Below are positions 1-64,000 of a stretch of 64,000 nt of DNA, one piece after another. The position numbers and the translations under genes are program-made. A model generated the notes under the pieces. That model saw nothing but the letters and a program-made list of their open reading frames with translations. It ran no database searches and was not told the DNA's origin. The stretch covers positions 3,658,001 through 3,722,000 of the forward strand of contig CAKKNE010000004.1 in NCBI GenBank assembly GCA_918797485.1. The letters run 5' to 3'. The DNA is from Pelagomonas calceolata. Taxonomy: Eukaryota; Sar; Pelagophyceae; Pelagomonadales; Pelagomonadaceae. Position 1 is the first letter of the stretch. Every line of letters begins with the position of its first letter.

Positions 1-309
1 GCGCACCCTAATATAGCCGTCGGGCGTGCTGCAACCTTCTGGCAGCGCGGTGACCTCCCAGTACTCGGCGCTATCTTTGAGGTCCGCGGCATCGTAGGCG
101 TTGAAGTATATCACGCGCTTGCCTTCGGAGTCCTTGTATTTGCTAGCAACGAACGCATTTGACGGCGGCGCCTTCTTCTTCTTGCCTTTGGTGGCGGTGG
201 TCTTGGTGGTGGTCTTCTGTGTTTGCTTTTTAGCGGCCCTTGGTTTTTTGCCGCGCTTTCCTTTCTTGGCCGTCCGGCCAGCGCGCTGACTCCGAAAAGC
301 GGCGCGCCA
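1..309 (-). CDS. Partial Lys-rich protein, C-terminal part beyond left edge
   Basis: An open frame on the minus strand runs off the left end of the window. It encodes a basic stretch of Lys, Thr, Ala and Gln (KKGKRGKKPRAAKKQTQK and onward), then a more globular segment with VIYFNAYDAADLKDSAEYWEV. The frame is open back to a TGA at about 310 but holds no ATG, so the first exon or start is missing or lies across an intron; an ATG at about 311 is in another frame. I do not recognise the family. The basic part could be a nucleic-acid-binding tail or linker. Lack of the C-terminus limits any call. Confidence 0.45.
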
Positions 310-369
310 TCAAGGCCGCGCGCAGCGTCTAGCGTTACCCACAGCGCTTTGCGCGGCGCCGAGGCTAAT

Positions 370-393
370 CTAGCGGTCTGTAAGACACTAGCA
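370..393 (+). promoter_or_regulatory. Bipartite promoter element, copy 1
   Basis: CTAGCGG, a 4-base spacer, then TAAGACACTAGCA. This is one of ten oriented copies of the same element in the window. It points toward the EF-hand gene starting at 649. The stretch 310-648 otherwise holds no gene I can support; it has a GC-rich hairpin at 452-471 and a (CTG)n run just before the start codon. Confidence 0.5.
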
Positions 394-648
394 ATTCAAA
401 CTTGAGCCCGGACGGCGGGACCAATCGACCGGGCTAGGCCAGTGCAGATCTCTCCGGTTCGACATCCGGAGGCACGACCCGCACCGGAGGCATCACCCGC
501 TGAAACGAACAGTGGGCTGCCCCCACCCGCGCCACTGCGCGTTGCGGAGCCACGCGGCTGCCTCGCAGCTCTTGACTCACCATTCGGACTGCTGCAGAAC
601 TGCGCGTCGCGGAGGCACGCCTTGTCTTGCTGCTGCTGCTGCTCAACT

Positions 649-1944
649 ATGAATCCGGATGGGACATTTGTTGATGAGGACGGGGAGACTGAGGATTACC
701 ACGTGACGGACGTCTCCGAGAACGATAGGAAGCGCCTGCACTACCTGAAGAAGCAGCAGCGCAAGAAGGACCACGGCAAGAAGCACCGGCCCCGCCACCG
801 CGGGCCGGCGCCGGCGCCGGGCGAGCGCCGCGAGCGCCGCGAGCCGCGCGACCCGCGCGTGCTGAAGCACAACGAGCGCAGCGGCCGCGGCATGGCGACC
901 AAGCACCGCGACGCGCCCGGCAAGGTGAACCGGTTCCAGGAGCACCTGCACGCGCGCGAGGAGGACCAGGAGCGCCAGCGCCGGGAGCGCCGGAAGAAGC
1001 GGGCCGAGGCGAAGGCGCAGAAGGCGCACGCGCTGCGGCAGACGGTCGTCGAGGACGACGACATGGGCGAGGTCCAGGACATCAGCGGCTGGGACCACAA
1101 GGACGAGCAGGAGGCCCGGGGCCGCGAGATGGCCCGGCTCGACACGCGGTGCCGCGCGCGCGAGTTCGTCCTGACGCTGCCCGGCGGCGGCTGCTGCGGC
1201 ATCTACGGCAAGGTCCGCGCGGACGTGCGCGTCGACCCCGGCCTGCCCGCGCTGGCCCTGCACCTCCTCGACCTTACCGATAGGGACCTGTCGCGCCACT
1301 GGGTGCTCTTCGACGAGGCGGCCGGCGACGACAACGAGATCTCGCACGACGAGTTCTTCGACCTCATCGACGTCGACCCGACGACGTTCCTCAAGTGCCT
1401 CGTCGACGCCATCGTCTTCGACTGGGCGGACCTCGACAAGGACCGCACGCTGTCCTTCAGCGAGTTCCTGCTGGCGTCGTGCGTCATGTGCACGCTCACG
1501 CAGCGCCAGCTCGCGTTCTTCGTCTTCGCCTACTTCGACGAGAACGACGACGGCCACCTCGACTACCACGAGCTCCAGCAGATCAGCCACGCCATGGAGG
1601 GCTCGCGCTTCGGCGGCGACATGGCCAAGTTCCTCGACGTCTGCAACATGATCCAGATCGAGCACCACACGCACAAGGTCGTCGAGGCCCGGAAGATGGG
1701 CTTCGGCGGCTTCCAGGAGGCGTGCAACCGGTGCCCCCTCGTCGTCCACCCGATCATGCGGCTCCAGGAGGCCATGCAGATGCGCACGCTCGGCGCGGAC
1801 CGCTGGAAACGGCTCCGGGACGACTACGGCGGCGACTTCCACCACGAGATGACCGAGGCCGGCCTCTTGATGCTCGGGGAGAAGAAGGAGCTCGCCTACG
1901 AGAAGAATGATTCTTCACTATCATTCAGGGAGACGGCGGCGTAG
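649..1944 (+). CDS. EF-hand protein with basic N-terminal region
   Basis: 431 residues. The frame is open upstream to 442, but the ATG at 649 is preferred because the upstream translation is low-complexity and includes a run of Cys from a CTG repeat. Residues 20-150 are highly charged, rich in Lys, Arg and Glu, and likely coiled-coil or disordered. The C-terminal half has EF-hand loops: a degenerate one at about 220-240, then DLDKDRTLSFSEF at about 261 and FDENDDGHLDYHEL at about 296. These suggest calcium binding. A GGCGGC/GCCGCC hairpin spans the stop codon. The precise family is not recognised; centrin- or calcineurin-B-like sensors share only the EF-hands. Confidence 0.8.
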   Translation: MNPDGTFVDEDGETEDYHVTDVSENDRKRLHYLKKQQRKKDHGKKHRPRHRGPAPAPGERRERREPRDPRVLKHNERSGRGMATKHRDAPGKVNRFQEHLHAREEDQERQRRERRKKRAEAKAQKAHALRQTVVEDDDMGEVQDISGWDHKDEQEARGREMARLDTRCRAREFVLTLPGGGCCGIYGKVRADVRVDPGLPALALHLLDLTDRDLSRHWVLFDEAAGDDNEISHDEFFDLIDVDPTTFLKCLVDAIVFDWADLDKDRTLSFSEFLLASCVMCTLTQRQLAFFVFAYFDENDDGHLDYHELQQISHAMEGSRFGGDMAKFLDVCNMIQIEHHTHKVVEARKMGFGGFQEACNRCPLVVHPIMRLQEAMQMRTLGADRWKRLRDDYGGDFHHEMTEAGLLMLGEKKELAYEKNDSSLSFRETAA

Positions 1945-1998
1945 CCGCCACTATGCTCATTCAGGGCGTAATTCACAGATCACGTTTACTACGAAGTA

Positions 1999-3072
1999 CT
2001 AGCGGCACCGCCCGCGGCCCCGACGCCTCCGCGGAGGCGTCTCGTCGCCGAGGGAGTCCATCGACCACCGCGACCGCCGGCGGGTCGGCTGCCGCGGGGC
2101 GTGCCCGCGCGCTGCGGGCTGCTCGCGCGCGGCGGACGCGCTAGCGAGCATCATTCCGAGCGGAGACAACGCCGTATGGTTGACCTCTTGCGGCTTGGCG
2201 AAGATCGCCGGCAGCGCATGGTCCCTCCGCCGGCGGTCCACCGCGCGCGCCTCACGGACGGCTTCGCGACGCAGCGCCGCCGACCGCAATGCGCAGGAAA
2301 TCCCGGCCTCCGTCGCCCGAATGCTCGCCAGTTCCTTCTGGCGTCGGCGGCGCGTCTCTTCCCTCCTGAACTCGAGCGCGATGCGGCTCGGCGCGTAGCC
2401 GGCTGCGTGCTCCTCCTCCGACGCTGCCTCCGACCCGTCGTCGCCGTCGCTAACGCGCGCCCACGGAATCTTCGTGCGCAGCGTTCGCATCCTTTCCGCG
2501 TCGGACTCCGAGTCCCAAGTGACGGTCCGGCGGCGCTCGGGTTCTTGCTGCTGACGGGCAGTGGCGGCGGCCCGGAGCTTGTCCTCGCGTTGCCCGGCAG
2601 GCGGCAGCCGTATCGCTACGCGGCGTTTCGTGGGCGCCTTGCGCGCACGTGCCGCAGCGTGGCGTATTTCCGCGTCCCGCTGGCGCTGCGCGTAGTGCTT
2701 CGCCCGGACGAAGGCGTTGATCTCGCGCGCCTGGCGCTGCTCCCACGCCGAAGGCTCGACGACCGGCGACGAAGGCGGCTGCGGCGGCGCGCGGGCGGCG
2801 AGGCGCGCGGCCTCCTCCGCGTCAAGGTCGCGGCCCCGCCGTCGCCGCCGCCGGGACTGCGCCCGTGACCAGAATCGCTCGCCCGGCGACCGCTCGACCG
2901 CCGCGGGCTCCGCGGGCGCGTCCGCCTCGTCTTCCGACTCGTCGTACGCGAGAGCGTCGTCCTCTTCCGCTGGCTGCGGTGAGGGTTCCGGTGGAGCGTC
3001 CCGTCCGGAGCAGCGCACCGCGAAGGCCAGGGCGCTGGCCCGTAGCTGGCGTGGGATGGGCTTCGCAGGCAT
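1999..3072 (-). CDS. Hypothetical charged, probably disordered protein
   Basis: 357 residues with an ATG at 3072. The sequence alternates acidic patches (EEDDALAYDESEDEAD near residue 40) and basic patches (RRRRRRGRDLDAEE near 75). A central helical segment has EINAFVRAKHYAQRQRDAE, and the C-terminus is Arg-rich. No enzymatic domain is visible. Its 3' end faces that of the EF-hand gene, 54 bases away, and its 5' end is shared divergently with the 3478 gene. Support rests on the long ATG-initiated frame; GC-rich DNA gives many spurious frames, so confidence is moderate. Confidence 0.55.
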   Translation of the reverse strand: MPAKPIPRQLRASALAFAVRCSGRDAPPEPSPQPAEEDDALAYDESEDEADAPAEPAAVERSPGERFWSRAQSRRRRRRGRDLDAEEAARLAARAPPQPPSSPVVEPSAWEQRQAREINAFVRAKHYAQRQRDAEIRHAAARARKAPTKRRVAIRLPPAGQREDKLRAAATARQQQEPERRRTVTWDSESDAERMRTLRTKIPWARVSDGDDGSEAASEEEHAAGYAPSRIALEFRREETRRRRQKELASIRATEAGISCALRSAALRREAVREARAVDRRRRDHALPAIFAKPQEVNHTALSPLGMMLASASAAREQPAARGHAPRQPTRRRSRWSMDSLGDETPPRRRRGRGRCR

Positions 3073-3477
3073 CGTATCGGCTGCCCCCTAATCAACGCGC
3101 TCCATTGGACGCCGCATGGCTATTGTGTTCAGTATCTGGGGTGCGCGCGCAGGAGCTAGCCCATGATGCAGCCCCACGAGAGCGGCGCTCTCTCTTTGGC
3201 CCTGCACAGCGCGATGCACAGCGCAGAGCGCCGACAGGCAGCCCACGGTGATTATCCGAGTACCACTTGTACTGGAGGCATCTTATGAATTGTATAGCGA
3301 TGCTTGCGGCTAATTCTCAGGTTGTTTTCGACGGGTTTTTGGTCGATTTTGTTTGTTTGAACCATCTATTTCTGTGTGCGTTTGCGGCAAGCACACAGAC
3401 GCATATTCTGTCCTGTGCCTGTGCGCGCCTAAAAGCAAGCACTGCTAAGGCCACTTACAGCAGTCATACAGAGAGCA
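3073..3477. other. Divergent intergenic region
   Basis: 405 bases between divergent start codons. It is distinctly less GC-rich than its neighbours, especially 3280-3440, which is T-rich. It presumably holds both promoters. I see no copy of the bipartite element and no RNA gene. Confidence 0.4.
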
Positions 3478-6400
3478 ATGCCCTGGCAGACCGTCGACGC
3501 GCGGCCGCAGAAGCGCCGCAAGGGCGACGCCGTCGAGGACGCCGAGCGGCGCGAGCTGCGGCTCCGCCGGACCTACAACGAGGCGGCGGCGGGCCACGCC
3601 GCCCTCGCGGCGAAGGCGGCCTCGGCGCCGCCCGCCGACGCCGTCGCGGCGCTCTACGAGAAGATCCTCGAGGACGTGGGCTCCGCGGCCAAGGAGAACG
3701 AGGCGCCCTGGGACGCGGCGCTGCGCCTGGCCTGCGCGCGGCACCTCTCGGAGCTCCTCGAGGCGGCCGGCGACCGGGCCGGCGCGCTCGCCGCGGCCTG
3801 CCGGGCCGCTGACGCCGGACGGAACGACGCCGGGTTGTGGCTGCGCGTCGCGCGCCTCGCACGAGTCGCGGAGGGCGTCGCCGCGGCGCGCGTCGCCGTC
3901 GGCGCGCTCCAGCGCGCGGCCGCGCTGCGCCGCGCCGAGCGGGAGGACGACGGGGCGCTCGAGCGGGCCGCGCGCGCGGTGGGCGTCAAGCGCGCGTGCT
4001 TCCGCGGGGTCGCGGCGGACGGCGCCGCCGCGCCGCCGGCGCCTCCAAGGACGGTGCGCGCAACAAAGACGTGGACGGGCCTTGGGAGCGCGCTGTTGGC
4101 GGCGCGGGCGGCGCTCGCGCGCGACGCGCGGGCCGGCCGCGCGACGCTCGACCACCCCGTCGCCGTGGAGTGGATCGCCGAGAAGAAGAAGGCCGAGGCG
4201 GCGCAGGCGAAGAAGCCGGCCGAGGCGCCCGGGGATGAGAAAGCCAACGAGGGCAAGGACGACGAGAAGCGGCCGCGGCGCGGCGCGCGGCGCCGCGGCG
4301 CCGCGCCGACGGAGGAGAAAGAGGAGGACGACGCCGTCGCGGAGCTGCCGCTCGCCGCGCGCGTCTTCGGCGCGCTCCTCGACGGCGCGCCGCCCCCCAA
4401 GCCGCCCGACGGCGTCGCCGCGGCCTGGTTCGCGCGCGCGCCGGCGGCGCCGGGCGCCGCGGCCGCGGCCGCCGCCGCGCCGCCGTCCTTCGCCGCGCCG
4501 CGCCGCGTCCGCGACCACCTCGCGGCGTTCGTCGCCGCGGCGGCGCGCGCCGAGGCCGCGTGGGCCGCGGACGACGCGCGGAAGGTCTTCGCGGAGGCCG
4601 TCGCGGCCGTCGACGGCGCCCTGGACCCGGCCGCGCTCGTGGCGCTCGCCGAGGTCGATAGTTCCGCGCTTGCGCGCGCGAGGCTCGACCCGCGGACGGC
4701 GGACCGCCCGGACCTCGCGGCGCGGCTCCACTGGCTGGCCGCCGAGGGCGCGGCGGCGCGGGGCGACGCTTTTGTTGCGCGGGCCGAGTTCCAAGCCTGC
4801 GCGCGGGCGCTCCTTAAGCACGGCGGCGTCGACGCCTGTGTGGAAATCAACCAGTGTGACGGGTGCACCGACAATTCTTCACTAAGTCGTTTCTCGGCGA
4901 TGACGCGGCCGTCCTGGCTCTGTCGAGCGGTGAGGAACCGGCATCACCACGCCATCGAGCAGGCGTCGCGTCGATGGCGTGGAGGCCGACGCGACGATTC
5001 AGCACGAACGCGCCGTAAAATTTTGATTTCCGCACAGGTCGACGCCGTCGTCCACCGCTGGCCCGCGGGCGAACCGCGCCTGAGCGGCGCGGCCGTGGCC
5101 CACCAGCTCGCGGTCCTGGCCCGACGCGAGGGCGATTCTCGGCTCGGCGACGGCCTCGCGGCGGCCGCGGCTGCGGGCGGTGCGGCGCTCTGGCGCGAGG
5201 CCCGGCGGCTGCGGGCGCGCGACGCGGCCGGGTTCGCTGGTCTGCTCGCGGGCGACGCTCTGCGCGGCGCGGGCGTGCTCGAGGCGCTCTGCGCGGCCGT
5301 CGGCGGCGCGACGGACGTCGCGGCGGACGCCGCGGCGATTGCGCGGGCCGCCGCCGCCGACCGCGCGCGGGCGGGCGAGGCCCTCGACGCCTGCGTCGCC
5401 GTGCTCGACGCGCTCGCGCGCACGCCGCCCCAGGCGGCGCGGGCGACGTTCGGCCGCGGGGCGCGGGACGCGGACGCCGCGGTCGCGGTCGCGGCGACGG
5501 CCGCTCGCCTCCGCTCGCTCCTGGACACGACGGCCGCGCGCGCGGCCGTCGCCGCGGCCGGCGGCGACGCCGTCCGCGCCGCGCTAGCGCGCACGGTGGC
5601 CGTTGCCGCGGCCGGCAGCCGCGCCGACGCGGTTCTCGACGCGCTCGTGGCGGCGGCGGCCGTCGACGCGGTGCTCGGCGGCGCCGCCGCGCGGGACGCC
5701 GTCTCGCACGCCGCGACGGCCGCCTGCGCGACCTGCGCGGCGGCGCTGGGCGCGGCGGTCCGGGCCCGGAACGACCCCGAGGTGCTGAGCGCGGCCGCGT
5801 GCGGTGAGGCGCTGCTGCAGGCCATGGGCCCGCCGGCCGCGCGGCGCCACCTCGCGGCGGCGGCGGCGCTCCTCGGGGCGCTCGAGCGCGCGCGGGACAA
5901 GCCGCGGCTCGCGAACCTGCGGTGTCGCGCCGCCGCAGCCGCCGTCCGCGCGGCCGAGGCGGTCGATCCGGCGCGGGCCCCGGCGGTCGTGCGTGACCTC
6001 CTGGAGCACCTCGCGGCGCGCAAGTGCGTCGACGCCGGCGACGCGGCCTTCCTGCGCGCCGCCTGCGGCCTCTTCGCGGATCGCGCGGCGCGCGCCGCGC
6101 CCGGCCGCCGGCCCGTGCTCGCGCGGGACGAGGAGCACGCGGCGGCCCAGTGCTTCTACGATTTGATCGGGGCCAAGGTGCTGCGTGACGCCTGCGCGGG
6201 CCACGTCGTCTCCGAGGCCGCGCGGAAGCGCCGCGCGAAGCACTTCGAGGCCCGCGACGGCTTCGCGCTCTTCGCGGCGCCCCTGGTCCTGCGCGACCGC
6301 ACCGCGGCCGACGAGCCGCCGCCGCCCCTCGTGGGCCGCCGGGACCTCCTCGAGACGCTCAACGGCGCCGCCGGCGCCGCGGCGCGGCTCGCGCGGCGCA

Positions 6401-8187
6401 CGGTCGACGACGACGACGTCGACGCGTACCTGTTCGCGCAGAAGGACGCGCCGCAGCACTGGCCCGGGGCCCTCCTGGCGGGCGTTTACGAGGAGTCGCC
6501 GCCGGAGGACGACGACGCGAGTGTCACGGTTCCGGACGACGACGCCGCCGCGGCCGCCGCGGACGACTACGTGGCGGAGATCATGGCGCGGCGGTTGATG
6601 GGGCGGGACAAGGAGGCGGCGCAGGAGGAGGCCAAGGCGCCCGCGAAGCGCGAGGCCGCGCTGCTCGACGCCGCGGCGTGGTGTGCGCGCGCCTGTGCCT
6701 GTCGGCCGCGGGACGCAAGGCGCTGGCTCGCGCTGGCGCGCTGCTACGAGGACCTGGCCGCGCCGCTGCTGGCGCTCGGTGACCTGGGCGAGCCGTTCGC
6801 CGCGGCGCCGCCGAAGCGGCCCCTCAAGGCCGTCGCGCGGCTGCCGTACGCGGCGTCGACGGACGCGGCGCTCCAGTTCGCGGCGCCCTACGCCGCGCCC
6901 GGCGAGCTGCGCGCCGAGGCCGCCGCGACCGTCGGCGCCGCGCGCCTCGAGGCGGCGAAGCGGGCCTACGCGCTCGCGCACGCGACTTCCGGAGACGCGG
7001 CGGCCGCGGCGGCCGCCGCGCTCGCGCGGGGCCGCCTGCGCTACGCGGACCTGCGGGAACTGGCGCTGCGCGGCACGTCCATGCCCACGCGCCAGGCCGC
7101 CGGCGACGCCCAGCGCTGCTTCGAGGCCGCGTCACTAATAGGCGACGCGGCGCAAAAGGCCTTTGCGCTCGTCATGCTCGGGAAGATCGCGTGGCGGTCC
7201 GACGACTACGACCTCGACGAGCGGCGCCGCGACGCCATCGTCCTCTTTCGCCGGGCGTACGACGCGCTGCCGGCGACGGGAAAACCCACGGGAAGGGACG
7301 ACCCGTACCCCTGCTACCGCCTGCACGCGGCGCGGCTCAAGGTTGCGCTGGACGCGGCGGCGGGCCGCGTCACGCCGCTGGCGCTGCAGGCGTGCCGCGA
7401 GACCGCCTTCGGCGCAAGCGACGGCTCCGTCGCGTCGATCGTCGAGGACTGCGTCCGGGCCTTCGAGGCCTGCCGGAAGCAGGACCCCTACCACGCGCGG
7501 GCTGCCCACTCCCAGGCCGTGGCCGCGCGTGCCCAGCCGACGCTCAGCCTCGCGGCGACGGCGACGGCGTCGTCGAACCGCTTCTGCGCCGAGGCGGACG
7601 CGCGGCGGCTGCAGGAGCGGACGCGCGTCGCCGTGCGACGCGGCGCGGCGGCGGCGAAGGACGTCCTCGAGAAGGCCCTCTTCAGCGGCAAGCGGCCGCA
7701 GGTCGTCGCGCTCTGGCGCGTCGAGGGCGACGCTGCGACGCCCAGGGAGTGCCTCGACGCGGACCACCGGCGCTACGACCGGACGCGGTTGAAGTACGTC
7801 GCGCTCTTCGCCGACGTGCTCGTGGACCTGGGCGACCACGGGCGGCTGCGAGATCTCGAACATCAGATCTGCCAGGCGCGCGAGCGGTCCCGGTGCACGG
7901 ATTTGATGGTCGATTGCTCGCGGAACGCGCGCCTGCGGGCCGTGGTGGGCGCGCTCGACGACGACGACGGCGGGGCCCCGCTCGCGCTGGCGGCCGCGGC
8001 GGCGCTGCGCGGCGACCGCGGCGCGCTCAAGCGCCTGCCGGCCCCGCTCGCGTTGGGCGCGGTCGCCGACGCCCTTTTCGTGGAAGCGGCTCGGAAGGCG
8101 ATGCCGGGCCTTCTGACCGCGGCGGCGTCGCCCGCCGAGGCCGTCGAGGCGGTGCGGACGCGGTGGCCGGCGCTCGTCCCGTCGTAG
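3478..8187 (+). CDS. Hir3/CABIN1-like histone chaperone subunit (TPR-type)
   Basis: The unspliced frame is 1569 codons. Removing the introner intron at 4828-5037 gives about 1499 residues, as one 210-base phase-0 intron. The protein is Ala-rich and almost wholly helical. An N-terminal tetratricopeptide-like array contains GLWLRVARLARVAEGVAAAR. A distal block has DPYPCYRLHAARLKVAL, and later SGKRPQVVALW followed by RTRLKYVALFADVL, which resemble conserved stretches of CABIN1/Hir3 as I remember them. In that family the protein scaffolds the HIRA complex that deposits H3.3 outside replication. An acidic/basic linker lies at about 250-300. The assignment is by pattern memory; another TPR scaffold is possible. 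Confidence 0.55.
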   Translation: MPWQTVDARPQKRRKGDAVEDAERRELRLRRTYNEAAAGHAALAAKAASAPPADAVAALYEKILEDVGSAAKENEAPWDAALRLACARHLSELLEAAGDRAGALAAACRAADAGRNDAGLWLRVARLARVAEGVAAARVAVGALQRAAALRRAEREDDGALERAARAVGVKRACFRGVAADGAAAPPAPPRTVRATKTWTGLGSALLAARAALARDARAGRATLDHPVAVEWIAEKKKAEAAQAKKPAEAPGDEKANEGKDDEKRPRRGARRRGAAPTEEKEEDDAVAELPLAARVFGALLDGAPPPKPPDGVAAAWFARAPAAPGAAAAAAAAPPSFAAPRRVRDHLAAFVAAAARAEAAWAADDARKVFAEAVAAVDGALDPAALVALAEVDSSALARARLDPRTADRPDLAARLHWLAAEGAAARGDAFVARAEFQACARALLKHGGVDACVEINQCDGCTDNSSLSRFSAMTRPSWLCRAVRNRHHHAIEQASRRWRGGRRDDSARTRRKILISAQVDAVVHRWPAGEPRLSGAAVAHQLAVLARREGDSRLGDGLAAAAAAGGAALWREARRLRARDAAGFAGLLAGDALRGAGVLEALCAAVGGATDVAADAAAIARAAAADRARAGEALDACVAVLDALARTPPQAARATFGRGARDADAAVAVAATAARLRSLLDTTAARAAVAAAGGDAVRAALARTVAVAAAGSRADAVLDALVAAAAVDAVLGGAAARDAVSHAATAACATCAAALGAAVRARNDPEVLSAAACGEALLQAMGPPAARRHLAAAAALLGALERARDKPRLANLRCRAAAAAVRAAEAVDPARAPAVVRDLLEHLAARKCVDAGDAAFLRAACGLFADRAARAAPGRRPVLARDEEHAAAQCFYDLIGAKVLRDACAGHVVSEAARKRRAKHFEARDGFALFAAPLVLRDRTAADEPPPPLVGRRDLLETLNGAAGAAARLARRTVDDDDVDAYLFAQKDAPQHWPGALLAGVYEESPPEDDDASVTVPDDDAAAAAADDYVAEIMARRLMGRDKEAAQEEAKAPAKREAALLDAAAWCARACACRPRDARRWLALARCYEDLAAPLLALGDLGEPFAAAPPKRPLKAVARLPYAASTDAALQFAAPYAAPGELRAEAAATVGAARLEAAKRAYALAHATSGDAAAAAAAALARGRLRYADLRELALRGTSMPTRQAAGDAQRCFEAASLIGDAAQKAFALVMLGKIAWRSDDYDLDERRRDAIVLFRRAYDALPATGKPTGRDDPYPCYRLHAARLKVALDAAAGRVTPLALQACRETAFGASDGSVASIVEDCVRAFEACRKQDPYHARAAHSQAVAARAQPTLSLAATATASSNRFCAEADARRLQERTRVAVRRGAAAAKDVLEKALFSGKRPQVVALWRVEGDAATPRECLDADHRRYDRTRLKYVALFADVLVDLGDHGRLRDLEHQICQARERSRCTDLMVDCSRNARLRAVVGALDDDDGGAPLALAAAAALRGDRGALKRLPAPLALGAVADALFVEAARKAMPGLLTAAASPAEAVEAVRTRWPALVPS
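4836..5037 (+). mobile_element. Introner element A (202 bp) acting as an intron
   Basis: The ends are CTGTGTGGAAATCAA and TTGATTTCCGCACAG, imperfect inverted repeats. They are flanked by a perfect 8-bp duplication GTCGACGC at 4828-4835 and 5038-5045. A 12-bp perfect stem at 4947-4958/4971-4982 lies inside. Removing 4828-5037 as GT...AG restores the pre-insertion codons exactly. The 5' GT comes from the host duplication and the CACAG 3' site from the element. The whole insert has no stop in the host frame. Confidence 0.88.
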
Positions 8188-8225
8188 TAGTCGTGTGAAT
8201 CATACAAGTATCTTACATGCCAGTG

Positions 8226-9077
8226 TCATGCACTCGCGGTGGCGGCGCCCGCGACGAGGTCCTCCTCCCCGGAGCCCTGAGCCGGGACGGACGCGAACGC
8301 GGCGCGCGGTAGGTGCGAGCAGTCCTCGAACACAATCGGAAAATAGCGGTGGTAGTAGAGCGTCGCAAAGCCACCGCCGATGACCGCGCCGCCCACGACG
8401 TCCGCGGGCCAGTGGTCGTTGTCCACGACGCGCGACGCCGCCACGAAAAGCGACAGGCCGACGGGCAGGAGACCGGCGACCACGGCCGGGCCGCCGAGAT
8501 CGACGCCCTTGACGCGCAGTGGTCTCCCCAGCCGACAGGCGCCCAGGATGCAGTAGGACGTGTAGAGCATCGTCACCATGGAGAGGCCGCTGTGGCCCGA
8601 GGGGAACGACTTGAACGCTTCTTCATCGTCGCCGGTGCATTTCCCCGTCGCCGCATCGAAGCCGCACTGGTCGTAGAAATACGGTCTCCAGTAGCCGCAG
8701 TAGCGCTTCACGCAGTCGATGCAGAAGGCCGCTCCGCCGAACGCGTACGCGATGCCTTGTATCCGCAGCGCCGTCGCTCGCGTACACGTGTCGAAGAGCG
8801 ACAACACAAGAAACACGACCATCGGCACGACGCTGCAGATGACAAACAGCACCGACGCCGGCACGATCTGCTCGCTCGACGACTTGTAGTCGTTATTGAG
8901 CAAGGGCGACACGGCCCAGTACGGCTGCCCGGCGTCGAAGGCCTCGACCTCCGGCGGCTTGCGCTCGCGCTGGTGGATTGCTTGGCTCGCGAACCATAAG
9001 ACGAGCATCCAAGCCACGGCGACGAATGTGTCGAGAGAGATGACGTGCTTCCACGACTCGACCGCGCGGTCCCACAT
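8226..9077 (-). CDS. PAP2-family lipid phosphate phosphatase
   Basis: 283 residues, ATG at 9077. A multi-pass membrane protein with the three phosphatase motifs in order: KRYCGYWRPYF (about residue 124), FPSGHSG (about 160), and SRVVDNDHWPADVVGG (about 220), including the expected Arg, Ser-Gly-His and Arg...His residues. The family removes phosphate from phosphatidic acid, lysophosphatidate or similar lipids at ER or plasma membranes. About six hydrophobic segments flank the motifs, and there is a short Ala-rich C-terminal tail. It converges on the 3478 gene with 38 bases between stops. Length and motifs look intact. Confidence 0.9.
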   Translation of the reverse strand: MWDRAVESWKHVISLDTFVAVAWMLVLWFASQAIHQRERKPPEVEAFDAGQPYWAVSPLLNNDYKSSSEQIVPASVLFVICSVVPMVVFLVLSLFDTCTRATALRIQGIAYAFGGAAFCIDCVKRYCGYWRPYFYDQCGFDAATGKCTGDDEEAFKSFPSGHSGLSMVTMLYTSYCILGACRLGRPLRVKGVDLGGPAVVAGLLPVGLSLFVAASRVVDNDHWPADVVGGAVIGGGFATLYYHRYFPIVFEDCSHLPRAAFASVPAQGSGEEDLVAGAATASA

Positions 9078-9348
9078 CGCGCCTCCGCCGCGGCCGGGGA
9101 GGAGGGGTTGCTCAATGATGCCTAACAGGTCGCAGCGCTGCGGCCAGCCCTGAGGCTCTCCACAGTCGTGAGGCTCTCCCAGGCCTGGATCCCCCCTTGA
9201 AGACTAATGCGCAGTTCTCAGCCCGAGGTTCTAGCGACTGCTCAGCGCTTGACCTTGCGCTCTCTCCTCCGCAAGGCCCACAGCACGACCGGTTCGAGCG
9301 TCAGCGGTACCCGGCTGGCCCAAGAGCATCTCGAATTATTTTTCTCGA

Positions 9349-9371
9349 CTAGCGGAATGAATAGGCACTAG
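9349..9371 (+). promoter_or_regulatory. Bipartite promoter element, copy 2
   Basis: CTAGCGG, a 7-base spacer, then TAGGCACTAG: the most diverged of the ten copies. It points toward the aspartyl protease start at 9489, about 118 bases away. The rest of 9078-9488 shows no gene or RNA. Confidence 0.4.
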
Positions 9372-9488
9372 AGAGAGCCAATTCCTCCAGCGCGGCGCTA
9401 GTTGGTCGCCTGCCATTACGAGGCTAACCGAGATCCCCCCCCGTAAGCCCGGATCCCACGCAACACCCTACCGGGCAGCCCCGGAACC

Positions 9489-11066
9489 ATGATGAGGGCA
9501 GGCCTACTCGCCTGGCTTGCGACCGCCCTCGGCCAGTTCGTCAAGCTCCGGCTCCACCCCCGCGACAGCCCCCCGGGGCGCCGGCGCCGCGCGACGGCGC
9601 GCGCCGCGGCCGCCGGCGCCGAGCTCTACGAGGGCCTCTGGACGCACTACGTCCATTTGTACGTGGGGACCCCGCCGCAAAAGACGTCTGTAATTGTGGA
9701 CACGGGCTCGTCGAAGACGGCCTTCGTCTGCGCCGGCTGCGAGGCCTGCGGCGCCCACGAGAGCCCGCCCTTCGACGCCAGCAAGTCCGAGACGTACGAG
9801 GTCGGCACCGGCACGATGTCGGCGTCGTACTCGGAGGGCTCCGAGTGGCGCGCGCAGCGCGCGCGCGACGTCGCGGCCGTCGTCGACGCCGACGGCACCG
9901 TCGTCGCCTACGCGACGAAGGACGGCGCGTCGAAGTTGGGTGAAGCGTCCTTGGTGCCCGACGCGCGGCCGGTTTCCATCCCCTTCGGCTGCATCACGCA
10001 CCAGACGAACATGTTCGTGGACCAGACGGCGAACGGCATCTGGGGGTTGCACGGCGACGGCGCCGATTCCGTGCTCCAGGCGCTCTACGAGGGCGGCGCG
10101 ATCGGCGAGCTGGCCTTCTCGCTGTGCTACGAGCCCGTGGATCCCCGGTCCAAATCGTCGCTAAGGAGCGGCTTCTTCGTCGTGGGTGGCGTGGACGTGA
10201 CGCACCACGTGCACGACATGCAGTTCGCGGAGCTCAAAGTGACAGGGGCCTTCTACGCGGTCGAAACTTTGAGTGTCAGCCTCGTGGGCGCCCAGGGCGA
10301 CGAAGTTAGTGTAGAGGCGCCGGCGGGCGAGTGGAACCGGGGGAATGGCCTAGTCGTGGACTCGGGCACGACGGACATGTACCTGCCGCGGCGCGCGGGC
10401 GAGGCGTGGGTCCGGGCCTGGTCGAAGGTGTACCCGCGCTGGACCTACGACGCGGACAAGACGTTCACGATGCACGAGAACGAGCTGAGCGCGCTGCCCT
10501 CCATCCGGTTCCGGTTCCGCGGCGTCGCGGGCGAGGTCGAAGTCGACGTGAAGCCCGAGTCGTTCGTCGAGAAAGAAGATAGGAGCTGCAGCGGGACGTG
10601 CAGCTACTTCGCGCGCGTCTACCTCGAGGAGGCGGCGGGCGGCGTGCTGGGCGGGCCCTTCTTCTCGGGGCACGACGTCTTCTTCGATTTGGGGCGGGGC
10701 CGCCTCGGCGTCGCGCGCGCGGCCTGCGACGCCGAGGCGGGCTACCGGCTGCCGCCGCCGGCGCCGACGCCGGCGCCGACGGTCGACGCGGAGCGGCGCG
10801 GGCGGGCGCGGCGGCGGTGGCGCGCCGCGGCGGCCTACGCGGGCGCCGGCGCGTTGGCGCTCGCGCTCGCCGCGTGCGTGCTTTTGCGGCCGCGGCGGCG
10901 GCGGTGGCTCATGTCGGGCGGCGGCCGCGAGACGGAGCTCGTCCCGACGAGCGAGGTGGAGAACATCATGCTAAAAAATGTCGACGTCGACAAGGCCAAG
11001 CGCAGCGACAAGGGCAGCGACACGTCGAGCCGCTCGAGCGAGGAGGACGCGGAGATGATGCTCTAA
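9489..11066 (+). CDS. Membrane-anchored pepsin-like aspartyl protease
   Basis: 525 residues. An N-terminal signal sequence is followed by a pepsin fold (family A1). The two catalytic aspartates are in VDTGSS (about residue 70) and VDSGTT (about 290). LYVGTPPQK before the first Asp is the usual A1 lead-in. Paired cysteines lie around FVCAGCEACG and RSCSGTCSY. A transmembrane helix at about 444-468 is followed by an Arg cluster and an acidic/Ser-rich cytoplasmic tail, so the protease is type I, comparable in layout to BACE. It probably works in the secretory pathway or at the cell surface. Substrates are unknown. Confidence 0.9.
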   Translation: MMRAGLLAWLATALGQFVKLRLHPRDSPPGRRRRATARAAAAGAELYEGLWTHYVHLYVGTPPQKTSVIVDTGSSKTAFVCAGCEACGAHESPPFDASKSETYEVGTGTMSASYSEGSEWRAQRARDVAAVVDADGTVVAYATKDGASKLGEASLVPDARPVSIPFGCITHQTNMFVDQTANGIWGLHGDGADSVLQALYEGGAIGELAFSLCYEPVDPRSKSSLRSGFFVVGGVDVTHHVHDMQFAELKVTGAFYAVETLSVSLVGAQGDEVSVEAPAGEWNRGNGLVVDSGTTDMYLPRRAGEAWVRAWSKVYPRWTYDADKTFTMHENELSALPSIRFRFRGVAGEVEVDVKPESFVEKEDRSCSGTCSYFARVYLEEAAGGVLGGPFFSGHDVFFDLGRGRLGVARAACDAEAGYRLPPPAPTPAPTVDAERRGRARRRWRAAAAYAGAGALALALAACVLLRPRRRRWLMSGGGRETELVPTSEVENIMLKNVDVDKAKRSDKGSDTSSRSSEEDAEMML

Positions 11067-11163
11067 CGAACCTGTTTATGTACACAATAGTTATAAGAAG
11101 CTGAGAGAGTCCGGGGTCGCCCCCCGAAGACCGGTGTCGTCCTCTGCTGAGATGAGTTGAGAG

Positions 11164-13296
11164 TCAGGGGTCGCCCCCCACCGGCAGAAAGTCAAGGCCG
11201 AAGACCGTGTCGTCCTCCGCGTCCCCAAAGTCCAGCACCCCCACATCGTCGAAGGAGTCGTCCTCCTCGAGGAGCTCGATGTAGCCGTTGTCGACGGAGA
11301 CGATCGCGGCGAGCGACGCCACGGGCACGGGCCACGCGCTCAGGAAGTCGCGTCCGCCGTCAAAGGTCTTCTCGACGAGGACCGCCAGGCCCGCGGGCCG
11401 CGCGCCCGCCCGCGCGACCAAGCGGAACATGGCCTCCTGGCAGCTTCCTGAAGCTAGAAAATCGTCGACGACGAGCACAACGTCGTCCTCGCTTAGGGCG
11501 TCGCGGGGCAGGTACAGCTGCTGGCCCGGGCCGTAGTGCTTGGATCTGTAAGTCACGTCGAGCGCGTCCGCATACGCACCCCTGCCCATGGCATTCGCCA
11601 CCGCGCCCGCGCCGGCGGCCTCGCGCCGGCAGGCGACGAGCGGCACGCTCATGAGCCGCGCGAGCGGCAGGGCCAGCTGCTGGCCGCTCACGCCCGTCGT
11701 GAGGATCTTCGTGGCGGCGTCCGTGACGTCCGGCCCGAGCCGCCGCCGCAGCTCCGCGGCCGCCTCGTCCAACAAGGCCACGTCGACGACCGAACCCACG
11801 AAGGCCGAGACGTCCACGTTCCCGTTCGTGAGCACACGAGCCTCGTTGCGCAATCTTTCGCGGAACGCCTCGGCGCCGGGCGCCGCCGGCCGCGGCCCCG
11901 CGAGGGCCCGCTCACGCCGCGCCTCGAAGAACTCGAACGTCAAGTCTTCGACTGCCTTGTCCTCCCGCGGGTCCTCGCCTGTGCGGAAATCAAAATTTCA
12001 CGGTGCCTTCGGGCTGAATCGTCGCGTCGACCTCCACGCCATCGATGCGACGCCTGCTCGATGGCGTGGCGGTGTGCCAGTTCCTCACCGCTCGACGGAG
12101 CCAGCGACCACGTGCACCAGATACGCTTGATTCCCACACAGGTCCTCGCAGAGCGCCTGGAGGACGCCCTGGAACGCCTCGGTGCGCGCGGTCATGGCCG
12201 TCAGCGCCGTCGCCGACCGCAGGTCGCAGCGCGTCTCCGCGCGCGCCGCGAGCGACGCGTTTTTGGCCGCGTCGTGGAACGCGCAGCAGGCGACGAAGCG
12301 CGTGCGCCGCTCGCCCGGCGACACCGTCGCGAGGCGCTCGAGGAGCCGCGTCGTCTGCGCCTCCTCGACGTTCGGCACCCGGTACGCCGCCGCCGCCCGC
12401 GGCAGGAGCTCCCGCGCGCCGGCCTCGAGCGCCTCGACCTCGAGCACCGTGAACTCCGCCACGCACGGCAGGCCCGTCGCCTCGGAGACGTACACCGCCC
12501 GTTCCAGCGCTTGTGCCTCCTCGTCTCCATCCGAAATCTCGACGTCGTCAACATTTAATGCTTGCTCGACGCCGAACTCGCGGAGGAAGAACTTGGCGTA
12601 CCGCGCGAACGGGCCGGCCGCGACGGCCGTGCACCAGCGCCGGTCCAGGCCCGGCACCTTCGTGTCCGGCGCCGGTCGCGCGAAGTCCGCCGCCTCGAGC
12701 GTCGGCGACGACGTCCTCGACGACGTTACTAGAGGAGGTATTTCCTCGACGTCCTCCTCGGCGGCGGCCACAGGCGCGTTGTAGAACTCTGATACCGCGT
12801 CCTCATCGTCCTCCTCGTCCTCGTCCTCCTCGTCCTCCTCGTCGTCGTACACGTAGGACGGGCTCCCCTCGGCGAGCGTCGAGAAACTCTCGAGCGCGCC
12901 CTCGACCTCGAGCGCCGACGCCGACGGCCGGCCGATGCCGGCGATGGCGCGCCGCCGCGCCATGACCGCGCGCGCGCGGCCCGCGCCCATGCCGTCGGCG
13001 ACCATCGACTCCTCGTCGAACCAGCCGGCCATCGGGTCGTCGTCGCCCGCGGCCTCGTAGGCCTCGCCCCTGTTGCCGAACCAGTTCGGATCATCTAGCG
13101 CGGCCTCGACGTCGTCGCGGATGCGCCGTCGGCGCCGGCCCGTCCAGTCGTCGACGGACGAGTGGTCCGCGCTGCCCTTCTCCTTGCTACGCTGGCTGCG
13201 CTTGCGGGCCGCGAGGGCCGTGGTGGGGCCTGGCCGCCGCGGCTGGAGGAAGGCCTCGGCCGCGAGGAGCAGCGCAACGAGCGCTGCGCCCCGCAT
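11164..13296 (-). CDS. Fusion: unknown N-terminal domain + xanthine phosphoribosyltransferase
   Basis: Exon 1 is 13296-12150 and exon 2 is 11978-11164; together 653 codons plus stop, in frame across the introner. The N-terminus MRGAALVALLLAAEAFLQP looks like a signal peptide followed by an ASAFAP-like motif, so plastid targeting is plausible. Residues 40-190 are acidic and disordered. A middle region (about 215-390) is not recognised. The last 230 residues match bacterial Xpt-type enzymes: the PRPP-binding loop VVLVVDDFLASGS, then VLVEKTFDGGRDF. Family members convert xanthine plus PRPP to XMP in purine salvage. The two-part architecture is unusual. The stop at 11164 overlaps no other gene. 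Confidence 0.75.
11979..12141 (-). mobile_element. Introner element B (163 bp) acting as an intron
   Basis: Ends on the plus strand are CTGTGCGGAAATCAA and TTGATTCCCACACAG, with a perfect 8-bp duplication GTCCTCGC at 11971-11978 and 12142-12149. In the sense of the minus-strand gene the duplication reads GCGAGGAC. The intron that restores the gene is 12149-11979 and begins GC and ends AG. The host frame joins as ALCED-PRED across it; read through, the element brings a stop. Confidence 0.88.
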
Positions 13297-13354
13297 GGCT
13301 GCGCGAGCGCACTGATTACGCGCGATTCACGATGCTGCAGAGGCAGGCAGCCAT

Positions 13355-13374
13355 CTAGTGTCTTACCGCTAGCT
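13355..13374 (-). promoter_or_regulatory. Bipartite promoter element, copy 3
   Basis: On the minus strand: AGCTAGCGG directly abutting TAAGACACTAGA. It points toward the phosphoribosyltransferase fusion whose ATG is at 13296, about 60 bases away. It lies in the 327-base divergent gap 13297-13623, which has no other recognisable feature. Confidence 0.5.
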
Positions 13375-13623
13375 TACCTTGCAGTCACGCCTGATGACAT
13401 GGCCAAGGCGTGTCCCACGCTTGAACTCATCGCCTCGGATGCAAACTCCCGAGAGTCGGTGGTCGGGCGGCCGCCAGACTCGACGTCTCCGCCATATTTC
13501 TCTCATCAGATAGTCTCTATAGCGCTGCCCTCGCCAGGGGCAGCCACTGCCAGTCCGACTCATAGCCCGACTCATCATATAGCAGAGCCCGCGGTTGCCC
13601 AACAGCTTACCACCGGCACCACC

Positions 13624-14707
13624 ATGGGCAAGAAGCAGTGCGGCGAATCATGACCACCACGCCATCGACGCGATGCCACCCAACTCACTGGCTGATTTGC
13701 GCACAGGTAAGAAGAACAAGAAAAAGAAGGGCGTCCTGAAACAGATGAAGAAGGCCAAGAAAAAAGCCAAGAAGCAGGCCAAAAAGGCCGCCGAGGCCTG
13801 CGAGGACGCCGTCGAGGACGTCGTCGACGCGGCCGAGGACGTCGCCAAGGACGTCGTCGCCGCCGCCGAGCGCACGATGGAGGAGCTCCAGGACATGGCG
13901 ACGCGCGCCTTCAAGAAGATCCTGGAGGCCGCGGCGAACGCCATGGTGGCGGCGGCGCAGGACGTCGGCACGTGGGCCCGCGACGACCTGAAAATTCCGG
14001 TGCCGGGGCAGGAGCAGTTCGACGCGGCCGCCGAGCTGGTCGGCGGCGTGCCGTTCGTCGGCGGGAGCATGGCGGGCGCGATGACGGAGAAGGTCGAGGA
14101 GGTGGCCCAGGCCTTCCTGGATGCGATCATAGCGGTGGCGACGGACCCCGGCTGCATCAAGGCGTTTCTGGACCCGATTCTCTCCATCGACCTGGACGAC
14201 GCGGTGGCGCTCTGCGAGAAGGGCCTCGACGGGCCGGCGCTCGCCGAGTTCTTCGAAGAGACGTGCGGCGCGGCCATCAAGGAGACGATGACCGGCGTCG
14301 TGGAGGGCGCCCTGGAGGGATGCGCGCTCACGGCGGCGTTCCCGTCGGCGAAGGAGGCGTATAACGCGATCGCGGGAAAGGTGCCGGGCCTCGACGAGAT
14401 CGAGCTATCCCTGCCGACGTACCTCTTGGACAACTTCGTGGAGGGCTGCAAGAAGCTCCTCTGCGAGAAGGAGTACGATGCCAAGGCGGGGGCCAAGGAC
14501 TCGGGCGACGACGACCTGATGGAGCTCTTCGGCGACTTCCTCGACCCGGACTCGTCGGACTCGGAGAGCGACGACGGCGACGACGCGACGGCCGACGACG
14601 GTGGCGAAGGGGGCGCGACGAAGGTGCTGACGGACCTCGGGGCCTCGGTGACGACGATGGCCGAAGGAATGTTCGCCACGGTCGGCGCTCCGGAGGAGCC
14701 GGAGTAA
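13624..14707 (+). CDS. Lys-rich amphipathic helical protein, unknown function
   Basis: Proposed exons are 13624-13627 (ATGG only) and 13707-14707, giving 334 residues. Spliced, the protein begins MGKKNKKKKGVLKQMKKAKKKAKK. It continues with long Ala/Glu/Asp helices (residues about 30-90), a globular or membrane-associating middle (GGVPFVGGSMAGAMTEKVEE), and an acidic Ser/Asp tail. No family is recognised. A strongly basic helix before acidic helices suggests binding to a membrane surface or nucleic acid, but that is a guess. The unspliced ATG would meet a stop after 10 codons (TGA within the element), which supports the intron. Confidence 0.65.
13636..13706 (+). mobile_element. Short introner element C (71 bp), start-codon intron
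   Basis: Diverged ends CAGTGCGGCGAATCA and CTGATTTGCGCACAG, with near-perfect 8-bp flanks GCAAGAAG (13628-13635) and GTAAGAAG (13707-13714). The core contains CCACGCCATCGACGCGATG shared with other copies. The implied intron is 13628-13706, GC...AG, directly after ATGG. Confidence 0.75.
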
Positions 14708-14744
14708 ATCATCTAATTCTATCTCCCCGAGCCCCGTGGCGGGG

Positions 14745-15731
14745 TCAGGGCTGCAGCCGGTTCGCGACGTAAAACGCGTCGATCTTCGCGATGAGCGGGT
14801 ACGTCTCGTGCGTCCACGCCGCGAGGTGCGGCCGCAGCTCCGCGAAGGTCGACACCCCGAACAGCTCGAGCATCGCCGCGCGGTCCGGGATGACCTGCAT
14901 GAGCACGACGGCCAGCTGCCGGAAGACGACGTTGTGGTAGGGCCCCAAATGGGCCTCGTAGGCCCGCGTCAGGCACCCGTTCAGCTCGAGGTCCGGCCGC
15001 CTATCTAAGGTGTCGAAGAAGTGGCTCATGAAGTTCAATATGCGCTTGAGCCAGACGAACGCCTGGGCCGTGCTGTCGGGGTGCGTCGCGTTGTGCAGTG
15101 CGACCTCGTCCCTTATTAAGGTGTGGAGCGGCACGAGGGGCGCGCCGTTCCTCCTTAATTTTTTCACGTTGCCCTCGACGTCCTTCGCCGCGGCGGCGTG
15201 GATCGCGCTCCCGAAGGCGCCAAACGTCGGCATGAGGGCCTGGATGCCGTCCATGAAGGGCTGCGCGTGGACGGGGTAGGCGGCCTTGCGCCCGCGCGCC
15301 TTCCGTAAATAAGTGGCGCTGTTTCGGAGGCCCTCGATCGCCGGCGAGGCCCGCGTCCGGCGCCACCTCTTTTTTTTGACGGGTATGATTGTGACGGGCC
15401 GCGCCGTCAGGCCCTCGGTGCGGTAGGTCGCGCAGCACGGCAGCCACCAGGCGAGACCATAAAAACTGTGCGGCCGCGTCGGGTCGCTCGCGTACGGCAG
15501 CCGTGGCCGCGGCGGCGGCGGCGGCGGCGGGAGCGGCGGGCTCGAGAACAGGGCGACGGCGACGGCCGCGGCGGCCACGGCGCAGGCGACGGGCGGCGCG
15601 TACTTTTTGTAGCGCTTCGGGTCGAGCTTTTTCTCCGCCGCGCGCCCGACGTCGGCCAGGTGGTCCGACGACGAGGCCCTCGCGACGTGTTGCGCCGCGT
15701 CGTTGACTGAGGAGAGCATGGTTCGAGACAT
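14745..15731 (-). CDS. Membrane-anchored glycolipid-transfer-protein (GLTP) domain protein
   Basis: 328 residues from the ATG at 15731; a longer frame upstream lacks an ATG. A single hydrophobic helix near residues 50-70 ([14 protein letters not shown]) is followed by a Pro-rich linker, then a GLTP fold. The sphingolipid head-group residues fit: the D..N..K triad in DVEGNVKKL (about residue 184), a Trp in FVWLKRILNF, and a His in LGPYHNVV. The family moves glycosphingolipid or ceramide-1-phosphate between membranes. Most GLTPs are soluble; a membrane anchor would hold it at one membrane or contact site. The 3' end lies 37 bases from the convergent 13624 gene. Confidence 0.8.
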   Translation of the reverse strand: MSRTMLSSVNDAAQHVARASSSDHLADVGRAAEKKLDPKRYKKYAPPVACAVAAAAVAVALFSSPPLPPPPPPPRPRLPYASDPTRPHSFYGLAWWLPCCATYRTEGLTARPVTIIPVKKKRWRRTRASPAIEGLRNSATYLRKARGRKAAYPVHAQPFMDGIQALMPTFGAFGSAIHAAAAKDVEGNVKKLRRNGAPLVPLHTLIRDEVALHNATHPDSTAQAFVWLKRILNFMSHFFDTLDRRPDLELNGCLTRAYEAHLGPYHNVVFRQLAVVLMQVIPDRAAMLELFGVSTFAELRPHLAAWTHETYPLIAKIDAFYVANRLQP

Positions 15732-15990
15732 GCGCCGCGCGCAGTCCTTTGCAATTATTTTTTTGAGTCCACAGCTCACTCAACAACGCGCGCCCGTCCG
15801 GCACAGCCTTGCGGCGGATAATTTCCTCTGCAGCGCTGGTTCAGTTGTTGCCGCCCTTGACGGCGTGCCCGCTCTTCCAGGAACAGCGGGAGCTTGCCCC
15901 CGCAGCCGTCAGACGTCTACGAAACCTGGCCTATCGCTTGGCTGGCTATGCACCGCTTGGCAGCAGATCCGCGCAAAAACCAGCTGTGTT

Positions 15991-16014
15991 TGCTAGTGTC
16001 TTACATACGCTAGC
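15991..16014 (-). promoter_or_regulatory. Bipartite promoter element, copy 4
   Basis: On the minus strand: AGCTAGCG, spacer TATG, TAAGACACTAGCA. It points toward the GLTP gene (ATG at 15731), about 260 bases upstream. The 335-base gap 15732-16066 between the two minus-strand genes holds nothing else I can name. Confidence 0.5.
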
Positions 16015-16066
16015 TCCTACAAAGCCCGGAAAAACCGCCCCCCATGGTTTCCCTACAACATTATTA

Positions 16067-17107
16067 TTAAGCCGGAGGCCTACGGTGCCGCTGCTTGTTG
16101 AAGAGTCCGCACCCCGGCGTGTGGTGGTCGCCCAGCGCGGTGGCCCGCATCCGCGCGAGGAGCCGATCCACGCACCCCGGCCGGTCGCGCTCGAGGCCGA
16201 GGACGCGGCACGCGTAGGTGACGCCGCTCTTCTTCGTGGTCCACGCCGCCGGCGGCGGACCGCAAACCTCGACGTCGCCGTCGACGGGCGCCAGGTCGTA
16301 GTAGCGGAGGACGCGCGTGTGGTTCGCCGCCGCCAGGACCAGGGGCGGCTGCTGCAGGCCGCAGCGCCACAGCCGCTTTGATTCGTCCCGGGGGTACGTG
16401 ACCTGGACGCGCAGCGCATTTGCCACTCCCCTTTTCACGTCAATATCACAATACCGCTCGAGGTCGTTCACCACGAGCGCGTCGGCGCGGAAGCGCCGCC
16501 GGTTCACGGCCTCCACGGACGCGCCGAGCGTCGCCGCGACGTAGGGGTGCTCCACATTAAATTTCTCGAAGTAGGCCTGGCAATCCGATTGGTGCCGCGA
16601 GAGCGCCGTGACGACGGCACCGCCCGAATCATAGAAGCGGGGGAAGAGCACGTTCGGCGCCGCGTCCGCGTCGAGCAGCGCGACCCTCCGGACGCCCAGC
16701 GGCAGGAGGTACTCGTCGACGGCGTCCGGCGCGAAGTTCATGTGGTTCAGGAGCCCGGGCCGCGAGCGGCAGAAGCCCGGCAGGTCGTAGGCCACCGTGC
16801 TGAGCTGGAAGATCTCCCGGAGCGCCGGCGACGGCTCGGCGAAGCGGATGGTGTTCACGGTCTTCGTCGCCGCGTAGCGCGCCGTGTCCGCGCGGCAGCC
16901 GGCGCTCCGGTTCGCGTCGAACGCGGCGCAGCCCTCGAACTCCGCGAGCGCGGCGTCGCGCGACGCGTGGACGGTTTGGGCGGCCGCGCAGATTTGCTGG
17001 GACGTGATGTCGCCCGCGTGGAGCACGAACCACTTGTACTTGCGGCCGCCGCGGCGGTCGAGCGGCACGTGGTAGGCCTGGCGCATCGAGGCGAGGGCCT
17101 CGGCCAT
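16067..17107 (-). CDS. Glycosyltransferase-like protein (GT8-type features)
   Basis: 346 residues, ATG at 17107. There is no clear signal peptide. YKWFVLHAGDITSQQ, then VRRVALLDADAAPNVLFPRF resembles the acidic metal-binding stretch of GT-A glycosyltransferases, though DADAAPN replaces a strict DxD. FRADALVVNDLERYCDIDV and the C-terminal HHTPGCGLFNK are further conserved-looking blocks. It is head-to-head with the sulfotransferase gene at 17161, only 53 bases between start codons, so the two probably share a promoter. Both may modify glycans. Family assignment is tentative. Confidence 0.5.
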   Translation of the reverse strand: MAEALASMRQAYHVPLDRRGGRKYKWFVLHAGDITSQQICAAAQTVHASRDAALAEFEGCAAFDANRSAGCRADTARYAATKTVNTIRFAEPSPALREIFQLSTVAYDLPGFCRSRPGLLNHMNFAPDAVDEYLLPLGVRRVALLDADAAPNVLFPRFYDSGGAVVTALSRHQSDCQAYFEKFNVEHPYVAATLGASVEAVNRRRFRADALVVNDLERYCDIDVKRGVANALRVQVTYPRDESKRLWRCGLQQPPLVLAAANHTRVLRYYDLAPVDGDVEVCGPPPAAWTTKKSGVTYACRVLGLERDRPGCVDRLLARMRATALGDHHTPGCGLFNKQRHRRPPA

Positions 17108-17160
17108 GAAAATAGCCCCAAGCGAGGGGGGGCCGGCCGACCAGACGCCAACGAGGCGCC

Positions 17161-18386
17161 ATGCTCAAAGTCGTCCTCCTCGCCGCGGCGGCCACCGCGG
17201 GCCGACCAAAGACCCCCATTTTTTTCTTCCACTTCCACAAGGCGGGCGGCACCAGTTTCTGCGAGCTCTTCAGCCGTGCCGGCCTGCGCACGCCGGCCAA
17301 GATGACGCGCCGCGGCTTCGAGGGATGTAATTGTAATACGCGGCTCCTGGGCAACAACGCCACGGGCCACCACCTGAAGCAAGCGCACACCATCGACGAG
17401 ACGTGGCGGGCGGGCGGCGCGGCGCGCATGGCAAGCGCCATGGCCGCGGCGGGTCTGGACGTCTGCATGATCGAGGAGTCCTGGAAGTTCCCGACGCCGT
17501 CGCGACCGTGTGGACATCACGTCGCAGTCACGAAGCCACCATCGCGTCGACGGCGTCGGGCGCCTGAAATGCGATTCCCACGCAGGTCGCAGCTGCGGAC
17601 ATTCGCTGCAGAGTGGCGTTCGCTGGGCGGCGTCCTGGCCACGTCGTTCCGCGAGCCGTGGTCGCGGTTCAGGAGCACGTTCCTCCGGGAGCACGGCTAC
17701 GCGCGCGCGACGAACCTGACCATCGCGCAGTTCGCGAAACGGAATTACGCGCAAACGCCCACGGGCGGCGCGGTCGTCAAGTACGGGTTCTTCAACCGTG
17801 CGCCGGCGGCGTCCTCATTAATCACCCGTGCCGTTCAACGGTACGGGGCGACATATCAAGTTACGAGCGACTTGATGTCTAACACACAGGCCCGAATTTC
17901 TACGTCCGGCTCCTGAACGGCATTTCCGAGCGGCCCGGCGAGAAGGAAGTCGTCATCGGCCCAAAAGAATTACGGGCGGCCCTCGAGGTCATCGACGCTT
18001 TTCACTACGTGTTTATTCTCGAGGGCGACCTCCAGCCGGCGCTTCGCTCCGCTCTACTGGGCAAGGAAGTGCCGATGCCGGCCCGGAGCAACTCGTTCTT
18101 CGCGTCGGCGGCGCTCCGGGAGCACCCCGATCGGCTGGCGAAGCTCCCGCCGACGGAGTACTACAAGCGCACGTTTCGCCGGGAGAACTGCGCGGATTTT
18201 GCGTTCTACTACTCCTTACAGAACCGAATCCACGCGGCCGGAACGTGTGCGGGGTGCGAGCGACCGCCGGCAGATTTCTTCCTGGAAGGGGAGAAACATC
18301 CCCGGCCGCGATGCTTCGGCGTCCAGGACGTCGCCGCCGAGCCGTCGCTCTGGGGCGCGCTCGTGAAGTTGTGGCACGGTAATTAA
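17161..18386 (+). CDS. Secreted/Golgi sulfotransferase-like protein
   Basis: Proposed exons 17161-17498, 17586-17827 and 17890-18386 give 358 residues with frame kept. The N-terminus MLKVVLLAAAATAG is a signal peptide or anchor. FFHFHKAGGTSFC near residue 22 is the PAPS 5'-phosphosulfate-binding loop of carbohydrate sulfotransferases (compare HIPKTGGTS). SFREPWSRFRSTF fits the 3'-phosphate site (RxPxxRxxS-like). It then has PNFYVRLLNG and a Cys-containing C-terminus with HPRPRCF. Intron 1 is introner D. Intron 2 (62 bases) ends ACACACAG with a weak 5' site, so its left border is less sure. A truncated paralogue follows downstream. Confidence 0.75.
17507..17585 (+). mobile_element. Short introner element D (79 bp) acting as an intron
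   Basis: Ends CGTGTGGACATCAC and TGCGATTCCCACGCAG are diverged from the family, flanked by GTCGCGAC (17499-17506) and GTCGCAGC (17586-17593), six of eight matching. The intron 17499-17585 is GT...AG, 87 bases, and open in the host frame. The decay of ends and flanks suggests an older insertion. Confidence 0.7.
17828..17889 (+). other. Second intron of the sulfotransferase gene
   Basis: A 62-base intron is needed to keep the frame through ITR/PNFYVRLLNG. It begins GTGCCG and ends CTTGATGTCTAACACACAG, whose end resembles the introner right end. No clear target duplication is visible, so it is either a decayed introner or an ordinary intron. Confidence 0.5.
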
Positions 18387-18414
18387 GCAATTTACGTCGC
18401 TCGCGCGTGACTGG

Positions 18415-18744
18415 CTAGATCGCGACGCGCTCGCGCTGGACCCACGGGTAATACGGCGTACCCAGCCAGAACTTGAGCACGTTGAAGAACAACGGAGCGG
18501 GGAGCGGCGTCCGGGAGACCTCGAGGGCCCGTGCGCGGCGGGTTCGGCGCTGCGCGTCGACGGGGCCGCTGGACGGCGCGGCCGCGAAGAGGCGCGCGAC
18601 GACCGACGGCGTCCGCGGGCTGACTGTCGCGCGGCCGCGGTGACCAAGCTCCCGCAGGACCAACATTTTCTTGTGGTCGCGGAGCGCGTAGCGCTTCCAA
18701 CCACCGGCGGCTCGCACGTCGATGAGGAAGCGAGCTGACCTCAT
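18415..18744 (-). CDS. Small unknown protein, 109 residues
   Basis: ATG at 18744. Basic N-terminal half (WKRYALRDHKKMLVLRELGHRGRATV) and a hydrophobic, aromatic C-terminal block LPAPLFFNVLKFWLGTPYYP. No family recognised. It is tail-to-tail with the sulfotransferase (28 bases) and starts next to the sulfotransferase fragment. A longer minus-strand frame to 19059 exists, but its upstream part is antisense to the fragment, so the ATG at 18744 is preferred. Confidence 0.5.
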   Translation of the reverse strand: MRSARFLIDVRAAGGWKRYALRDHKKMLVLRELGHRGRATVSPRTPSVVARLFAAAPSSGPVDAQRRTRRARALEVSRTPLPAPLFFNVLKFWLGTPYYPWVQRERVAI

Positions 18745-18769
18745 GCAAAGGAGCCGGGAATCGGCATAG

Positions 18770-19090
18770 CAAGTGTGCACTTTTGTAGACACGCTCGTGA
18801 ACAAGCTCCGCGCCGACAAGATGTGCAAGGGCTGTTCGCCGCCGCCGCCTGTGCGGAAATCAACCAGCGGGGACGACGCTTCGATGGCGTGGGGCGCCTG
18901 AAGTTTGATTCCGCACAGGCCGCCGCACCGCTTCTTCCGCGGGAACGAGGGCCACCCGCGGCCGCGGTGCTTCAACATCCACGAGGTCAAGCCCCACCCG
19001 TCGCTCTGGGAGACGATGACGGGGCTCTGGCGGGGCAAGGGCAAGAAGTCCTTGATCAACGCCGCGATCTACCTCGAGACGCACGAGTAG
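18770..19090 (+). pseudogene. 5'-truncated sulfotransferase paralogue
   Basis: Only the C-terminal end of a sulfotransferase-like gene. After removing introner E (18841-18918) it reads DKMCKGCSPPPHRFF then GHPRPRCFNIHEVKPHPSLW, matching the end of the 17161 gene (GTCAGCERPPADFF...HPRPRCFGVQDV). It ends in a TAG at 19088 after an extended tail with GLWRGKGKKS. Upstream, the frame meets a TAG at 18767 and no PAPS-binding loop is present. Either it is a truncated duplicate or a CATAG 3' splice site at 18769 joins it to an unseen exon; the former is likelier. Confidence 0.65.
18849..18918 (+). mobile_element. Short introner element E (70 bp)
   Basis: Ends CTGTGCGGAAATCAACC and GTTTGATTCCGCACAG with a perfect 8-bp duplication GCCGCCGC at 18841-18848 and 18919-18926. 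Excision of 18841-18918 (GC...AG) restores the reading frame of the paralogue fragment. The full-length paralogue has no insert at the matching site. Confidence 0.85.
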
Positions 19091-19215
19091 GCCCCGCCGC
19101 GCGCGGAACACCGCGCGGCTGGTGGGTATGTCCCGCGAAAGGTAATTTGCTTCGTTGGCTAGATCTACTTGCTTCATCCGGGTAGAAATTTTAAGATAAA
19201 ATTATTACGTGGTAC

Positions 19216-20802
19216 CTAGTGCGACGGCGGGTCGTCGTCGCGGAAGAGCGGGTCGTCGTCGACGGATTCCGATTTCTTGAGCCGCGTTTCTTTTTGACCG
19301 TCGGGATTGGGACACTTCCGCAGCAGCTCGAAGCGCTTCTCGTCGCACCCATAAACCTTGGGCTCGAGCTTGATGACCGTGTTTAAAGGAATGGACACGT
19401 ACGGCGCCTCCTCGCGCGGCATGTCCATGAGGTACGCGTACAATAGCCGCAAAATACCTTGATGGGCCACGATCAACAACGGTTCCCTATGCCTATCCAT
19501 CTCGAAGACCATCTGATCGAGCCGATGGATCATGTCTAGGTAACTCTCGCCCCTTGGATACCTGTACGCCAGCTTGTCGTTCTGCCTTCTCCTGAATTCG
19601 TCGGGGTAGTGTTTTTCTATTTCTTCGTAGGTCATCCCGTCGCACACCCCCGCAAATAATTCATCGAGATTCGACCAGGCGACCGGTCGGAGCTGCACCC
19701 ACTCCTGCGCATGATCGACGTCGTCCTGGTCATAATCAATGGTGATGGAGTGGTGCGAGATGTATCTAGCTGTTTCTCGCGTCCTTCTGAGTGTGGAGGT
19801 CCAGAGCCGCGCGGGCCGCTCGCCCTTTTCTCCTTTCGTGACCTCATCTCTACAAAACCTTGCTAGAGCCTTCGCGTAGGCGTCGCCGAGCGGCGATAGG
19901 CCGGAGTCGCCGCCGATCTTCCCCAAGACATTATACTCGCTCTGCCCGTGTCTTGACAGATAAAAGGCGTGCGGCTCCATGTGTAGGTGGCTCAAAAACT
20001 GGATCAACCGAGAAGGAAGAAACCCTCGGACGTTGTTGATCACGAACCGCCGACAATCGACGATCTTGATCCAGGACCGGTTCTTCTCGACGCCGTTCGT
20101 AGAAGGCGCGTCGATGGTCTCGTACGTCGACTCGTAGGCCGCGACCCTCGCCCGGAAGTCGCGCGTCGCCTCGTCCACGGGAATACCGACATAATCCGGC
20201 GTGCCCAGCTTACAATGCCTTATATTCCTCTCGACGGTCTCGGGGTCCGTGCAGACGCTCTCGATCATGATGATTTTGACTTCTAAGGATTTGAGGGTCT
20301 GGATGGCGTACTGGCGCTTCGCGAGCGTCGAGTGCGTGCCATCTAAAATAGCTACGCGTCCATCATTTGCCTCCGCGACCCACTCCTTGAGGTCTTTTAA
20401 AGCAGCATCCGTCGCCGCCTTGCGCTGCTTCAAGCCCACGGGATTCGCGGGGTCGAACCAGGCCGCGTCGTGGTGCGGCCCGTGGAGCTCCCTTCTATAA
20501 TTCCCGATGTTGAATACTCTTACAGAAGCTGCATGAAAAAATTCCAGGTATCGACAGATCTTCCTTGCAATAAATGTCTTTCCTCTCGCGGGCAGTCCGA
20601 CTAAAATGAGCACAAGTTTGTCCGAGGGCGTCCTATATTTATTCGTATTGGGCGCCACGTCCAACAGCACGGGGTTATCGCGCGGCGACGACGCGCCCGG
20701 CGGCAGCTGGGGCACGGGATTATCTACGATGGTCTTGCGTTGTTGTACAGGAGAACTGTCCTTGATGCTAGATTGCGAGAGCTGCCTGCTGAGGGCGGAC
20801 AT
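19216..20802 (-). CDS. 6-phosphofructo-2-kinase / fructose-2,6-bisphosphatase
   Basis: 528 residues from the ATG at 20802; the open frame extends upstream without an ATG. The kinase domain has the Walker A loop GLPARGKT (about residues 69-76), NIGNYRR and DGTHSTLAKRQ. The phosphatase domain has the phosphohistidine motif LSRHGQSEYN (about 283), TSTLRRTRETA, and the second histidine in VAHQGILRLLYAYL. Both halves look intact, so the enzyme should make and break fructose-2,6-bisphosphate, the regulator of glycolysis against gluconeogenesis, in the cytosol. The N-terminal 60 residues are Ser/Pro-rich and could be regulatory. Codons are less GC-biased than in neighbours. Confidence 0.95.
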   Translation of the reverse strand: MSALSRQLSQSSIKDSSPVQQRKTIVDNPVPQLPPGASSPRDNPVLLDVAPNTNKYRTPSDKLVLILVGLPARGKTFIARKICRYLEFFHAASVRVFNIGNYRRELHGPHHDAAWFDPANPVGLKQRKAATDAALKDLKEWVAEANDGRVAILDGTHSTLAKRQYAIQTLKSLEVKIIMIESVCTDPETVERNIRHCKLGTPDYVGIPVDEATRDFRARVAAYESTYETIDAPSTNGVEKNRSWIKIVDCRRFVINNVRGFLPSRLIQFLSHLHMEPHAFYLSRHGQSEYNVLGKIGGDSGLSPLGDAYAKALARFCRDEVTKGEKGERPARLWTSTLRRTRETARYISHHSITIDYDQDDVDHAQEWVQLRPVAWSNLDELFAGVCDGMTYEEIEKHYPDEFRRRQNDKLAYRYPRGESYLDMIHRLDQMVFEMDRHREPLLIVAHQGILRLLYAYLMDMPREEAPYVSIPLNTVIKLEPKVYGCDEKRFELLRKCPNPDGQKETRLKKSESVDDDPLFRDDDPPSH

Positions 20803-20960
20803 GGCTTTTGCTTTGCTGAGCCGCGGCTGCTGCAATTTTCGAACGGTGCTCGCACAGTGGCCGAACGCGCGATATGTACAGTACTTCTGCTGCCTCAGAA
20901 ACGGCCAAGCGACGCAAGATCCTCCTTGCTCGCCTTGGATGCCCTTGATTATAAATTCGA

Positions 20961-20984
20961 GCTAGCGGCCGGTAAGGCACTAGC
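20961..20984 (+). promoter_or_regulatory. Bipartite promoter element, copy 5
   Basis: GCTAGCGG, spacer CCGG, TAAGGCACTAGCA. It points toward the plus-strand gene at 21202. It sits in the 399-base divergent gap 20803-21201, which otherwise lacks recognisable features. Confidence 0.55.
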
Positions 20985-21201
20985 AAACAAGGAACCCGTC
21001 GGGCACTCGTTGTCTGCCCGCCGAGGAGCTGCCAGGGCCCTCCGCAGACCCGTAGTTGCACAGCCCCGAACCATCACTTCTTGTTTAGAGTTTGGGGTCA
21101 CAGGTTGTTTAAAGCGGCTGCCCCGCTGCGATGCATGGTGCAAAGTAGTGCACGCGTGGGTCGTCGAACGAATTGCACTTGATCAGAGTGCAAAAACGAC
21201 C

Positions 21202-22248
21202 ATGGCAACGACCACAACCAACGACGACCCCCTGGTGGACCGCCTCGCGCGCGCGCTCGCGCGGACGGATGTCCGCGCGGACGGCCCGACCGTAGATAGA
21301 GTGCAGCGCGCGCTGCGCGACTGGCGGGACGAGGACTTTGAGAACATGAGACCAATGCGCCAGTCCAAAAAAACCGCGACGCCGTACGAGGTCTGGAGGG
21401 CGGCGCAGACCACCGCACAACCGAAAAAGACGAAGGTCCTCGACGCCCGGGCGCGCCGTCAATTGGTAGAACGCCTCGACGCCGCTAATAAACAACGCAC
21501 GGAGAACGCCGAGCGGCGACGGGCCGCGGCGCTCGGCGAGGAGCTGCGAAGCACGCCCTTCGCGCCGCAGCTCAACGCGCGAAGTTTAAAGTCGACGCGG
21601 CCGGGCGTCGCGGAGACGAGCGCGACGGCGTTGCAACGGCGCGAAGCAAAAGCGCAGAAGGTTAGAGAAAGACGGCACGAGATCGAAAGGCGCGAGTGCA
21701 CGTTTGCGCCGACCTTCGCGGCGGCCAAGACGTCCTCCAAAATATATAAAAGGGCGCGCGGCGCGGCGCCGCGCACGCCCGCGGACCGCGCGGCCTTCCA
21801 GGCCGCGGCGCGCGCGAAGACGGAGCGCATGCGGCAGCGGCAGGAAGAGGCCGAAATTGCCCAGACGCCCTTCGCGCCGCGACTCAACGGCGCATCCATG
21901 AAGATCGCCGCGTCGCTGCGCGCGTCGGGCGCCTGCGCCGTGGACCCGCGGTCGCGGACGACGACGACGTCGCCGCGGCGGACGCGGCGCGTCCACGTGG
22001 ACGAGGCCGCGACGTTCGCTCCCCAAATCTCCGAGCGCGCAAAACGGTACGCGCCCGCCGTGAAGGACGTCCATAACCGGCTCTACGCGAAGACGGAGGC
22101 GCGGTTCCCGCGGTCGCCGCGCGGGGCGGCCGCGCCCGAGCCGGCGCCCGTGGCGGTCCTCGCGTACGGCCGCGACGTCGACGAGATCCTCGGCCTCGTC
22201 GCGACGGCGTTCCGCTCGCGGCCGCCTCCCGGGGAGGCGTGGACGTGA
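21202..22248 (+). CDS. FAP-motif repeat protein, possible flagellar/cytoskeletal
   Basis: 348 residues from the ATG at 21202; the upstream open frame to 20740 overlaps the promoter and is not supported. The protein is basic and helical with repeated short motifs: TPFAPQLNARSLK, CTFAPTFAAAK, TPFAPRLNGASMK and ATFAPQISERAK, each about 60-100 residues apart. Repeats of this (T/C)FxPxxN type are common in protist ciliary and cytoskeletal proteins, but I cannot name an orthologue. The coding start is followed at once by a Thr run (MATTTTNDD). Confidence 0.65.
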   Translation: MATTTTNDDPLVDRLARALARTDVRADGPTVDRVQRALRDWRDEDFENMRPMRQSKKTATPYEVWRAAQTTAQPKKTKVLDARARRQLVERLDAANKQRTENAERRRAAALGEELRSTPFAPQLNARSLKSTRPGVAETSATALQRREAKAQKVRERRHEIERRECTFAPTFAAAKTSSKIYKRARGAAPRTPADRAAFQAAARAKTERMRQRQEEAEIAQTPFAPRLNGASMKIAASLRASGACAVDPRSRTTTTSPRRTRRVHVDEAATFAPQISERAKRYAPAVKDVHNRLYAKTEARFPRSPRGAAAPEPAPVAVLAYGRDVDEILGLVATAFRSRPPPGEAWT

Positions 22249-22582
22249 GTAATCTAATTTCTAGTATGTCGATGCACGCTAATTAATAACGAAGAGCGCA
22301 AGCCTCGCCGGCCCCTGTTTGCCCTGGTTGTGCAGGTTTGCGCACCAATTCACGTGCCGTAGTGCTTTTTGGAGGCGAGCTGCACGCAGCTGGCAGCTTT
22401 ACGCTCCCCCAAGTGCGTCGCCCGCTGGACTGCACCCAGGAGGGCTTAGTGCAGTTACGAGCAGCGCGGCGGAGCTCCCCGGCGCGTCGCCCTGAGAACA
22501 GCAACAGAGAGCGCATAGTGCAGCTACGCGCAGCGCGGGTCGCCGCAGCGCCGTTGAGCAGCGCAGGGCGCCGCAGCGAGCC
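22249..22582. other. Intergenic region before the Cbf5 gene
   Basis: 334 bases between two plus-strand genes. Contains a short AT-rich stretch (22249-22290), presumably the 3' end of the previous gene, then GC-rich leader. No bipartite element, RNA gene or repeat was found. Confidence 0.3.
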
Positions 22583-23911
22583 ATGGGCGGCGATAAGAAA
22601 GAAAAGAAGAGCAAGAAGAAGGACAAGGCCGACGAGGGCGGCCTCGTCATCGCCCCGTCGTCCGTCACGCCGAAGCTCGACACGTCGGGCTGGCCGCTGC
22701 TGCTCAAGAACTACGACAAGTTGAATGTGCGGACGGCGCACTACACGCCCATCCCCGCGGGCTGCTCGCCGCTCAAGCGGCCGCTCGCCGAGTATTTGAG
22801 ATATGGCTGCATCAACCTGGACAAGCCCGCGAACCCGTCGTCGCACGAGGTCGTCGCCTGGATCAAGCGAATTTTGAGAGTCGAAAAAACGGGTCACAGC
22901 GGCACGCTGGACCCGAAGGTGACGGGGTGCCTCATCGTCTGTGTCGACCGGGCGACGCGCCTCGTGAAGAGCCAGCAGGGCGCGGGCAAGGAGTACGTCG
23001 CAGTGCTGCGGCTGCACGGCCCCTGCGCCGAGACGAAGGTGAAGCGCGCCGTCGAGACGCTCCAGGGCGCTTTGTTCCAGCGGCCGCCGTTGATTTCGGC
23101 CGTGAAGCGGCAATTGAGAATTAGGACCGTCTACGCTTCCACATTACTCGAGTACGACGCGGAACGCCACCTCGCGGTCTTCCACGTCAAGTGCGAGGCG
23201 GGGACGTACATCCGAACGCTCTGCGTCCACCTCGGGCTGCTCTGCGGCACGGGCGGCCACATGCAGGAGCTGAGGCGGGTGCGGTCCGGCGCGATGGACG
23301 AGAACCGGCACCTGTGCACGATGCACGATGTTTTAGATGCGCAGCATCATTTTGATGCGACGAAGGACGAGTCCTACCTGCGGCGCGTCGTGCTGCCGCT
23401 CGAAATCCTGCTGACGGGGTTCAAGCGGCTGGTCGTGAAGGACTCTGCCGTGAACGCGATCTGCTACGGCGCGAAGCTCATGCTGCCCGGCTTACTACGC
23501 TTCGCCGACGACATCGACGTGAACGAAGAGGTCGTGCTGATGACGACGAAGGGCGAGGCCATCGCCATCGGTATCGCGATGATGACGACGTCGGTCATGG
23601 CCGACTGCGACCACGGCGCCGTCGCGCGCGTCAAGCGCGTGATCATGGAGCGCGACACGTACCCGCGCAAGTGGGGCCTCGGGCCCATGGCGACGAAGAA
23701 AAAGGCACTCGTCGCGGAGGGCAAAGTCCACAAGAACGCGGCCTACCCGGCGCCCCTCGAGGCGTCCTACGACGCGAAAGATGCCACGCCCGCCGACGAC
23801 GAGGCCGCGCGCAAGGCCGAAAAGAAGGCGAAGAAGGCCAAGAAGAAGGCGCTCGAGGGCGGCGAGGAGAAGGAGAAGAAGAAAAAGAAGAAGAAGAAGA
23901 GCGATGACTAG
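22583..23911 (+). CDS. CBF5: Cbf5/dyskerin, H/ACA snoRNP pseudouridine synthase
   Basis: 442 residues. Basic N-terminus, dyskerin-like N-terminal domain, then the TruB catalytic core with [18 protein letters not shown] and the catalytic aspartate in [11 protein letters not shown] (about residue 109). The C-terminal PUA domain spans about 280-370 ([20 protein letters not shown]...[13 protein letters not shown]). The C-terminus is a Lys-rich nuclear/nucleolar tail of the KKEKK type. The enzyme isomerises uridine in rRNA and snRNA guided by H/ACA RNAs, with Nop10, Nhp2 and Gar1, and also sits in telomerase RNP in some lineages. Length and motifs match the family. Single exon. Confidence 0.96.
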
Positions 23912-24308
23912 CTTCGCGCTCTGTTTGGGTAAGGAGGCGGGTATCCTATTTCTCTGGTACGGTGCTGGGACTCGTGGCCCACCGGGTCCTGCGTCCGTAG
24001 ATTGCGTCCGTCGCGCGCGTTGCGCCGCTCCGTCACGTAGTTGGAGTCATGGGCGCCCAGGTCGATGCCAGGCCATTGTAATGCTCCGCGTCTAGACCCG
24101 TATCGACCTGAGGACTGGAGTAGGACCGGAGGACTATGTCCCGTGCCGGGGACCCGAAAAAAAAAAAGAGGGGGCTCAAAAACTCGAACCGGTAGCGCGA
24201 CCAAAAGAGGCAGCATATCCGCCACCGTAACGCTGCCCCAGCACGGCCACACGCGGACGAGGCCATCGAACGGTCAGCCGCACGCCAGGGGCTGCCCCAC
24301 ACGCAACA
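23912..24308. other. Intergenic region with an A-run
   Basis: 397 bases between plus-strand genes. It has an 11-12 base A-run near 24157-24168 (a T-run on the minus strand) next to a small hairpin. A tRNA-like reading was tested and rejected. No promoter element copy is seen. Confidence 0.3.
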
Positions 24309-25928
24309 ATGGCCGCGGCAGCCGCCGAAGCGGACGCCAAAATAATGGCCGAGAAGTTACCAGAAGGAAACATGAAGGTGCTGGTCGACGTCGGCGGCGC
24401 GGGCTTAAGTAGGAGACGCATGGAGATCCCCGTCGGCCCGGGCACGCAATCGTTAAAATGGCTTGGTTTGGTCGCGGCTCAGCGCCACGCTTTGCTCGCG
24501 AAGCACACGAAGACGGGGCGACGATCAAAGCAAGGGGCGCAGCCCGACGAGGGCCAGGGCTTCTTCCTGCCCGAGGACATGATAGGGCCCGGTGGTCGTT
24601 TAGCGCCGACGTCTATCATTCGGGACGTGATTCGGGAGGGCGACGTCATCCAGGTCGACCTCCAAACATCAGTAGAGCTCGACGAGATCAACGCGCCGGT
24701 CCAGACGCCCTGGCAGGTCGCGGCCTTTGAGTGCGGCGCCGCGGGCGCGCAGCGGCGGCGCGGCATTGAAAGTAGAGAGGCCATCGCGGCGCACGAGGCG
24801 TCGATCAAGGCCGAGGTCGACGCGCGGATCGAGGGCGACGAGAGGTACCGAAGGGCCTACGCGGCGTCGGCGTTAGCGTTGAGACGGCACGTGCCGCCGC
24901 CCGGGACGGATTATCATGTCGTCGTGGCGGGGCGGCTCGTGGACCAGGCGGACTTGGACGCGGCGCTCGACCTCGACTGGCCGGTTTTAGAAAGAGCTCT
25001 CTCGGACTTGAAATGCCCCGTGTCGGGGACGGCCTCGGAGGCGTTCCGCGACGATCTGCAGGAGGTTTATGGGGATCTGAACGCCGTCTTCTGCCTCTAC
25101 GCGGGCCTGGGCCGCGTCGGCGCGCCGCACGGCGCGACGCCGCGGGACCTCGCGCACGTCGCGCACGCGTGCCGCCTCGCGCTCGTGCGCTACGGCGCCG
25201 AGGACCGGCGCGCGGACCGGGACCGCGTCCACCAGACCTTCGAGGGCGCGCGGCGCGGGCGCTTCGCCGAAGCGAAGGAATGTGATGAGGAGGATGACGC
25301 GGCGACGGTCACGACGCCGGCGGCGCTGCTGTCGCGGGCCGAGTTCGTCGCGGCGCTGATCGCGCTGGCGCGGTCCGCGGACCCCGGGGCGCCGACGCTG
25401 CTGGACGAAGCGCAAGGCGACGACGACGTCCACGGCGAGGGGCCCAAGAAAACGACGCGGCCGGCGCCGTCCTCGACCATCGACGCGCTCGAGGTCCTGG
25501 CGACGCGCCACGTCGCGCCGCTGCTCGCGCGGCGGCGCGAATCGGTAGTAGCGTGCTTCGACGGCGCGGCGATCCAGGACGCGGTCTTCGAGCGCCAGGC
25601 GCCGCTGCGCCGGGCCTTCGACCACTACGCCGACGGCGACGGGATGACCCTCGCCGGCTTCGGGTCCGTGGTCCGCGCGTCGAGCCTCGGCGAGCTCGTG
25701 CTCGCTGATGAGGAGGAGGGCGACCGGGCCCTCGACGACCGCTGCCGCGCGGCGTTCCGGGGCGCGCAGGGCGCGCCGGCAGGCGTCCTGGCGCTCGACG
25801 CGCTCGTCTTCGGCGAGTTCCTCGAGGCGTACTGCGCCGCGGCCGCGGACCTGCTCGGGGCCGAGTCGTGCGAGCGGGGCATGCTGCTCGGGCTGGACCT
25901 GCTCTGCGATTTGAGCATGAAGCTATAG
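24309..25928 (+). CDS. Unknown 539-residue protein with ubiquitin-like N-terminus
   Basis: ATG at 24309. Residues 20-120 (MKVLVDVGGAGLSRRRMEIP...DVIREGDVIQVDLQ) have the strand pattern of a ubiquitin-like or similar beta-grasp domain. The rest is helical and acidic, with LLSRAEFVAALIALAR (about 340) and FGEFLEAYCAAAADLLG near the C-terminus, which look like degenerate EF-hand-type helices without clear calcium loops. No catalytic motif is seen. Proteins of this build are common in algal flagellar proteomes, but that link is only a guess. Clear coding bias and an uninterrupted frame support the gene. Confidence 0.6.
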   Translation: MAAAAAEADAKIMAEKLPEGNMKVLVDVGGAGLSRRRMEIPVGPGTQSLKWLGLVAAQRHALLAKHTKTGRRSKQGAQPDEGQGFFLPEDMIGPGGRLAPTSIIRDVIREGDVIQVDLQTSVELDEINAPVQTPWQVAAFECGAAGAQRRRGIESREAIAAHEASIKAEVDARIEGDERYRRAYAASALALRRHVPPPGTDYHVVVAGRLVDQADLDAALDLDWPVLERALSDLKCPVSGTASEAFRDDLQEVYGDLNAVFCLYAGLGRVGAPHGATPRDLAHVAHACRLALVRYGAEDRRADRDRVHQTFEGARRGRFAEAKECDEEDDAATVTTPAALLSRAEFVAALIALARSADPGAPTLLDEAQGDDDVHGEGPKKTTRPAPSSTIDALEVLATRHVAPLLARRRESVVACFDGAAIQDAVFERQAPLRRAFDHYADGDGMTLAGFGSVVRASSLGELVLADEEEGDRALDDRCRAAFRGAQGAPAGVLALDALVFGEFLEAYCAAAADLLGAESCERGMLLGLDLLCDLSMKL

Positions 25929-25965
25929 CATCTGGTTAATTTTCGCCGGAATTAATACACTAACA

Positions 25966-26733
25966 TTACAGGAGCTCGCTTCGGAGGAGAGGCAGCCAGC
26001 GCGCCGCCTCGCGCCGCTTCCGCGAGTCGCGCGGATGATTCGCGACGTCCTCGACCCATTGTGTGTGGTGTTTGACGTATGAGCGGCGCGCGGCATCGGC
26101 GCTCGGGAGACCCACAAGCAACTCCGTATCGGACGGCGCGGCGGCCGCGTCGCGGTCGGCCCGGATCGTGACGAGCAAACGACGCCCGTTCGGCCGCTGG
26201 TTGGGTCCGTTGTCGTCTAACCAGCGTTCCTCGGCGACGCCGTAGCCGTTCTTCGCGAGCGTTTCGCGCAGGCTCCGCACGTTGCCGATCCAGCACTGAG
26301 CTGGTTGGAGCACAAAGCGCCGCGGCGGTGGCGCGGGGCCAGCACAAGCGCCTTCGACGACGGCCGAGGCGGTACGAGGTCCAACGCCGGCGACGATTGC
26401 GGTCTCGCACCATTCCAAGCGTTCGTCCGCCTGGACCGCCGCGACGCCGTCGCCGAGCACGTACGCCGCCGGTTCGAGGCCGCGCTCCGCGAAATGGCGC
26501 CGGCAACCGTCCAGTGGGGCCTCTGCAACGTCGACGGCCGCGACGGTGCGACCCCTGTCTGCGAGCTCTGCGGCCAGGTAGCCGTGATCGCAACCAACGT
26601 CCGCGACGAGGCCTCTCGGCAACGTGCCGTCCGCGAAGGGTCGCTCCGCGAGGTCGAGGCAGTGTGTGAGGCGCGCGCCAAGCAACGCGGCTGCTGGCGT
26701 CGCAATGAATAGTAGTATGTGCAGCAGCAGCAT
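25966..26733 (-). CDS. TrmK-like tRNA (adenine-N1) methyltransferase with signal sequence
   Basis: 255 residues. The N-terminus MLLLHILLFIATPAAALLG is hydrophobic and signal-like. The Rossmann SAM-binding motif LVADVGCDHGYLAAEL (about residue 42) and VLGDGVAAVQADE, ETAIVAGVGPRTASAVVE, and RRFVLQPAQ...LRETLAKNGYGVAEE follow the order seen in bacterial TrmK (COG2384), which methylates A22 of tRNA. A bacterial-type enzyme with a targeting peptide suggests action in the plastid or mitochondrion. The first catalytic motif has DVGCDHGYL, as expected. It starts divergently from the RNase kappa gene. Confidence 0.75.
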   Translation of the reverse strand: MLLLHILLFIATPAAALLGARLTHCLDLAERPFADGTLPRGLVADVGCDHGYLAAELADRGRTVAAVDVAEAPLDGCRRHFAERGLEPAAYVLGDGVAAVQADERLEWCETAIVAGVGPRTASAVVEGACAGPAPPPRRFVLQPAQCWIGNVRSLRETLAKNGYGVAEERWLDDNGPNQRPNGRRLLVTIRADRDAAAAPSDTELLVGLPSADAARRSYVKHHTQWVEDVANHPRDSRKRREAARWLPLLRSELL

Positions 26734-26873
26734 GGCAGTGGGAAGCTTAAACGTACGTAGCGCTCATCGTAGCGTCAGCACTCTCAGAATGCAGCAAAGC
26801 GTGTGATTTTTACTGCTCTCTCGCGACGTGTGCGTGCCCGTCGAGCAAGTTTGAGCTTTGCACTACTGAGGAG

Positions 26874-26898
26874 CGCTAGTGTCTTACTGGACGCTAGC
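26874..26898 (-). promoter_or_regulatory. Bipartite promoter element, copy 6
   Basis: On the minus strand: GCTAGCG, spacer TCCAG, TAAGACACTAGCG. It points toward the TrmK-like gene, ATG at 26733. It lies in the divergent gap 26734-27086, otherwise empty of recognisable features. Confidence 0.55.
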
Positions 26899-27086
26899 TT
26901 CCGGGCCATCGATAAAATCGGGGCCAGGCGGTGTAGCCAGACGATACAAAGGAACGATTGACAGCAACCACAGCCCAGACGAAATGGGCGGGCCTGGGCC
27001 TCGCACTTTAGCAGCGTCCGGACACACCCGACGCTCAACCACAGCCTCCTCCACCGATGCAGCGGCTGCGAACCGCGGTCGCATCG

Positions 27087-27442
27087 ATGGGCGCGGTTTG
27101 CGGCGAGAAGTCGCAGCGACGGCGCAGACCTCAACCATCGCTCACACAGGCGCGGTCGGCTGCGCGAAGTGCTGCACCGTCTTCGCGACGTCGGGCGTGC
27201 TCTTCCTCTGCCTCATCGGCACGCTGCTGACGAAGCAGCCGCTCTACGTCCTCGGCGTCGACGACCCCGAGGCGGCCGCGAAGAGCGTCTTCGACGCGGC
27301 GTGGATGTACTTCGCTGTCCTCGCCGCGAGCTTCGGCGTGCTTTTCTGGGACCGCGCTGAGCAGCGCCGCCGGCCGGTCGGCCGGCGGCCCGGCATGCCG
27401 GAGTACGGCGCGATCTCGCACAAGGACGACGACGACCTATGA
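27087..27442 (+). CDS. Ribonuclease kappa (RNase K) family membrane protein
   Basis: Proposed exons 27087-27090 (ATGG) and 27150-27442 give 98 residues, the usual length for RNase kappa. The spliced start is MGAVGCAKCCTVFATSGVLF. Two transmembrane helices follow (GVLFLCLIGTLLTKQPLYV and YFAVLAASFGVLFW), then a short basic/acidic tail. Members are small two-pass proteins linked to V-ATPase and endosomes in animals. Without the intron the frame would lack an ATG for the CAKCC block. The Cys-rich start matches the family. Confidence 0.7.
27099..27149 (+). mobile_element. Probable short introner (51 bp), start-codon intron
   Basis: Flanks GCGCGGTT (27091-27098) and GCGCGGTC (27150-27157) match at seven of eight positions. 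The right end is CTCACACAG; the left end TGCGGCGAGAAGTC is only weakly like the family and resembles element C. The intron 27091-27149 is GC...AG directly after ATGG. Confidence 0.55.
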
Positions 27443-27581
27443 GGCGCCTCTACCTCCCTGTATAACTAGACCGTGTGAAGTATTCGAGCAGCAGCTCGAG
27501 CAAGCTCGAGCAGCGCGTCCGTCGGGGCTTTTCCGTATTCTCAGGCTAGCACAAGTCACTTATTACACAGGTGCGGCCCAA

Positions 27582-28732
27582 TCAAAGCTCCTCCGAGTCC
27601 CCGGCCATCTCCGGCGGCGCGGGGCTCTGGGCCTCCGGGTGGTCCTTGAGCCACTGCGTGTACTGCTCATCCATCTTCGCATTGGCTCCGGCCTTGATGA
27701 GGGCCTCGATGATGTCCTTGTTGATGATGCCCATCTCGTCGCCCTTGATCGCCGCGACGCGGAGCGGCGTCGTGCCGTACGCGTCGAAGGCGTTCGGGTC
27801 GGCGCCGTGCGCGAGGAGCGCGGTCAGGCACGCAAGCCGGTCCGGCGACGTCGCCGCGTGGATCGGGCACAGCCCGGCGCTCGCGACGCAGTGGCCCGCG
27901 TCGGCGCCCTTCTCGAGCAGCGCCGCGGCGATGTCGCAGCGCTTCTGGCGCACCGCGACGAAGAGGGGCGACTTTTCGTCGGACTCGGCCTCCAAGTCCG
28001 CGCCGGCGTCCAGGAGCAGCCGGACCGTCGCGAGGCTCCCGGCCTGTGTGATAATCAAATTTTACGGCGCGTTCGTGCTGAATTATCGCGTCGTCCTCCA
28101 CGCCATCGACGCGACGCCTGCTCGATGGCGTGGCGATGTCGGTTCCTCACCGCTCGACGGAGCCAGCGCGGCCACGTCGTCGCCGAGAAATGACTTAGTG
28201 AAGACCCGACACACTGGTTGATTTCCACACAGCTCCCGGCCCGCACGGCCGCGTGCAGGGCCGTGAAGCCGTCCGGGGCCGGGCCGACCTGGTTCGGCGG
28301 CCGGTCGGGCGTGGGGTCGACGCCCGCGGCGTTCGGGTCCGCGCCCTGGCCGAGCAGGTACTCGACGACGGCGGCGTTGCCCCCCTGCGCGGCCACGTGC
28401 ATCGGAGTCCAGTTCGTCGTGTTTAATTTGACATCGACGGCGTCGCCGCGCGCCACCAGCTTCTCGCAGCAGTCCGCGCGCCCGCCGAAGGCCGCGGCGT
28501 GCAGCTCCGTGGCGTCGAGGTACTTGGCGCCCTCGTCCTCGCGCACGTCCTCTTCCAGCTCGCCGACCTCGTCGCCGCACGCCGCGAGGACATACGTCAG
28601 CGTGACGCCCTTGCCGCCGCCTTTCAGGCGCGTCTGGAAGGTTGTCTCCACGCTATCAATGCCGGCGCCTCTTTCCTTGATGCTCCAGGCCTGCGCTGCG
28701 GAGCACAGCGCCAGCAGAGCTGCACAGCGCAT
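27582..28732 (-). CDS. Secreted/lumenal ankyrin-repeat protein
   Basis: Exons 28732-28241 and 28043-27582 give 317 residues. MRCAALLALCSAAQAW is a signal peptide. Ankyrin repeats follow: LDATELHAAAFGGRADCCEKL, NWTPMHVAAQGGNAAVVEYLL, then GFTALHAAVRAGS-LATVRLLLDAGADL, where the hyphen marks the introner site, and further repeats including YGTTPLRVAAIKGDEMG. The repeat is only complete when the element and one target copy are removed. Protein-protein binding in the secretory system or plastid is likely; partner unknown. A Pro/Glu tail ends the protein. Confidence 0.85.
28044..28232 (-). mobile_element. Introner element F (189 bp) acting as an intron
   Basis: Plus-strand ends CTGTGTGATAATCAAAT and GGTTGATTTCCACACAG with a perfect 8-bp duplication CTCCCGGC at 28036-28043 and 28233-28240. 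In gene sense the duplication is GCCGGGAG, so the intron 28240-28044 is GC...AG, 197 bases; it restores the ankyrin repeat LHAAVRAGSLATVRLLL. Read-through meets a stop. Confidence 0.9.
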
Positions 28733-28856
28733 GACTGCAGGTATTTTGGCTCTGCGAGGTTACAGGAGTCAAAGGCGGCTCGCTGTGAGAGCCAGGAATC
28801 GATGCCGCAAGTGGAAACCCACCGCTTGGCTTCGCAAGCGCAGCCGTGGGCCAATA

Positions 28857-28880
28857 GCTAGCGGCGGCAAGGTACTAGCA
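28857..28880 (+). promoter_or_regulatory. Bipartite promoter element, copy 7
   Basis: GCTAGCGG, spacer CGGC, then AAGGTACTAGCA. It points toward the eIF2B-epsilon gene at 29082. The 349-base divergent gap 28733-29081 also carries small direct repeats around CGACCACTG (29013 and 29060), with no gene. Confidence 0.5.
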
Positions 28881-29081
28881 AATAGAGGCTTTTGCGGCGA
28901 CGCTGTCTAGCTGCTAGACGTGCACTGTACGCATCGCTGCGCGCATCGCAAGACACCTACCGCACCGTACACCACTGCGCAAGCGCTAGTCAACGCAGCA
29001 ACCGTGCACAAGCACAAAATCGACCACTGTGCCAGCATCACTTGCACGCAAGCAAATTCGACCACTGCACAACACAAACAA

Positions 29082-30986
29082 ATGCCACCCAAAGCCCAAG
29101 ACAGCGTCGACCAGCCGCTACAGGCCGTCGTATTAGCGCACGACCTTGAACAAGCCTTCCGGCCGCTCCAAATGTCGAGCGTTGAGCTCTGTGGTAGAAA
29201 AATATTGGACCACGCACTCGAAGGCCTCGCGCGCGCGGGCTGCGGCGAGATTTTAATAGCGGGCCGCCCGGAGGATTGTTTTGAGCCGCCCTCAAACTTA
29301 TTGGGGAGGGACGGCCGCGCCGTGAAGATCCAACACGTTGCGCTGGCCGGGTGCACGTCCGAGGGCGACTACCTTAGGGAGCTCGACCGGTGCGGTTCTG
29401 TGAAATCGGACCCCTTCATACTGTTGAGGGGCGATTGCGTGGTAGCCCTCGACAACTTGTTGCCCATTGTGGAAGCCCACAAAAGGCGCAAAAAAACAAA
29501 AGACGCGGACGCGACTTTAACTGTTTTGTTGGCGGACGGCGGCATGCGCGCGGCGACGTTGCGGCCTTTGACGTATGACCCGCTCGAACTACGAATCGAC
29601 GGCGAGACGTCACGAATTTTGGGATGGTACGGCGGCGGCAATGCTCGAGACCGCACGGCCTTCGAGAACGGGTTTCTGGGCGACGAGTCCTACGCGCACG
29701 AGTGTACTGATATAAAAGCGCCTCAGAATTTGGTGGACTGCGGCGTCGACGTCTGTTCATTGGAGGTCCTGTTCCGCTACTCGGAGAACTTTGATTATCA
29801 ATCTATTAGAGGAGACTTCCTACCTACGGAAACGGGCAACGCCGAGCTCGGTCAAAGAGCGTACGCCCACGTACTCAAGGAGACCGAAGGTCGGGCGGGC
29901 CGCGTCTACGACCCCCGCATTTTAGATACGTACGTGCGGGATTTACTAAGGGGCTGGTTCGCGCCTGTCCTTGTGGCTGAGCGGCCTTTGTCTACAGTCG
30001 ACCGCTCCGCACAAATTGTGGAGCCGTCGTACGTCGGTCGGGGCGCAACTCTCGAGGCGTCTGTGGTCGTGGACCAATCTTCAATAGCTGCGGGCTGTAT
30101 TTTACGAGAGCGCGCGCGCGTCCGCGGGTCTCATTTAGGCCCACGTTGTATCATCGAAGCGGGCGCGTCCGTCGACTGCGCGGTGCTGGGCGCCGGCGTC
30201 ACCGTCAAGGCCGGTATCAGCGTCCCGCGGGGCTGCGTCGTTGGCGAGGGCTTTGTCATCAATGAGGCGCCTCCCGAATTCTCGCGGCTACCGGTGCAAG
30301 AAGACTCGGATTCTGATGAGGACGACGACATGGCACTCGGCGCGTTGGGCAACGTCGAGGCCCTGCAAACGAGAGCGAGGGCGACGTCCTGGCCGCCGAA
30401 TTCTGATGATGAAGGAAATGAATCGGACGAGGACTGGGACATCGACGAGGCGCAGGCGCGGGCTCAAAAGGCGTCGGACACGTTATTCACGTCCACCGTG
30501 CGCGAGATGATCTTGGCGGGGGACCGCAACGGCTCCGCCGTCGAGTCGCTGATCATGGAGGTGAACTGCTACAAACTGAGTGAGAACCGGTCGTTCCGCG
30601 ACGCCGCGCCGGCAGCTTTGGAAGCCGTCGTCGAGCTCGCTTTTGCTGGAAGGGAGGGCAAGGGCGCCTGCGCCCAGGGTCTGGTCAAGGCCATCGCGCG
30701 CTGGAAGCCTTTATTAGCCAAATTACTTAGTAGTGGCGCGGCCGCCGACGAGCGTTTTGCGGTGGACGCGCTCGAGGAACTCTCAAAGACGCGGCCGCCG
30801 CTGAACGAACCCGACGTCTTCGCGCTCGCTCTGCAAAAGCTCTACGAGCACGACGTGTTGTCCGACGAGGGCATCCTCGCGTGGGGCGCCGCGTCGGCGT
30901 CGCCTTTGAGAAATTCGCCGCAGGTCGGCCAGCTCCTCGCCTTCCTCGAGGACGATGACGAGGACTCCGAGGAGGAGTCGGACTGA
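29082..30986 (+). CDS. Translation initiation factor eIF2B epsilon subunit
   Basis: 634 residues from the ATG at 29082. Order of domains: nucleotidyltransferase-like N-terminal domain (LQAVVLAHDLEQAFRPLQ and FILLRGDCVVALDN), left-handed beta-helix hexapeptide repeats at about 290-390 (SYVGRGATLEASVVVDQSS, GASVDCAVLGAGVTVKAG), an acidic linker, and a C-terminal W2/HEAT domain with its acidic end (FLEDDDEDSEEESD). This is the catalytic guanine-nucleotide exchange subunit of eIF2B, which recharges eIF2 with GTP. Length is close to, slightly below, the yeast and human proteins. Single exon and less GC-biased than neighbours. Confidence 0.93.
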   Translation: MPPKAQDSVDQPLQAVVLAHDLEQAFRPLQMSSVELCGRKILDHALEGLARAGCGEILIAGRPEDCFEPPSNLLGRDGRAVKIQHVALAGCTSEGDYLRELDRCGSVKSDPFILLRGDCVVALDNLLPIVEAHKRRKKTKDADATLTVLLADGGMRAATLRPLTYDPLELRIDGETSRILGWYGGGNARDRTAFENGFLGDESYAHECTDIKAPQNLVDCGVDVCSLEVLFRYSENFDYQSIRGDFLPTETGNAELGQRAYAHVLKETEGRAGRVYDPRILDTYVRDLLRGWFAPVLVAERPLSTVDRSAQIVEPSYVGRGATLEASVVVDQSSIAAGCILRERARVRGSHLGPRCIIEAGASVDCAVLGAGVTVKAGISVPRGCVVGEGFVINEAPPEFSRLPVQEDSDSDEDDDMALGALGNVEALQTRARATSWPPNSDDEGNESDEDWDIDEAQARAQKASDTLFTSTVREMILAGDRNGSAVESLIMEVNCYKLSENRSFRDAAPAALEAVVELAFAGREGKGACAQGLVKAIARWKPLLAKLLSSGAAADERFAVDALEELSKTRPPLNEPDVFALALQKLYEHDVLSDEGILAWGAASASPLRNSPQVGQLLAFLEDDDEDSEEESD

Positions 30987-31074
30987 GTAAGGGCGCTATT
31001 AGTTTATTTAATACTGGTTGCGACCCGTGCGATAAACGCCACTACCAGCGCCTCCCGCGAGAGAGAGAATTTTT

Positions 31075-31099
31075 TAGCTAAGCGGTAAGACACTCTAGA
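31075..31099 (+). promoter_or_regulatory. Bipartite promoter element, copy 8
   Basis: TAGCTAAGCGG followed directly by TAAGACACTCTAG. A variant copy pointing toward the SecA gene at 31267, about 170 bases away. Confidence 0.4.
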
Positions 31100-31266
31100 G
31101 CGCCAGCGCATCATCAAGTTCGAGTCTTAGCTCTACAGCATTGCTCGTGCACGGCTAACTGTTGCTTTCGGTAGAGTGCCGACTGCACATCTCGCAGTAT
31201 AGCACTTGCAGACCAGCTGTGCGCATCTCGAACGCCAAAGAGAGCACACACGCATATAGGGAGAGC

Positions 31267-34110
31267 ATGACACAGATGCGAGCAGCCATCGTCCTGCTCG
31301 CGGGCGCAACCGCGTTCCGCGGCCCCATTATGAGACGACGGCCGCTGGTCGCGCCAAGACAAGCCGCAGCGATCTTCGAGCAAAAAAAGGGCGGCGCCGC
31401 GCTGTCGCCCGAGGCCAAGGATATACTAAAAAAAGGCGAGGCCCATTTGAAACGCGTCAACGACCTCGAGGCGACTTATGATGCGAAGAGCGACGCCGAA
31501 TTGCGGGGAGAAGCCACCGCCCTGCGCGAGGCGCTGCAGCAGCTTGAGAAAGACGAGGACGCCCCAGCTGATGTACAAGCAAGAGCCTTCGCGCTCGCGC
31601 GCGAGGCCGCCTGGCGCGTGCTGCAATTGCGGGCCTACGACGTACAAATTTTAGGAGGCCACGCGATGAGCACCGGCGCGCTCGCGGAGATGGCCACGGG
31701 CGAGGGCAAAACTTTGGCAGCGGTCGCGCCGACGCTGTTAGGTGCGTTGCGGGGCAAGGGCGCGCTCGTGGTCACGGCGAACGACTACCTCGCGCGGCGC
31801 GACGCGGATTCCGTTGGTCTTGTTTTTAGGTTCTTGGGGTTGAGCGTGGGTCTGGTCGAGGCGACGATGACTCCCGCTTCCGAAGAGAGGAGGGAGGCTT
31901 ATGCGTGCGACGTGACTTATGTGTCGAACGCCGAGATTGGCTTCGATTACCTTAGAGATCAATTAGCGTTAGATGAGACCGATTTAGTGCTGCCGCGGCG
32001 GAGTGGTGAAATCGAGGACCTGTTCTGGTGGTGTCTCGTGGACGAGGCCGACTCCATACTGATAGACGAAGCGCGGACGCCGCTCATCATCTCCGAGACG
32101 ACCGAAGCGCCCGCGGCGAAGTACGAAGTGGCCAGGGACTTGGCCGAGGGCGTTTTGAGTGAAGGATTACACTACGACGTCGACCGCAAAGGTAGAGCTG
32201 TGACATTAAATGAAAATGGCTACGCGGAGGCCGAGGGCGCGTTGGGACGGCCGCTCTTCGACGCGAAGGACCCCTGGGCACCTTTCTTACTCAGCGCTTT
32301 ACGGGCCAAGGAATTACTTGAAAAAGATCGGGATTACTTAATAGACGAAGCACAACAGGTCAAACTCGTCGACGCCTTCAGCGGGAGAGTACTGGAAGGC
32401 CGAAGGTACGCGGACGGGCTCCAGCAGGCCGTCGAAGCGAAAGAAAGGCTCCCCTGCTCCAATCAAACTAGACCATCAGCGCAAGTCACGTTCCAGTCCC
32501 TCTTCCGGACCGTACCCACAAGATTAGCGGGCATGACGGGTACCGCAGCAAGCGATGCCAAAGAGTTGAATGACGTCTACTCACTCGTCGTCGTGCCCAT
32601 CCCGACGGCGTTGCCGGTTGCGCGCAAGGACTATGACGATGCGGTCTATCAAACCATCGACGCGAAGAATAGGGCCGCGGCGGCCGAGGTCGCGCGCCAG
32701 CACAAGGAGGGCCGGCCCGTTTTGGTAGGTACGACGTCGGTCGAGGCGTCGGACGCGTTCGTGGAACGGCTCCGAAATGATTATGGTTTGGATTGTGAAG
32801 TGCTGAGCGCGCGGCCGGACGTTGCCAAGCGCGAGGGCGCCGTCGTGGCCCAGGCCGGTCGGTTAGGCGCGGTCACGGTCGCCACGAACATGGCGGGGCG
32901 AGGCACTGATATAAAACTAGGGGGCTCGGCGTCCGATGTCGCGAGGTTGTACGTCGAGGAACGGTTGAGGGGTGGTGACGGTGCGGATTTGCTGGGCGTG
33001 CGCGGTAGGGAAGAGTCCTTGTTAGAAATATCATCGGCAACGCACGATCTCGTCGAGGCCGCGTCCAAGGCCGCTGTTGACTTGTTGGGAGACGACCTCG
33101 ACGAGGGCGTCGCAGATTTAGTAGCGCTGGCGGCGGACGGGCGCGCCGTGAGTAAAGCGCCGGCGGTCCTCGCGGCGCGTAAAGCCGTCGACGCCGTCGC
33201 TAGTGATGTGAACCAAGTCTTGAAAGAGGAAAAACAAAAGGTCGAAGCATTGGGAGGCCTGTACGTCGTCGGCACGGAGCGCCACGAAAGTGTGAGAGTC
33301 GACGACCAGTTAAGAGGTAGATCAGGACGCCAGGGCGACGCCGGCGCGTCGCGATTTTTTGTTTCCGTCAAGGACCCGATGTTCGTTAATTTCGGGGGCG
33401 AGCGCATCGCCGATATGATGAAGACCTTTCGGGTGGGCGACGACTTACCGGTCGAGGCGAAGACGGTGACGGACGCCCTGTCGAAGATCCAGCGCAAGGT
33501 CGAGGATTTCAACGCCGAGCAGCGCACTAATGTCCTCAAGTTCGACGACGTCCAGGACGGCCAGCGGCGCGCGTTGTACGCGACGCGGCGGCGGTTGTTG
33601 CTTGCTGATGGTGATGAGGCATCGCAAACCTTCACGCGCTGGGTCGCCGATGCGATCATCGCGACGGCGCGGAGCGTCGACCGCGACGTGAAATCAGGCG
33701 ACGACCCGGACGCTATGCTCAGCGCGAGGCTGGGACAGTTCTTCGGTAAAGCGCCCGCGCTCGACGCCGGCGCGCGCACCGCGCTGAAAAACAGCGACGC
33801 CACGGCGCTCGCGGAGGCGCCCGCCGTCGCGGCGCTCGCCGGCGACATTCTCGAACGCGTTGGAGTGGCGCGGCCAATGCGGCCCGCGGCCGAGTCCTTC
33901 ACGAAGGTTGCGCTCTTGAGGCTTGACGCTTTATGGGCCGAGCACCTCCTGAACATGAACTACCTCAAGGAAAACGTCCAGCTGCGGACGCTCCAACAGA
34001 CGGACCCCTTCCAGGAGTACCAGCGCGAGGGCTACGACCTCTTCCAGGCGCTCCAGACGCGGGTGCGGGCTGACGCAGTTTATTCAATGGTCTCGATGGC
34101 GCGTGGGTAA
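31267..34110 (+). CDS. secA: Plastid-type SecA preprotein translocase ATPase, nuclear-encoded
   Basis: 947 residues from the ATG at 31267. The N-terminus MTQMRAAIVLLAGATAFRGP is a signal peptide with an ATAFRGP cleavage motif typical of heterokont plastid bipartite presequences. SecA motor motifs follow: GEGKTLAA (about 143), DEADSILIDEARTPLI (about 258), TNMAGRGTDIKLGG (about 539), and the ESVRVDDQLRGRSGRQGD region. The helical scaffold and wing domains follow (LLNMNYLKENVQLR). The bacterial C-terminal zinc tail is absent. SecA drives proteins across the thylakoid SecYE channel. It is on the nuclear side here; many red-lineage plastids keep secA in their own genome. Confidence 0.93.
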   Translation: MTQMRAAIVLLAGATAFRGPIMRRRPLVAPRQAAAIFEQKKGGAALSPEAKDILKKGEAHLKRVNDLEATYDAKSDAELRGEATALREALQQLEKDEDAPADVQARAFALAREAAWRVLQLRAYDVQILGGHAMSTGALAEMATGEGKTLAAVAPTLLGALRGKGALVVTANDYLARRDADSVGLVFRFLGLSVGLVEATMTPASEERREAYACDVTYVSNAEIGFDYLRDQLALDETDLVLPRRSGEIEDLFWWCLVDEADSILIDEARTPLIISETTEAPAAKYEVARDLAEGVLSEGLHYDVDRKGRAVTLNENGYAEAEGALGRPLFDAKDPWAPFLLSALRAKELLEKDRDYLIDEAQQVKLVDAFSGRVLEGRRYADGLQQAVEAKERLPCSNQTRPSAQVTFQSLFRTVPTRLAGMTGTAASDAKELNDVYSLVVVPIPTALPVARKDYDDAVYQTIDAKNRAAAAEVARQHKEGRPVLVGTTSVEASDAFVERLRNDYGLDCEVLSARPDVAKREGAVVAQAGRLGAVTVATNMAGRGTDIKLGGSASDVARLYVEERLRGGDGADLLGVRGREESLLEISSATHDLVEAASKAAVDLLGDDLDEGVADLVALAADGRAVSKAPAVLAARKAVDAVASDVNQVLKEEKQKVEALGGLYVVGTERHESVRVDDQLRGRSGRQGDAGASRFFVSVKDPMFVNFGGERIADMMKTFRVGDDLPVEAKTVTDALSKIQRKVEDFNAEQRTNVLKFDDVQDGQRRALYATRRRLLLADGDEASQTFTRWVADAIIATARSVDRDVKSGDDPDAMLSARLGQFFGKAPALDAGARTALKNSDATALAEAPAVAALAGDILERVGVARPMRPAAESFTKVALLRLDALWAEHLLNMNYLKENVQLRTLQQTDPFQEYQREGYDLFQALQTRVRADAVYSMVSMARG

Positions 34111-34126
34111 CTAGTATTGATTCAAA

Positions 34127-35920
34127 TTACCGACGTTTCTTGCCTAGCTTCGCGAGGAGGCGGCCCTTGGCCGTGCCCGTCCCTTTTTTCGCCACGGTGT
34201 GCCCGGGCGCCTTCGCCCACTGGCTCGGACGCGGGGCCGGCTTGGGCACGGCCGCCGGCTTCGGAGCTTTTCTCGGCCGGGGCGCGGCGCGTTTCCTCTC
34301 CTCCGCCGCGGCCAGCTCGAACTCGGCGTCGTCCTCGTCGAGTGGCGCCGGCGCCGGGGCCATGCGGTCCCACGCCGGCCCCGCGCGGTAGCGGACGGGA
34401 GCTTCCTCCGGAACCGGCGGCGGCGGCGCTGCCGCCGGGGCGGGCGGCGCCTCGGTGCCCTCCATGTAGTAGCCGAGGCCTTTGCTACCCGTCATGAATA
34501 CGTAGCCCGGCCGCGCGCCGCCATACGACGCCGCGGGCGAGAAAACAACCTTCGGCGGCGGCGCGGGCGCCGCTTCGTCGTCAGCGCCGCGTTGGAGCTT
34601 GATCGTGAACTTGGGCTTCGGTTCAGGGACCGCGGCGAGTGCCTCACGTGCTGCTTCCACGAGTTCCGTCGTGCTGGTGCATCCGGCCGCTTCGGCAGCA
34701 AGCGTCAAGAACGGTCGCTCTCGGTCGTCGCACGCCGCCTCGTCGGCCGCCCAGGCCCCGCAGGCCTCAATGAGCGCGGCGAGGCCTCGGTGCTCGCGTG
34801 CCGTGAGTGGCGCGGGCGTCGTCGACACGTCCACATCTTTATTGTCCTCGCGCGTCGTTAAGGCGACGAGCGTATCGAGCTGCGCGGCCGCCGCCGTCGT
34901 CTTGAGCCGGACCAACGCTGTAGCGAGCCCGAAGAATAGGCACGGCACGAACAAGGGGAACGTGTACTCCTTCTTGACGTGCGTCCGCTTTTCGATGTCG
35001 CGGACCGCGAGCTGCAGGTCCACGGTAGCCAGGCCCGGCAGGAAATTCCCCCCGAAGACGAGCGAGTCGACGGGCGTCAGCACGGCGTGCAGCCAACCGC
35101 TCGGTATAAAGAACGTTTGCCCCGCGTTGATCTCGACGCGCGCGCACTCGGTCGGGCCGCCGATCGTGTCTGGGAAGAAGGTCGAGTCCTGCTTCGCGTC
35201 GCAGATCCAGGCTTCGTAGGCTTTCAGGTTCTCAGGCGTGGGCTTGATTAAATAGAAAACCTTCTGTCCCCGGAAGACGTGGTACCACACAGCAGTGCCC
35301 CCAAAGTCCACGTGGAAGTCTGTGTAGCATCCAGCGGTGGACATCAAGCAGTAGTATTGGACCTGAGGCCAGTGACCTTGGGCCCTCAAATTCGCGGGCC
35401 ACGCCGTGTCGATCCAGTCTCGCTTGCGCACGAATTCCGGCGACACAACCTGGCCGGCCAACGCCGTCCGCGAGAACTCGAGCGAAATGACGTTCAGGAC
35501 CTCCTGACGGCGCGGAGCATCATAATAGCGGCTCCAGTCGCCGAGGGACCAATGATCTAAATTCGTCTGGTCGCGCGACCGCATGACCTGCACCGGCTTT
35601 TCTTCGCCGATAACCTTGGCCACGTCCCGAACCATGAAGTGCGGTTCCGGCAGCGTCATACCCAGGCCCTCCGTCGATTCAATAATTGCGGGCGTGCGCA
35701 GGTCCGTCTTCCGGGCCCAAGCGTCGTTTAGGTCGCTGCCAGTCGCGAGCCGCGCGACGCCTAGCGCTGCGCCATCCAGGAACTCATCCTTTGTGCGTTC
35801 GAGGTGCGGGATCCAGCGCGACGCAAGGCCGACCTTCTCGACGCCCTCATTGACTGCTGCGTAGTCCACGGCTTTGCGCTTGCGCTGCGGGCGCGCTCCG
35901 GGGCCGCGCATGGGCTCCAT
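34127..35920 (-). CDS. JmjC-domain histone lysine demethylase (KDM2/KDM7-like)
   Basis: 597 residues from the ATG at 35920; the upstream open frame starts at a GTG. The JmjC core has the Fe(II) ligands in CYTDFHVDFGG (H-x-D at about 203) and GWLHAVL (about 278), and the 2-oxoglutarate Lys region in QKVFYLIKPTPEN. The lead-in LEFSRTALAGQVVSPEFVRKRDWID matches the KDM2/PHF8 group, which demethylates H3K36 or H3K9/H4K20. No PHD or CXXC finger is present. The C-terminal 200 residues are Pro/Ala/Lys-rich with nuclear-localisation-like patches. It converges on the SecA gene with 16 bases between stops. Confidence 0.9.
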   Translation of the reverse strand: MEPMRGPGARPQRKRKAVDYAAVNEGVEKVGLASRWIPHLERTKDEFLDGAALGVARLATGSDLNDAWARKTDLRTPAIIESTEGLGMTLPEPHFMVRDVAKVIGEEKPVQVMRSRDQTNLDHWSLGDWSRYYDAPRRQEVLNVISLEFSRTALAGQVVSPEFVRKRDWIDTAWPANLRAQGHWPQVQYYCLMSTAGCYTDFHVDFGGTAVWYHVFRGQKVFYLIKPTPENLKAYEAWICDAKQDSTFFPDTIGGPTECARVEINAGQTFFIPSGWLHAVLTPVDSLVFGGNFLPGLATVDLQLAVRDIEKRTHVKKEYTFPLFVPCLFFGLATALVRLKTTAAAAQLDTLVALTTREDNKDVDVSTTPAPLTAREHRGLAALIEACGAWAADEAACDDRERPFLTLAAEAAGCTSTTELVEAAREALAAVPEPKPKFTIKLQRGADDEAAPAPPPKVVFSPAASYGGARPGYVFMTGSKGLGYYMEGTEAPPAPAAAPPPPVPEEAPVRYRAGPAWDRMAPAPAPLDEDDAEFELAAAEERKRAAPRPRKAPKPAAVPKPAPRPSQWAKAPGHTVAKKGTGTAKGRLLAKLGKKRR

Positions 35921-36002
35921 TGTTGTACAGCCGCTCACGAGCTGCGAACGGTTGGTTTCCCGCAGCAGTACGACCCAAAAAAGGCTTTGAGCTCCGAGCC
36001 GA

Positions 36003-36023
36003 GCTAGCGTACCGACACACTAG
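36003..36023 (+). promoter_or_regulatory. Bipartite promoter element, copy 9
   Basis: GCTAGCG, spacer TACCG, ACACACTAG. It points toward the S9 peptidase fusion at 36148, about 125 bases away, inside the 227-base divergent gap with the JmjC gene. Confidence 0.45.
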
Positions 36024-36147
36024 GGTTCTAGGCTAGTACGTTTATGTATACGCTAGCCCAAAATTGCTGCAACTCGCACCGACTGCAACTCTGTCGTGCT
36101 GAACATTCGCTGCTCGGCTTGCACACGTTTGCAGCGGTGCGAACACA

Positions 36148-38742
36148 ATGCTGCTCCATGTATGGCTTGCCCTCAGCACCAATGCGCTCGCGCCGCATCC
36201 ACCGCTGCGCCGCACCACGCGTCTCCACGCCCGAAGCCCGCAACGCCGGCCGCGCGCCGTCGACTACGGCGACGCCTCGCTCGACGACGATCTCTACTAC
36301 CTCCGCGACGCGGACGACGCCGAAACGCGGCACCAGATGGCGTACGAAGCGTCCGCAGCCGCGGCCGCGGCCTCGTTCCTCGAGCCTAGCCGTGAGGCGG
36401 TTGCCGAATTCGTCATTGCGACGGCGCCGCCGCCTCCCACGCCGCCGCCGCGCTGGGCGACTTTTGGTGGGTGGGAGTGGCGCGAGCGCGTCGCCGGCGA
36501 CCGCCGGGTCTGGGAGCGGCGGCGGCCCGGCAGCGACGACGACGCGGAGGTCGTGCTCGACGAAGACGCGGCGCCCGCGACGCTCACGAGCGAGTTCGGC
36601 GGCGGGGAGTATCGTGGCTTCGTGCGCGGCATCAGCGACGCGAAGATATCGCCGGACGGCGAGCGCGTCGCGTACACGGTCGACGCCGCCGGCGACGAGA
36701 AGTACGTGTGCGAATTCCTGCCGGAGGGCGTACCGCCGGTGAGGGACGTCGACGCGTGCGTGGCGTGGGGCGGCGACGGCGACCTCTATGCGCTGCGCAC
36801 GGACGCCACGGGCCGGCCGCACGAGGTCTGGCGTATCAAAGACGGCACGGAATCGCTGGTCTTCCGCGAGGACGACCAACGCTTCCGCATCGAGGTCATA
36901 CCGGGGGAAACCGTACTCTTCTTGCTGCGGAGCCGCGACGCGGCCGAGGTGCGGGACGCGGCGGGGGCCGTGCTGGTGCCGCGGCGCCAGGGCGTCGAGG
37001 TCGCCGCATGCGACCTGCGCGACGGCGTGCTTTGGCGCGTCGAGGACTCGGTATTGCTGCGCGGCGAGGACGCCGTCGCCGTCCCCGGCGCGGCCGCGCT
37101 CGACGCCGTCGTGGCCGCGGGCGCGGACCGGGCCGTCGTCGGCGGCGTGGCCGACGCGAGGGGCGCGGCGTGGCTCGTCTCCGACGGCGAAGTCACGCAG
37201 ATCGACCCGCCGGCGCCCTACGACGACGTTGAACTACGGACCGACGTACCAGTGGTCGAGGGCCTCGTGGCGCTCGAAGTCTCCGCGCCGCACCGCTTTG
37301 CACGCGTTTTGCGCTATGACGTCGCGAAAAACGCGTGGGCAGACGCGCCACCCCCACCGACGCCGCACGAGAGCGCGCTGGCCGTCGAGCGCTTCGAGGT
37401 CGAGGGCATCCCCGTGTCGCTAGCTTCGTCGCCCAAGACAACCAGTGCCGTCGCGATGTACGCCTACGGCGCCTACGGCGCGCGCCTGCCGCGCGCGCTG
37501 GACGCGGAACGGTGCGCGCTCCTCGAGAACGGGTACGCAGTGGCGAGCTGCGGGGTCCGGGGCGGCGGCGAGCGCGGCGCGGCCTGGCACGCCCAGGGGC
37601 GGCGCCTGGACAAGGAGCGGTCGGCCGCCGACGTCGTCGCGTGCGCGAGCGCTCTCGGACAACGCTACGGCCGCGTCGTGGCGCGCGGCCGGTCGGCCGG
37701 CGGGCTGAGCGTGGGCGGCGCCGTATGCGCGCGACCGGACCTCTTTGCCGGCGTGGCGCTCGACGTGCCGTTCTTGGACCCGCTTGGCACGCTCCAGGAC
37801 TCGACGCTGCCGCTAACGGTTAATGAGTGGGAGGAGTTCGGGGACCCTCACGACGCCGCCGCGCGCGCGGCGATTGCGGCCTACGCACCACTGCAGCGTG
37901 CGGCAGGCGTCGAGTCCTTCCCGCCGTGCCTGCTGCGGCCGGCGCTCCGCGACGCGCGCACGGGCTGGTGGGAGAGCTTCAAGTTTGCCGCCGCCGTGCG
38001 CGACGCCACCGGCGACGCGGCGACCGTGGTCGTGCACGCCGACGACCGCGGACATTTCGGGCCGGCGGCGGGACGGGCGCGCGCTTACGATGCAGCATTA
38101 CCAGTCGCGTTCCTGCTGGCCTGCGGCGAGGACGCGCTCGCCGCGGCCGTCGACGCCGTGCCTGCGGACGAGACCAGCGATGCGACCTTCACCGTCGACG
38201 CCGCCCCAGACGCAGCTTTGCTGACAAAGGCCGCCGAGCTCCGCACAGAGGTCTTCTCTCCCCACCTCACGACCGTCGGCAGCCGATACCTCCAGACGCG
38301 GCGCTACGAGGACGAGCTCAAGGAGGCCGCGGGCGTGGCGGTCGCAGTGAGCGGCGGCGACGTCGTCGGCGTCGCGTCGGCCGCCGCGGTGCCGGCGGAC
38401 GCCTGGTACGTGTCGGCCGTCGCGACTGCGCCCCAGTGGCGGCGCCGCGGCGTCGCGTCGGCCCTGCTCGACGCCCTCGACAAAACGCGCGGCCACAACG
38501 CGGCGCTTCTTCACGTCGTCGAGACTAACGCCGCCGCGCGCGCGCTTTACGAGCGCCGGGGCTTCGAGGCCATCGACGAAAATTCTTTGGCGGCCGCGTG
38601 CGCCGCAGCGGTCGCGCGCGAGATCGAGGGCTCCGACGAGGCGCAAATCCTCATGCGCCTGCCCGGCACGGGCAAAAAGCCGAAGCCTGCGAAGGCGCCG
38701 AAGAAGCGGAAGCGGTCGAAGGGCTTCTCCCGCAAACGATAA
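36148..38742 (+). CDS. Prolyl-oligopeptidase/oligopeptidase B-like domain fused to GNAT acetyltransferase
   Basis: 864 residues. The N-terminus MLLHVWLALSTNALAP is a signal-like sequence, possibly with a plastid motif (NALAP), then a beta-propeller (about 90-420) and an S9A catalytic domain: nucleophile in GRSAGGLSVGG (about residue 515), VPFLDPLGTLQD and NEWEEFGDP as in oligopeptidase B, and the His in DDRGHFG (about 633). From about 690 a GNAT fold follows: YVSAVATAPQWRRRGVASALLDAL is the acetyl-CoA loop, then NAAARALYERRGFEAI. The tail is Lys/Arg-rich. Joining a serine peptidase to an acetyltransferase on one chain is unusual. The frame is continuous. Confidence 0.85.
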   Translation: MLLHVWLALSTNALAPHPPLRRTTRLHARSPQRRPRAVDYGDASLDDDLYYLRDADDAETRHQMAYEASAAAAAASFLEPSREAVAEFVIATAPPPPTPPPRWATFGGWEWRERVAGDRRVWERRRPGSDDDAEVVLDEDAAPATLTSEFGGGEYRGFVRGISDAKISPDGERVAYTVDAAGDEKYVCEFLPEGVPPVRDVDACVAWGGDGDLYALRTDATGRPHEVWRIKDGTESLVFREDDQRFRIEVIPGETVLFLLRSRDAAEVRDAAGAVLVPRRQGVEVAACDLRDGVLWRVEDSVLLRGEDAVAVPGAAALDAVVAAGADRAVVGGVADARGAAWLVSDGEVTQIDPPAPYDDVELRTDVPVVEGLVALEVSAPHRFARVLRYDVAKNAWADAPPPPTPHESALAVERFEVEGIPVSLASSPKTTSAVAMYAYGAYGARLPRALDAERCALLENGYAVASCGVRGGGERGAAWHAQGRRLDKERSAADVVACASALGQRYGRVVARGRSAGGLSVGGAVCARPDLFAGVALDVPFLDPLGTLQDSTLPLTVNEWEEFGDPHDAAARAAIAAYAPLQRAAGVESFPPCLLRPALRDARTGWWESFKFAAAVRDATGDAATVVVHADDRGHFGPAAGRARAYDAALPVAFLLACGEDALAAAVDAVPADETSDATFTVDAAPDAALLTKAAELRTEVFSPHLTTVGSRYLQTRRYEDELKEAAGVAVAVSGGDVVGVASAAAVPADAWYVSAVATAPQWRRRGVASALLDALDKTRGHNAALLHVVETNAAARALYERRGFEAIDENSLAAACAAAVAREIEGSDEAQILMRLPGTGKKPKPAKAPKKRKRSKGFSRKR

Positions 38743-38802
38743 GGATTGTTGTTACTAATTCACAGGTTTCTTTACAAGGATACTTGGGGGTCAAAGGACT
38801 TG

Positions 38803-39492
38803 TCAAAGGGGGTTGCTCGGCGCCTCATCCTTGGCGGCGCGCCGGCCGTAGCTCTTGCACCAGCGCCAGAACCAGTGCGAGTGGAGCGCGAGCGTCGCCA
38901 CCGCGCAGGGCCAGAGGAAAAGGCCGTTGCCGTACCACTGCGCGAGGAGGTACAGGTTAAGGCCGACGCGGAACGCTGCGAAGGATACCCCGTACGGCAG
39001 GTCCAGGCGGCAGGCCGGGAAACATTTCCCAAGCGCGAGCAGCGCCGTCGGGATCTCCATCGCGAGCGTCGACGCGAAGCCCACGCTCGCGCGGCGCGTT
39101 AGTCCCCAGGAGAAAAAGAGCGCGTAGGCGGCGTGATGAAACCACCCCTCAAAGAGGTGAAACTGCTTCGGGTAGTGCACCGCGCCGACGGCGCAGTCGA
39201 GCACGAGGAACGTCACGAAGAATCGGCAGGCGAACGTCGCCGCCGGCGCGTCCGTGAATTGAGCCGCGGCGTCGAACGTCGGCCAGACGTGCGCGAGCAC
39301 GACGCCGAGCGCGAGCGGGCCGCACGTCGAGGCCGTAATGAGTGTCAGCAGCCAGGCGCGGCGCTTCGGTTCAGTCACGCGCGATGCATACAGGGCGTAC
39401 GGAATCAGTAAAGCCGCACTCGCAATTTTGAGGTCCCTGGAGAGAGTGGATGGGTCAGCCGGATGGTTCAGGTCGAACGAGGTCGCGAGCAT
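38803..39492 (-). CDS. Multi-pass membrane protein, TLC-like
   Basis: 229 residues from the ATG at 39492; upstream translation is low-quality. About six hydrophobic segments. AVGAVHYPKQFHLFEGWFHH holds several His residues in the place of the Lag1/TLC motif, and LAMEIPTALLALG and GVSFAAFRVGLNLYLLAQWY resemble TLC or TMEM56-type proteins. The C-terminus is basic. Such proteins act in lipid or ceramide metabolism at the ER, but the assignment is tentative. The 3' end faces the S9-GNAT gene, 60 bases away. Confidence 0.55.
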   Translation of the reverse strand: MLATSFDLNHPADPSTLSRDLKIASAALLIPYALYASRVTEPKRRAWLLTLITASTCGPLALGVVLAHVWPTFDAAAQFTDAPAATFACRFFVTFLVLDCAVGAVHYPKQFHLFEGWFHHAAYALFFSWGLTRRASVGFASTLAMEIPTALLALGKCFPACRLDLPYGVSFAAFRVGLNLYLLAQWYGNGLFLWPCAVATLALHSHWFWRWCKSYGRRAAKDEAPSNPL

Positions 39493-40014
39493 GGTACTGT
39501 CGGCTTTGTTATGGTGGTGCTGGCAGGGAGAACTTTTTAATGGCCGCTGAGACGGGAGTTTCGCGGGCTTGTGCTGCTTGGTGTGCAGTAGCTTGTTAAA
39601 ACGAGCTGCTTCCAAGTTCAAAACGACTCTTTGTCCTGTTGCTGGCGCTCGTACGTACCACTTTTTGCTCGTGCAGCCAGCCAGCACATTTGCTGAATAA
39701 CTCGAGTGCGGCAACCGCACCATTTCACGCTCGCCTTGCATCGTGGAACTCTCGCACACGTGCGGAAGACGTCGCTGCCAACACGAGTTTCGTTCGGGGC
39801 GGGCGAGAGCTCATCAAGCTCTCACACACCGAGTTCAAACAGCGGCGCGAGGTCGATCACAACCAGACGCGGCCTGCAAAACGCAGCATTGAAAGCAAAA
39901 TCGAGGTCTCCGCTGGCGCAACGCGAGCTGAGCCTCCAACACTGGCTGTGCAAGCTGTGCAAGCTGCTCAAAAACCAGCCTAGCTGCTTCAAAAACCAGC
40001 CCGAGTCCACAACA
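39493..40014. other. Divergent intergenic region with small direct repeats
   Basis: 522 bases, the largest gap in the window, between the TLC-like and AlkB-like start codons. It includes direct repeats such as TGTGCAAGC twice and AAAAACCAGCC twice just before the AlkB-like ATG (39946-40000). No copy of the bipartite element and no RNA gene were found. Confidence 0.35.
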
Positions 40015-40949
40015 ATGAAGCTGTTCGTCCTCGTTCTCGCCGGCATTGCTCAACAGGCGACTCCACTCCAACTCCTCAACGCCGGTGGCGGCCGCGGCGC
40101 CGGCCTGCTATTGCCGCGGGCGCTGAACGAGCGGCAGCAGTCGCAGATGTACGCGTACGTCTGCGCGAACGCGCGGGGCACGCAGGAGTGGCAGAACCTC
40201 CAGGTCGACGCGGGAACGCTTGCGTGCGACGAACGTGATATGCGTGTTCCGGCGTCCTTGAATTTGCTCGGCCTGTGCCTCACTGGTCGACTTTCCTACA
40301 GGTTCAAGACCCCCTTCCCCGCCGAACGGCCGCTGCCGTTGCTCGTGCATAAGCACCCGTACACGCTCAAGTCGAACGGCGAGGAGCCGAGGACAATCCT
40401 GACCTGGGCCCGCCAACTGGCCTCGTACGCTGCACGCAAGGTGGCCTCCGTGGACGCGACGGGCCTGGCGCCGCGGGAGGAAAGAGCGCGCCTCGCGCGG
40501 GCCCTGCGGGCGACGCGCCTGGACTCGCTGGTGTCGATCCTCTACCGTGCGCGTGGCGCCCTGCGGCCGCACGTCGACCACGGGCTCGAGGGTCTAGGAC
40601 TTGCCGTGAGCCTCTGTGTAGAAATCAATGCAGTTACGGAGACGACGTCGCGTTGATGGCGTGGGGCGTGCGAAATTTGATTTCCACACAGGTCAGCCTC
40701 GGCAGCTCGTGCGAGTTCCGCTACGGCGACGAGATCGTCGAACTCAGGTCGGGCGACGCGCTGTTCGGCAACTTCGGCAGCGTCGAACACGAGGTCGTGT
40801 CGACGCGTCCGGCGGCGACGGGGCCGGCGTGGTGGAGACGCCTGCCCGCGGCGCCGGGGCTGGCCGGTGAGATCTCGCGTTTTGGCCGCGCGCGGTGCAG
40901 TTTGCAAATCCGCCAGGCGCGCGATCGACGGCGCGCGTCGTCGGGCTGA
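40015..40949 (+). CDS. AlkB-like 2-oxoglutarate/Fe(II) dioxygenase, signal-bearing
   Basis: Exons 40015-40605 and 40692-40949 give 282 residues. A signal-like N-terminus MKLFVLVLAGIAQQATPLQL. The Fe ligands fit HVDHGLEGLGLAVSLGSS (H-x-D at about 186), and the second half has SGDALFGNFGSVEHEV, with the distal His in SVEHEV. The exon join lies inside the double-stranded beta-helix between AV and SLG, so the intron is needed. AlkB-type enzymes oxidatively demethylate nucleic acids or proteins; with a targeting peptide the substrate is probably organellar or not nucleic acid. The C-terminus is short and basic. Confidence 0.75.
40614..40691 (+). mobile_element. Short introner element G (78 bp) acting as an intron
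   Basis: Ends CTGTGTAGAAATCAATG and TTTGATTTCCACACAG, flanks GTGAGCCT (40606-40613) and GTCAGCCT (40692-40699), seven of eight. The intron 40606-40691 is GT...AG with a strong GTGAGC 5' site, 86 bases, so it is not a multiple of three and must be spliced for the enzyme to be made. Confidence 0.88.
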
Positions 40950-41073
40950 TCCGGCCGCCTTGCGACGCTTGATCCCGCAACGCTCCTCTCCCCATCGAAT
41001 AATAACTTGGTTAAAAATTGCCAGTGACCGATACAATATCTATATCGTTAGACAGGAAGGGAAGGGAAGAACA

Positions 41074-44019
41074 TCACTTGGCGGGCGCCGGCGGCGGCAG
41101 GTCCAAATAGCAGGCCGGCACGAGGCCCGTCGTTCCGGTCGCGTCCCGGACCTCGGCCCAGCCGTCCTCGTGAATTTGCAGGACCTTGACGCGCGCGCCG
41201 CCCGCGACCGCGAGCTGCCAGGGCTCGGCCGGCTCGAAGGGCTGGAGGACCGTGGCGAAGGGTTGGAGGACCGTGGCCCGCGGCGGCTCCGGGGGCTCCT
41301 CTTTCTCATCCTCCGAGGGCGTCGACGAGTACGCCCCGACTTCCTCGTCGGCGTTCGATCGTCGGCGCCGCGAGCAACACCAGGCCCGCTTCCTCCGCTT
41401 CTTCTTCACCTCGGCGCCGTCGTCCGACGTGCGGCGGCGGCAGCAGCACCGCGCGCAACACGCAACAAAACACGCCAGGAGAAACAAGCCCGCGAAGGCA
41501 GAGTAGGGCCACCCGTACTGCTTCGCCCAGCGCCGCTCAGAGCGCGCGGACGCGGACGCGTGCGCCTCGAACAACGCGTACGACGCCACGTAGATCGTGA
41601 GCGACGCGTTGCGCCGGAAGCAGCCGTCGCGGATCGACGCCGTCGTGTGCTCGTGGAGGCACTCGCCGCCGACCCCATCAAAGACCTCGACCGAGACGAC
41701 GTCGCGGACGTCGGTGGCGATCGACCGGTAGCTCAGGGTCTTGAGGAGCTTGTTCGCGGCCGACGGCGTCGCGACGAAGGTGAAGCGGGAATCGTCCAGC
41801 CCGTCGCCCTCGCAGCGCCAACCGCTGGCGCCCCGGCCGAAGCAGTCCCGGTCGCTGTTGAAGTCGGCGAGCGGCAGCAGCGCCGCGTCCATGGAGAGCA
41901 TCGACGTCGAGAATTGTGCGGCCACCGTCACCCGTACCGCGTCGACGTCGCGGTCCGCGTCCGTGAGCTCGAGGCCCTCCAGCAGTACGGTAGACGGGAA
42001 CTCGTCGTCCGACTCCGCGACGCCCGCGTAGACGGCGAAGGCCCGGGCCGGGTAGAGGAGCGCCGGCGCGTCGTTGACGTTGATCACTTTCAGTGATTGC
42101 GTGGCCACGGGCGACGCGCGCTGCGGCGCGTCGCAGGCGAAGGCGCGGTACTTTATCTGAATCGACGGCACGGCGAGCGCCGACCCGTTCCACATCCGAT
42201 CCGGCGCCGTGAAGGCGTCGGCCCCGCCCTCGTAGCGGACCGGGGCCCCCGCCGCGAAGGGCGGCCGGAGCTTTGTGGAGAGCGCGGCGCCGGGCCCGAC
42301 CTCCACGCCCCAGCCGTCGACGAGGCGTCCTTGGGGGGGCGGTTCCACGATTTCCACGCAGACGTCGCCCGGTGCATCACCGAGATCGACGGCCCGCAGT
42401 TCGACGTCGCCGCCCTCCTCGGCGATCGTCTGGGGTTCTGTTGGTGTCGCGACGATCGGGCTCCGGACCTCTACCGTGACGTTCGTCGCAAATGACGTGG
42501 CGTCGTGCGCATCTATGAGTCGGAACCGGAAGGAGTCGACGAGGAACACACCGGTCTCGGGGTCCATCGCGTCGGTCGTCACGGGACCCTCGTAAAGATA
42601 GGAAACCGTCCGCGCCGTGGCGTTCAGTATTATGGAGACGTCCGGTGAAATAGGGCCGTCTAGTACTGCAATTGCGGTGGCGATGGGATCGTCGACGTCG
42701 CTGCCTGGCAACTCGATGACGCGGGCCGCGCCGGCCTCGGCTACCAGAGTCATATTCGACGGCACCGGCGGGTCGTTGACTGCGACCGTCGAGATCAAGA
42801 CCGTCGCGGCACTCGAGATCGACCCCGTGCCACCATCCACCGCCCGATACGAGAAGTTCATGACGTTCTGACCGACGGCGTCGAGCGGCGGCCGCGCGAG
42901 GAGTCTCGGCGGGTCCAGGACGTCTCCTACACTAATCGGCGTGCCGTCTAGATGCAGGATCTCGCCAGCCTCCGGCAGCGTCGCGACCATGGCCGTCGAT
43001 TTCATCGGCTGACTCGCGGGATAGCCCGGTGCCTCGTCGAGGTCCACGACGTTCAGTGAGACGGTCCCGAGGCGCGACGCCGGCAAGGGCGCCGCGTAGA
43101 GCTTCGGAGCAATATCTAGGAGTGAGCCCGCAATAGCCTCGCCGTCCTCGTTGATCGTGGCCTCGACCGGGTATGCGAGCGCCGGCGTCTGCGGTAGGCC
43201 CGCGTCAAAATTCTGGGCCACGTCGGCGGCGTCGAGCTTGCGGTCGTAGATTTTCAAGGAGAAGATATCACCTCCAAAGGGCTCGGCACCCTCGTAGCGG
43301 GAGATGCCGTCCGAGAAGAGCTCGAGCGCGAACGTGTCCGCCCAGGCTTCCGTCGCCTTGAAGTCCTCGTATTCGAAGCCGGCCATGAAATTGTTGTCAT
43401 AGTAGAGCATGCCATCAACGTAGACGTCAATTCGTTGGCCAATTGAGACGACGACGTGTGAGACATTGCCACCGGCGATGTCCCCAACTAGATCGGGTAT
43501 ATTTTTGTTGAACCACTGCGTGTCGACTCCGTCGTCGTAGGGACTCTGACCGCGGAAGACCATGTTCACAAGCAGCCTATCTTGGTACGCGCAGACCCGC
43601 AGGCCGACATTATTCAGCTCCGAATCGTCATCAGCATCAGGCGCGCCGATCGAAAAAATGGGCTGCTCCTCCGTGCTCTCGCCCACGCCGTCGAGGCGCA
43701 ACCAGAGCTCCACCGTCAAACCGTCAGAGCCGTCCTCGGCGCTGGCGCCGAGCGCGTCGCGCAGCGCGGCCGCGCCGGCGGTGACGCGCGGCGCGGCGCC
43801 GTCCGCGGCGACGCCCAGCCCGTGGAGGCAGCGCGTCGAGGCCGTCCGGACGAGCGGCCCGCCCGCGCCGGCGCCGTCGGGGAAGGTGCCGTTCACGCAG
43901 TCGGCGCGGAGGAATTGGTATGAGGCCAGCAGCCCCTCGTCCACCGCGCCGGGCGCCGCGCCGACCGCGCTCATGGCTGCGACGGCGAGGAAGTGGGCCC
44001 CACGGACCATCGCGCGCAT
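41074..44019 (-). CDS. Type I membrane receptor: LamG + cadherin-like repeats + TM + cytoplasmic SH3
   Basis: 981 residues from the ATG at 44019. A signal peptide (AHFLAVAAMSAVGAA) is followed by a concanavalin/LamG-like domain (about 60-265: LTVELWLRLDG, IDVYVDGMLYYDN, IYDRKLDAADV) and several cadherin-like/Ig-like repeats with VNDPPVPSN and VNVNDAP-type motifs to about 800. One transmembrane helix (about 826-848, SAFAGLFLLACFVACC) is followed by a Cys/Arg-rich stop-transfer, then a 7-residue tandem duplicate (TVLQPFA twice) and an SH3 domain (VKVLQIHEDGWAEV...GLVPACYLDL) at the C-terminus. The outside likely binds glycans or cells; the inside would bind Pro-rich partners. Confidence 0.85.
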   Translation of the reverse strand: MRAMVRGAHFLAVAAMSAVGAAPGAVDEGLLASYQFLRADCVNGTFPDGAGAGGPLVRTASTRCLHGLGVAADGAAPRVTAGAAALRDALGASAEDGSDGLTVELWLRLDGVGESTEEQPIFSIGAPDADDDSELNNVGLRVCAYQDRLLVNMVFRGQSPYDDGVDTQWFNKNIPDLVGDIAGGNVSHVVVSIGQRIDVYVDGMLYYDNNFMAGFEYEDFKATEAWADTFALELFSDGISRYEGAEPFGGDIFSLKIYDRKLDAADVAQNFDAGLPQTPALAYPVEATINEDGEAIAGSLLDIAPKLYAAPLPASRLGTVSLNVVDLDEAPGYPASQPMKSTAMVATLPEAGEILHLDGTPISVGDVLDPPRLLARPPLDAVGQNVMNFSYRAVDGGTGSISSAATVLISTVAVNDPPVPSNMTLVAEAGAARVIELPGSDVDDPIATAIAVLDGPISPDVSIILNATARTVSYLYEGPVTTDAMDPETGVFLVDSFRFRLIDAHDATSFATNVTVEVRSPIVATPTEPQTIAEEGGDVELRAVDLGDAPGDVCVEIVEPPPQGRLVDGWGVEVGPGAALSTKLRPPFAAGAPVRYEGGADAFTAPDRMWNGSALAVPSIQIKYRAFACDAPQRASPVATQSLKVINVNDAPALLYPARAFAVYAGVAESDDEFPSTVLLEGLELTDADRDVDAVRVTVAAQFSTSMLSMDAALLPLADFNSDRDCFGRGASGWRCEGDGLDDSRFTFVATPSAANKLLKTLSYRSIATDVRDVVSVEVFDGVGGECLHEHTTASIRDGCFRRNASLTIYVASYALFEAHASASARSERRWAKQYGWPYSAFAGLFLLACFVACCARCCCRRRTSDDGAEVKKKRRKRAWCCSRRRRSNADEEVGAYSSTPSEDEKEEPPEPPRATVLQPFATVLQPFEPAEPWQLAVAGGARVKVLQIHEDGWAEVRDATGTTGLVPACYLDLPPPAPAK

Positions 44020-44313
44020 TTTTGGCGGCGCCGCGCGCGCAAGCTGGAAGGTACAGCTTGTGGCAGGGGCCTCCCCGGATGTCCAGGGCCGCTCCACGCG
44101 AGGAGAGGTACTTCCGCCCGCCTGCGAGCCCTGGCAGAAGGGGAGAGGTCGCTGAAACGAGGCCAACCAAATCGGTCCGCCCCGCACGAAATTTTGGCAG
44201 CAGCTAGCCAACTGTGGGCAAAACGCGAATCGAGGCGGCACCGCCACGCCGCGGAACGCGGCTAGGGCCCATTCCCTTGAAGAGCCGACCGAGCGGGCAG
44301 CCTTAAAAACACC

Positions 44314-47300
44314 ATGGTGTCGCCGCGCAAGGAGCACAGCGGCGCAGCCAAGGCATTGCGGAAGTGGCACAAGCGCTGCCGCGACCCCAAGAAGTCCGCC
44401 GACGACATTTTGGATTTAGCACTAAAAGCTTTGGACGACGCGCATGGCGGCGGCCGCGCGCTGCTGGCGCGGGGCGCCGGCGAGCGCACCGCGGCGCTGT
44501 TGTTGCGGGCCGCGGCGCGAAAAATGCGCACAACACCACCAGCCTACCTGCGCAGCGTGGCCTGGTCGCTCAACGAGCTCGACGCGTTTGAAGCCGCGGC
44601 GCTGCGCCTGAAAGCTAGACTGCTCCCGGGCCAGCCGGACTACGCGCGGCTGCGATTAGCTAGAGACGCGGCGCGCGTCGCGGCCGGCCGCGCGCCGGCC
44701 TGGCCGCTCGTTGAAGACGACGACGCGGCCGCCCATGCCGCGATGCTGAAGCTCGCGGAGGTCGCGGACGCGCCCGGTGCTCGGAAAATGCTGATGGAGA
44801 AGGGCGGCTCGCGCCTCGCGGCCTTCCGCTGCGCCGCGACGGGCCGCACCGTGCTCCACTCGGTCTGCGACCTGCGCCGGCGCGGGGACGACACTGCCGG
44901 CGCCATGGAGGACGACGGGAGCAAAGACGACGCCTGGGACGCGGACGCCGTGCGCTTCGCCGACGCTCTCTTAGCGCACGGGGCGGACCCCGGTGCCGCC
45001 GACGACTGCGGCGCGACGGCCATCCACCTGGCCGCGGCGCGACTGCGGCCCCAGTTGGTCGCGCGCCTGGCCCGCGGCCAGTCTTCATCAATCGACGCGC
45101 GCGGCCGCACGCCGCTGCACTACGTCGTGACCGGCTTGCTGACGACGACGCGCCGGTTACGCCCGCGCACGCCGGCGCAGCGCGAGGCCGCCATGGCTCG
45201 ATTGGAGCGCGCAACTAGGCGCGCGACGGAGTGCGCCACCGAACTGCTTTCGACAAACTCGCCGACGACCCGTGATAAAGCCGGGTCCACGCCGCTTGCT
45301 TTAGCCTGCGCCGCGCGCGCCGCCACGGACCTCGCGGCCGCCTTCGCCGACGCGCTCGCTTCGTCGAAAGACGCCGACGACGAGGTGTGTGTCTGGGACG
45401 CGGCGAAGGGCGCCGCGAAGGCCGGCGGCCACCGCTCGTTGGCTCTGCTGCTTGATCTCGCGCGGGCGCGGGGCTGGGATATATCAACGGAGCTGTCTCC
45501 GTTATTAAGGGCGGCGTGCGAGCGCGGCGCGCTGCGGTGCGCCCGTTTGCTCCTGGAAGCGGGCGCGGACCCCGACGATCCGGGTGGCGGGTCGTGGCCG
45601 CCTTTACATATTGCGGCGCGGCGCGACGACGAGCCCCTGTGTCGGTTGTTACTGGACAAGGGCGCGAAAGCCGCGACCGCGGTCGCCAGGCCGCTCAAGG
45701 ACGTGTTCGCCGACGACGACGACCTCGCCGAGCCGCCGTCGCCCGAGATGAAGGCCTTCCGCCGGAGAGCTGTAACGGCGCTGGCGGACCCGGCGCTCGC
45801 GAAGATTCTGCTTCCCGACGACCGGACGACGCCGGCGTGGACCGCGGCGGGCGTCGCGGCCCTGCGGGGCCACTGCGACTGCGCCGCGGCCTGCCTGGCG
45901 CGGCCGGCGCGGGGCCGCGACCGCATGGAAGGAGACGGCGTGGGCGTGCTGACGGCGGGCGTTCTAGGGGGCGGCGACGTCGCCTCGCTAGGAGAAGCGC
46001 TCGCCGGCGCCGCGCGCGTGCCGACGGCGTCACTGGCGAGATCAGCTGACCGCAAAGACGCGAACTTCGGGGGCTGCCGGCCGATGCTCCTCGCCGCGGC
46101 GCTCGGCCGCGCGGACGCGCTCCGGGCGCTCGCGCGGCTCGGCGCCGACAGCGACGCCTTCGTCGAGGTCGAGCGGGACGACGCCGTGGCCGCCGCCGCG
46201 CGCGCGGCGCGCTGCGAGGGCGCCTTCGAGGCCTGTAACAGGGAGGTCGACGCGGCCGAGGCCGCGGCCGGCCCCAACGATCTAGAGGCACGCGTGGAGA
46301 CGGCGCGCGCCGCCGACGCCGCCGCTTCTAAGCTAAGGAAGGCGGCGGAGAAGCGTTTAAGAGCACCCGAGTTCGAGGGCGCCGTCCGCGAGCTGTTCAA
46401 GCCGTCGCGGCCGCCGGACGGCGACCGGGCCACGGAGTACGCCGCCAGAGGCGCGTTGCTCTGTTTGGGCGACGAGGCCGCGGCCTCGGGCGACGGCTGG
46501 TGGAAGGCGGCGCGCAAGTTCGGACGAAGACTACGCCTGGCCGACGCTTTATTGGCGGTGACCGACGCCGTGCACTCGCAGCCGGCTTACCTTTTGACAA
46601 GGCAGGGACCGCGGCGCGCCGTCGCCGAGGCGGCGTCGAAGTGCGACGAGGCCGGCGGCGACGCCCTGAGCGCTTTAGGTGCGTGGTTGCGTTCTTGCGT
46701 GAGCGCGGCGGAGGCGTCGCACCCGAATTTGCGCGCCGCGCGCGCCGTCAGCGCCGCGCGGCGGAAGCGCGCCGACGCCGACAGACGCCTGGCTGAAGCG
46801 CGGCTGGCCGTGACCGCGGCCGCGGCGCCGCGGCGCGGCCATGCCACAGATCCTCACGCGGCGACGTGCACGGTGGGCCTGATTGCGGCGTCGCTGGCCT
46901 TTGGCGCGGCAGGCGACGCGAGAGGACCTGCTCCGCTACTAAGGGAGGCGCGCGAGCGGAGTCAAGCGGCGACGGCGGCGCTGGATTTAGGAGCTGACTC
47001 GGAAAGGCGCGACGGGTCGGGCGCGACGGCGCTGGCGCTGGCCGTGCGTCGCGGATATGTGTCCTTTGCGCTGGACTTGGTGCAACGGGGCTCGAGGCCC
47101 GACGGCGGCGACGGCTCGGCGCTCGAGGCGGCCGCGAGGCTCGCGGCCGCGGGCGCAGCAGGCGCAGGCGAGCTCGTCGAGGCGCTGCTGCGGGCCGGCG
47201 CGTCGGCGCGCACGCGGGGCGGCGATTTAGCCTTGCGAGCCGTCGAGGCGCGCGGCGCGCCGGCAAACGTCGCCCTCGCATTACTCTCGCGGGGCGCCGC

Positions 47301-50300
47301 TTGTGCTCCGACGACAACAAAGAAACGGCCACAGTCCGTTGCAGGGGGCTGGCGCGCCGTGTTCGCCGCCGGCGACGAGACGCCGCCCTCGATCCTGGCC
47401 GAGGTCTGCGCCGCGGCGGCCGCGGCGCGCGCGGCCGCCGCCGACGCGGACGTCGTCGAGCGCGCGCTCGGCGGCGCGCCGGCGACGACCTACGAGCGGA
47501 AGCTTGGGAGGCTCAGGTGTCTTGACGGAACGCACGAGCACGTCGGTCTCGTGCTGGTCGACGACGACGACGGCGCGGCCGGCGACGCCGAGCTCGAGGA
47601 CGGCACGGCCGTCAAGCTCGCGCAGCTGGCGGCGGACTGCCGCCTCTTCTGGCGGTTGCGACGGGCGCCGCGGCCGCGCGTCGCCACGAGCCTCCACGCG
47701 GCCTGCGCGGCCGGCGCGTCGTCCAAGGCCCTGGACCTCATTTTACGAGGCTCTGAGGACGCGCTGACGGCGCGCGACGCTGATGGGAGGACGCCGCTCG
47801 GCGTCGCGCTCGCCGCCGGCCAGAAAAGTGCCGCAGCCTGGTGTCTGAAGGCACACGAGCACTTTTCCCAGGAGCAGGCGGCGCTCGCGGACACGACGAA
47901 TGCGTGGCCCGAGCCGCAATTCGACGCGGTGTGTTTGAGAGCGGCTTCTAGAAGGGCCCACGGCGCCGATGCCGAGTTAAGAAGGTGGCGGCGCCAGTCC
48001 GTGCTCGTCGATGCCGATTTGGAGGCCGAGCACGCGGCGGTGGATCGGGGCGGCGCGGCGCCTCGATTAGCCAGCGTTCTAGCGACGGCGGGCGCCCTGG
48101 CGACGGAACTCGCCGGGCGCCGCGTCGCGTCGCTCTGGAGCCAGGAGGCGCCCTTGCTCTGCGCGGATCGGGCCAAGAAGGCGTTCGGGGAGTTTGGCGT
48201 CGCGCCGTCGTCACTGGAAGCGCTGAAGCAGTTGGACGCGGAGGGCCTGAAGCAGCGTATCACGTTAAGGGCAGTGGAAGCGTCGATGCACCTATTACTA
48301 GCGCCGCGGCCGCGGCGCGCGGCGCCGGTCACCGACTGGGGCGACGAGCGCGAGCAGGCGCGCGAGAGATTGGAAAGGTGCCTCGCGCTCTTCCACGCGC
48401 CTCCTTCCTATGCCGATGGGCTCGAAGTCGAGGGGAACGACCCGGATCCATCCGATGCGAAGGTGCCGGCCGGCGTTTTGAGGGAGGTGCGGAACTACTG
48501 GAAGAATAAACCGGACGAGGACGGCGCGGAGCGCTTCCGGAGTTTCCTGGAGCTCTGGCGGCGCAAGCCGAAGGACGTGTTGAACGCGGTGGACGCGGGG
48601 CGCGCGGCGCTCGCGTGGCTTCGTAGGGTGGCGGCCGCGCGCATCCTGGATATTGTGGCGGCGCACGCGTCGAGCGGCGTTGACGAACGGAAGCTGGCCC
48701 ACTCGCTGGCGACGCGCGCGACAGCTAGAGCGGCGCGCGACGACATTTTAAGTGAGGAGCTGCGCTCGGCACAAGCGTCGCTCGGCCACGCGTCGCGCGG
48801 CGCCGAGCGCATCGCTAAAGTAGTGAGACGGCCGGAGATGAGCCGGAAGTTGCGGACCGTGGACCTGGTCCACCGCCGGGACTGGACCATACTATTGTCG
48901 ACGCCGGACGCGGCCCTGGGCGACCGGCGCCTCGTCGACCTGCGGATGGCCGTCTGCGGCGCCTGCGTCGTCGTGTGCAGCGCCGTCGACGGGCCCGACG
49001 ACATAGACGAGAAGCTGCTGGAGCCTCTCGAACGGGCCTGGCGGCGGCCCGTCACGGCGCCCGTCGAGGACGCCGGCGCCGCGCGGGCGGCCGAGAGGTT
49101 GCTACGCGCGATGCGGTCCTACGACGCGGCCGCGGCGCGGAAGCGCGCCGCCCAGGACGCCGAGTTCGTCGAGACCCTGAGGCTGGCGGCGCGGGATGTC
49201 GCGGCGGCGCAGCACGACGCGCAGCAGTTCGCGACGACGGACCCGGACGACGCAAACCGGACCGCGGCCGACGCGGCGGCGCGGTGGGTCGTCGCGGCGC
49301 ACCGCACGACGGCGCATCCGCTGCTCGCCGACGATGACGAGGAGGAGAATCTCTTGGATCTGGCGATCTCCGCGCTGGGCGACGAGGACCCGCTCCTGCC
49401 AAAAGTGCTCGCGGCGCTGGGCGCCGAGCGGAGCGCCGAGCTGGCCGTGCGGAAATCGAATTCCGACGGCGACTGCCCGCTCGTGAAGTGCTGCCTCACG
49501 CCATGGAAGCCGCGGACCCTCGCCGCTTTACTTCGGGCGGCGGCAGGGTCGGGCTTCGGCGGCGAGGCCTGCCACGACGCGCCGCGGAAGGAGGGGCGCG
49601 CCGCGCCGCTGCGGTTGGCGCTCGAGAGTGCGCCGACGGCCTCGTTCCTGCCGCGCGGCCTCCAGTCGAATGTGGCCGACCGGCGGAACCGGGCCGCCCT
49701 CCTGGCGCTGCTCCAGGCGGATCCGCACGCGGCGGCCGACGACGGCTCGCTCCTGCAATTAGCGTGCGAGAAAGGCTATTTGGACCTCGCGGCGGCGTTG
49801 TTGAGCCATGGCGGCGTGCTCGGCCCGGGCGCACCGCCGGGCCGGCCCGCGCCACTCCATGCCGCCGCAGAGGCGGGCGACCGCGCGCTGTGCGCTCGAG
49901 TTCTCGCCGCCGCGGCGCGGGCCGGTGGCGCGAGCGCCGTGCGCAGCGCGTTGCTCGCGCCGTGGGAGCCCAAGGCCGTCGAAAGGGTCGGGATGAAACA
50001 GACCGCGGGCTCCGAAAAGCTCATGAAGAAGCTCGCGGCGGCGCAAGCCGACCACGTCGAGGAGGAGGAACAGGGCGGGGCCTACGCAGTTCATTGTGCC
50101 GTCCGTGGCAAGGCCGACGACTGCGTCGAACTACTCCTCGACGCTTTGCGCGACCCGGCGATGGTCTCGCCGACGCCGCTGCCCGACGACGGCGACGCGC
50201 ACCGGCCGCGGCATTACAGAGACGCGCCCCTCGGGTCCTCGCTTTTACATGAGGCAGCCTTTCGGCAGGCGCCACAGTGCCTCGAACGATTGTTGCGCCA

Positions 50301-50919
50301 CGGCGGTTTTGACGTATCCTCCAAAGCTCACTTTAAGCCTGTGGGGATCGTGACGCCCCTGGAAGTTGCGGTAAGGCGCGGCGACCCGGCATGCGTCGCC
50401 TTATTACTGCGCCACGGCGCCACGCCGTCGGCCGCGGACGCGTACCAAGGGGCAAAGCGCGGCCGAGGCGCGTCCTCTGCGCATATTCTCACCAAACTCC
50501 TGAGCGACCGCGTGCTGGTAGATTTAGACGCGCCCCTCGACAGTGAGTCGAAGGAAACGCTTCTACACACGGCCTGCCGGCACGGGCAAACGGACTTCGC
50601 GCGGCTGCTCCTGACGTGGGGCGCGTCCTACGCCGTCCGGGACGCGGCGGGCGCGGCGCCGATTCATAATGCAATCGCCGCCGGCCACGCCGACGTGACC
50701 CAGATTCTCGCTCAGTACAACACGGACTACGACGCCCAGGCGCACGTCCTGGCCTGGGGGCTGCGGCGCCACGCGAGGCGGTGTCGGCGGAAAAAGCTCG
50801 CGGTCGACGCCGTCGCCGAGGCCGCGCGGAACGACGAACTCTGGCCGAGTCGACTGACGATGGAGAGGGCCGCCGCGCGAAGGTCGAGGCCATCGCCGAA
50901 CTCGGCCGAGGCGCCGTAA
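44314..50919 (+). CDS. Giant ankyrin-repeat protein, 2201 residues
   Basis: ATG at 44314, single exon to 50919. Ankyrin repeats are scattered along the chain, e.g. GATAIHLAAARLRPQLVARL (about 230), LRAACERGALRCARLLLEAG (about 396), and a C-terminal array LLHTACRHGQTDFARLLLTWG and PIHNAIAAGHADVTQILAQY (about 2083-2135). Long helical Ala/Arg/Glu-rich stretches lie between and are probably coiled-coil or solenoid; KRPQSVAGG (about 1010) starts an odd insert. No catalytic domain seen. Its end is basic. Likely a cytosolic scaffold. It converges on the 51017 gene, 97 bases apart, with a 20-bp repeat between them. Confidence 0.8.
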   Translation: MVSPRKEHSGAAKALRKWHKRCRDPKKSADDILDLALKALDDAHGGGRALLARGAGERTAALLLRAAARKMRTTPPAYLRSVAWSLNELDAFEAAALRLKARLLPGQPDYARLRLARDAARVAAGRAPAWPLVEDDDAAAHAAMLKLAEVADAPGARKMLMEKGGSRLAAFRCAATGRTVLHSVCDLRRRGDDTAGAMEDDGSKDDAWDADAVRFADALLAHGADPGAADDCGATAIHLAAARLRPQLVARLARGQSSSIDARGRTPLHYVVTGLLTTTRRLRPRTPAQREAAMARLERATRRATECATELLSTNSPTTRDKAGSTPLALACAARAATDLAAAFADALASSKDADDEVCVWDAAKGAAKAGGHRSLALLLDLARARGWDISTELSPLLRAACERGALRCARLLLEAGADPDDPGGGSWPPLHIAARRDDEPLCRLLLDKGAKAATAVARPLKDVFADDDDLAEPPSPEMKAFRRRAVTALADPALAKILLPDDRTTPAWTAAGVAALRGHCDCAAACLARPARGRDRMEGDGVGVLTAGVLGGGDVASLGEALAGAARVPTASLARSADRKDANFGGCRPMLLAAALGRADALRALARLGADSDAFVEVERDDAVAAAARAARCEGAFEACNREVDAAEAAAGPNDLEARVETARAADAAASKLRKAAEKRLRAPEFEGAVRELFKPSRPPDGDRATEYAARGALLCLGDEAAASGDGWWKAARKFGRRLRLADALLAVTDAVHSQPAYLLTRQGPRRAVAEAASKCDEAGGDALSALGAWLRSCVSAAEASHPNLRAARAVSAARRKRADADRRLAEARLAVTAAAAPRRGHATDPHAATCTVGLIAASLAFGAAGDARGPAPLLREARERSQAATAALDLGADSERRDGSGATALALAVRRGYVSFALDLVQRGSRPDGGDGSALEAAARLAAAGAAGAGELVEALLRAGASARTRGGDLALRAVEARGAPANVALALLSRGAACAPTTTKKRPQSVAGGWRAVFAAGDETPPSILAEVCAAAAAARAAAADADVVERALGGAPATTYERKLGRLRCLDGTHEHVGLVLVDDDDGAAGDAELEDGTAVKLAQLAADCRLFWRLRRAPRPRVATSLHAACAAGASSKALDLILRGSEDALTARDADGRTPLGVALAAGQKSAAAWCLKAHEHFSQEQAALADTTNAWPEPQFDAVCLRAASRRAHGADAELRRWRRQSVLVDADLEAEHAAVDRGGAAPRLASVLATAGALATELAGRRVASLWSQEAPLLCADRAKKAFGEFGVAPSSLEALKQLDAEGLKQRITLRAVEASMHLLLAPRPRRAAPVTDWGDEREQARERLERCLALFHAPPSYADGLEVEGNDPDPSDAKVPAGVLREVRNYWKNKPDEDGAERFRSFLELWRRKPKDVLNAVDAGRAALAWLRRVAAARILDIVAAHASSGVDERKLAHSLATRATARAARDDILSEELRSAQASLGHASRGAERIAKVVRRPEMSRKLRTVDLVHRRDWTILLSTPDAALGDRRLVDLRMAVCGACVVVCSAVDGPDDIDEKLLEPLERAWRRPVTAPVEDAGAARAAERLLRAMRSYDAAAARKRAAQDAEFVETLRLAARDVAAAQHDAQQFATTDPDDANRTAADAAARWVVAAHRTTAHPLLADDDEEENLLDLAISALGDEDPLLPKVLAALGAERSAELAVRKSNSDGDCPLVKCCLTPWKPRTLAALLRAAAGSGFGGEACHDAPRKEGRAAPLRLALESAPTASFLPRGLQSNVADRRNRAALLALLQADPHAAADDGSLLQLACEKGYLDLAAALLSHGGVLGPGAPPGRPAPLHAAAEAGDRALCARVLAAAARAGGASAVRSALLAPWEPKAVERVGMKQTAGSEKLMKKLAAAQADHVEEEEQGGAYAVHCAVRGKADDCVELLLDALRDPAMVSPTPLPDDGDAHRPRHYRDAPLGSSLLHEAAFRQAPQCLERLLRHGGFDVSSKAHFKPVGIVTPLEVAVRRGDPACVALLLRHGATPSAADAYQGAKRGRGASSAHILTKLLSDRVLVDLDAPLDSESKETLLHTACRHGQTDFARLLLTWGASYAVRDAAGAAPIHNAIAAGHADVTQILAQYNTDYDAQAHVLAWGLRRHARRCRRKKLAVDAVAEAARNDELWPSRLTMERAAARRSRPSPNSAEAP

Positions 50920-51017
50920 GAATTCACTAGACAAGTACGTTTTGACCTTCGAGATCGGCCGCGTCGGCTGCGTCATTGCCGTGTCGCACGCTGTACATAA
51001 GAATTCACTAGACAAGT
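50917..51017. repeat. 20-bp direct repeat, 81 bases apart
   Basis: TAAGAATTCACTAGACAAGT occurs at 50917-50936 and again at 50998-51017, both identical. The first copy starts with the stop codon of the giant ankyrin gene; the second ends at the stop of the convergent minus-strand gene. The intervening sequence is not repeated. Confidence 0.8.
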
Positions 51018-51895
51018 TACGCGGTTCGTCGTTTCTCGGCAGCGTCTGCCGCGTCGCACAGGTTGACGAGGTCGTCGAGGAAGTCGCACAGGGAGAGGTC
51101 GAGGGGCGCCCGCAGACAAGCGAGCGCGTCCTGGCTGCGCCGCCGGCGCGGACCAGCCGTCGCGGGCCGCCGTGCGACCGCGAACGTAGGCGCCCGACCG
51201 ACGGCGCCCGGGCCCGCCGTCGAGGGCCGCGCCCGTCGTTCCTGGACAGGCGAGTCCGGCGCAAAGGGAAATCGCTCCGCGAACGAGGGAATCTCCATTT
51301 CCACGAGGCGTATTCGCTGGGCCGGGTCCGGCGGCCTGACACTCGCCTCATCGGGCGCGGGCGCGACTGGGTCCGCGTCCTCGTCGTCCGAGGCCCCGTC
51401 GTCGTCGTCGGCGTCGTCCAAGTAGCCGCCTCGCGCCCGTCGCAGCGCACGGCTCACGGCTTCGGCTGTTACTGGGCGCGGCGGCCGCCCCGATTGGGGC
51501 CGATGATGTCGCGGCGGCGGCTCGTCGAAGCTGACCGTGCGTACCGCGGCGGCAGCGTCGCGCGGCGACGACTCGCGGCTGGGCGCGCGCGCGGTCGTCG
51601 CCTCGGAGAGGGCTTCGGAGCGCGCCGTCAACGGGCCTGCCGGCGGCGGGTCGATGCGGCACAGCGCCTCACGCACCAACGACTCGCTCGCCGTGAACTC
51701 CACCGATTGATCCTCGTCGTCCTCGTCGCAGAAATTGCGGTTCGCGATCTCCTGCGACGCCCGGAAGGCAGCGGGCGGTGGGAGGCGCTCCTCTTCTGCC
51801 GGGGCGGCTGCCACCAGCTCTATTGGTGCTGGTGGCGCTGGTGCTGGCACCTCTTCCTTAGGCTTTGGGGGCGCTTTTTTCCGCCACAGGACCAT
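51017..51895 (-). CDS. Disordered acidic/Pro-rich hypothetical protein
   Basis: 292 residues, ATG at 51895. Pro/Ala-rich N-terminus (KPKEEVPAPAPPAP), many Ser/Arg patches (RAPSRESSPRD), acidic cluster DDADDDDGASDDEDAD, repeated RPSTAGP/RPATAGP, and a helical C-terminal SLCDFLDDLVNLCDAADAAEK. No domain recognised. Repeats of the R-P-x-T-A-G type occur in microtubule-associated and ciliary proteins, but I claim no function. Confidence 0.5.
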   Translation of the reverse strand: MVLWRKKAPPKPKEEVPAPAPPAPIELVAAAPAEEERLPPPAAFRASQEIANRNFCDEDDEDQSVEFTASESLVREALCRIDPPPAGPLTARSEALSEATTARAPSRESSPRDAAAAVRTVSFDEPPPRHHRPQSGRPPRPVTAEAVSRALRRARGGYLDDADDDDGASDDEDADPVAPAPDEASVRPPDPAQRIRLVEMEIPSFAERFPFAPDSPVQERRARPSTAGPGAVGRAPTFAVARRPATAGPRRRRSQDALACLRAPLDLSLCDFLDDLVNLCDAADAAEKRRTA

Positions 51896-52366
51896 TATCG
51901 ATGCGTCCGGCGGCCTACGACGCGAAGCGGCTGTCGATGGATGCGGTTTTGGCTGCCCTTTGCCGATAGATGCGGTTTTGGGCTGCCTTTACAGGCCTTT
52001 TTATGGCGCTGGCAACAACCTTGTCCCACTAGATTGTCCTACTAGCATCACTATAGCCCAATGTTTACGAAGCGTCGACGGGCGTGACTCTAGCAGTCCT
52101 TGGCTACCCCACGACAAGTCCCCGCGACAATACTAGGGCCGGTATCTTAAAGTAACTTAAGCTTTCCCCGGCCCAGACCTCGCGCCGCGCGCCAAAGCCA
52201 GCCTCGTGCGCTGCCCCGATTGCACCCGAGGGCCGAGGACACCCGTAGCAAGCTGCTGAGCGGCCAAGCGCTGCCTCAGCGACCGCGTGCGGAGTTAGCG
52301 ACTCGCCAGCTGCCCCGCCAAGCCGGGCTGCCCTCTAGACGCGTGCGAACGCGCAGCAGAGGAACG
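51896..52366. other. Divergent intergenic region with a short tandem repeat
   Basis: 471 bases between the 51017 gene and the MLO-like gene. Holds an imperfect tandem repeat of about 31 bases built on GATGCGGTTTTGG (51938-51990). CACTAG/CTACTAGC words near 52025-52048 faintly resemble the promoter element but lack its layout. No gene or RNA seen. Confidence 0.4.
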
Positions 52367-54592
52367 ATGAAGAGCACGACGACAGCACGACTCCGCGCGC
52401 GGCGCGCCCAGGCCGCCGGCGCGGCGTTAGCACTGGCGTCCGCATTGTATGCGTTCCGCGGCGGCGCCCGCCAAGCGATGAAGTTCACGCGCTTCGCCGA
52501 GGCCGAGGACGAGGACGAGGAGGACGAGGACGAGGTCGACAAGGACATTCGCTTGAAATTGGAGGGCGTTGTCATCATCGTTTCCGGGATGATCCTGCTG
52601 TCGATCGGCTTCGAGCAGGGTCGCGAGGTCCTGTTCCACCGGACGTCCGAGTCCATGCGGCCCATTTTGACGTCCATGTTTTCCGAATTGACGACGCTGG
52701 GCTTCATTTCCGTTACTTTGTTTGTCATATTTACCATACCCTGGATGGAGACTTTATCAGAATCTATTTACGGGGAGGAGGAAGGGAGCGAGCTGGACGA
52801 GCTGAGCGAGACGGTGCACATGGTGCTGTTTCTGGTCATGGTGTTATTCTTAGCTCAAGCCATTGGGTTAGTCGCGCTAGGTAATTCGATCCAGAAGCAG
52901 TGGCGGCTCTGGGAGACGTCGTCTATTAATAAGTTGCCCAGATCTATTGTGGGCTACGTCGAAGATATCTCCAGGAGGCCCTTTGCCGTCAACTTGTTCA
53001 CGCATCGCCTGCCGGTGCCGTACCGCATCCTGGTCTACAAAGCCACGCGGGATACATTTGTGAGAAACCACCTGGCCAAGACGCCGGACTTCGACTTTTC
53101 GGCCTACCTCTCAGCTTGTCTCGGGCACACGATCGCGGAGATCGTCGAAATTCCCATGAACACGTGGCTGTTCTTTGAATTACTCTTGATACTCTGCTGG
53201 GTGGCCTTCTTCAACCTCACGCAGGACTGGGGCCTGGTCATGTGGCTCGTGATAGGCTACTTCACGGGCCCGATCTTAGCTGCCGTATTACATGCCAAGA
53301 TCCGCGGCATCGTGCAAATGCACTGCGCGAACGACATAAGGGAGATCCTGAAGGCCAAGGACAAGAAGCAGATCGCCGTGTATGGTGCGACCGGTCATCA
53401 CCATGGATTGGAAGAAAATTACCACCTCAACTTCTGGTGCGGCAGTTCGACGAAGTCGGCCTTTACGTTGGACATGATCCGCGTCGTTTGTCTCGCGCAA
53501 GCGATCTACGTCGCCGTGGCAGTGACCACATACGTCCCGCAAGCCTTCGCGGCGTCGTGTGGCCCGGCCATGGCCGAGTTTCTGTGTCTGGATCCGCTGT
53601 GGGTGAAATGCACGTTCCTCGTCATTATGTTCCTGCCTCCCATCATCGTCATCACGAAGATGCCTCGTATTTTGGAAGACTTCACGGTCGCGTCCAACAT
53701 CGATACCATGGTCCACCACCGTATTCTGTCGAATGTCCAGCGCCGCTCGAAGACGGTCGCGGCGTTCGAGGCCCTCAAGGTCGTCCAATGTCTCTCGGAT
53801 ACGGCGACTCTGAGGGCGGTATTAGCCGGAGAAATGGGCGAAGGCTCGGCGGGCAACGTGTCCAAGGAGTTCAAGGAAAGGATGGCCGAGCGCAATCGTA
53901 AGCTAGCACAACTCTCGGCGTCCGGACGGAAACAGCTCGAAGCCCGACAGAAGCGCCACTGGCACCACGTCTTTGAAATCTTCGACGACGACAACTCGGG
54001 GTTCATCACGACAGATGAGTTCCGAGAACTCGTCCAGAAATTCGGCCAGACGAACGACACGAGCGTGATCGAAATACTGATCAAACACCTGGACGAGGAC
54101 GGGTCGGGCCAGATCGAGTTCAACGAATTCCTGGAATTCGGCATCGCGCTCGAGGCCTTCACGGAGTCGATGGCCGACAAGGAGGAGATGAAGGCAGGCA
54201 TGTACCGGTTGGTCGATAAAGATGACTCCGGTACGATCACGCTGGCCGAATTGTTCAAGCTACTAAATGAGGATCTGGGCATCCACGTTTCCATGGACGA
54301 CGTCTACAATATTGTGGCGGACCTCGATGAGGACGGAAATGGGGAATTGGACGAGGAGGAGTTCGCGGTCATGCTGGACCGATTGCACGTGTATGACACG
54401 TCTACACTAGATGAGGTGATTGCGGATGAATCGACAGGTGAGGGGCTGGATGCGAATACTGGGGTGACGCTCTTCGAGTCGGTGTTCGGGGTTTCCTCAA
54501 TGTTCGGCCGCGACCGGTCGGACACGGGGGGGTCCGACGACTCCGGATCGGGGAACCTCGCGGAGCACCTCCTCGACCCGCGGGCCTGCTGA
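52367..54592 (+). CDS. MLO-like seven-TM protein with four C-terminal EF-hands
   Basis: 741 residues from the ATG at 52367. After an N-terminal acidic linker, seven or so membrane helices run to about residue 430. Landmarks match plant MLO proteins: SELTTLGFISVTLFVIFT (compare ELMLLGFISLLLT), FDFSAYLSACLGHTIAEIVEI (compare FDFHKYMVRAMEDDF), and FWCGSSTKSAFTLDMIRVV. The tail carries four EF-hand loops near 540-665: DDDNSGFITTDEF, DEDGSGQIEFNEF, DKDDSGTITLAEL and DEDGNGELDEEEF, all with good calcium ligands. Plant MLOs bind calmodulin through a tail peptide; here the sensor is built in. Likely a plasma-membrane calcium-responsive protein. Confidence 0.8.
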   Translation: MKSTTTARLRARRAQAAGAALALASALYAFRGGARQAMKFTRFAEAEDEDEEDEDEVDKDIRLKLEGVVIIVSGMILLSIGFEQGREVLFHRTSESMRPILTSMFSELTTLGFISVTLFVIFTIPWMETLSESIYGEEEGSELDELSETVHMVLFLVMVLFLAQAIGLVALGNSIQKQWRLWETSSINKLPRSIVGYVEDISRRPFAVNLFTHRLPVPYRILVYKATRDTFVRNHLAKTPDFDFSAYLSACLGHTIAEIVEIPMNTWLFFELLLILCWVAFFNLTQDWGLVMWLVIGYFTGPILAAVLHAKIRGIVQMHCANDIREILKAKDKKQIAVYGATGHHHGLEENYHLNFWCGSSTKSAFTLDMIRVVCLAQAIYVAVAVTTYVPQAFAASCGPAMAEFLCLDPLWVKCTFLVIMFLPPIIVITKMPRILEDFTVASNIDTMVHHRILSNVQRRSKTVAAFEALKVVQCLSDTATLRAVLAGEMGEGSAGNVSKEFKERMAERNRKLAQLSASGRKQLEARQKRHWHHVFEIFDDDNSGFITTDEFRELVQKFGQTNDTSVIEILIKHLDEDGSGQIEFNEFLEFGIALEAFTESMADKEEMKAGMYRLVDKDDSGTITLAELFKLLNEDLGIHVSMDDVYNIVADLDEDGNGELDEEEFAVMLDRLHVYDTSTLDEVIADESTGEGLDANTGVTLFESVFGVSSMFGRDRSDTGGSDDSGSGNLAEHLLDPRAC

Positions 54593-54696
54593 GCGCCTTT
54601 GTGCGCTTTCGCTCGCGTAAATTAATTTATCAGAAACTACGCGTTACTTGTCCCTCCCCGGCCCGGGCCGGACCTTCTTGAAAATTCACACACAAC

Positions 54697-55744
54697 TTAC
54701 TTCAGAACCGAAAGGTCGGCGCACGCTGTAGGCGCTCCGGAGGCGGCGGCGTGCTTCCCGCCCTCGACAAAAGCACGGCTCCGGTTCGCCGTCCAGCCCT
54801 GCTCGAACGCTGCGCGCGCCGCGGCGATCGATCGGAACGCGGAGTCCCGGCCATGAGGCAAAATCTCTGCGCACGTCGATAGCACGTAATTTTCCGCGAG
54901 AGCTTCAACGTTGGCTTCCACCGTGGTCCGGTCGGGCGAGGCGCCGTGGCCGTCCATGAAGAGGACCGCGTCGCCGAAGGCATCCTGCAGAAGGCTCTTT
55001 GTGCGCGTCGAGCCGCTGTCCGCCGCCACGAAGATAGCGAAATCTAGCTTTTTTCCATCCGCGACGAAGGTCTCCTCCGCGGCGATCGCCTCGGCTACCG
55101 TTCGCATCCACGACTCGTCGCCCTTTTTTGTGCCCCACTCGCTCGTTCGATCCGCAGCGACGAGATGGACGCCGAGGTCGCAGGGCCGCGGAGACGACGC
55201 CAGGATCGCGCCGATCCGTTTCAGGACCGTCGCCGACGGCTTGAACAGAAAGTCCTGCAGCGCTCCGGCGTCGGCCAGCGGCGATACACCTCCCAGCCTA
55301 CACGTCGCCGCCCAGGACCAGTCGTCTTTGCTGGCGGTGCAGACCACGGACGGCGTCCAAGTCGTGTCGCCGCGATAGATGTCGAGGAGCATTTTTTGAT
55401 CCCGCGTGTCGCGGACGACCCACTGCTCTTCTGGTCCTCGACGCATGTCCTGGACGTGACCGCAGCCGCTCTTCGCGAGCAGCTGTTTCTGAACAGAAGG
55501 CGGCATCGAAAAATCGACGAGGTGCGGTTGTAGTAGATCCGTGACGCCCGCCGGGTCGCAATTTTTATCCAATATGTGGTCGCGCCCCCGACAGTTCGTC
55601 CGGCGCGGCCAGACGATCGCCAGGGCGCGGCCGGACGCCATGGCCAGCGCGAGCGTCGAGGTGATCGTGGCTATACGAGAAGCGTGGCCGTATATCCGTG
55701 CGAAGGCGACGACATACTTCCCCGCGGTGCCCTTGGACCGTTGC
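54697..55744 (-). CDS. Fucosyltransferase-like glycosyltransferase, 5' end unresolved
   Basis: The conservative ATG is at 55641 (314 residues). The open frame continues upstream to a CACAG 3' splice site at 55745, adding YVVAFARIYGHASRIATITSTLALAMASGRALAIVWP, which looks like the conserved GDP-sugar-binding start of fucosyltransferases (compare the G-N-R lead-in with a hydrophobic stretch and W). Later DLGVHLVAADRTSEW, FAIFVAADSGSTRTK, FGDAVLFMDG and ENYVLSTCAEILPHGRDSAF follow the order of O-fucosyltransferase-like folds. Exon 1 cannot be placed. Family is tentative. Confidence 0.5.
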
Positions 55745-55809
55745 CTGTGCGCGAATCAATCAGGGGGTCGGGTGCACGCGTCGATGGCGTGAAGGCCATG
55801 ATTCACCAG
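55745..55809 (-). mobile_element. Decayed introner remnant
   Basis: One end CTGTGCGCGAATCA (plus strand) and the other GATTCACCAG, with the core CACGCGTCGATGGCGTG in between. The 8-bp flanks do not match (ACCGTTGC against TGGCGGAG). It supplies a CACAG 3' site on the minus strand just before the 55744 coding exon. Confidence 0.5.
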
Positions 55810-55837
55810 TGGCGGAGACGCGCTGCGACAATTTGAC

Positions 55838-57136
55838 TTATGCACTGACTGGTTGCATCTTCTGGACGCGGCTGTAGTTTTGGAGGAGAGCCGCCCAGCG
55901 GCCCGCCTTGCGCTTTTCGATGAGCGCGTCGCGGTCCTTCGCCCACCGGGCGGCCGCTTCCACGGCGTCCTCGCTGGCGGGAGGCTTCGACTCGCGCCGC
56001 GTGGCCTTCGACTCGGAGATCTGCGTGCGCCAGTAGTCGACGGTCAGGCGGCCCCAGTCGAAGCTCCGCGTGTCTGCGAGCCGGGCATCACAGCGTCGCA
56101 GCACGTCTGGGGTCAGCGCGTCCCAGGCCGGCACGAAGCACGCGGGCAGGCCGTCTAGGAGCGAAAGGGTTATGGGGGAAGAGTGCACAATAGGAACGGC
56201 GCCGAACACTAATGCTTCCCAGTGGCGGTGGCAGTCAATTTGGGAACCCGGCGGCGAGATGACGTACCTTGCCTTCAGAAGTTCTCCGACGTAGTGCTCC
56301 TCGGGCGTGCAGGGCGCTTTGTCGTTCAGCGCGCACGTCGAGTTGCGCCGGGCAATATTCTTCATGCGGTTCAGGGCCTTGAAATTGCGTTCGGCTACGT
56401 CCACGGCGGACTGACGCGCGCCAGCAATGGTCCGTCCGGCGGCATGCACATGGAAGTTCGCGTAGACGTCCACGGACCGCGGCTTGCGCTGCTTGCGCAA
56501 CAGCGCCAACCCGGCGCCGAGCGCCTCAAAACCCTTCGTCAGGCCCATCGGCATGTGTCGTAATTTCGGGTGCAAGACCCAGGCGTCGTTCTCGTGGCGA
56601 TCATGGTCCATCACGAACCACGCGCGGAGCTTGGGCGCGTCCAGCAGCCGCGCGAGCTTGTCGAAGCCGCAGGGCGGGTACTGCTTTTTCCGGAGGTAGG
56701 CGTGGTCCCAGGGGCTGCCGTGCTCCCCTACGGGATACGGGAGCGTGAGCAGCGTGAAGCCCGCGATGTCGCTGGCTTTGGCGAGGATTGGAACTAGCCG
56801 CGTTACGAACGCACAAAGCCCGTCGAACGCGCCTTGTGATGTAGCGTGCCCTAGCGGGACCCAAAGCACGGGGTTCCGCACGCCAGGCCTACGCTGCCCC
56901 GCGTATGCTTCGACGTCGCTCGCGTTTCGAAGTACCCGGGTCACGAGCGGTGCCTTCGCCCCCGGCGCGCGCACCGTGCAGCCACTGCCGTCTTGGTCAC
57001 CGCAGAACGCCCCGCCGAAGTCGTCCGAGATGACCTGGTCTGCGGTTATCGGCGGCGGCGTCGACGCGTAGCGGTAGGCGTTGCTCGCCGCGACCGCTAG
57101 CCAGGCCTGCAGCAGACTTTTGCTACTCATGCTCAT
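55838..57136 (-). CDS. Exostosin/GT47-like glycosyltransferase, Golgi type
   Basis: 432 residues from the ATG at 57136, chosen because it starts a hydrophobic anchor (MSMSSKSLLQAWLAVAASNAYRY). The C-terminal half has RYVISPPGSQIDCHRHWEALVFGAVPIVHSSP, typical of the nucleotide-sugar-binding block of exostosin-like and related GT-B enzymes, and TPDVLRRCDARLADTRSFDW. WFVMDHDRHENDAWVLH sits mid-protein. The enzyme probably builds secreted or wall glycans. It lies directly upstream of the fucosyltransferase-like gene on the same strand. Confidence 0.65.
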   Translation of the reverse strand: MSMSSKSLLQAWLAVAASNAYRYASTPPPITADQVISDDFGGAFCGDQDGSGCTVRAPGAKAPLVTRVLRNASDVEAYAGQRRPGVRNPVLWVPLGHATSQGAFDGLCAFVTRLVPILAKASDIAGFTLLTLPYPVGEHGSPWDHAYLRKKQYPPCGFDKLARLLDAPKLRAWFVMDHDRHENDAWVLHPKLRHMPMGLTKGFEALGAGLALLRKQRKPRSVDVYANFHVHAAGRTIAGARQSAVDVAERNFKALNRMKNIARRNSTCALNDKAPCTPEEHYVGELLKARYVISPPGSQIDCHRHWEALVFGAVPIVHSSPITLSLLDGLPACFVPAWDALTPDVLRRCDARLADTRSFDWGRLTVDYWRTQISESKATRRESKPPASEDAVEAAARWAKDRDALIEKRKAGRWAALLQNYSRVQKMQPVSA

Positions 57137-57370
57137 CCTTCGGAGTGCGGGCAGCCATAGGGCTGCATTTTTTTGTGCGCCACGCCGTACACGGATTGAT
57201 TCGGCGCAGTTCAGCGGAAAATCACCATCTGTGTCGTGCTGTCGCACGCTGTAGCATGCCTTGTAGCTCCGCACACAAAAATGCCGACACACCCGCACGA
57301 ATGCGATCCACGCGCACGCAGCGCAGAGAAAAAGACATCCGAAGCATCCAACAACGTGCAACAAAGAACA

Positions 57371-58216
57371 CTAGCTCTTATTCAGCGACCAGTCGTACTC
57401 GAAGTAGCGCACCGCGGGCGCGCCGTCGGCCGCCGCGCCGTTCGCGCGCGCGAACGCCAATGTATCATCGAAATCCGCCTCGAACCAGAGGAAGATGCGC
57501 GACAGGCGCGCGACGGCGCCGCTGCGCTCCGAGGCGAACCCTTTGGTCGGGTTCGCGAGCCACGTCCGCGTCCGGTCCGCGAGCTGGGCGTCGAGCTCCT
57601 TTCCAGTAAACGCGTAGGGCGCGAGGTCGGGGCACGACGCCGACGCGCAGACGAGGCACGCGTGGACGCGCGGCTCGGCGAAGACGAGGCGCAGCCTCTT
57701 GTGCTCGACGTCGTTGAGACTCACAACCTCGCCGCCAATGATACCAGCTCTCGAATCCCAGACGGTCTGCTGCTTCGTCGACAGATCTAAAATCGACTTG
57801 GCGGGCTTTTCATCAAGAATCTTGCCGATGCACAGGGCGTTGTACGCGTTGCAGTGGAAGGCGAAGTTCTCCTTCGGCGAGAGCTTCGCGACGTCCGCTT
57901 GGGCGAGGGACGTGACGTAGGCGTCGAATTTGGATTTATCGGCCTGGAGACCGTCATAATCGACGCGGCCGGCCTTGACGTGTTTCCGGAGGAGCGCGTC
58001 CCACGGGCCGTGGTCGAAGGTCGCGCCCGGGCCGTCGGCCAGCGGTTGGAGCTCCCCTTCGGCGGTCGACAGCGCGGGAATCTGTTTCGCGGCGACGCTC
58101 TGCTCGAGCTTGTAGTACGGCTTCGCGACGAGGGACTCCAGGCTCGTGTAGAGGTCGAGGGCGGCGCACATGGTGGTGGTGGTGAGTAAGGTCTTGAGCA
58201 GTGCGTTGCTGCGCAT
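57371..58216 (-). CDS. DUF547 domain protein, secreted or lumenal
   Basis: 281 residues from the ATG at 58216. Signal-like MRSNALLKTLLTTTTMCAALD. DUF547 landmarks: HVKAGRVDYDGL, ENFAFHCNAYNALCIGKIL, VSLNDVEHKRLRLVFAEPRVH and ACLVCASASCPDLAPYAF, with a conserved Cys/His set that suggests a hydrolase- or protease-like fold, though the family's activity is not established. Starts divergently from the SGNH gene. Confidence 0.8.
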   Translation of the reverse strand: MRSNALLKTLLTTTTMCAALDLYTSLESLVAKPYYKLEQSVAAKQIPALSTAEGELQPLADGPGATFDHGPWDALLRKHVKAGRVDYDGLQADKSKFDAYVTSLAQADVAKLSPKENFAFHCNAYNALCIGKILDEKPAKSILDLSTKQQTVWDSRAGIIGGEVVSLNDVEHKRLRLVFAEPRVHACLVCASASCPDLAPYAFTGKELDAQLADRTRTWLANPTKGFASERSGAVARLSRIFLWFEADFDDTLAFARANGAAADGAPAVRYFEYDWSLNKS

Positions 58217-58421
58217 TAGAGCTGTGCGTTTTGCGTCGCACGAGATCGCGCGGTGATGAGAGGCTGCGAGAGCCTCTGTGCTTTTTAGTGAGGAGGCGCG
58301 AAGGGGTTGGCTCGCTCGATGCCGCTCGATGGCGTCTATGAGAGAGAATCTCGCGCGCTGCGCTAACTGTATTTGCGATGCCTGTGGCTGCCGTAAATGC
58401 CTTGCCAAAGCTGGTCGTGAT

Positions 58422-58446
58422 TACTAGCGTAATGAGGCACTAGCGT
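58422..58446 (+). promoter_or_regulatory. Bipartite promoter element, copy 10
   Basis: ACTAGCG, spacer TAATG, AGGCACTAGCG. It points toward the SGNH hydrolase at 58574, about 130 bases away, inside the 357-base divergent gap 58217-58573, which has no other recognisable feature. Confidence 0.45.
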
Positions 58447-58573
58447 AATTGGCCTGTGGCGCTTTGCGACCTGTTGCACAAGTTGTGTGGGCCTCTATAA
58501 AGAGCTAGACGCCCAGCGGTCTCACGCTCGACGGCTTTCGACATTTGTTTGCAAACGTAGCGTCTGCCTTGCG

Positions 58574-59479
58574 ATGGACAGCCAAAAAGTAGCACTGGTC
58601 GCCGCTGGCGCTGCAGCCGGCGCGGCGGCGACGTATTACTATGCCACCTGTGGCACCACTGATGCCAAAGCTGCGAAGCCGCCGCCGCCACCCGCTTCCG
58701 ATGCGACCGATAATGTCATCTGTGACGAAGACGTCCAGAGAATTGTGTGCTACGGCGATTCCAATACGTGGGGCCTCGACGCGTTCAAGGGCGATGCGAT
58801 GCGCCGTTTTAAGCACCCTTGGCCGCGCGTCCTAGCGAGGAAGTTGGGCCCGGGCTACGACGTCGTCTCCGAAGGATTGAATGGCAGGACGACGATCGTC
58901 GACGACCCGTTCATGGCCGAGTATGAAGTAAACGGTCGGCGCACGCTGCCGCCGATCCTCCACAGCCACAAACCGATCGACGTGCTGGTGATCATGCTGG
59001 GGACGAACGACCTGAAGAAGCATCTGAACCTGAGCCCGCAGCTCATCGCTCGCGGTGCGGCGACGCTGGCGAGCGACGCGCTGCGCATGGACGTCTGGCG
59101 AAGCACGCCTCGGGTCCTCCTCGTCTGCCCGCTCAATATCCGACAGCCACCGCCGTCGTGCCGCTTCGCGTACAGTTTTGACGGCGGCGCGGCGAAGGCC
59201 CCGGCCTGTGCGAAACACTACCGGGCCGAAGCTGACGCGCTCGGCGTCGCGTTCCTCGACGCCAACGAGGCGACGCAGATCCCGGACCCGCGGCACGGTG
59301 GTGATGGTATTCACCTATCGGCCCAGAATTGCGCGGACTTAGGTGGTGCCGTCGCGGCGAAGGTCCAGGAGATGCTTACGGGGAGCTTCGACGAGACGGC
59401 GCACGACACGAGGCCTATCGCCGAGTACTCGTCCCTGCCCGTCGCCGACGGGAAGTCGCCGCGGATTTCGCAGAAGTAA
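58574..59479 (+). CDS. SGNH/GDSL hydrolase, membrane-anchored
   Basis: 301 residues from the ATG at 58574. A short hydrophobic anchor (VALVAAGAAAGAAATYYY) and Pro-rich linker precede an SGNH fold: block I VCYGDSNTWG with the nucleophile Ser, EGLNGRTT supplying the Gly, LGTNDLKKH with the block III Asn, and DGIHLSAQN with the catalytic Asp-x-x-His. GDSN and NGRTT are typical of arylesterase/TAP-like bacterial esterases. It probably removes acyl or acetyl groups from a small ester or glycan. Substrate unknown. Confidence 0.88.
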   Translation: MDSQKVALVAAGAAAGAAATYYYATCGTTDAKAAKPPPPPASDATDNVICDEDVQRIVCYGDSNTWGLDAFKGDAMRRFKHPWPRVLARKLGPGYDVVSEGLNGRTTIVDDPFMAEYEVNGRRTLPPILHSHKPIDVLVIMLGTNDLKKHLNLSPQLIARGAATLASDALRMDVWRSTPRVLLVCPLNIRQPPPSCRFAYSFDGGAAKAPACAKHYRAEADALGVAFLDANEATQIPDPRHGGDGIHLSAQNCADLGGAVAAKVQEMLTGSFDETAHDTRPIAEYSSLPVADGKSPRISQK

Positions 59480-59498
59480 ATGTGCACATTGTTAAAAT

Positions 59499-60845
59499 TT
59501 ACCCTCCCGAGAGCGTCGGCCGCACACTTCGAAGCTTTGTGCACGCGCCGCAGTCCGAATCACAAGTGTAGTTGTAGCCCAGGCCGACGTCCGAGACCCG
59601 GTGCGACACCTTATCGACGGACACGCGCTCCCACACCGAGTCGGGCGCCTCGGACCGCGTGAAGTTGGCGTGGAGCCAGACCTGGTTGACGTCCGACCCG
59701 CGCCACGTCGCGTCGCGCGTATAGCCTCTATCCTCAAGTAAATCGGCGAGGGCGTCTCCTTTCACCTTGTTCCACTCGACGATGAGAACCTGTGTGGAAA
59801 TCAACCAGTGCGTCGGGTGCACCGATAATTCTTCACTAAGTCATTTCTCGGTGACGACGCGGCCGTGCTGGCTCCGTCGAGCGGCGAGGAATCGGCATCG
59901 CCACGCCATCGAGCAGGCATCGCGTCGACGGCGTGGAGGACGACGCGATGATTCAGCACGAACGCGCCGTACAATTTTGATTTCGACACAGATGAGGACG
60001 TCGACGTGGACATGCCTCCAGTCGAAGGACTGGAGAATGTCGAACTCGGACCCCTCCACGTCGATGCTCGCGAGGTCGTAGCGCTCGATGCCGGCGGCGG
60101 CCGTCACGTCCTCGAAGGGCACGCAGGTCGCCCGGGTCATGCCGATCATGCCCGCCGGCGACTGCGGCGCGAAGACGCGGCCCGAGCCGGGCGCCTGGCC
60201 CCGCGCCCGTCCAAAAAGTACGGACCCGCCGCCGCGGCAGACCGCGGCCTTGACCCGGGTCGCCTTGCGGCGGTGCCGCACGCACTCGTCGAAGAGGCGC
60301 GGGTTTGCTTCCACCAGGAGCCCCGTCCAGCCGTACGTCTCCTCGAACAGTAATGTGTTCGACATCCACACACCGTTGTACGCGCCGATCTCCAGATATG
60401 TGCCACTTCGTTTGTTCCAGAAGTAGCTCCGGAGGAGCTCCTGGTCCTCGTTGAGCTGCGAGTAGCTCCGCAAGCGCATCGGGAACTTGTCGCTCCCACA
60501 CAGCGGCGCCGCGTTGCGGCTCGGCGGCACGAAGGCCGCGTGGTGATGTCGCAGGCGCTGCCGCGCGGCGCGCTGGCGCCGCAGCGGGTCCCATTCGGCG
60601 TCCTCGGCTCGTTGCGCCGCCTGGTTCCTAATAACAATGTTGTCGTGGCGCTGCTGCGCGCGCTCCTTGCTGCTCAGCGTCACGTGGAGCGGCTTGCCTT
60701 CCTTGCTCTTGAGGGTCACGTGGGGCAGCTCCTTGCTATTGTGCTCGTTGCCGCGGCCCTTCTTGTGCGCTCCTTGCTCGTTGGTGCTCTTGGATGCCCC
60801 GTCTGCATTGTAATAAAGCAGCCACAGGAGGCTGGCATGCCTCAT
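59499..60845 (-). CDS. FkbM-family methyltransferase
   Basis: Exons 60845-60000 and 59789-59499 give 378 residues. A signal anchor (MRHASLLWLLYY) and Lys/Gln-rich stalk precede an FkbM domain: GTYLEIGAYNGVWMSNT is the SAM motif, GWTGLLVEANPRLFDECV the acidic loop, and LASIDVEGSEFDILQSF the typical FkbM signature. The introner splits VDVLI-VEWNK, and joining restores the strand. FkbM enzymes O-methylate sugars, antibiotics or lipids. The tail has a CDSDCGACTKL Cys cluster. Its 3' end is 19 bases from the convergent SGNH gene. Confidence 0.85.
59790..59991 (+). mobile_element. Introner element I (202 bp), inverse orientation to its gene
   Basis: Ends CTGTGTGGAAATCAACC and TTTTGATTTCGACACAG; flanks ATGAGAAC (59782-59789) and ATGAGGAC (59992-59999), seven of eight. 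Length and sequence nearly match element A, but here the host gene is on the opposite strand. In gene sense the intron 59999-59790 begins GTCCTC and ends CACAG. Confidence 0.88.
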
Positions 60846-61243
60846 GGATGCCGCGCGGCTGCCAACGCGCGTGCAAACTGTTCGCAGGTGGTTATCGAGC
60901 AAGAAATGGTAGTTTTTGCTGATGGATCGAGCTATGGGGCAGCTATGGGCAGCACAAATGACATTGTCATTTTTTTTCGACCACTAGCTATGCCTACTAG
61001 CTGGGCTGCCCCAGCGCACGCCCTAACCCCTCACACAGCTTCATATTGGTGCCATAGAGATACAGAGCGCTGGTCTCGCCGGCGCACAGACAAAATTTGC
61101 GCGGGGTTTCGCGCCCCATCCAAACAAAAAGCGTCGAGTGTGCGCGCCAGCAAGCAAGCTTCACCGCGGCAAAGCAGGGCAGCTTCGTCGCGAGCCACCG
61201 AAGCGATCAGAGGGCAGCCCGCGCCGCAGCAAAGACAACAAAC
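60846..61243. other. Divergent intergenic region
   Basis: 398 bases between the FkbM and EF-hand/WW genes. CACTAGC and CTACTAGC words at 60980-61004 resemble half-sites of the promoter element but not the full layout. No gene or RNA found. Confidence 0.35.
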
Positions 61244-63442
61244 ATGAGGGTCTCCCAGTCGGCCCGCGCGCGCCAGTCTTTTATGAGAGAAGCCATGAGG
61301 GACTACCCCGTGCCGGCGCGCGAGGAACTTCATAAGTTGTGGGAGCGCTTCGACTACAACGGTAATGGTCTCCTGTCGCTCGCCGAGATCGACAAATTAG
61401 TAAGAGAGGAATACCCGCAGTACGACGACAAGCAGGCCCTGCTACGAGCTTATAAATTTGCGGACCAGGACGGGTCCGGCTTCATCACGAAGAACGAGTT
61501 CGCCACGTTAGTAAGGTCTCTGGCCTATTTCAAGGCCCTCGCGGAGGAGTTCCGCGAAGTGGATGCTTCTGGCGATCGCCGCATCGACTTCGACGAGTTC
61601 CTGGCCGGGGCGCCGCGCATGGGCCTGAATCTGGGCGAGGCGGAGGCGCGGGCCATCTTCGACAAAATGGACACGGATCATGGAGGACTTGTATTATTCG
61701 AGGAGTTTTGTGCTTTCATGGGCCGGCTCAAGGCCGAGCATAGGGATCGGGCCGAATTGCGGAGCGCCGTGGTGGCGCCGCAGCCCGAGTCTTCTTCGAG
61801 CGATGATGACGATGTCGACGCTTACTTAGCAAGAAGAAGGGCGGAGCTGGGTCTATCTGCACCTGACGATGATGCCGCTGAGGCCGTCTTGAAGCGCGTC
61901 GAAGCGCGGCTGTCGCATTCGCTCGACTCGATCCACGAGGGGCCCTTATCTCGAGCCGAAGCCGCTTTGCTGTTCCGGGACGCGGCGGGCGCGCTAGACA
62001 CCGCGGGAGCCCAGGATATTGAGAGATGCCTCATCGGTGCGTTACCGGAGCCGATCTACGGCCCGCCCGAAGCCATTGTGGAGCGAGCTAGAACCGTCGC
62101 CGATCTGCAGCCCGGGCTCGACGCGGCGCAGTTCGCGGCGTTACTGCGCGGCCTGGAGACGTGGGAATCGGTACGACGCGAGTTCGCCGAGGATAACGAC
62201 GACGACCACGATGTCAGTGTCGAGGAGTTTTTGTTGGGGGCTTCCAGTGTCCCGCTGGAGATGTCCGACGACGATGCCCGATTGCTCTTCGAGCGCATCG
62301 GAAGCACGGATTCTTCGAGGGCGCCTTTGTCGCGATTGTGCGCTGCTTTAGCGCGGCGGGCCGCGCGCTTGGATGCGTCCGAGACGAGACCGACCACGGC
62401 CGCCGCGGTCGGCGAGTCCGGCGTCTCCAAAAGGTTGTCGCGGTCGCCGCCGCCGCCGTCGCCCTCCTTAGATGGACGGCCGCTGGCCCCGACGGCGATC
62501 GAGGGGCGCAGCCCCCACAGCACGCGGTCGCCGGCGCCGCCGGCTGTGGTGGAAGAGGAGCACGACGATTTCTTAGATCAATTATCGTTAGAGGGCCACC
62601 TCGAGTCCCTGGGTGACGATAATAAGGAGGAGCTCCTGCCGCGGTCGTCGCCGCGGCGCCTCGCGCGCGAGGTCGTGCCTCCCCTGACGGCGGACGTCGT
62701 CGAGCCGCCCCTGCCGCCGCCGCCGCCCGTGCAACAACAGCACCGGTCGCCGCCCCGAAACCGGCCGCCCCTGTCCATGTGCTATCATGGGGTCGAGGTC
62801 TCGGTGCCCATGTGCGAGGAGGCGCGCCTCGACGTCAAGCCTGATGGTTCATTGCGGTTACGCTTGACGGACTTCTCGGGCGACATCACGCTCACGAAGC
62901 TGAGCGGCGCGGCGCTGACGCAGTCCATGGCCGTCGGCGACTCCGTCGCGGCGCACGAGGCGTGGCGGCGCAAGCAGCGCCGCGAGACGCCGCGCGTGCC
63001 TCCTACGCAACCGGAGACGCGCGAGGAGCGCTGGAGCCCCCTGCAGTCGCCGCCGCGGTCGACTTTTGCACAGCAGGAGCGCGTGCGCGCGCCGCCGTCG
63101 CGCGCCGCGGACCCGCTCAACTCGCCGTCGATCTGGAACGCGTCGCCGCCGCCGTCGACGGCGCGCGCGCCGCCCGCGCCGCCGCCCCTCGAGGAGGGGA
63201 GTTTTGGCATTTCCGGCCGGGCCATGGCCGTCGGCCGGGAGCCGGCCGCCGGCTCGCTCAAGGCGCGCACGTACAGCAACAGCCGCCCGACGACGGCGCG
63301 CCCGCGCACGGCGCGGCCGAAGACGTCCGACCTCCCACTGCCGCCGGGCTGGGAGCGGCGCTTCGACCCGCGCAAGCAACGGACGTACTTCATCGACCAC
63401 AACACGCGGACGACGTCGTGGCGCCATCCCCTTCGCGGGTAG
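61244..63442 (+). CDS. EF-hand array fused to a C-terminal WW domain
   Basis: 732 residues from the ATG at 61244. Four EF-hand-like loops at the N-terminus: [13 protein letters not shown] (about 35), [13 protein letters not shown] (about 72), [13 protein letters not shown] (about 106) and [13 protein letters not shown] (about 142); the last two are weaker. A further EF-like region lies near 320-350 ([13 protein letters not shown]). Then a Pro/Ser-rich disordered middle, a small domain [19 protein letters not shown], and a WW domain at 698-732 ([18 protein letters not shown]...TSWRHP) with both Trp residues. Calcium sensing joined to Pro-motif binding. No exact orthologue recognised. Confidence 0.75.
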
Positions 63443-63592
63443 TGCTTTCCTCCCCTTCCCTGATAAACTGCCTGGTTTAGCTCACATCGGCACCGCGACC
63501 GTCGCGTCGTCGCGACGCACCCGTTGCAAACCTGATGATCTCCGCCCGTTTCCCCGTGAGACCACTGGTACTACACAACATGGGTTACTTGC

Positions 63593-63934
63593 TCAGGCCT
63601 TCTCGACCGCGAGGGGGTAGATCGTGCCCTTGCCCTTGAAGCCGCCGAAGGCTGCTCCTCCACTGCTCTTCATCTCGCGCGTCAAATCGCAGCGCCAAAT
63701 TTTTCCCTCAATAGGGTCCATCATCGCGTTCATGCGGCCGCCGCCTTCCTTCCACGTGCGGTGGCTACCCTTCTGCTTCGTGAACGCGCGTACACGCCGC
63801 AAAATATCGATGTGCATGGCCACGAAGGCGGCGAGCGTCGCGCATAGGCATCCTCTGTCCCACGTGCGGATTCTTTTGATATCGACGTAGTCGCACCCGC
63901 CGAGCCTGCCACTGCAGACGACCTGGTTCGTGAC
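63593..63934 (-). CDS. Partial protein, last exon of a gene extending past the right edge
   Basis: The exon 63934-63593 encodes VTNQVVCSGRLGGCDYVDIKRI and onward to a stop. Residues VAMHIDILRRVRAFTKQKG and KIWRCDLTREMKSSGGAAFGGFKG look globular; a Cys- and Gly-rich start follows the splice site. The upstream part lies beyond an introner that reaches the right end. No family recognised. Gap 63443-63592 has no feature. Confidence 0.6.
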   Translation of the reverse strand, partial: VTNQVVCSGRLGGCDYVDIKRIRTWDRGCLCATLAAFVAMHIDILRRVRAFTKQKGSHRTWKEGGGRMNAMMDPIEGKIWRCDLTREMKSSGGAAFGGFKGKGTIYPLAVEKA

Positions 63935-64000
63935 CTGTGTGGAAATCAAATTTCGGGCACCCGACGCCATCGACGCGATATTTTCTCCGTAGCTGCGTCT
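63935..64000 (-). mobile_element. Introner element J, cut by the right edge
   Basis: The plus-strand left end is CTGTGTGGAAATCAAATTTC after TTCGTGAC (63927-63934). The interior matches the inverse of short element G, so about 10-12 bases remain outside the window. In gene sense it supplies CACAG just before the 63934 exon, whose first bases are GTCACGAA. Confidence 0.8.

Follow-up and report, generated by a model that had tools for sequence, protein, structure and literature searches.

The genome of Pelagomonas calceolata contains a family of short elements that very probably are non-autonomous DNA transposons which insert into exons and are removed as spliceosomal introns. The family was examined in a 64-kb window (the whole stretch of DNA analysed, C4:3658001-3722000) and across the 32,445,274-base genome of 8 contigs. 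According to the proposed mechanism, cut-and-paste insertion, presumably driven by a transposase, would duplicate 8 bp of the target; the upstream duplicate would give the 5' splice site, with GT or GC as its first two bases, and the terminal inverted repeat of the element would give the 3' splice site TTGATTTCCNCACAG. Element and upstream duplicate would then be spliced out together, leaving the coding sequence unaltered.

Judged from its sequence, the family is of a known kind, its mechanism being that published for DNA-transposon introners, and introners in P. calceolata are already in print. The introner elements of Aureococcus anophagefferens and Micromonas pusilla were reportedly described by Huff, Zilberman and Roy in 2016 as short non-autonomous DNA transposons. 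Those introners are like the present family in their inverted ends, in carrying one splice site while co-opting the other from the target duplication, and in their perfect removal (predicted here), and Aureococcus is also a pelagophyte; the end sequence, the subfamilies and the share of GC donors are this genome's own, and the comparison made here is one of described features. The first-pass annotation of the window had invoked this published model, and the genome-wide copies, 8-bp duplications, coding-strand donors and frame restoration described below all fit the Huff type. For P. calceolata, a genome of 32.4 Mb in 6 nuclear and 2 organellar contigs has been reported, with an intron-length peak near 210 bp that was equated with introner elements as in Aureococcus (PMC9481584); this peak agrees with the 203-bp element plus 8 bp (211) found here. 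The main-text passages of that paper drawn on here give no analysis of end sequence, duplication, splice sites or mobiliser, unlike the present work. A survey covering 175 introner-containing genomes describes families with duplications, inverted ends, an acceptor in the element and a donor in the duplication (PMC9860276), and the present family has the same four traits.

Copies in the window

It had been claimed that introner elements create introns across the window, and the scans confirmed that the family is spread over it. The end motif CTGTGNGGAAATCAA (at most 3 mismatches) matched 18 times in the 64 kb against 1.94 expected, a count reached in 0/100 shuffles, and exact ends occurred 8 times, about 2.4-fold the genome average implied by the total of 1,681. 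A matrix-plus-duplication scan returned six complete elements (4836-5037, 11979-12141, 18849-18918, 28044-28232, 40614-40691 and 59790-59991). The reversed window and five first-order Markov shuffles yielded none. The copies are as follows.

4828..5037, plus strand: predicted intron A; upstream 8-bp duplicate GTCGACGC at 4828-4835 (GT donor), 202-bp element 4836-5037 ending in CACAG, second duplicate at 5038-5045
11979..12149, minus strand: predicted intron B; element 11979-12141 and duplicate 12142-12149, minus-strand donor GCGAGGAC, perfect duplication GTCCTCGC
13628..13706, plus strand (judged by eye rather than with the codon model): eroded copy C; duplicate GCAAGAAG at 13628-13635 (GC donor), 71-bp element 13636-13706, second duplicate GTAAGAAG
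18849..18918, no strand assigned (codon model weak): element D; 70 bp, flanked on each side by the duplicate GCCGCCGC
28044..28240, minus strand: predicted intron F; element 28044-28232 and duplicate 28233-28240, minus-strand donor GCCGGGAG, perfect duplication CTCCCGGC, interrupting an ankyrin-repeat gene
40606..40691, plus strand: predicted intron G; duplicate GTGAGCCT at 40606-40613 and 78-bp element 40614-40691, duplication 7/8, frame continuous
55745..55847, minus strand (by eye): eroded copy of 103 bp; in the minus sense, 5' end CAGTGCATAAGTCAA and 3' end CGCGCACAG
59790..59999, minus strand: predicted intron I; element 59790-59991 and duplicate 59992-59999, minus-strand donor GTCCTCAT, duplication 7/8, element inverse to the gene, interrupting an FkbM-type methyltransferase
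63935..64000, no strand assigned: element J; the left end falls inside the window and the right end is likely TTGATTCCACACAG, past the window at 64089 in window coordinates (3 mismatches), duplication diverged

Nine copies had been called clear. A, B, D, F, G and I were indeed clean, J runs past the window end, C (13636-13706; 5' end CAGTG, 3' end TTTGCGCACAG) is eroded but better than its earlier description, and E could not be matched to any copy. The supposed remnant at 55745-55809 is a copy, more complete than described, that reaches 55847. Its duplicates are only partly alike (outer 8 bases CAACCAGT) and a possible GC donor sits one base outside the expected place, and from its sequence it can be read as a minus-strand intron. 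The segment 27099-27149, earlier rated a probable copy, has a GC...CACAG shape and, by eye, a 7/8 flanking duplication, but it lacks the family end motif and was not counted; it may be an unrelated or very old intron. As to orientation, which was read by eye, element I does lie inverse to its gene, and the single orientation ascribed to A, B, E, F, G and J stood for A, B, F and G; genome-wide, both orientations were found.

The 8-bp duplications of the six complete copies were perfect in A, B, D and F and matched at 7/8 in G and I. In intron A the reading frame is continuous at the empty site, but the frame would also be kept upon retention, with ORF 3433-8187 open through the element; given that the 202-bp element is in frame with its duplicate, A alone is no proof of an intron. 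Intron B was placed on the minus strand by the codon model, and its frame is continuous. Removal of an element had been said to restore an ankyrin repeat, an FkbM strand and an AlkB fold. The former two were recovered by Pfam searches: the Ank_2 match (160-222) crosses the F junction at residue 173, and the Methyltransf_21 match (198-351) crosses the I junction at residue 328. The AlkB fold was not, as the gene around intron G gave no Pfam match at E<=0.001 and its last 201 residues gave no PDB sequence match at E<=0.01.

Ends, duplications and lengths across the genome

When the end repeats were searched for in the whole genome, as the first-pass annotation had proposed, 1,681 exact ends were found, compared with 0 for the reversed pattern. 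The ends are inverted repeats, as claimed: in 190 elements of the genome, 185-205 bp long, the 15-bp sequence is exact at both ends. Flanks were then tabulated in two ways. When elements in fetched DNA were paired by their ends alone, with the duplication ignored, 75/81 had 8-bp duplicates that differed at no more than 2 positions, and 48 of these were perfect. In a wider search of about 290 kb (overlaps counted; window aside, mostly DNA chosen for holding an element), this was the case for 91/97 elements, 57 of them perfect, compared with 61/4,566 for shifted 8-mers; here the duplicate match helped to choose the pairs, and pairs that were weak in their ends as well as in their duplicate were discarded. 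The claim of mostly 8-bp duplications, several of them perfect, thus held in the window and beyond it.

Element length ranged from about 50 to 206 bp, with a best-defined form of 203 bp. The exact-ended copies of 185-205 bp were picked by design, so that long copies are over-sampled and uninformative on decay or on the mix of lengths; in DNA fetched via one exact end only, 2/17 elements were 203-206 bp long. Among 45 alignable copies of 195-207 bp, identity to the consensus had a median of 95.5% and a minimum of 63.5%, which suggests, with the caution that many of these copies were chosen for their exact ends, that the family spread recently. The internal 12-base motif CCACGCCATCGA (at most 1 mismatch, either strand) was present in 67 of the 75 elements with at most 2 duplicate mismatches, some short ones included. 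This motif forms a hairpin with its complement in long elements (e.g. window 4836-5037) and is common to introner subfamilies that otherwise differ. At one locus (L084, C1:661390-661990), three introners of different subfamilies lie inside 600 bp. Among viral contigs, whose records close to this genome may be absent, no element with both ends exact was found at gaps of 150-180 or 35-65 bases.

Donor, acceptor and reading frame

A GT or GC stood at the donor position on at least one strand in 90 of the 91 duplicated copies, compared with 33% of local-flank 8-mers (p = 3e-42). Consistent with this, 1,089/1,681 exact ends genome-wide (64.8%) adjoined RC, the complement of the donor, against about 18% of flank positions. 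The coding strand was set by codon use alone, using a model trained on long ORFs of the window. The 97 elements of the wider search were reduced to 91 by dropping 6 with more than 2 duplicate mismatches, to 88 by setting aside 3 that were short of flank, and to 53 by setting aside 35 without a confident coding signal on both sides. In these 53 copies, the upstream duplicate started with GT or GC on the coding strand in 51 (GT in 32, GC in 19) and the downstream, exonic duplicate in all 53, whereas the antisense side did so in 16 (30%, against an 18% background; p = 0.02). That 53/53 copies have the donor in the sense direction and 16/53 in antisense indicates that spliceability, and not target preference alone, shapes the copy set; moreover, as 0/53 confidently coding copies lacked a coding-strand donor, insertions without one were presumably purged. 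GC accounted for 19/53 of the sense-strand donors, a share that is high for spliceosomal introns in general.

When the element and one duplicate were removed, the reading frame was continuous in 51/53 copies. The two exceptions carry 1-nt indels in the upstream duplicate, with GT kept one base away; that the same two copies miss both donor and frame is what an intronic upstream duplicate, under no constraint, would lead one to expect. A continuous frame is in itself evidence that the elements inserted into exons, but not that they are spliced. Were the elements retained, 48/51 copies would cause a frameshift or an added stop, and 3/51 (window A included) would leave the frame undisturbed. Among 17 spliced ORFs hand-picked from 49, a Pfam domain crossed the junction in 7 and did not in 10; the domains were ankyrin (window F), FkbM (window I), sulfate transporter, GlcNAc 2-epimerase, alpha/beta hydrolase, dynein light intermediate chain and APH-family phosphotransferase.

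The terminal AG was present in all 53 listed copies, with a search motif that favoured AG. In the 51 frame-continuous copies, the CCAGTG end lay at the sense 5' side in 27 and at the opposite side in 16, with 8 ambiguous (27 vs 16, p = 0.13). With both orientations present, either end of the main form could, judged from the sequence, serve as acceptor. Splicing and non-splicing ends were equally diverged, at a mean of 0.68 mismatches each, in 31 copies (the 81 rows without the exact-ended 185-205-bp picks). Of these, 0/31 had a changed acceptor A at the sense 3' end, and 5/31 had a change at the corresponding base of the sense 5' end; other positions differ too, in both directions. Intron phases (22/16/13) did not depart from an even distribution (p = 0.29). 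For the branch point, our guess at a candidate is TTGAT.

Two other accounts of these copies were weighed. They could be ordinary MITEs lying in genes and intergenic DNA, the donor dinucleotide reflecting a target preference of the transposase (GYNNNNRC) rather than splicing. The target does look mildly palindromic, as seen in the antisense excess of GT/GC given above and in an A at duplicate position 7 in 21/53 copies (p = 8e-5). A symmetric preference, however, predicts equal sense and antisense frequencies, contrary to the 51/53 (upstream) and 53/53 (downstream) against 16/53 observed, and most copies would break their gene if retained; we regard this account as very improbable. For fungal introner-like elements, it has been proposed that copies spread as RNA through reverse splicing. 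Such a route would agree with copies that lie in genes and look removable as introns, but it does not lead one to expect 8-bp duplications, inverted terminal repeats or both orientations (27 vs 16), and appears more improbable still. Insertion as a DNA transposon with removal by splicing is the reading that we retain.

Mobiliser and relation to hAT-type MITEs

An autonomous transposase with matching ends, from which the first-pass annotation expected to learn the mobiliser, was not found by profile searches or in the sequence beside two truncated MITE ends. The profiles were searched exon by exon, with controls that were prokaryotic where positive. PF10551 (MULE) gave no match in this genome while three control genomes were positive; PF13359 and PF12762 gave no match; and PF21787 (P-type) and PF18758 (KDZ) gave no match here and none in the control genomes either. 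The sole match to PF05699 was a single-copy hAT ORF of 721 aa. It lies in an apparently complete hAT transposon at C4, about 4499549-4503200 (3,651 bp), with perfect 12-bp ends CAGGGCAGCAGA and the duplication TTGCTCGC; as these ends differ from those of the introners, the element was rejected as their mobiliser. Truncated MITE left ends were followed for 3.8 kb (L082+L088) and about 1 kb (L092), and no transposase was recognised there by eye.

CAGGG or CAGTG ends and 8-bp duplications are typical of hAT transposons, whose terminal repeat starts CAGNG-like and whose duplication consensus is nTnnnnAn. The 8-bp target duplication is present in the introners and, perfect in all four cases, in four related full-length MITEs. 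A CAGNG-like start is absent from the main introner ends (CTGTG) and occurs only in the related MITEs and at one end of asymmetric copies. As to the duplication consensus, A is enriched at position 7, the signal at position 2 (T) is confounded with the donor, and the four MITEs do not show the consensus. In summary, hAT-superfamily MITEs are like the introners in their 8-bp duplications and, in this genome, include a low-copy relative with CAGTG/CAGGG ends; they are unlike them in that the introner ends CTGTG/CACAG resemble acceptor sites.

Ends of the form CAGTGNRNAAATCAA numbered 160 genome-wide, against 0 for the control, and some of these belong to asymmetric copies, such as those that pair CAGTGCATAAATCAA with TTGATTTGCGCACAG at the opposite end (L084, L087). 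Of 16 CAGTG ends in fetched DNA, 11 could be given a proposed partner and duplication; the other end was AG in 11/11 and the donor stood 8 bp outside the CAGTG side in 10/11; in this partner search AG and TG were the only endings permitted and the CACAG motif was favoured, and some of the 11 partners are poor. With CAGTG at one end and AG at the other, such copies look fit for use in a single direction. The donor was present 8 bp beyond 12/16 CAGTG ends and 122/200 CTGTG ends, a difference that is not significant (p = 0.30).

A MITE with CAGTG at both ends lies at C3:4409231-4409617 (387 bp; ends CAGTGTAGAAATCAA, perfect duplication GCCTGGGC) and matches at least 11 places in the genome, itself included. 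Three further full-length copies have ends CAGGGTACAAATCAA or CAGGGTRGAAATCAA and the perfect duplications GCGGCGCC, TACATGTC and CAGGCGAT; a match to the right end only lies at C1:5176799. These MITE copies end in CTG, so that a terminal AG is not usable, and two of the four duplications start with GT or GC on neither strand, which is what ordinary insertions would show. At seven MITE ends, 11-13 of 15 bases agree with the introner end, compared with 11 for the best of 762 other CAGTG/CAGGG 15-mers, a background that leaves out 15-mers within 2 mismatches of CAGTG...AAATCAA (introner-type ends). Because the first MITE pair came from a motif search, its agreement is in part selected for; the other copies were found by homology to that pair. 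Over 22 bases, agreement with one introner end reaches 17-19 positions for four MITE left ends, and three right ends match either end at only 13-16.

These comparisons bear on whether the mobiliser belongs to another superfamily (e.g. P-type or MULE), the likeness to hAT-type MITE ends being convergence. Several observations speak for such a mobiliser: at its second base the introner CTGTG departs from CAGTG/CAGGG, with which the MITEs begin; the only hAT element found carries different ends; nTnnnnAn is not seen in the four MITE duplications; and the MITE right ends match less well over 22 bases. The agreement at the seven MITE ends and along the left ends tells against it, as does the lack of a PF10551 match where control genomes were positive. 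We consider a non-hAT mobiliser with convergent ends a possible but somewhat doubtful explanation, and a hAT-type mobiliser probable, though by no means certain. No link between introners and the hAT superfamily was met in a literature search limited to open papers, from which absence from print is not established; in the main text of the introner survey, neither 'pelago' nor 'hAT' occurs, and its mobiliser results stand in the supplement (PMC9860276).

The base-2 change from CAGTG to CTGTG turns CACTG at the 3' end into a CACAG acceptor. We tentatively propose that the introner may have arisen in this manner from an ordinary hAT MITE; the asymmetric copies, in which CAGTG lies on the donor side and CACAG on that of the acceptor, would represent intermediates that work in one direction, and the form that expanded would be the symmetric CTGTG one, which could be spliced either way round. 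The direction of change, from MITE to introner, is likewise something we infer.

Introners are a documented source of sudden intron gain. From the coding-strand asymmetry described here, selection for spliceability can be told apart from a preference at insertion by DNA sequence alone. The likeness of the introner ends to those of hAT-type MITEs, which was not met in the papers searched, is a testable lead on introner origin: that they resemble the ends of low-copy MITEs hints at how a transposon may become an intron maker. Given that introners, one-sided forms and ordinary MITEs with similar ends occur together in one 32-Mb genome, that of an ocean alga with a wide distribution, sequence comparison and a splicing reporter could test how a parasite turns into an intron.
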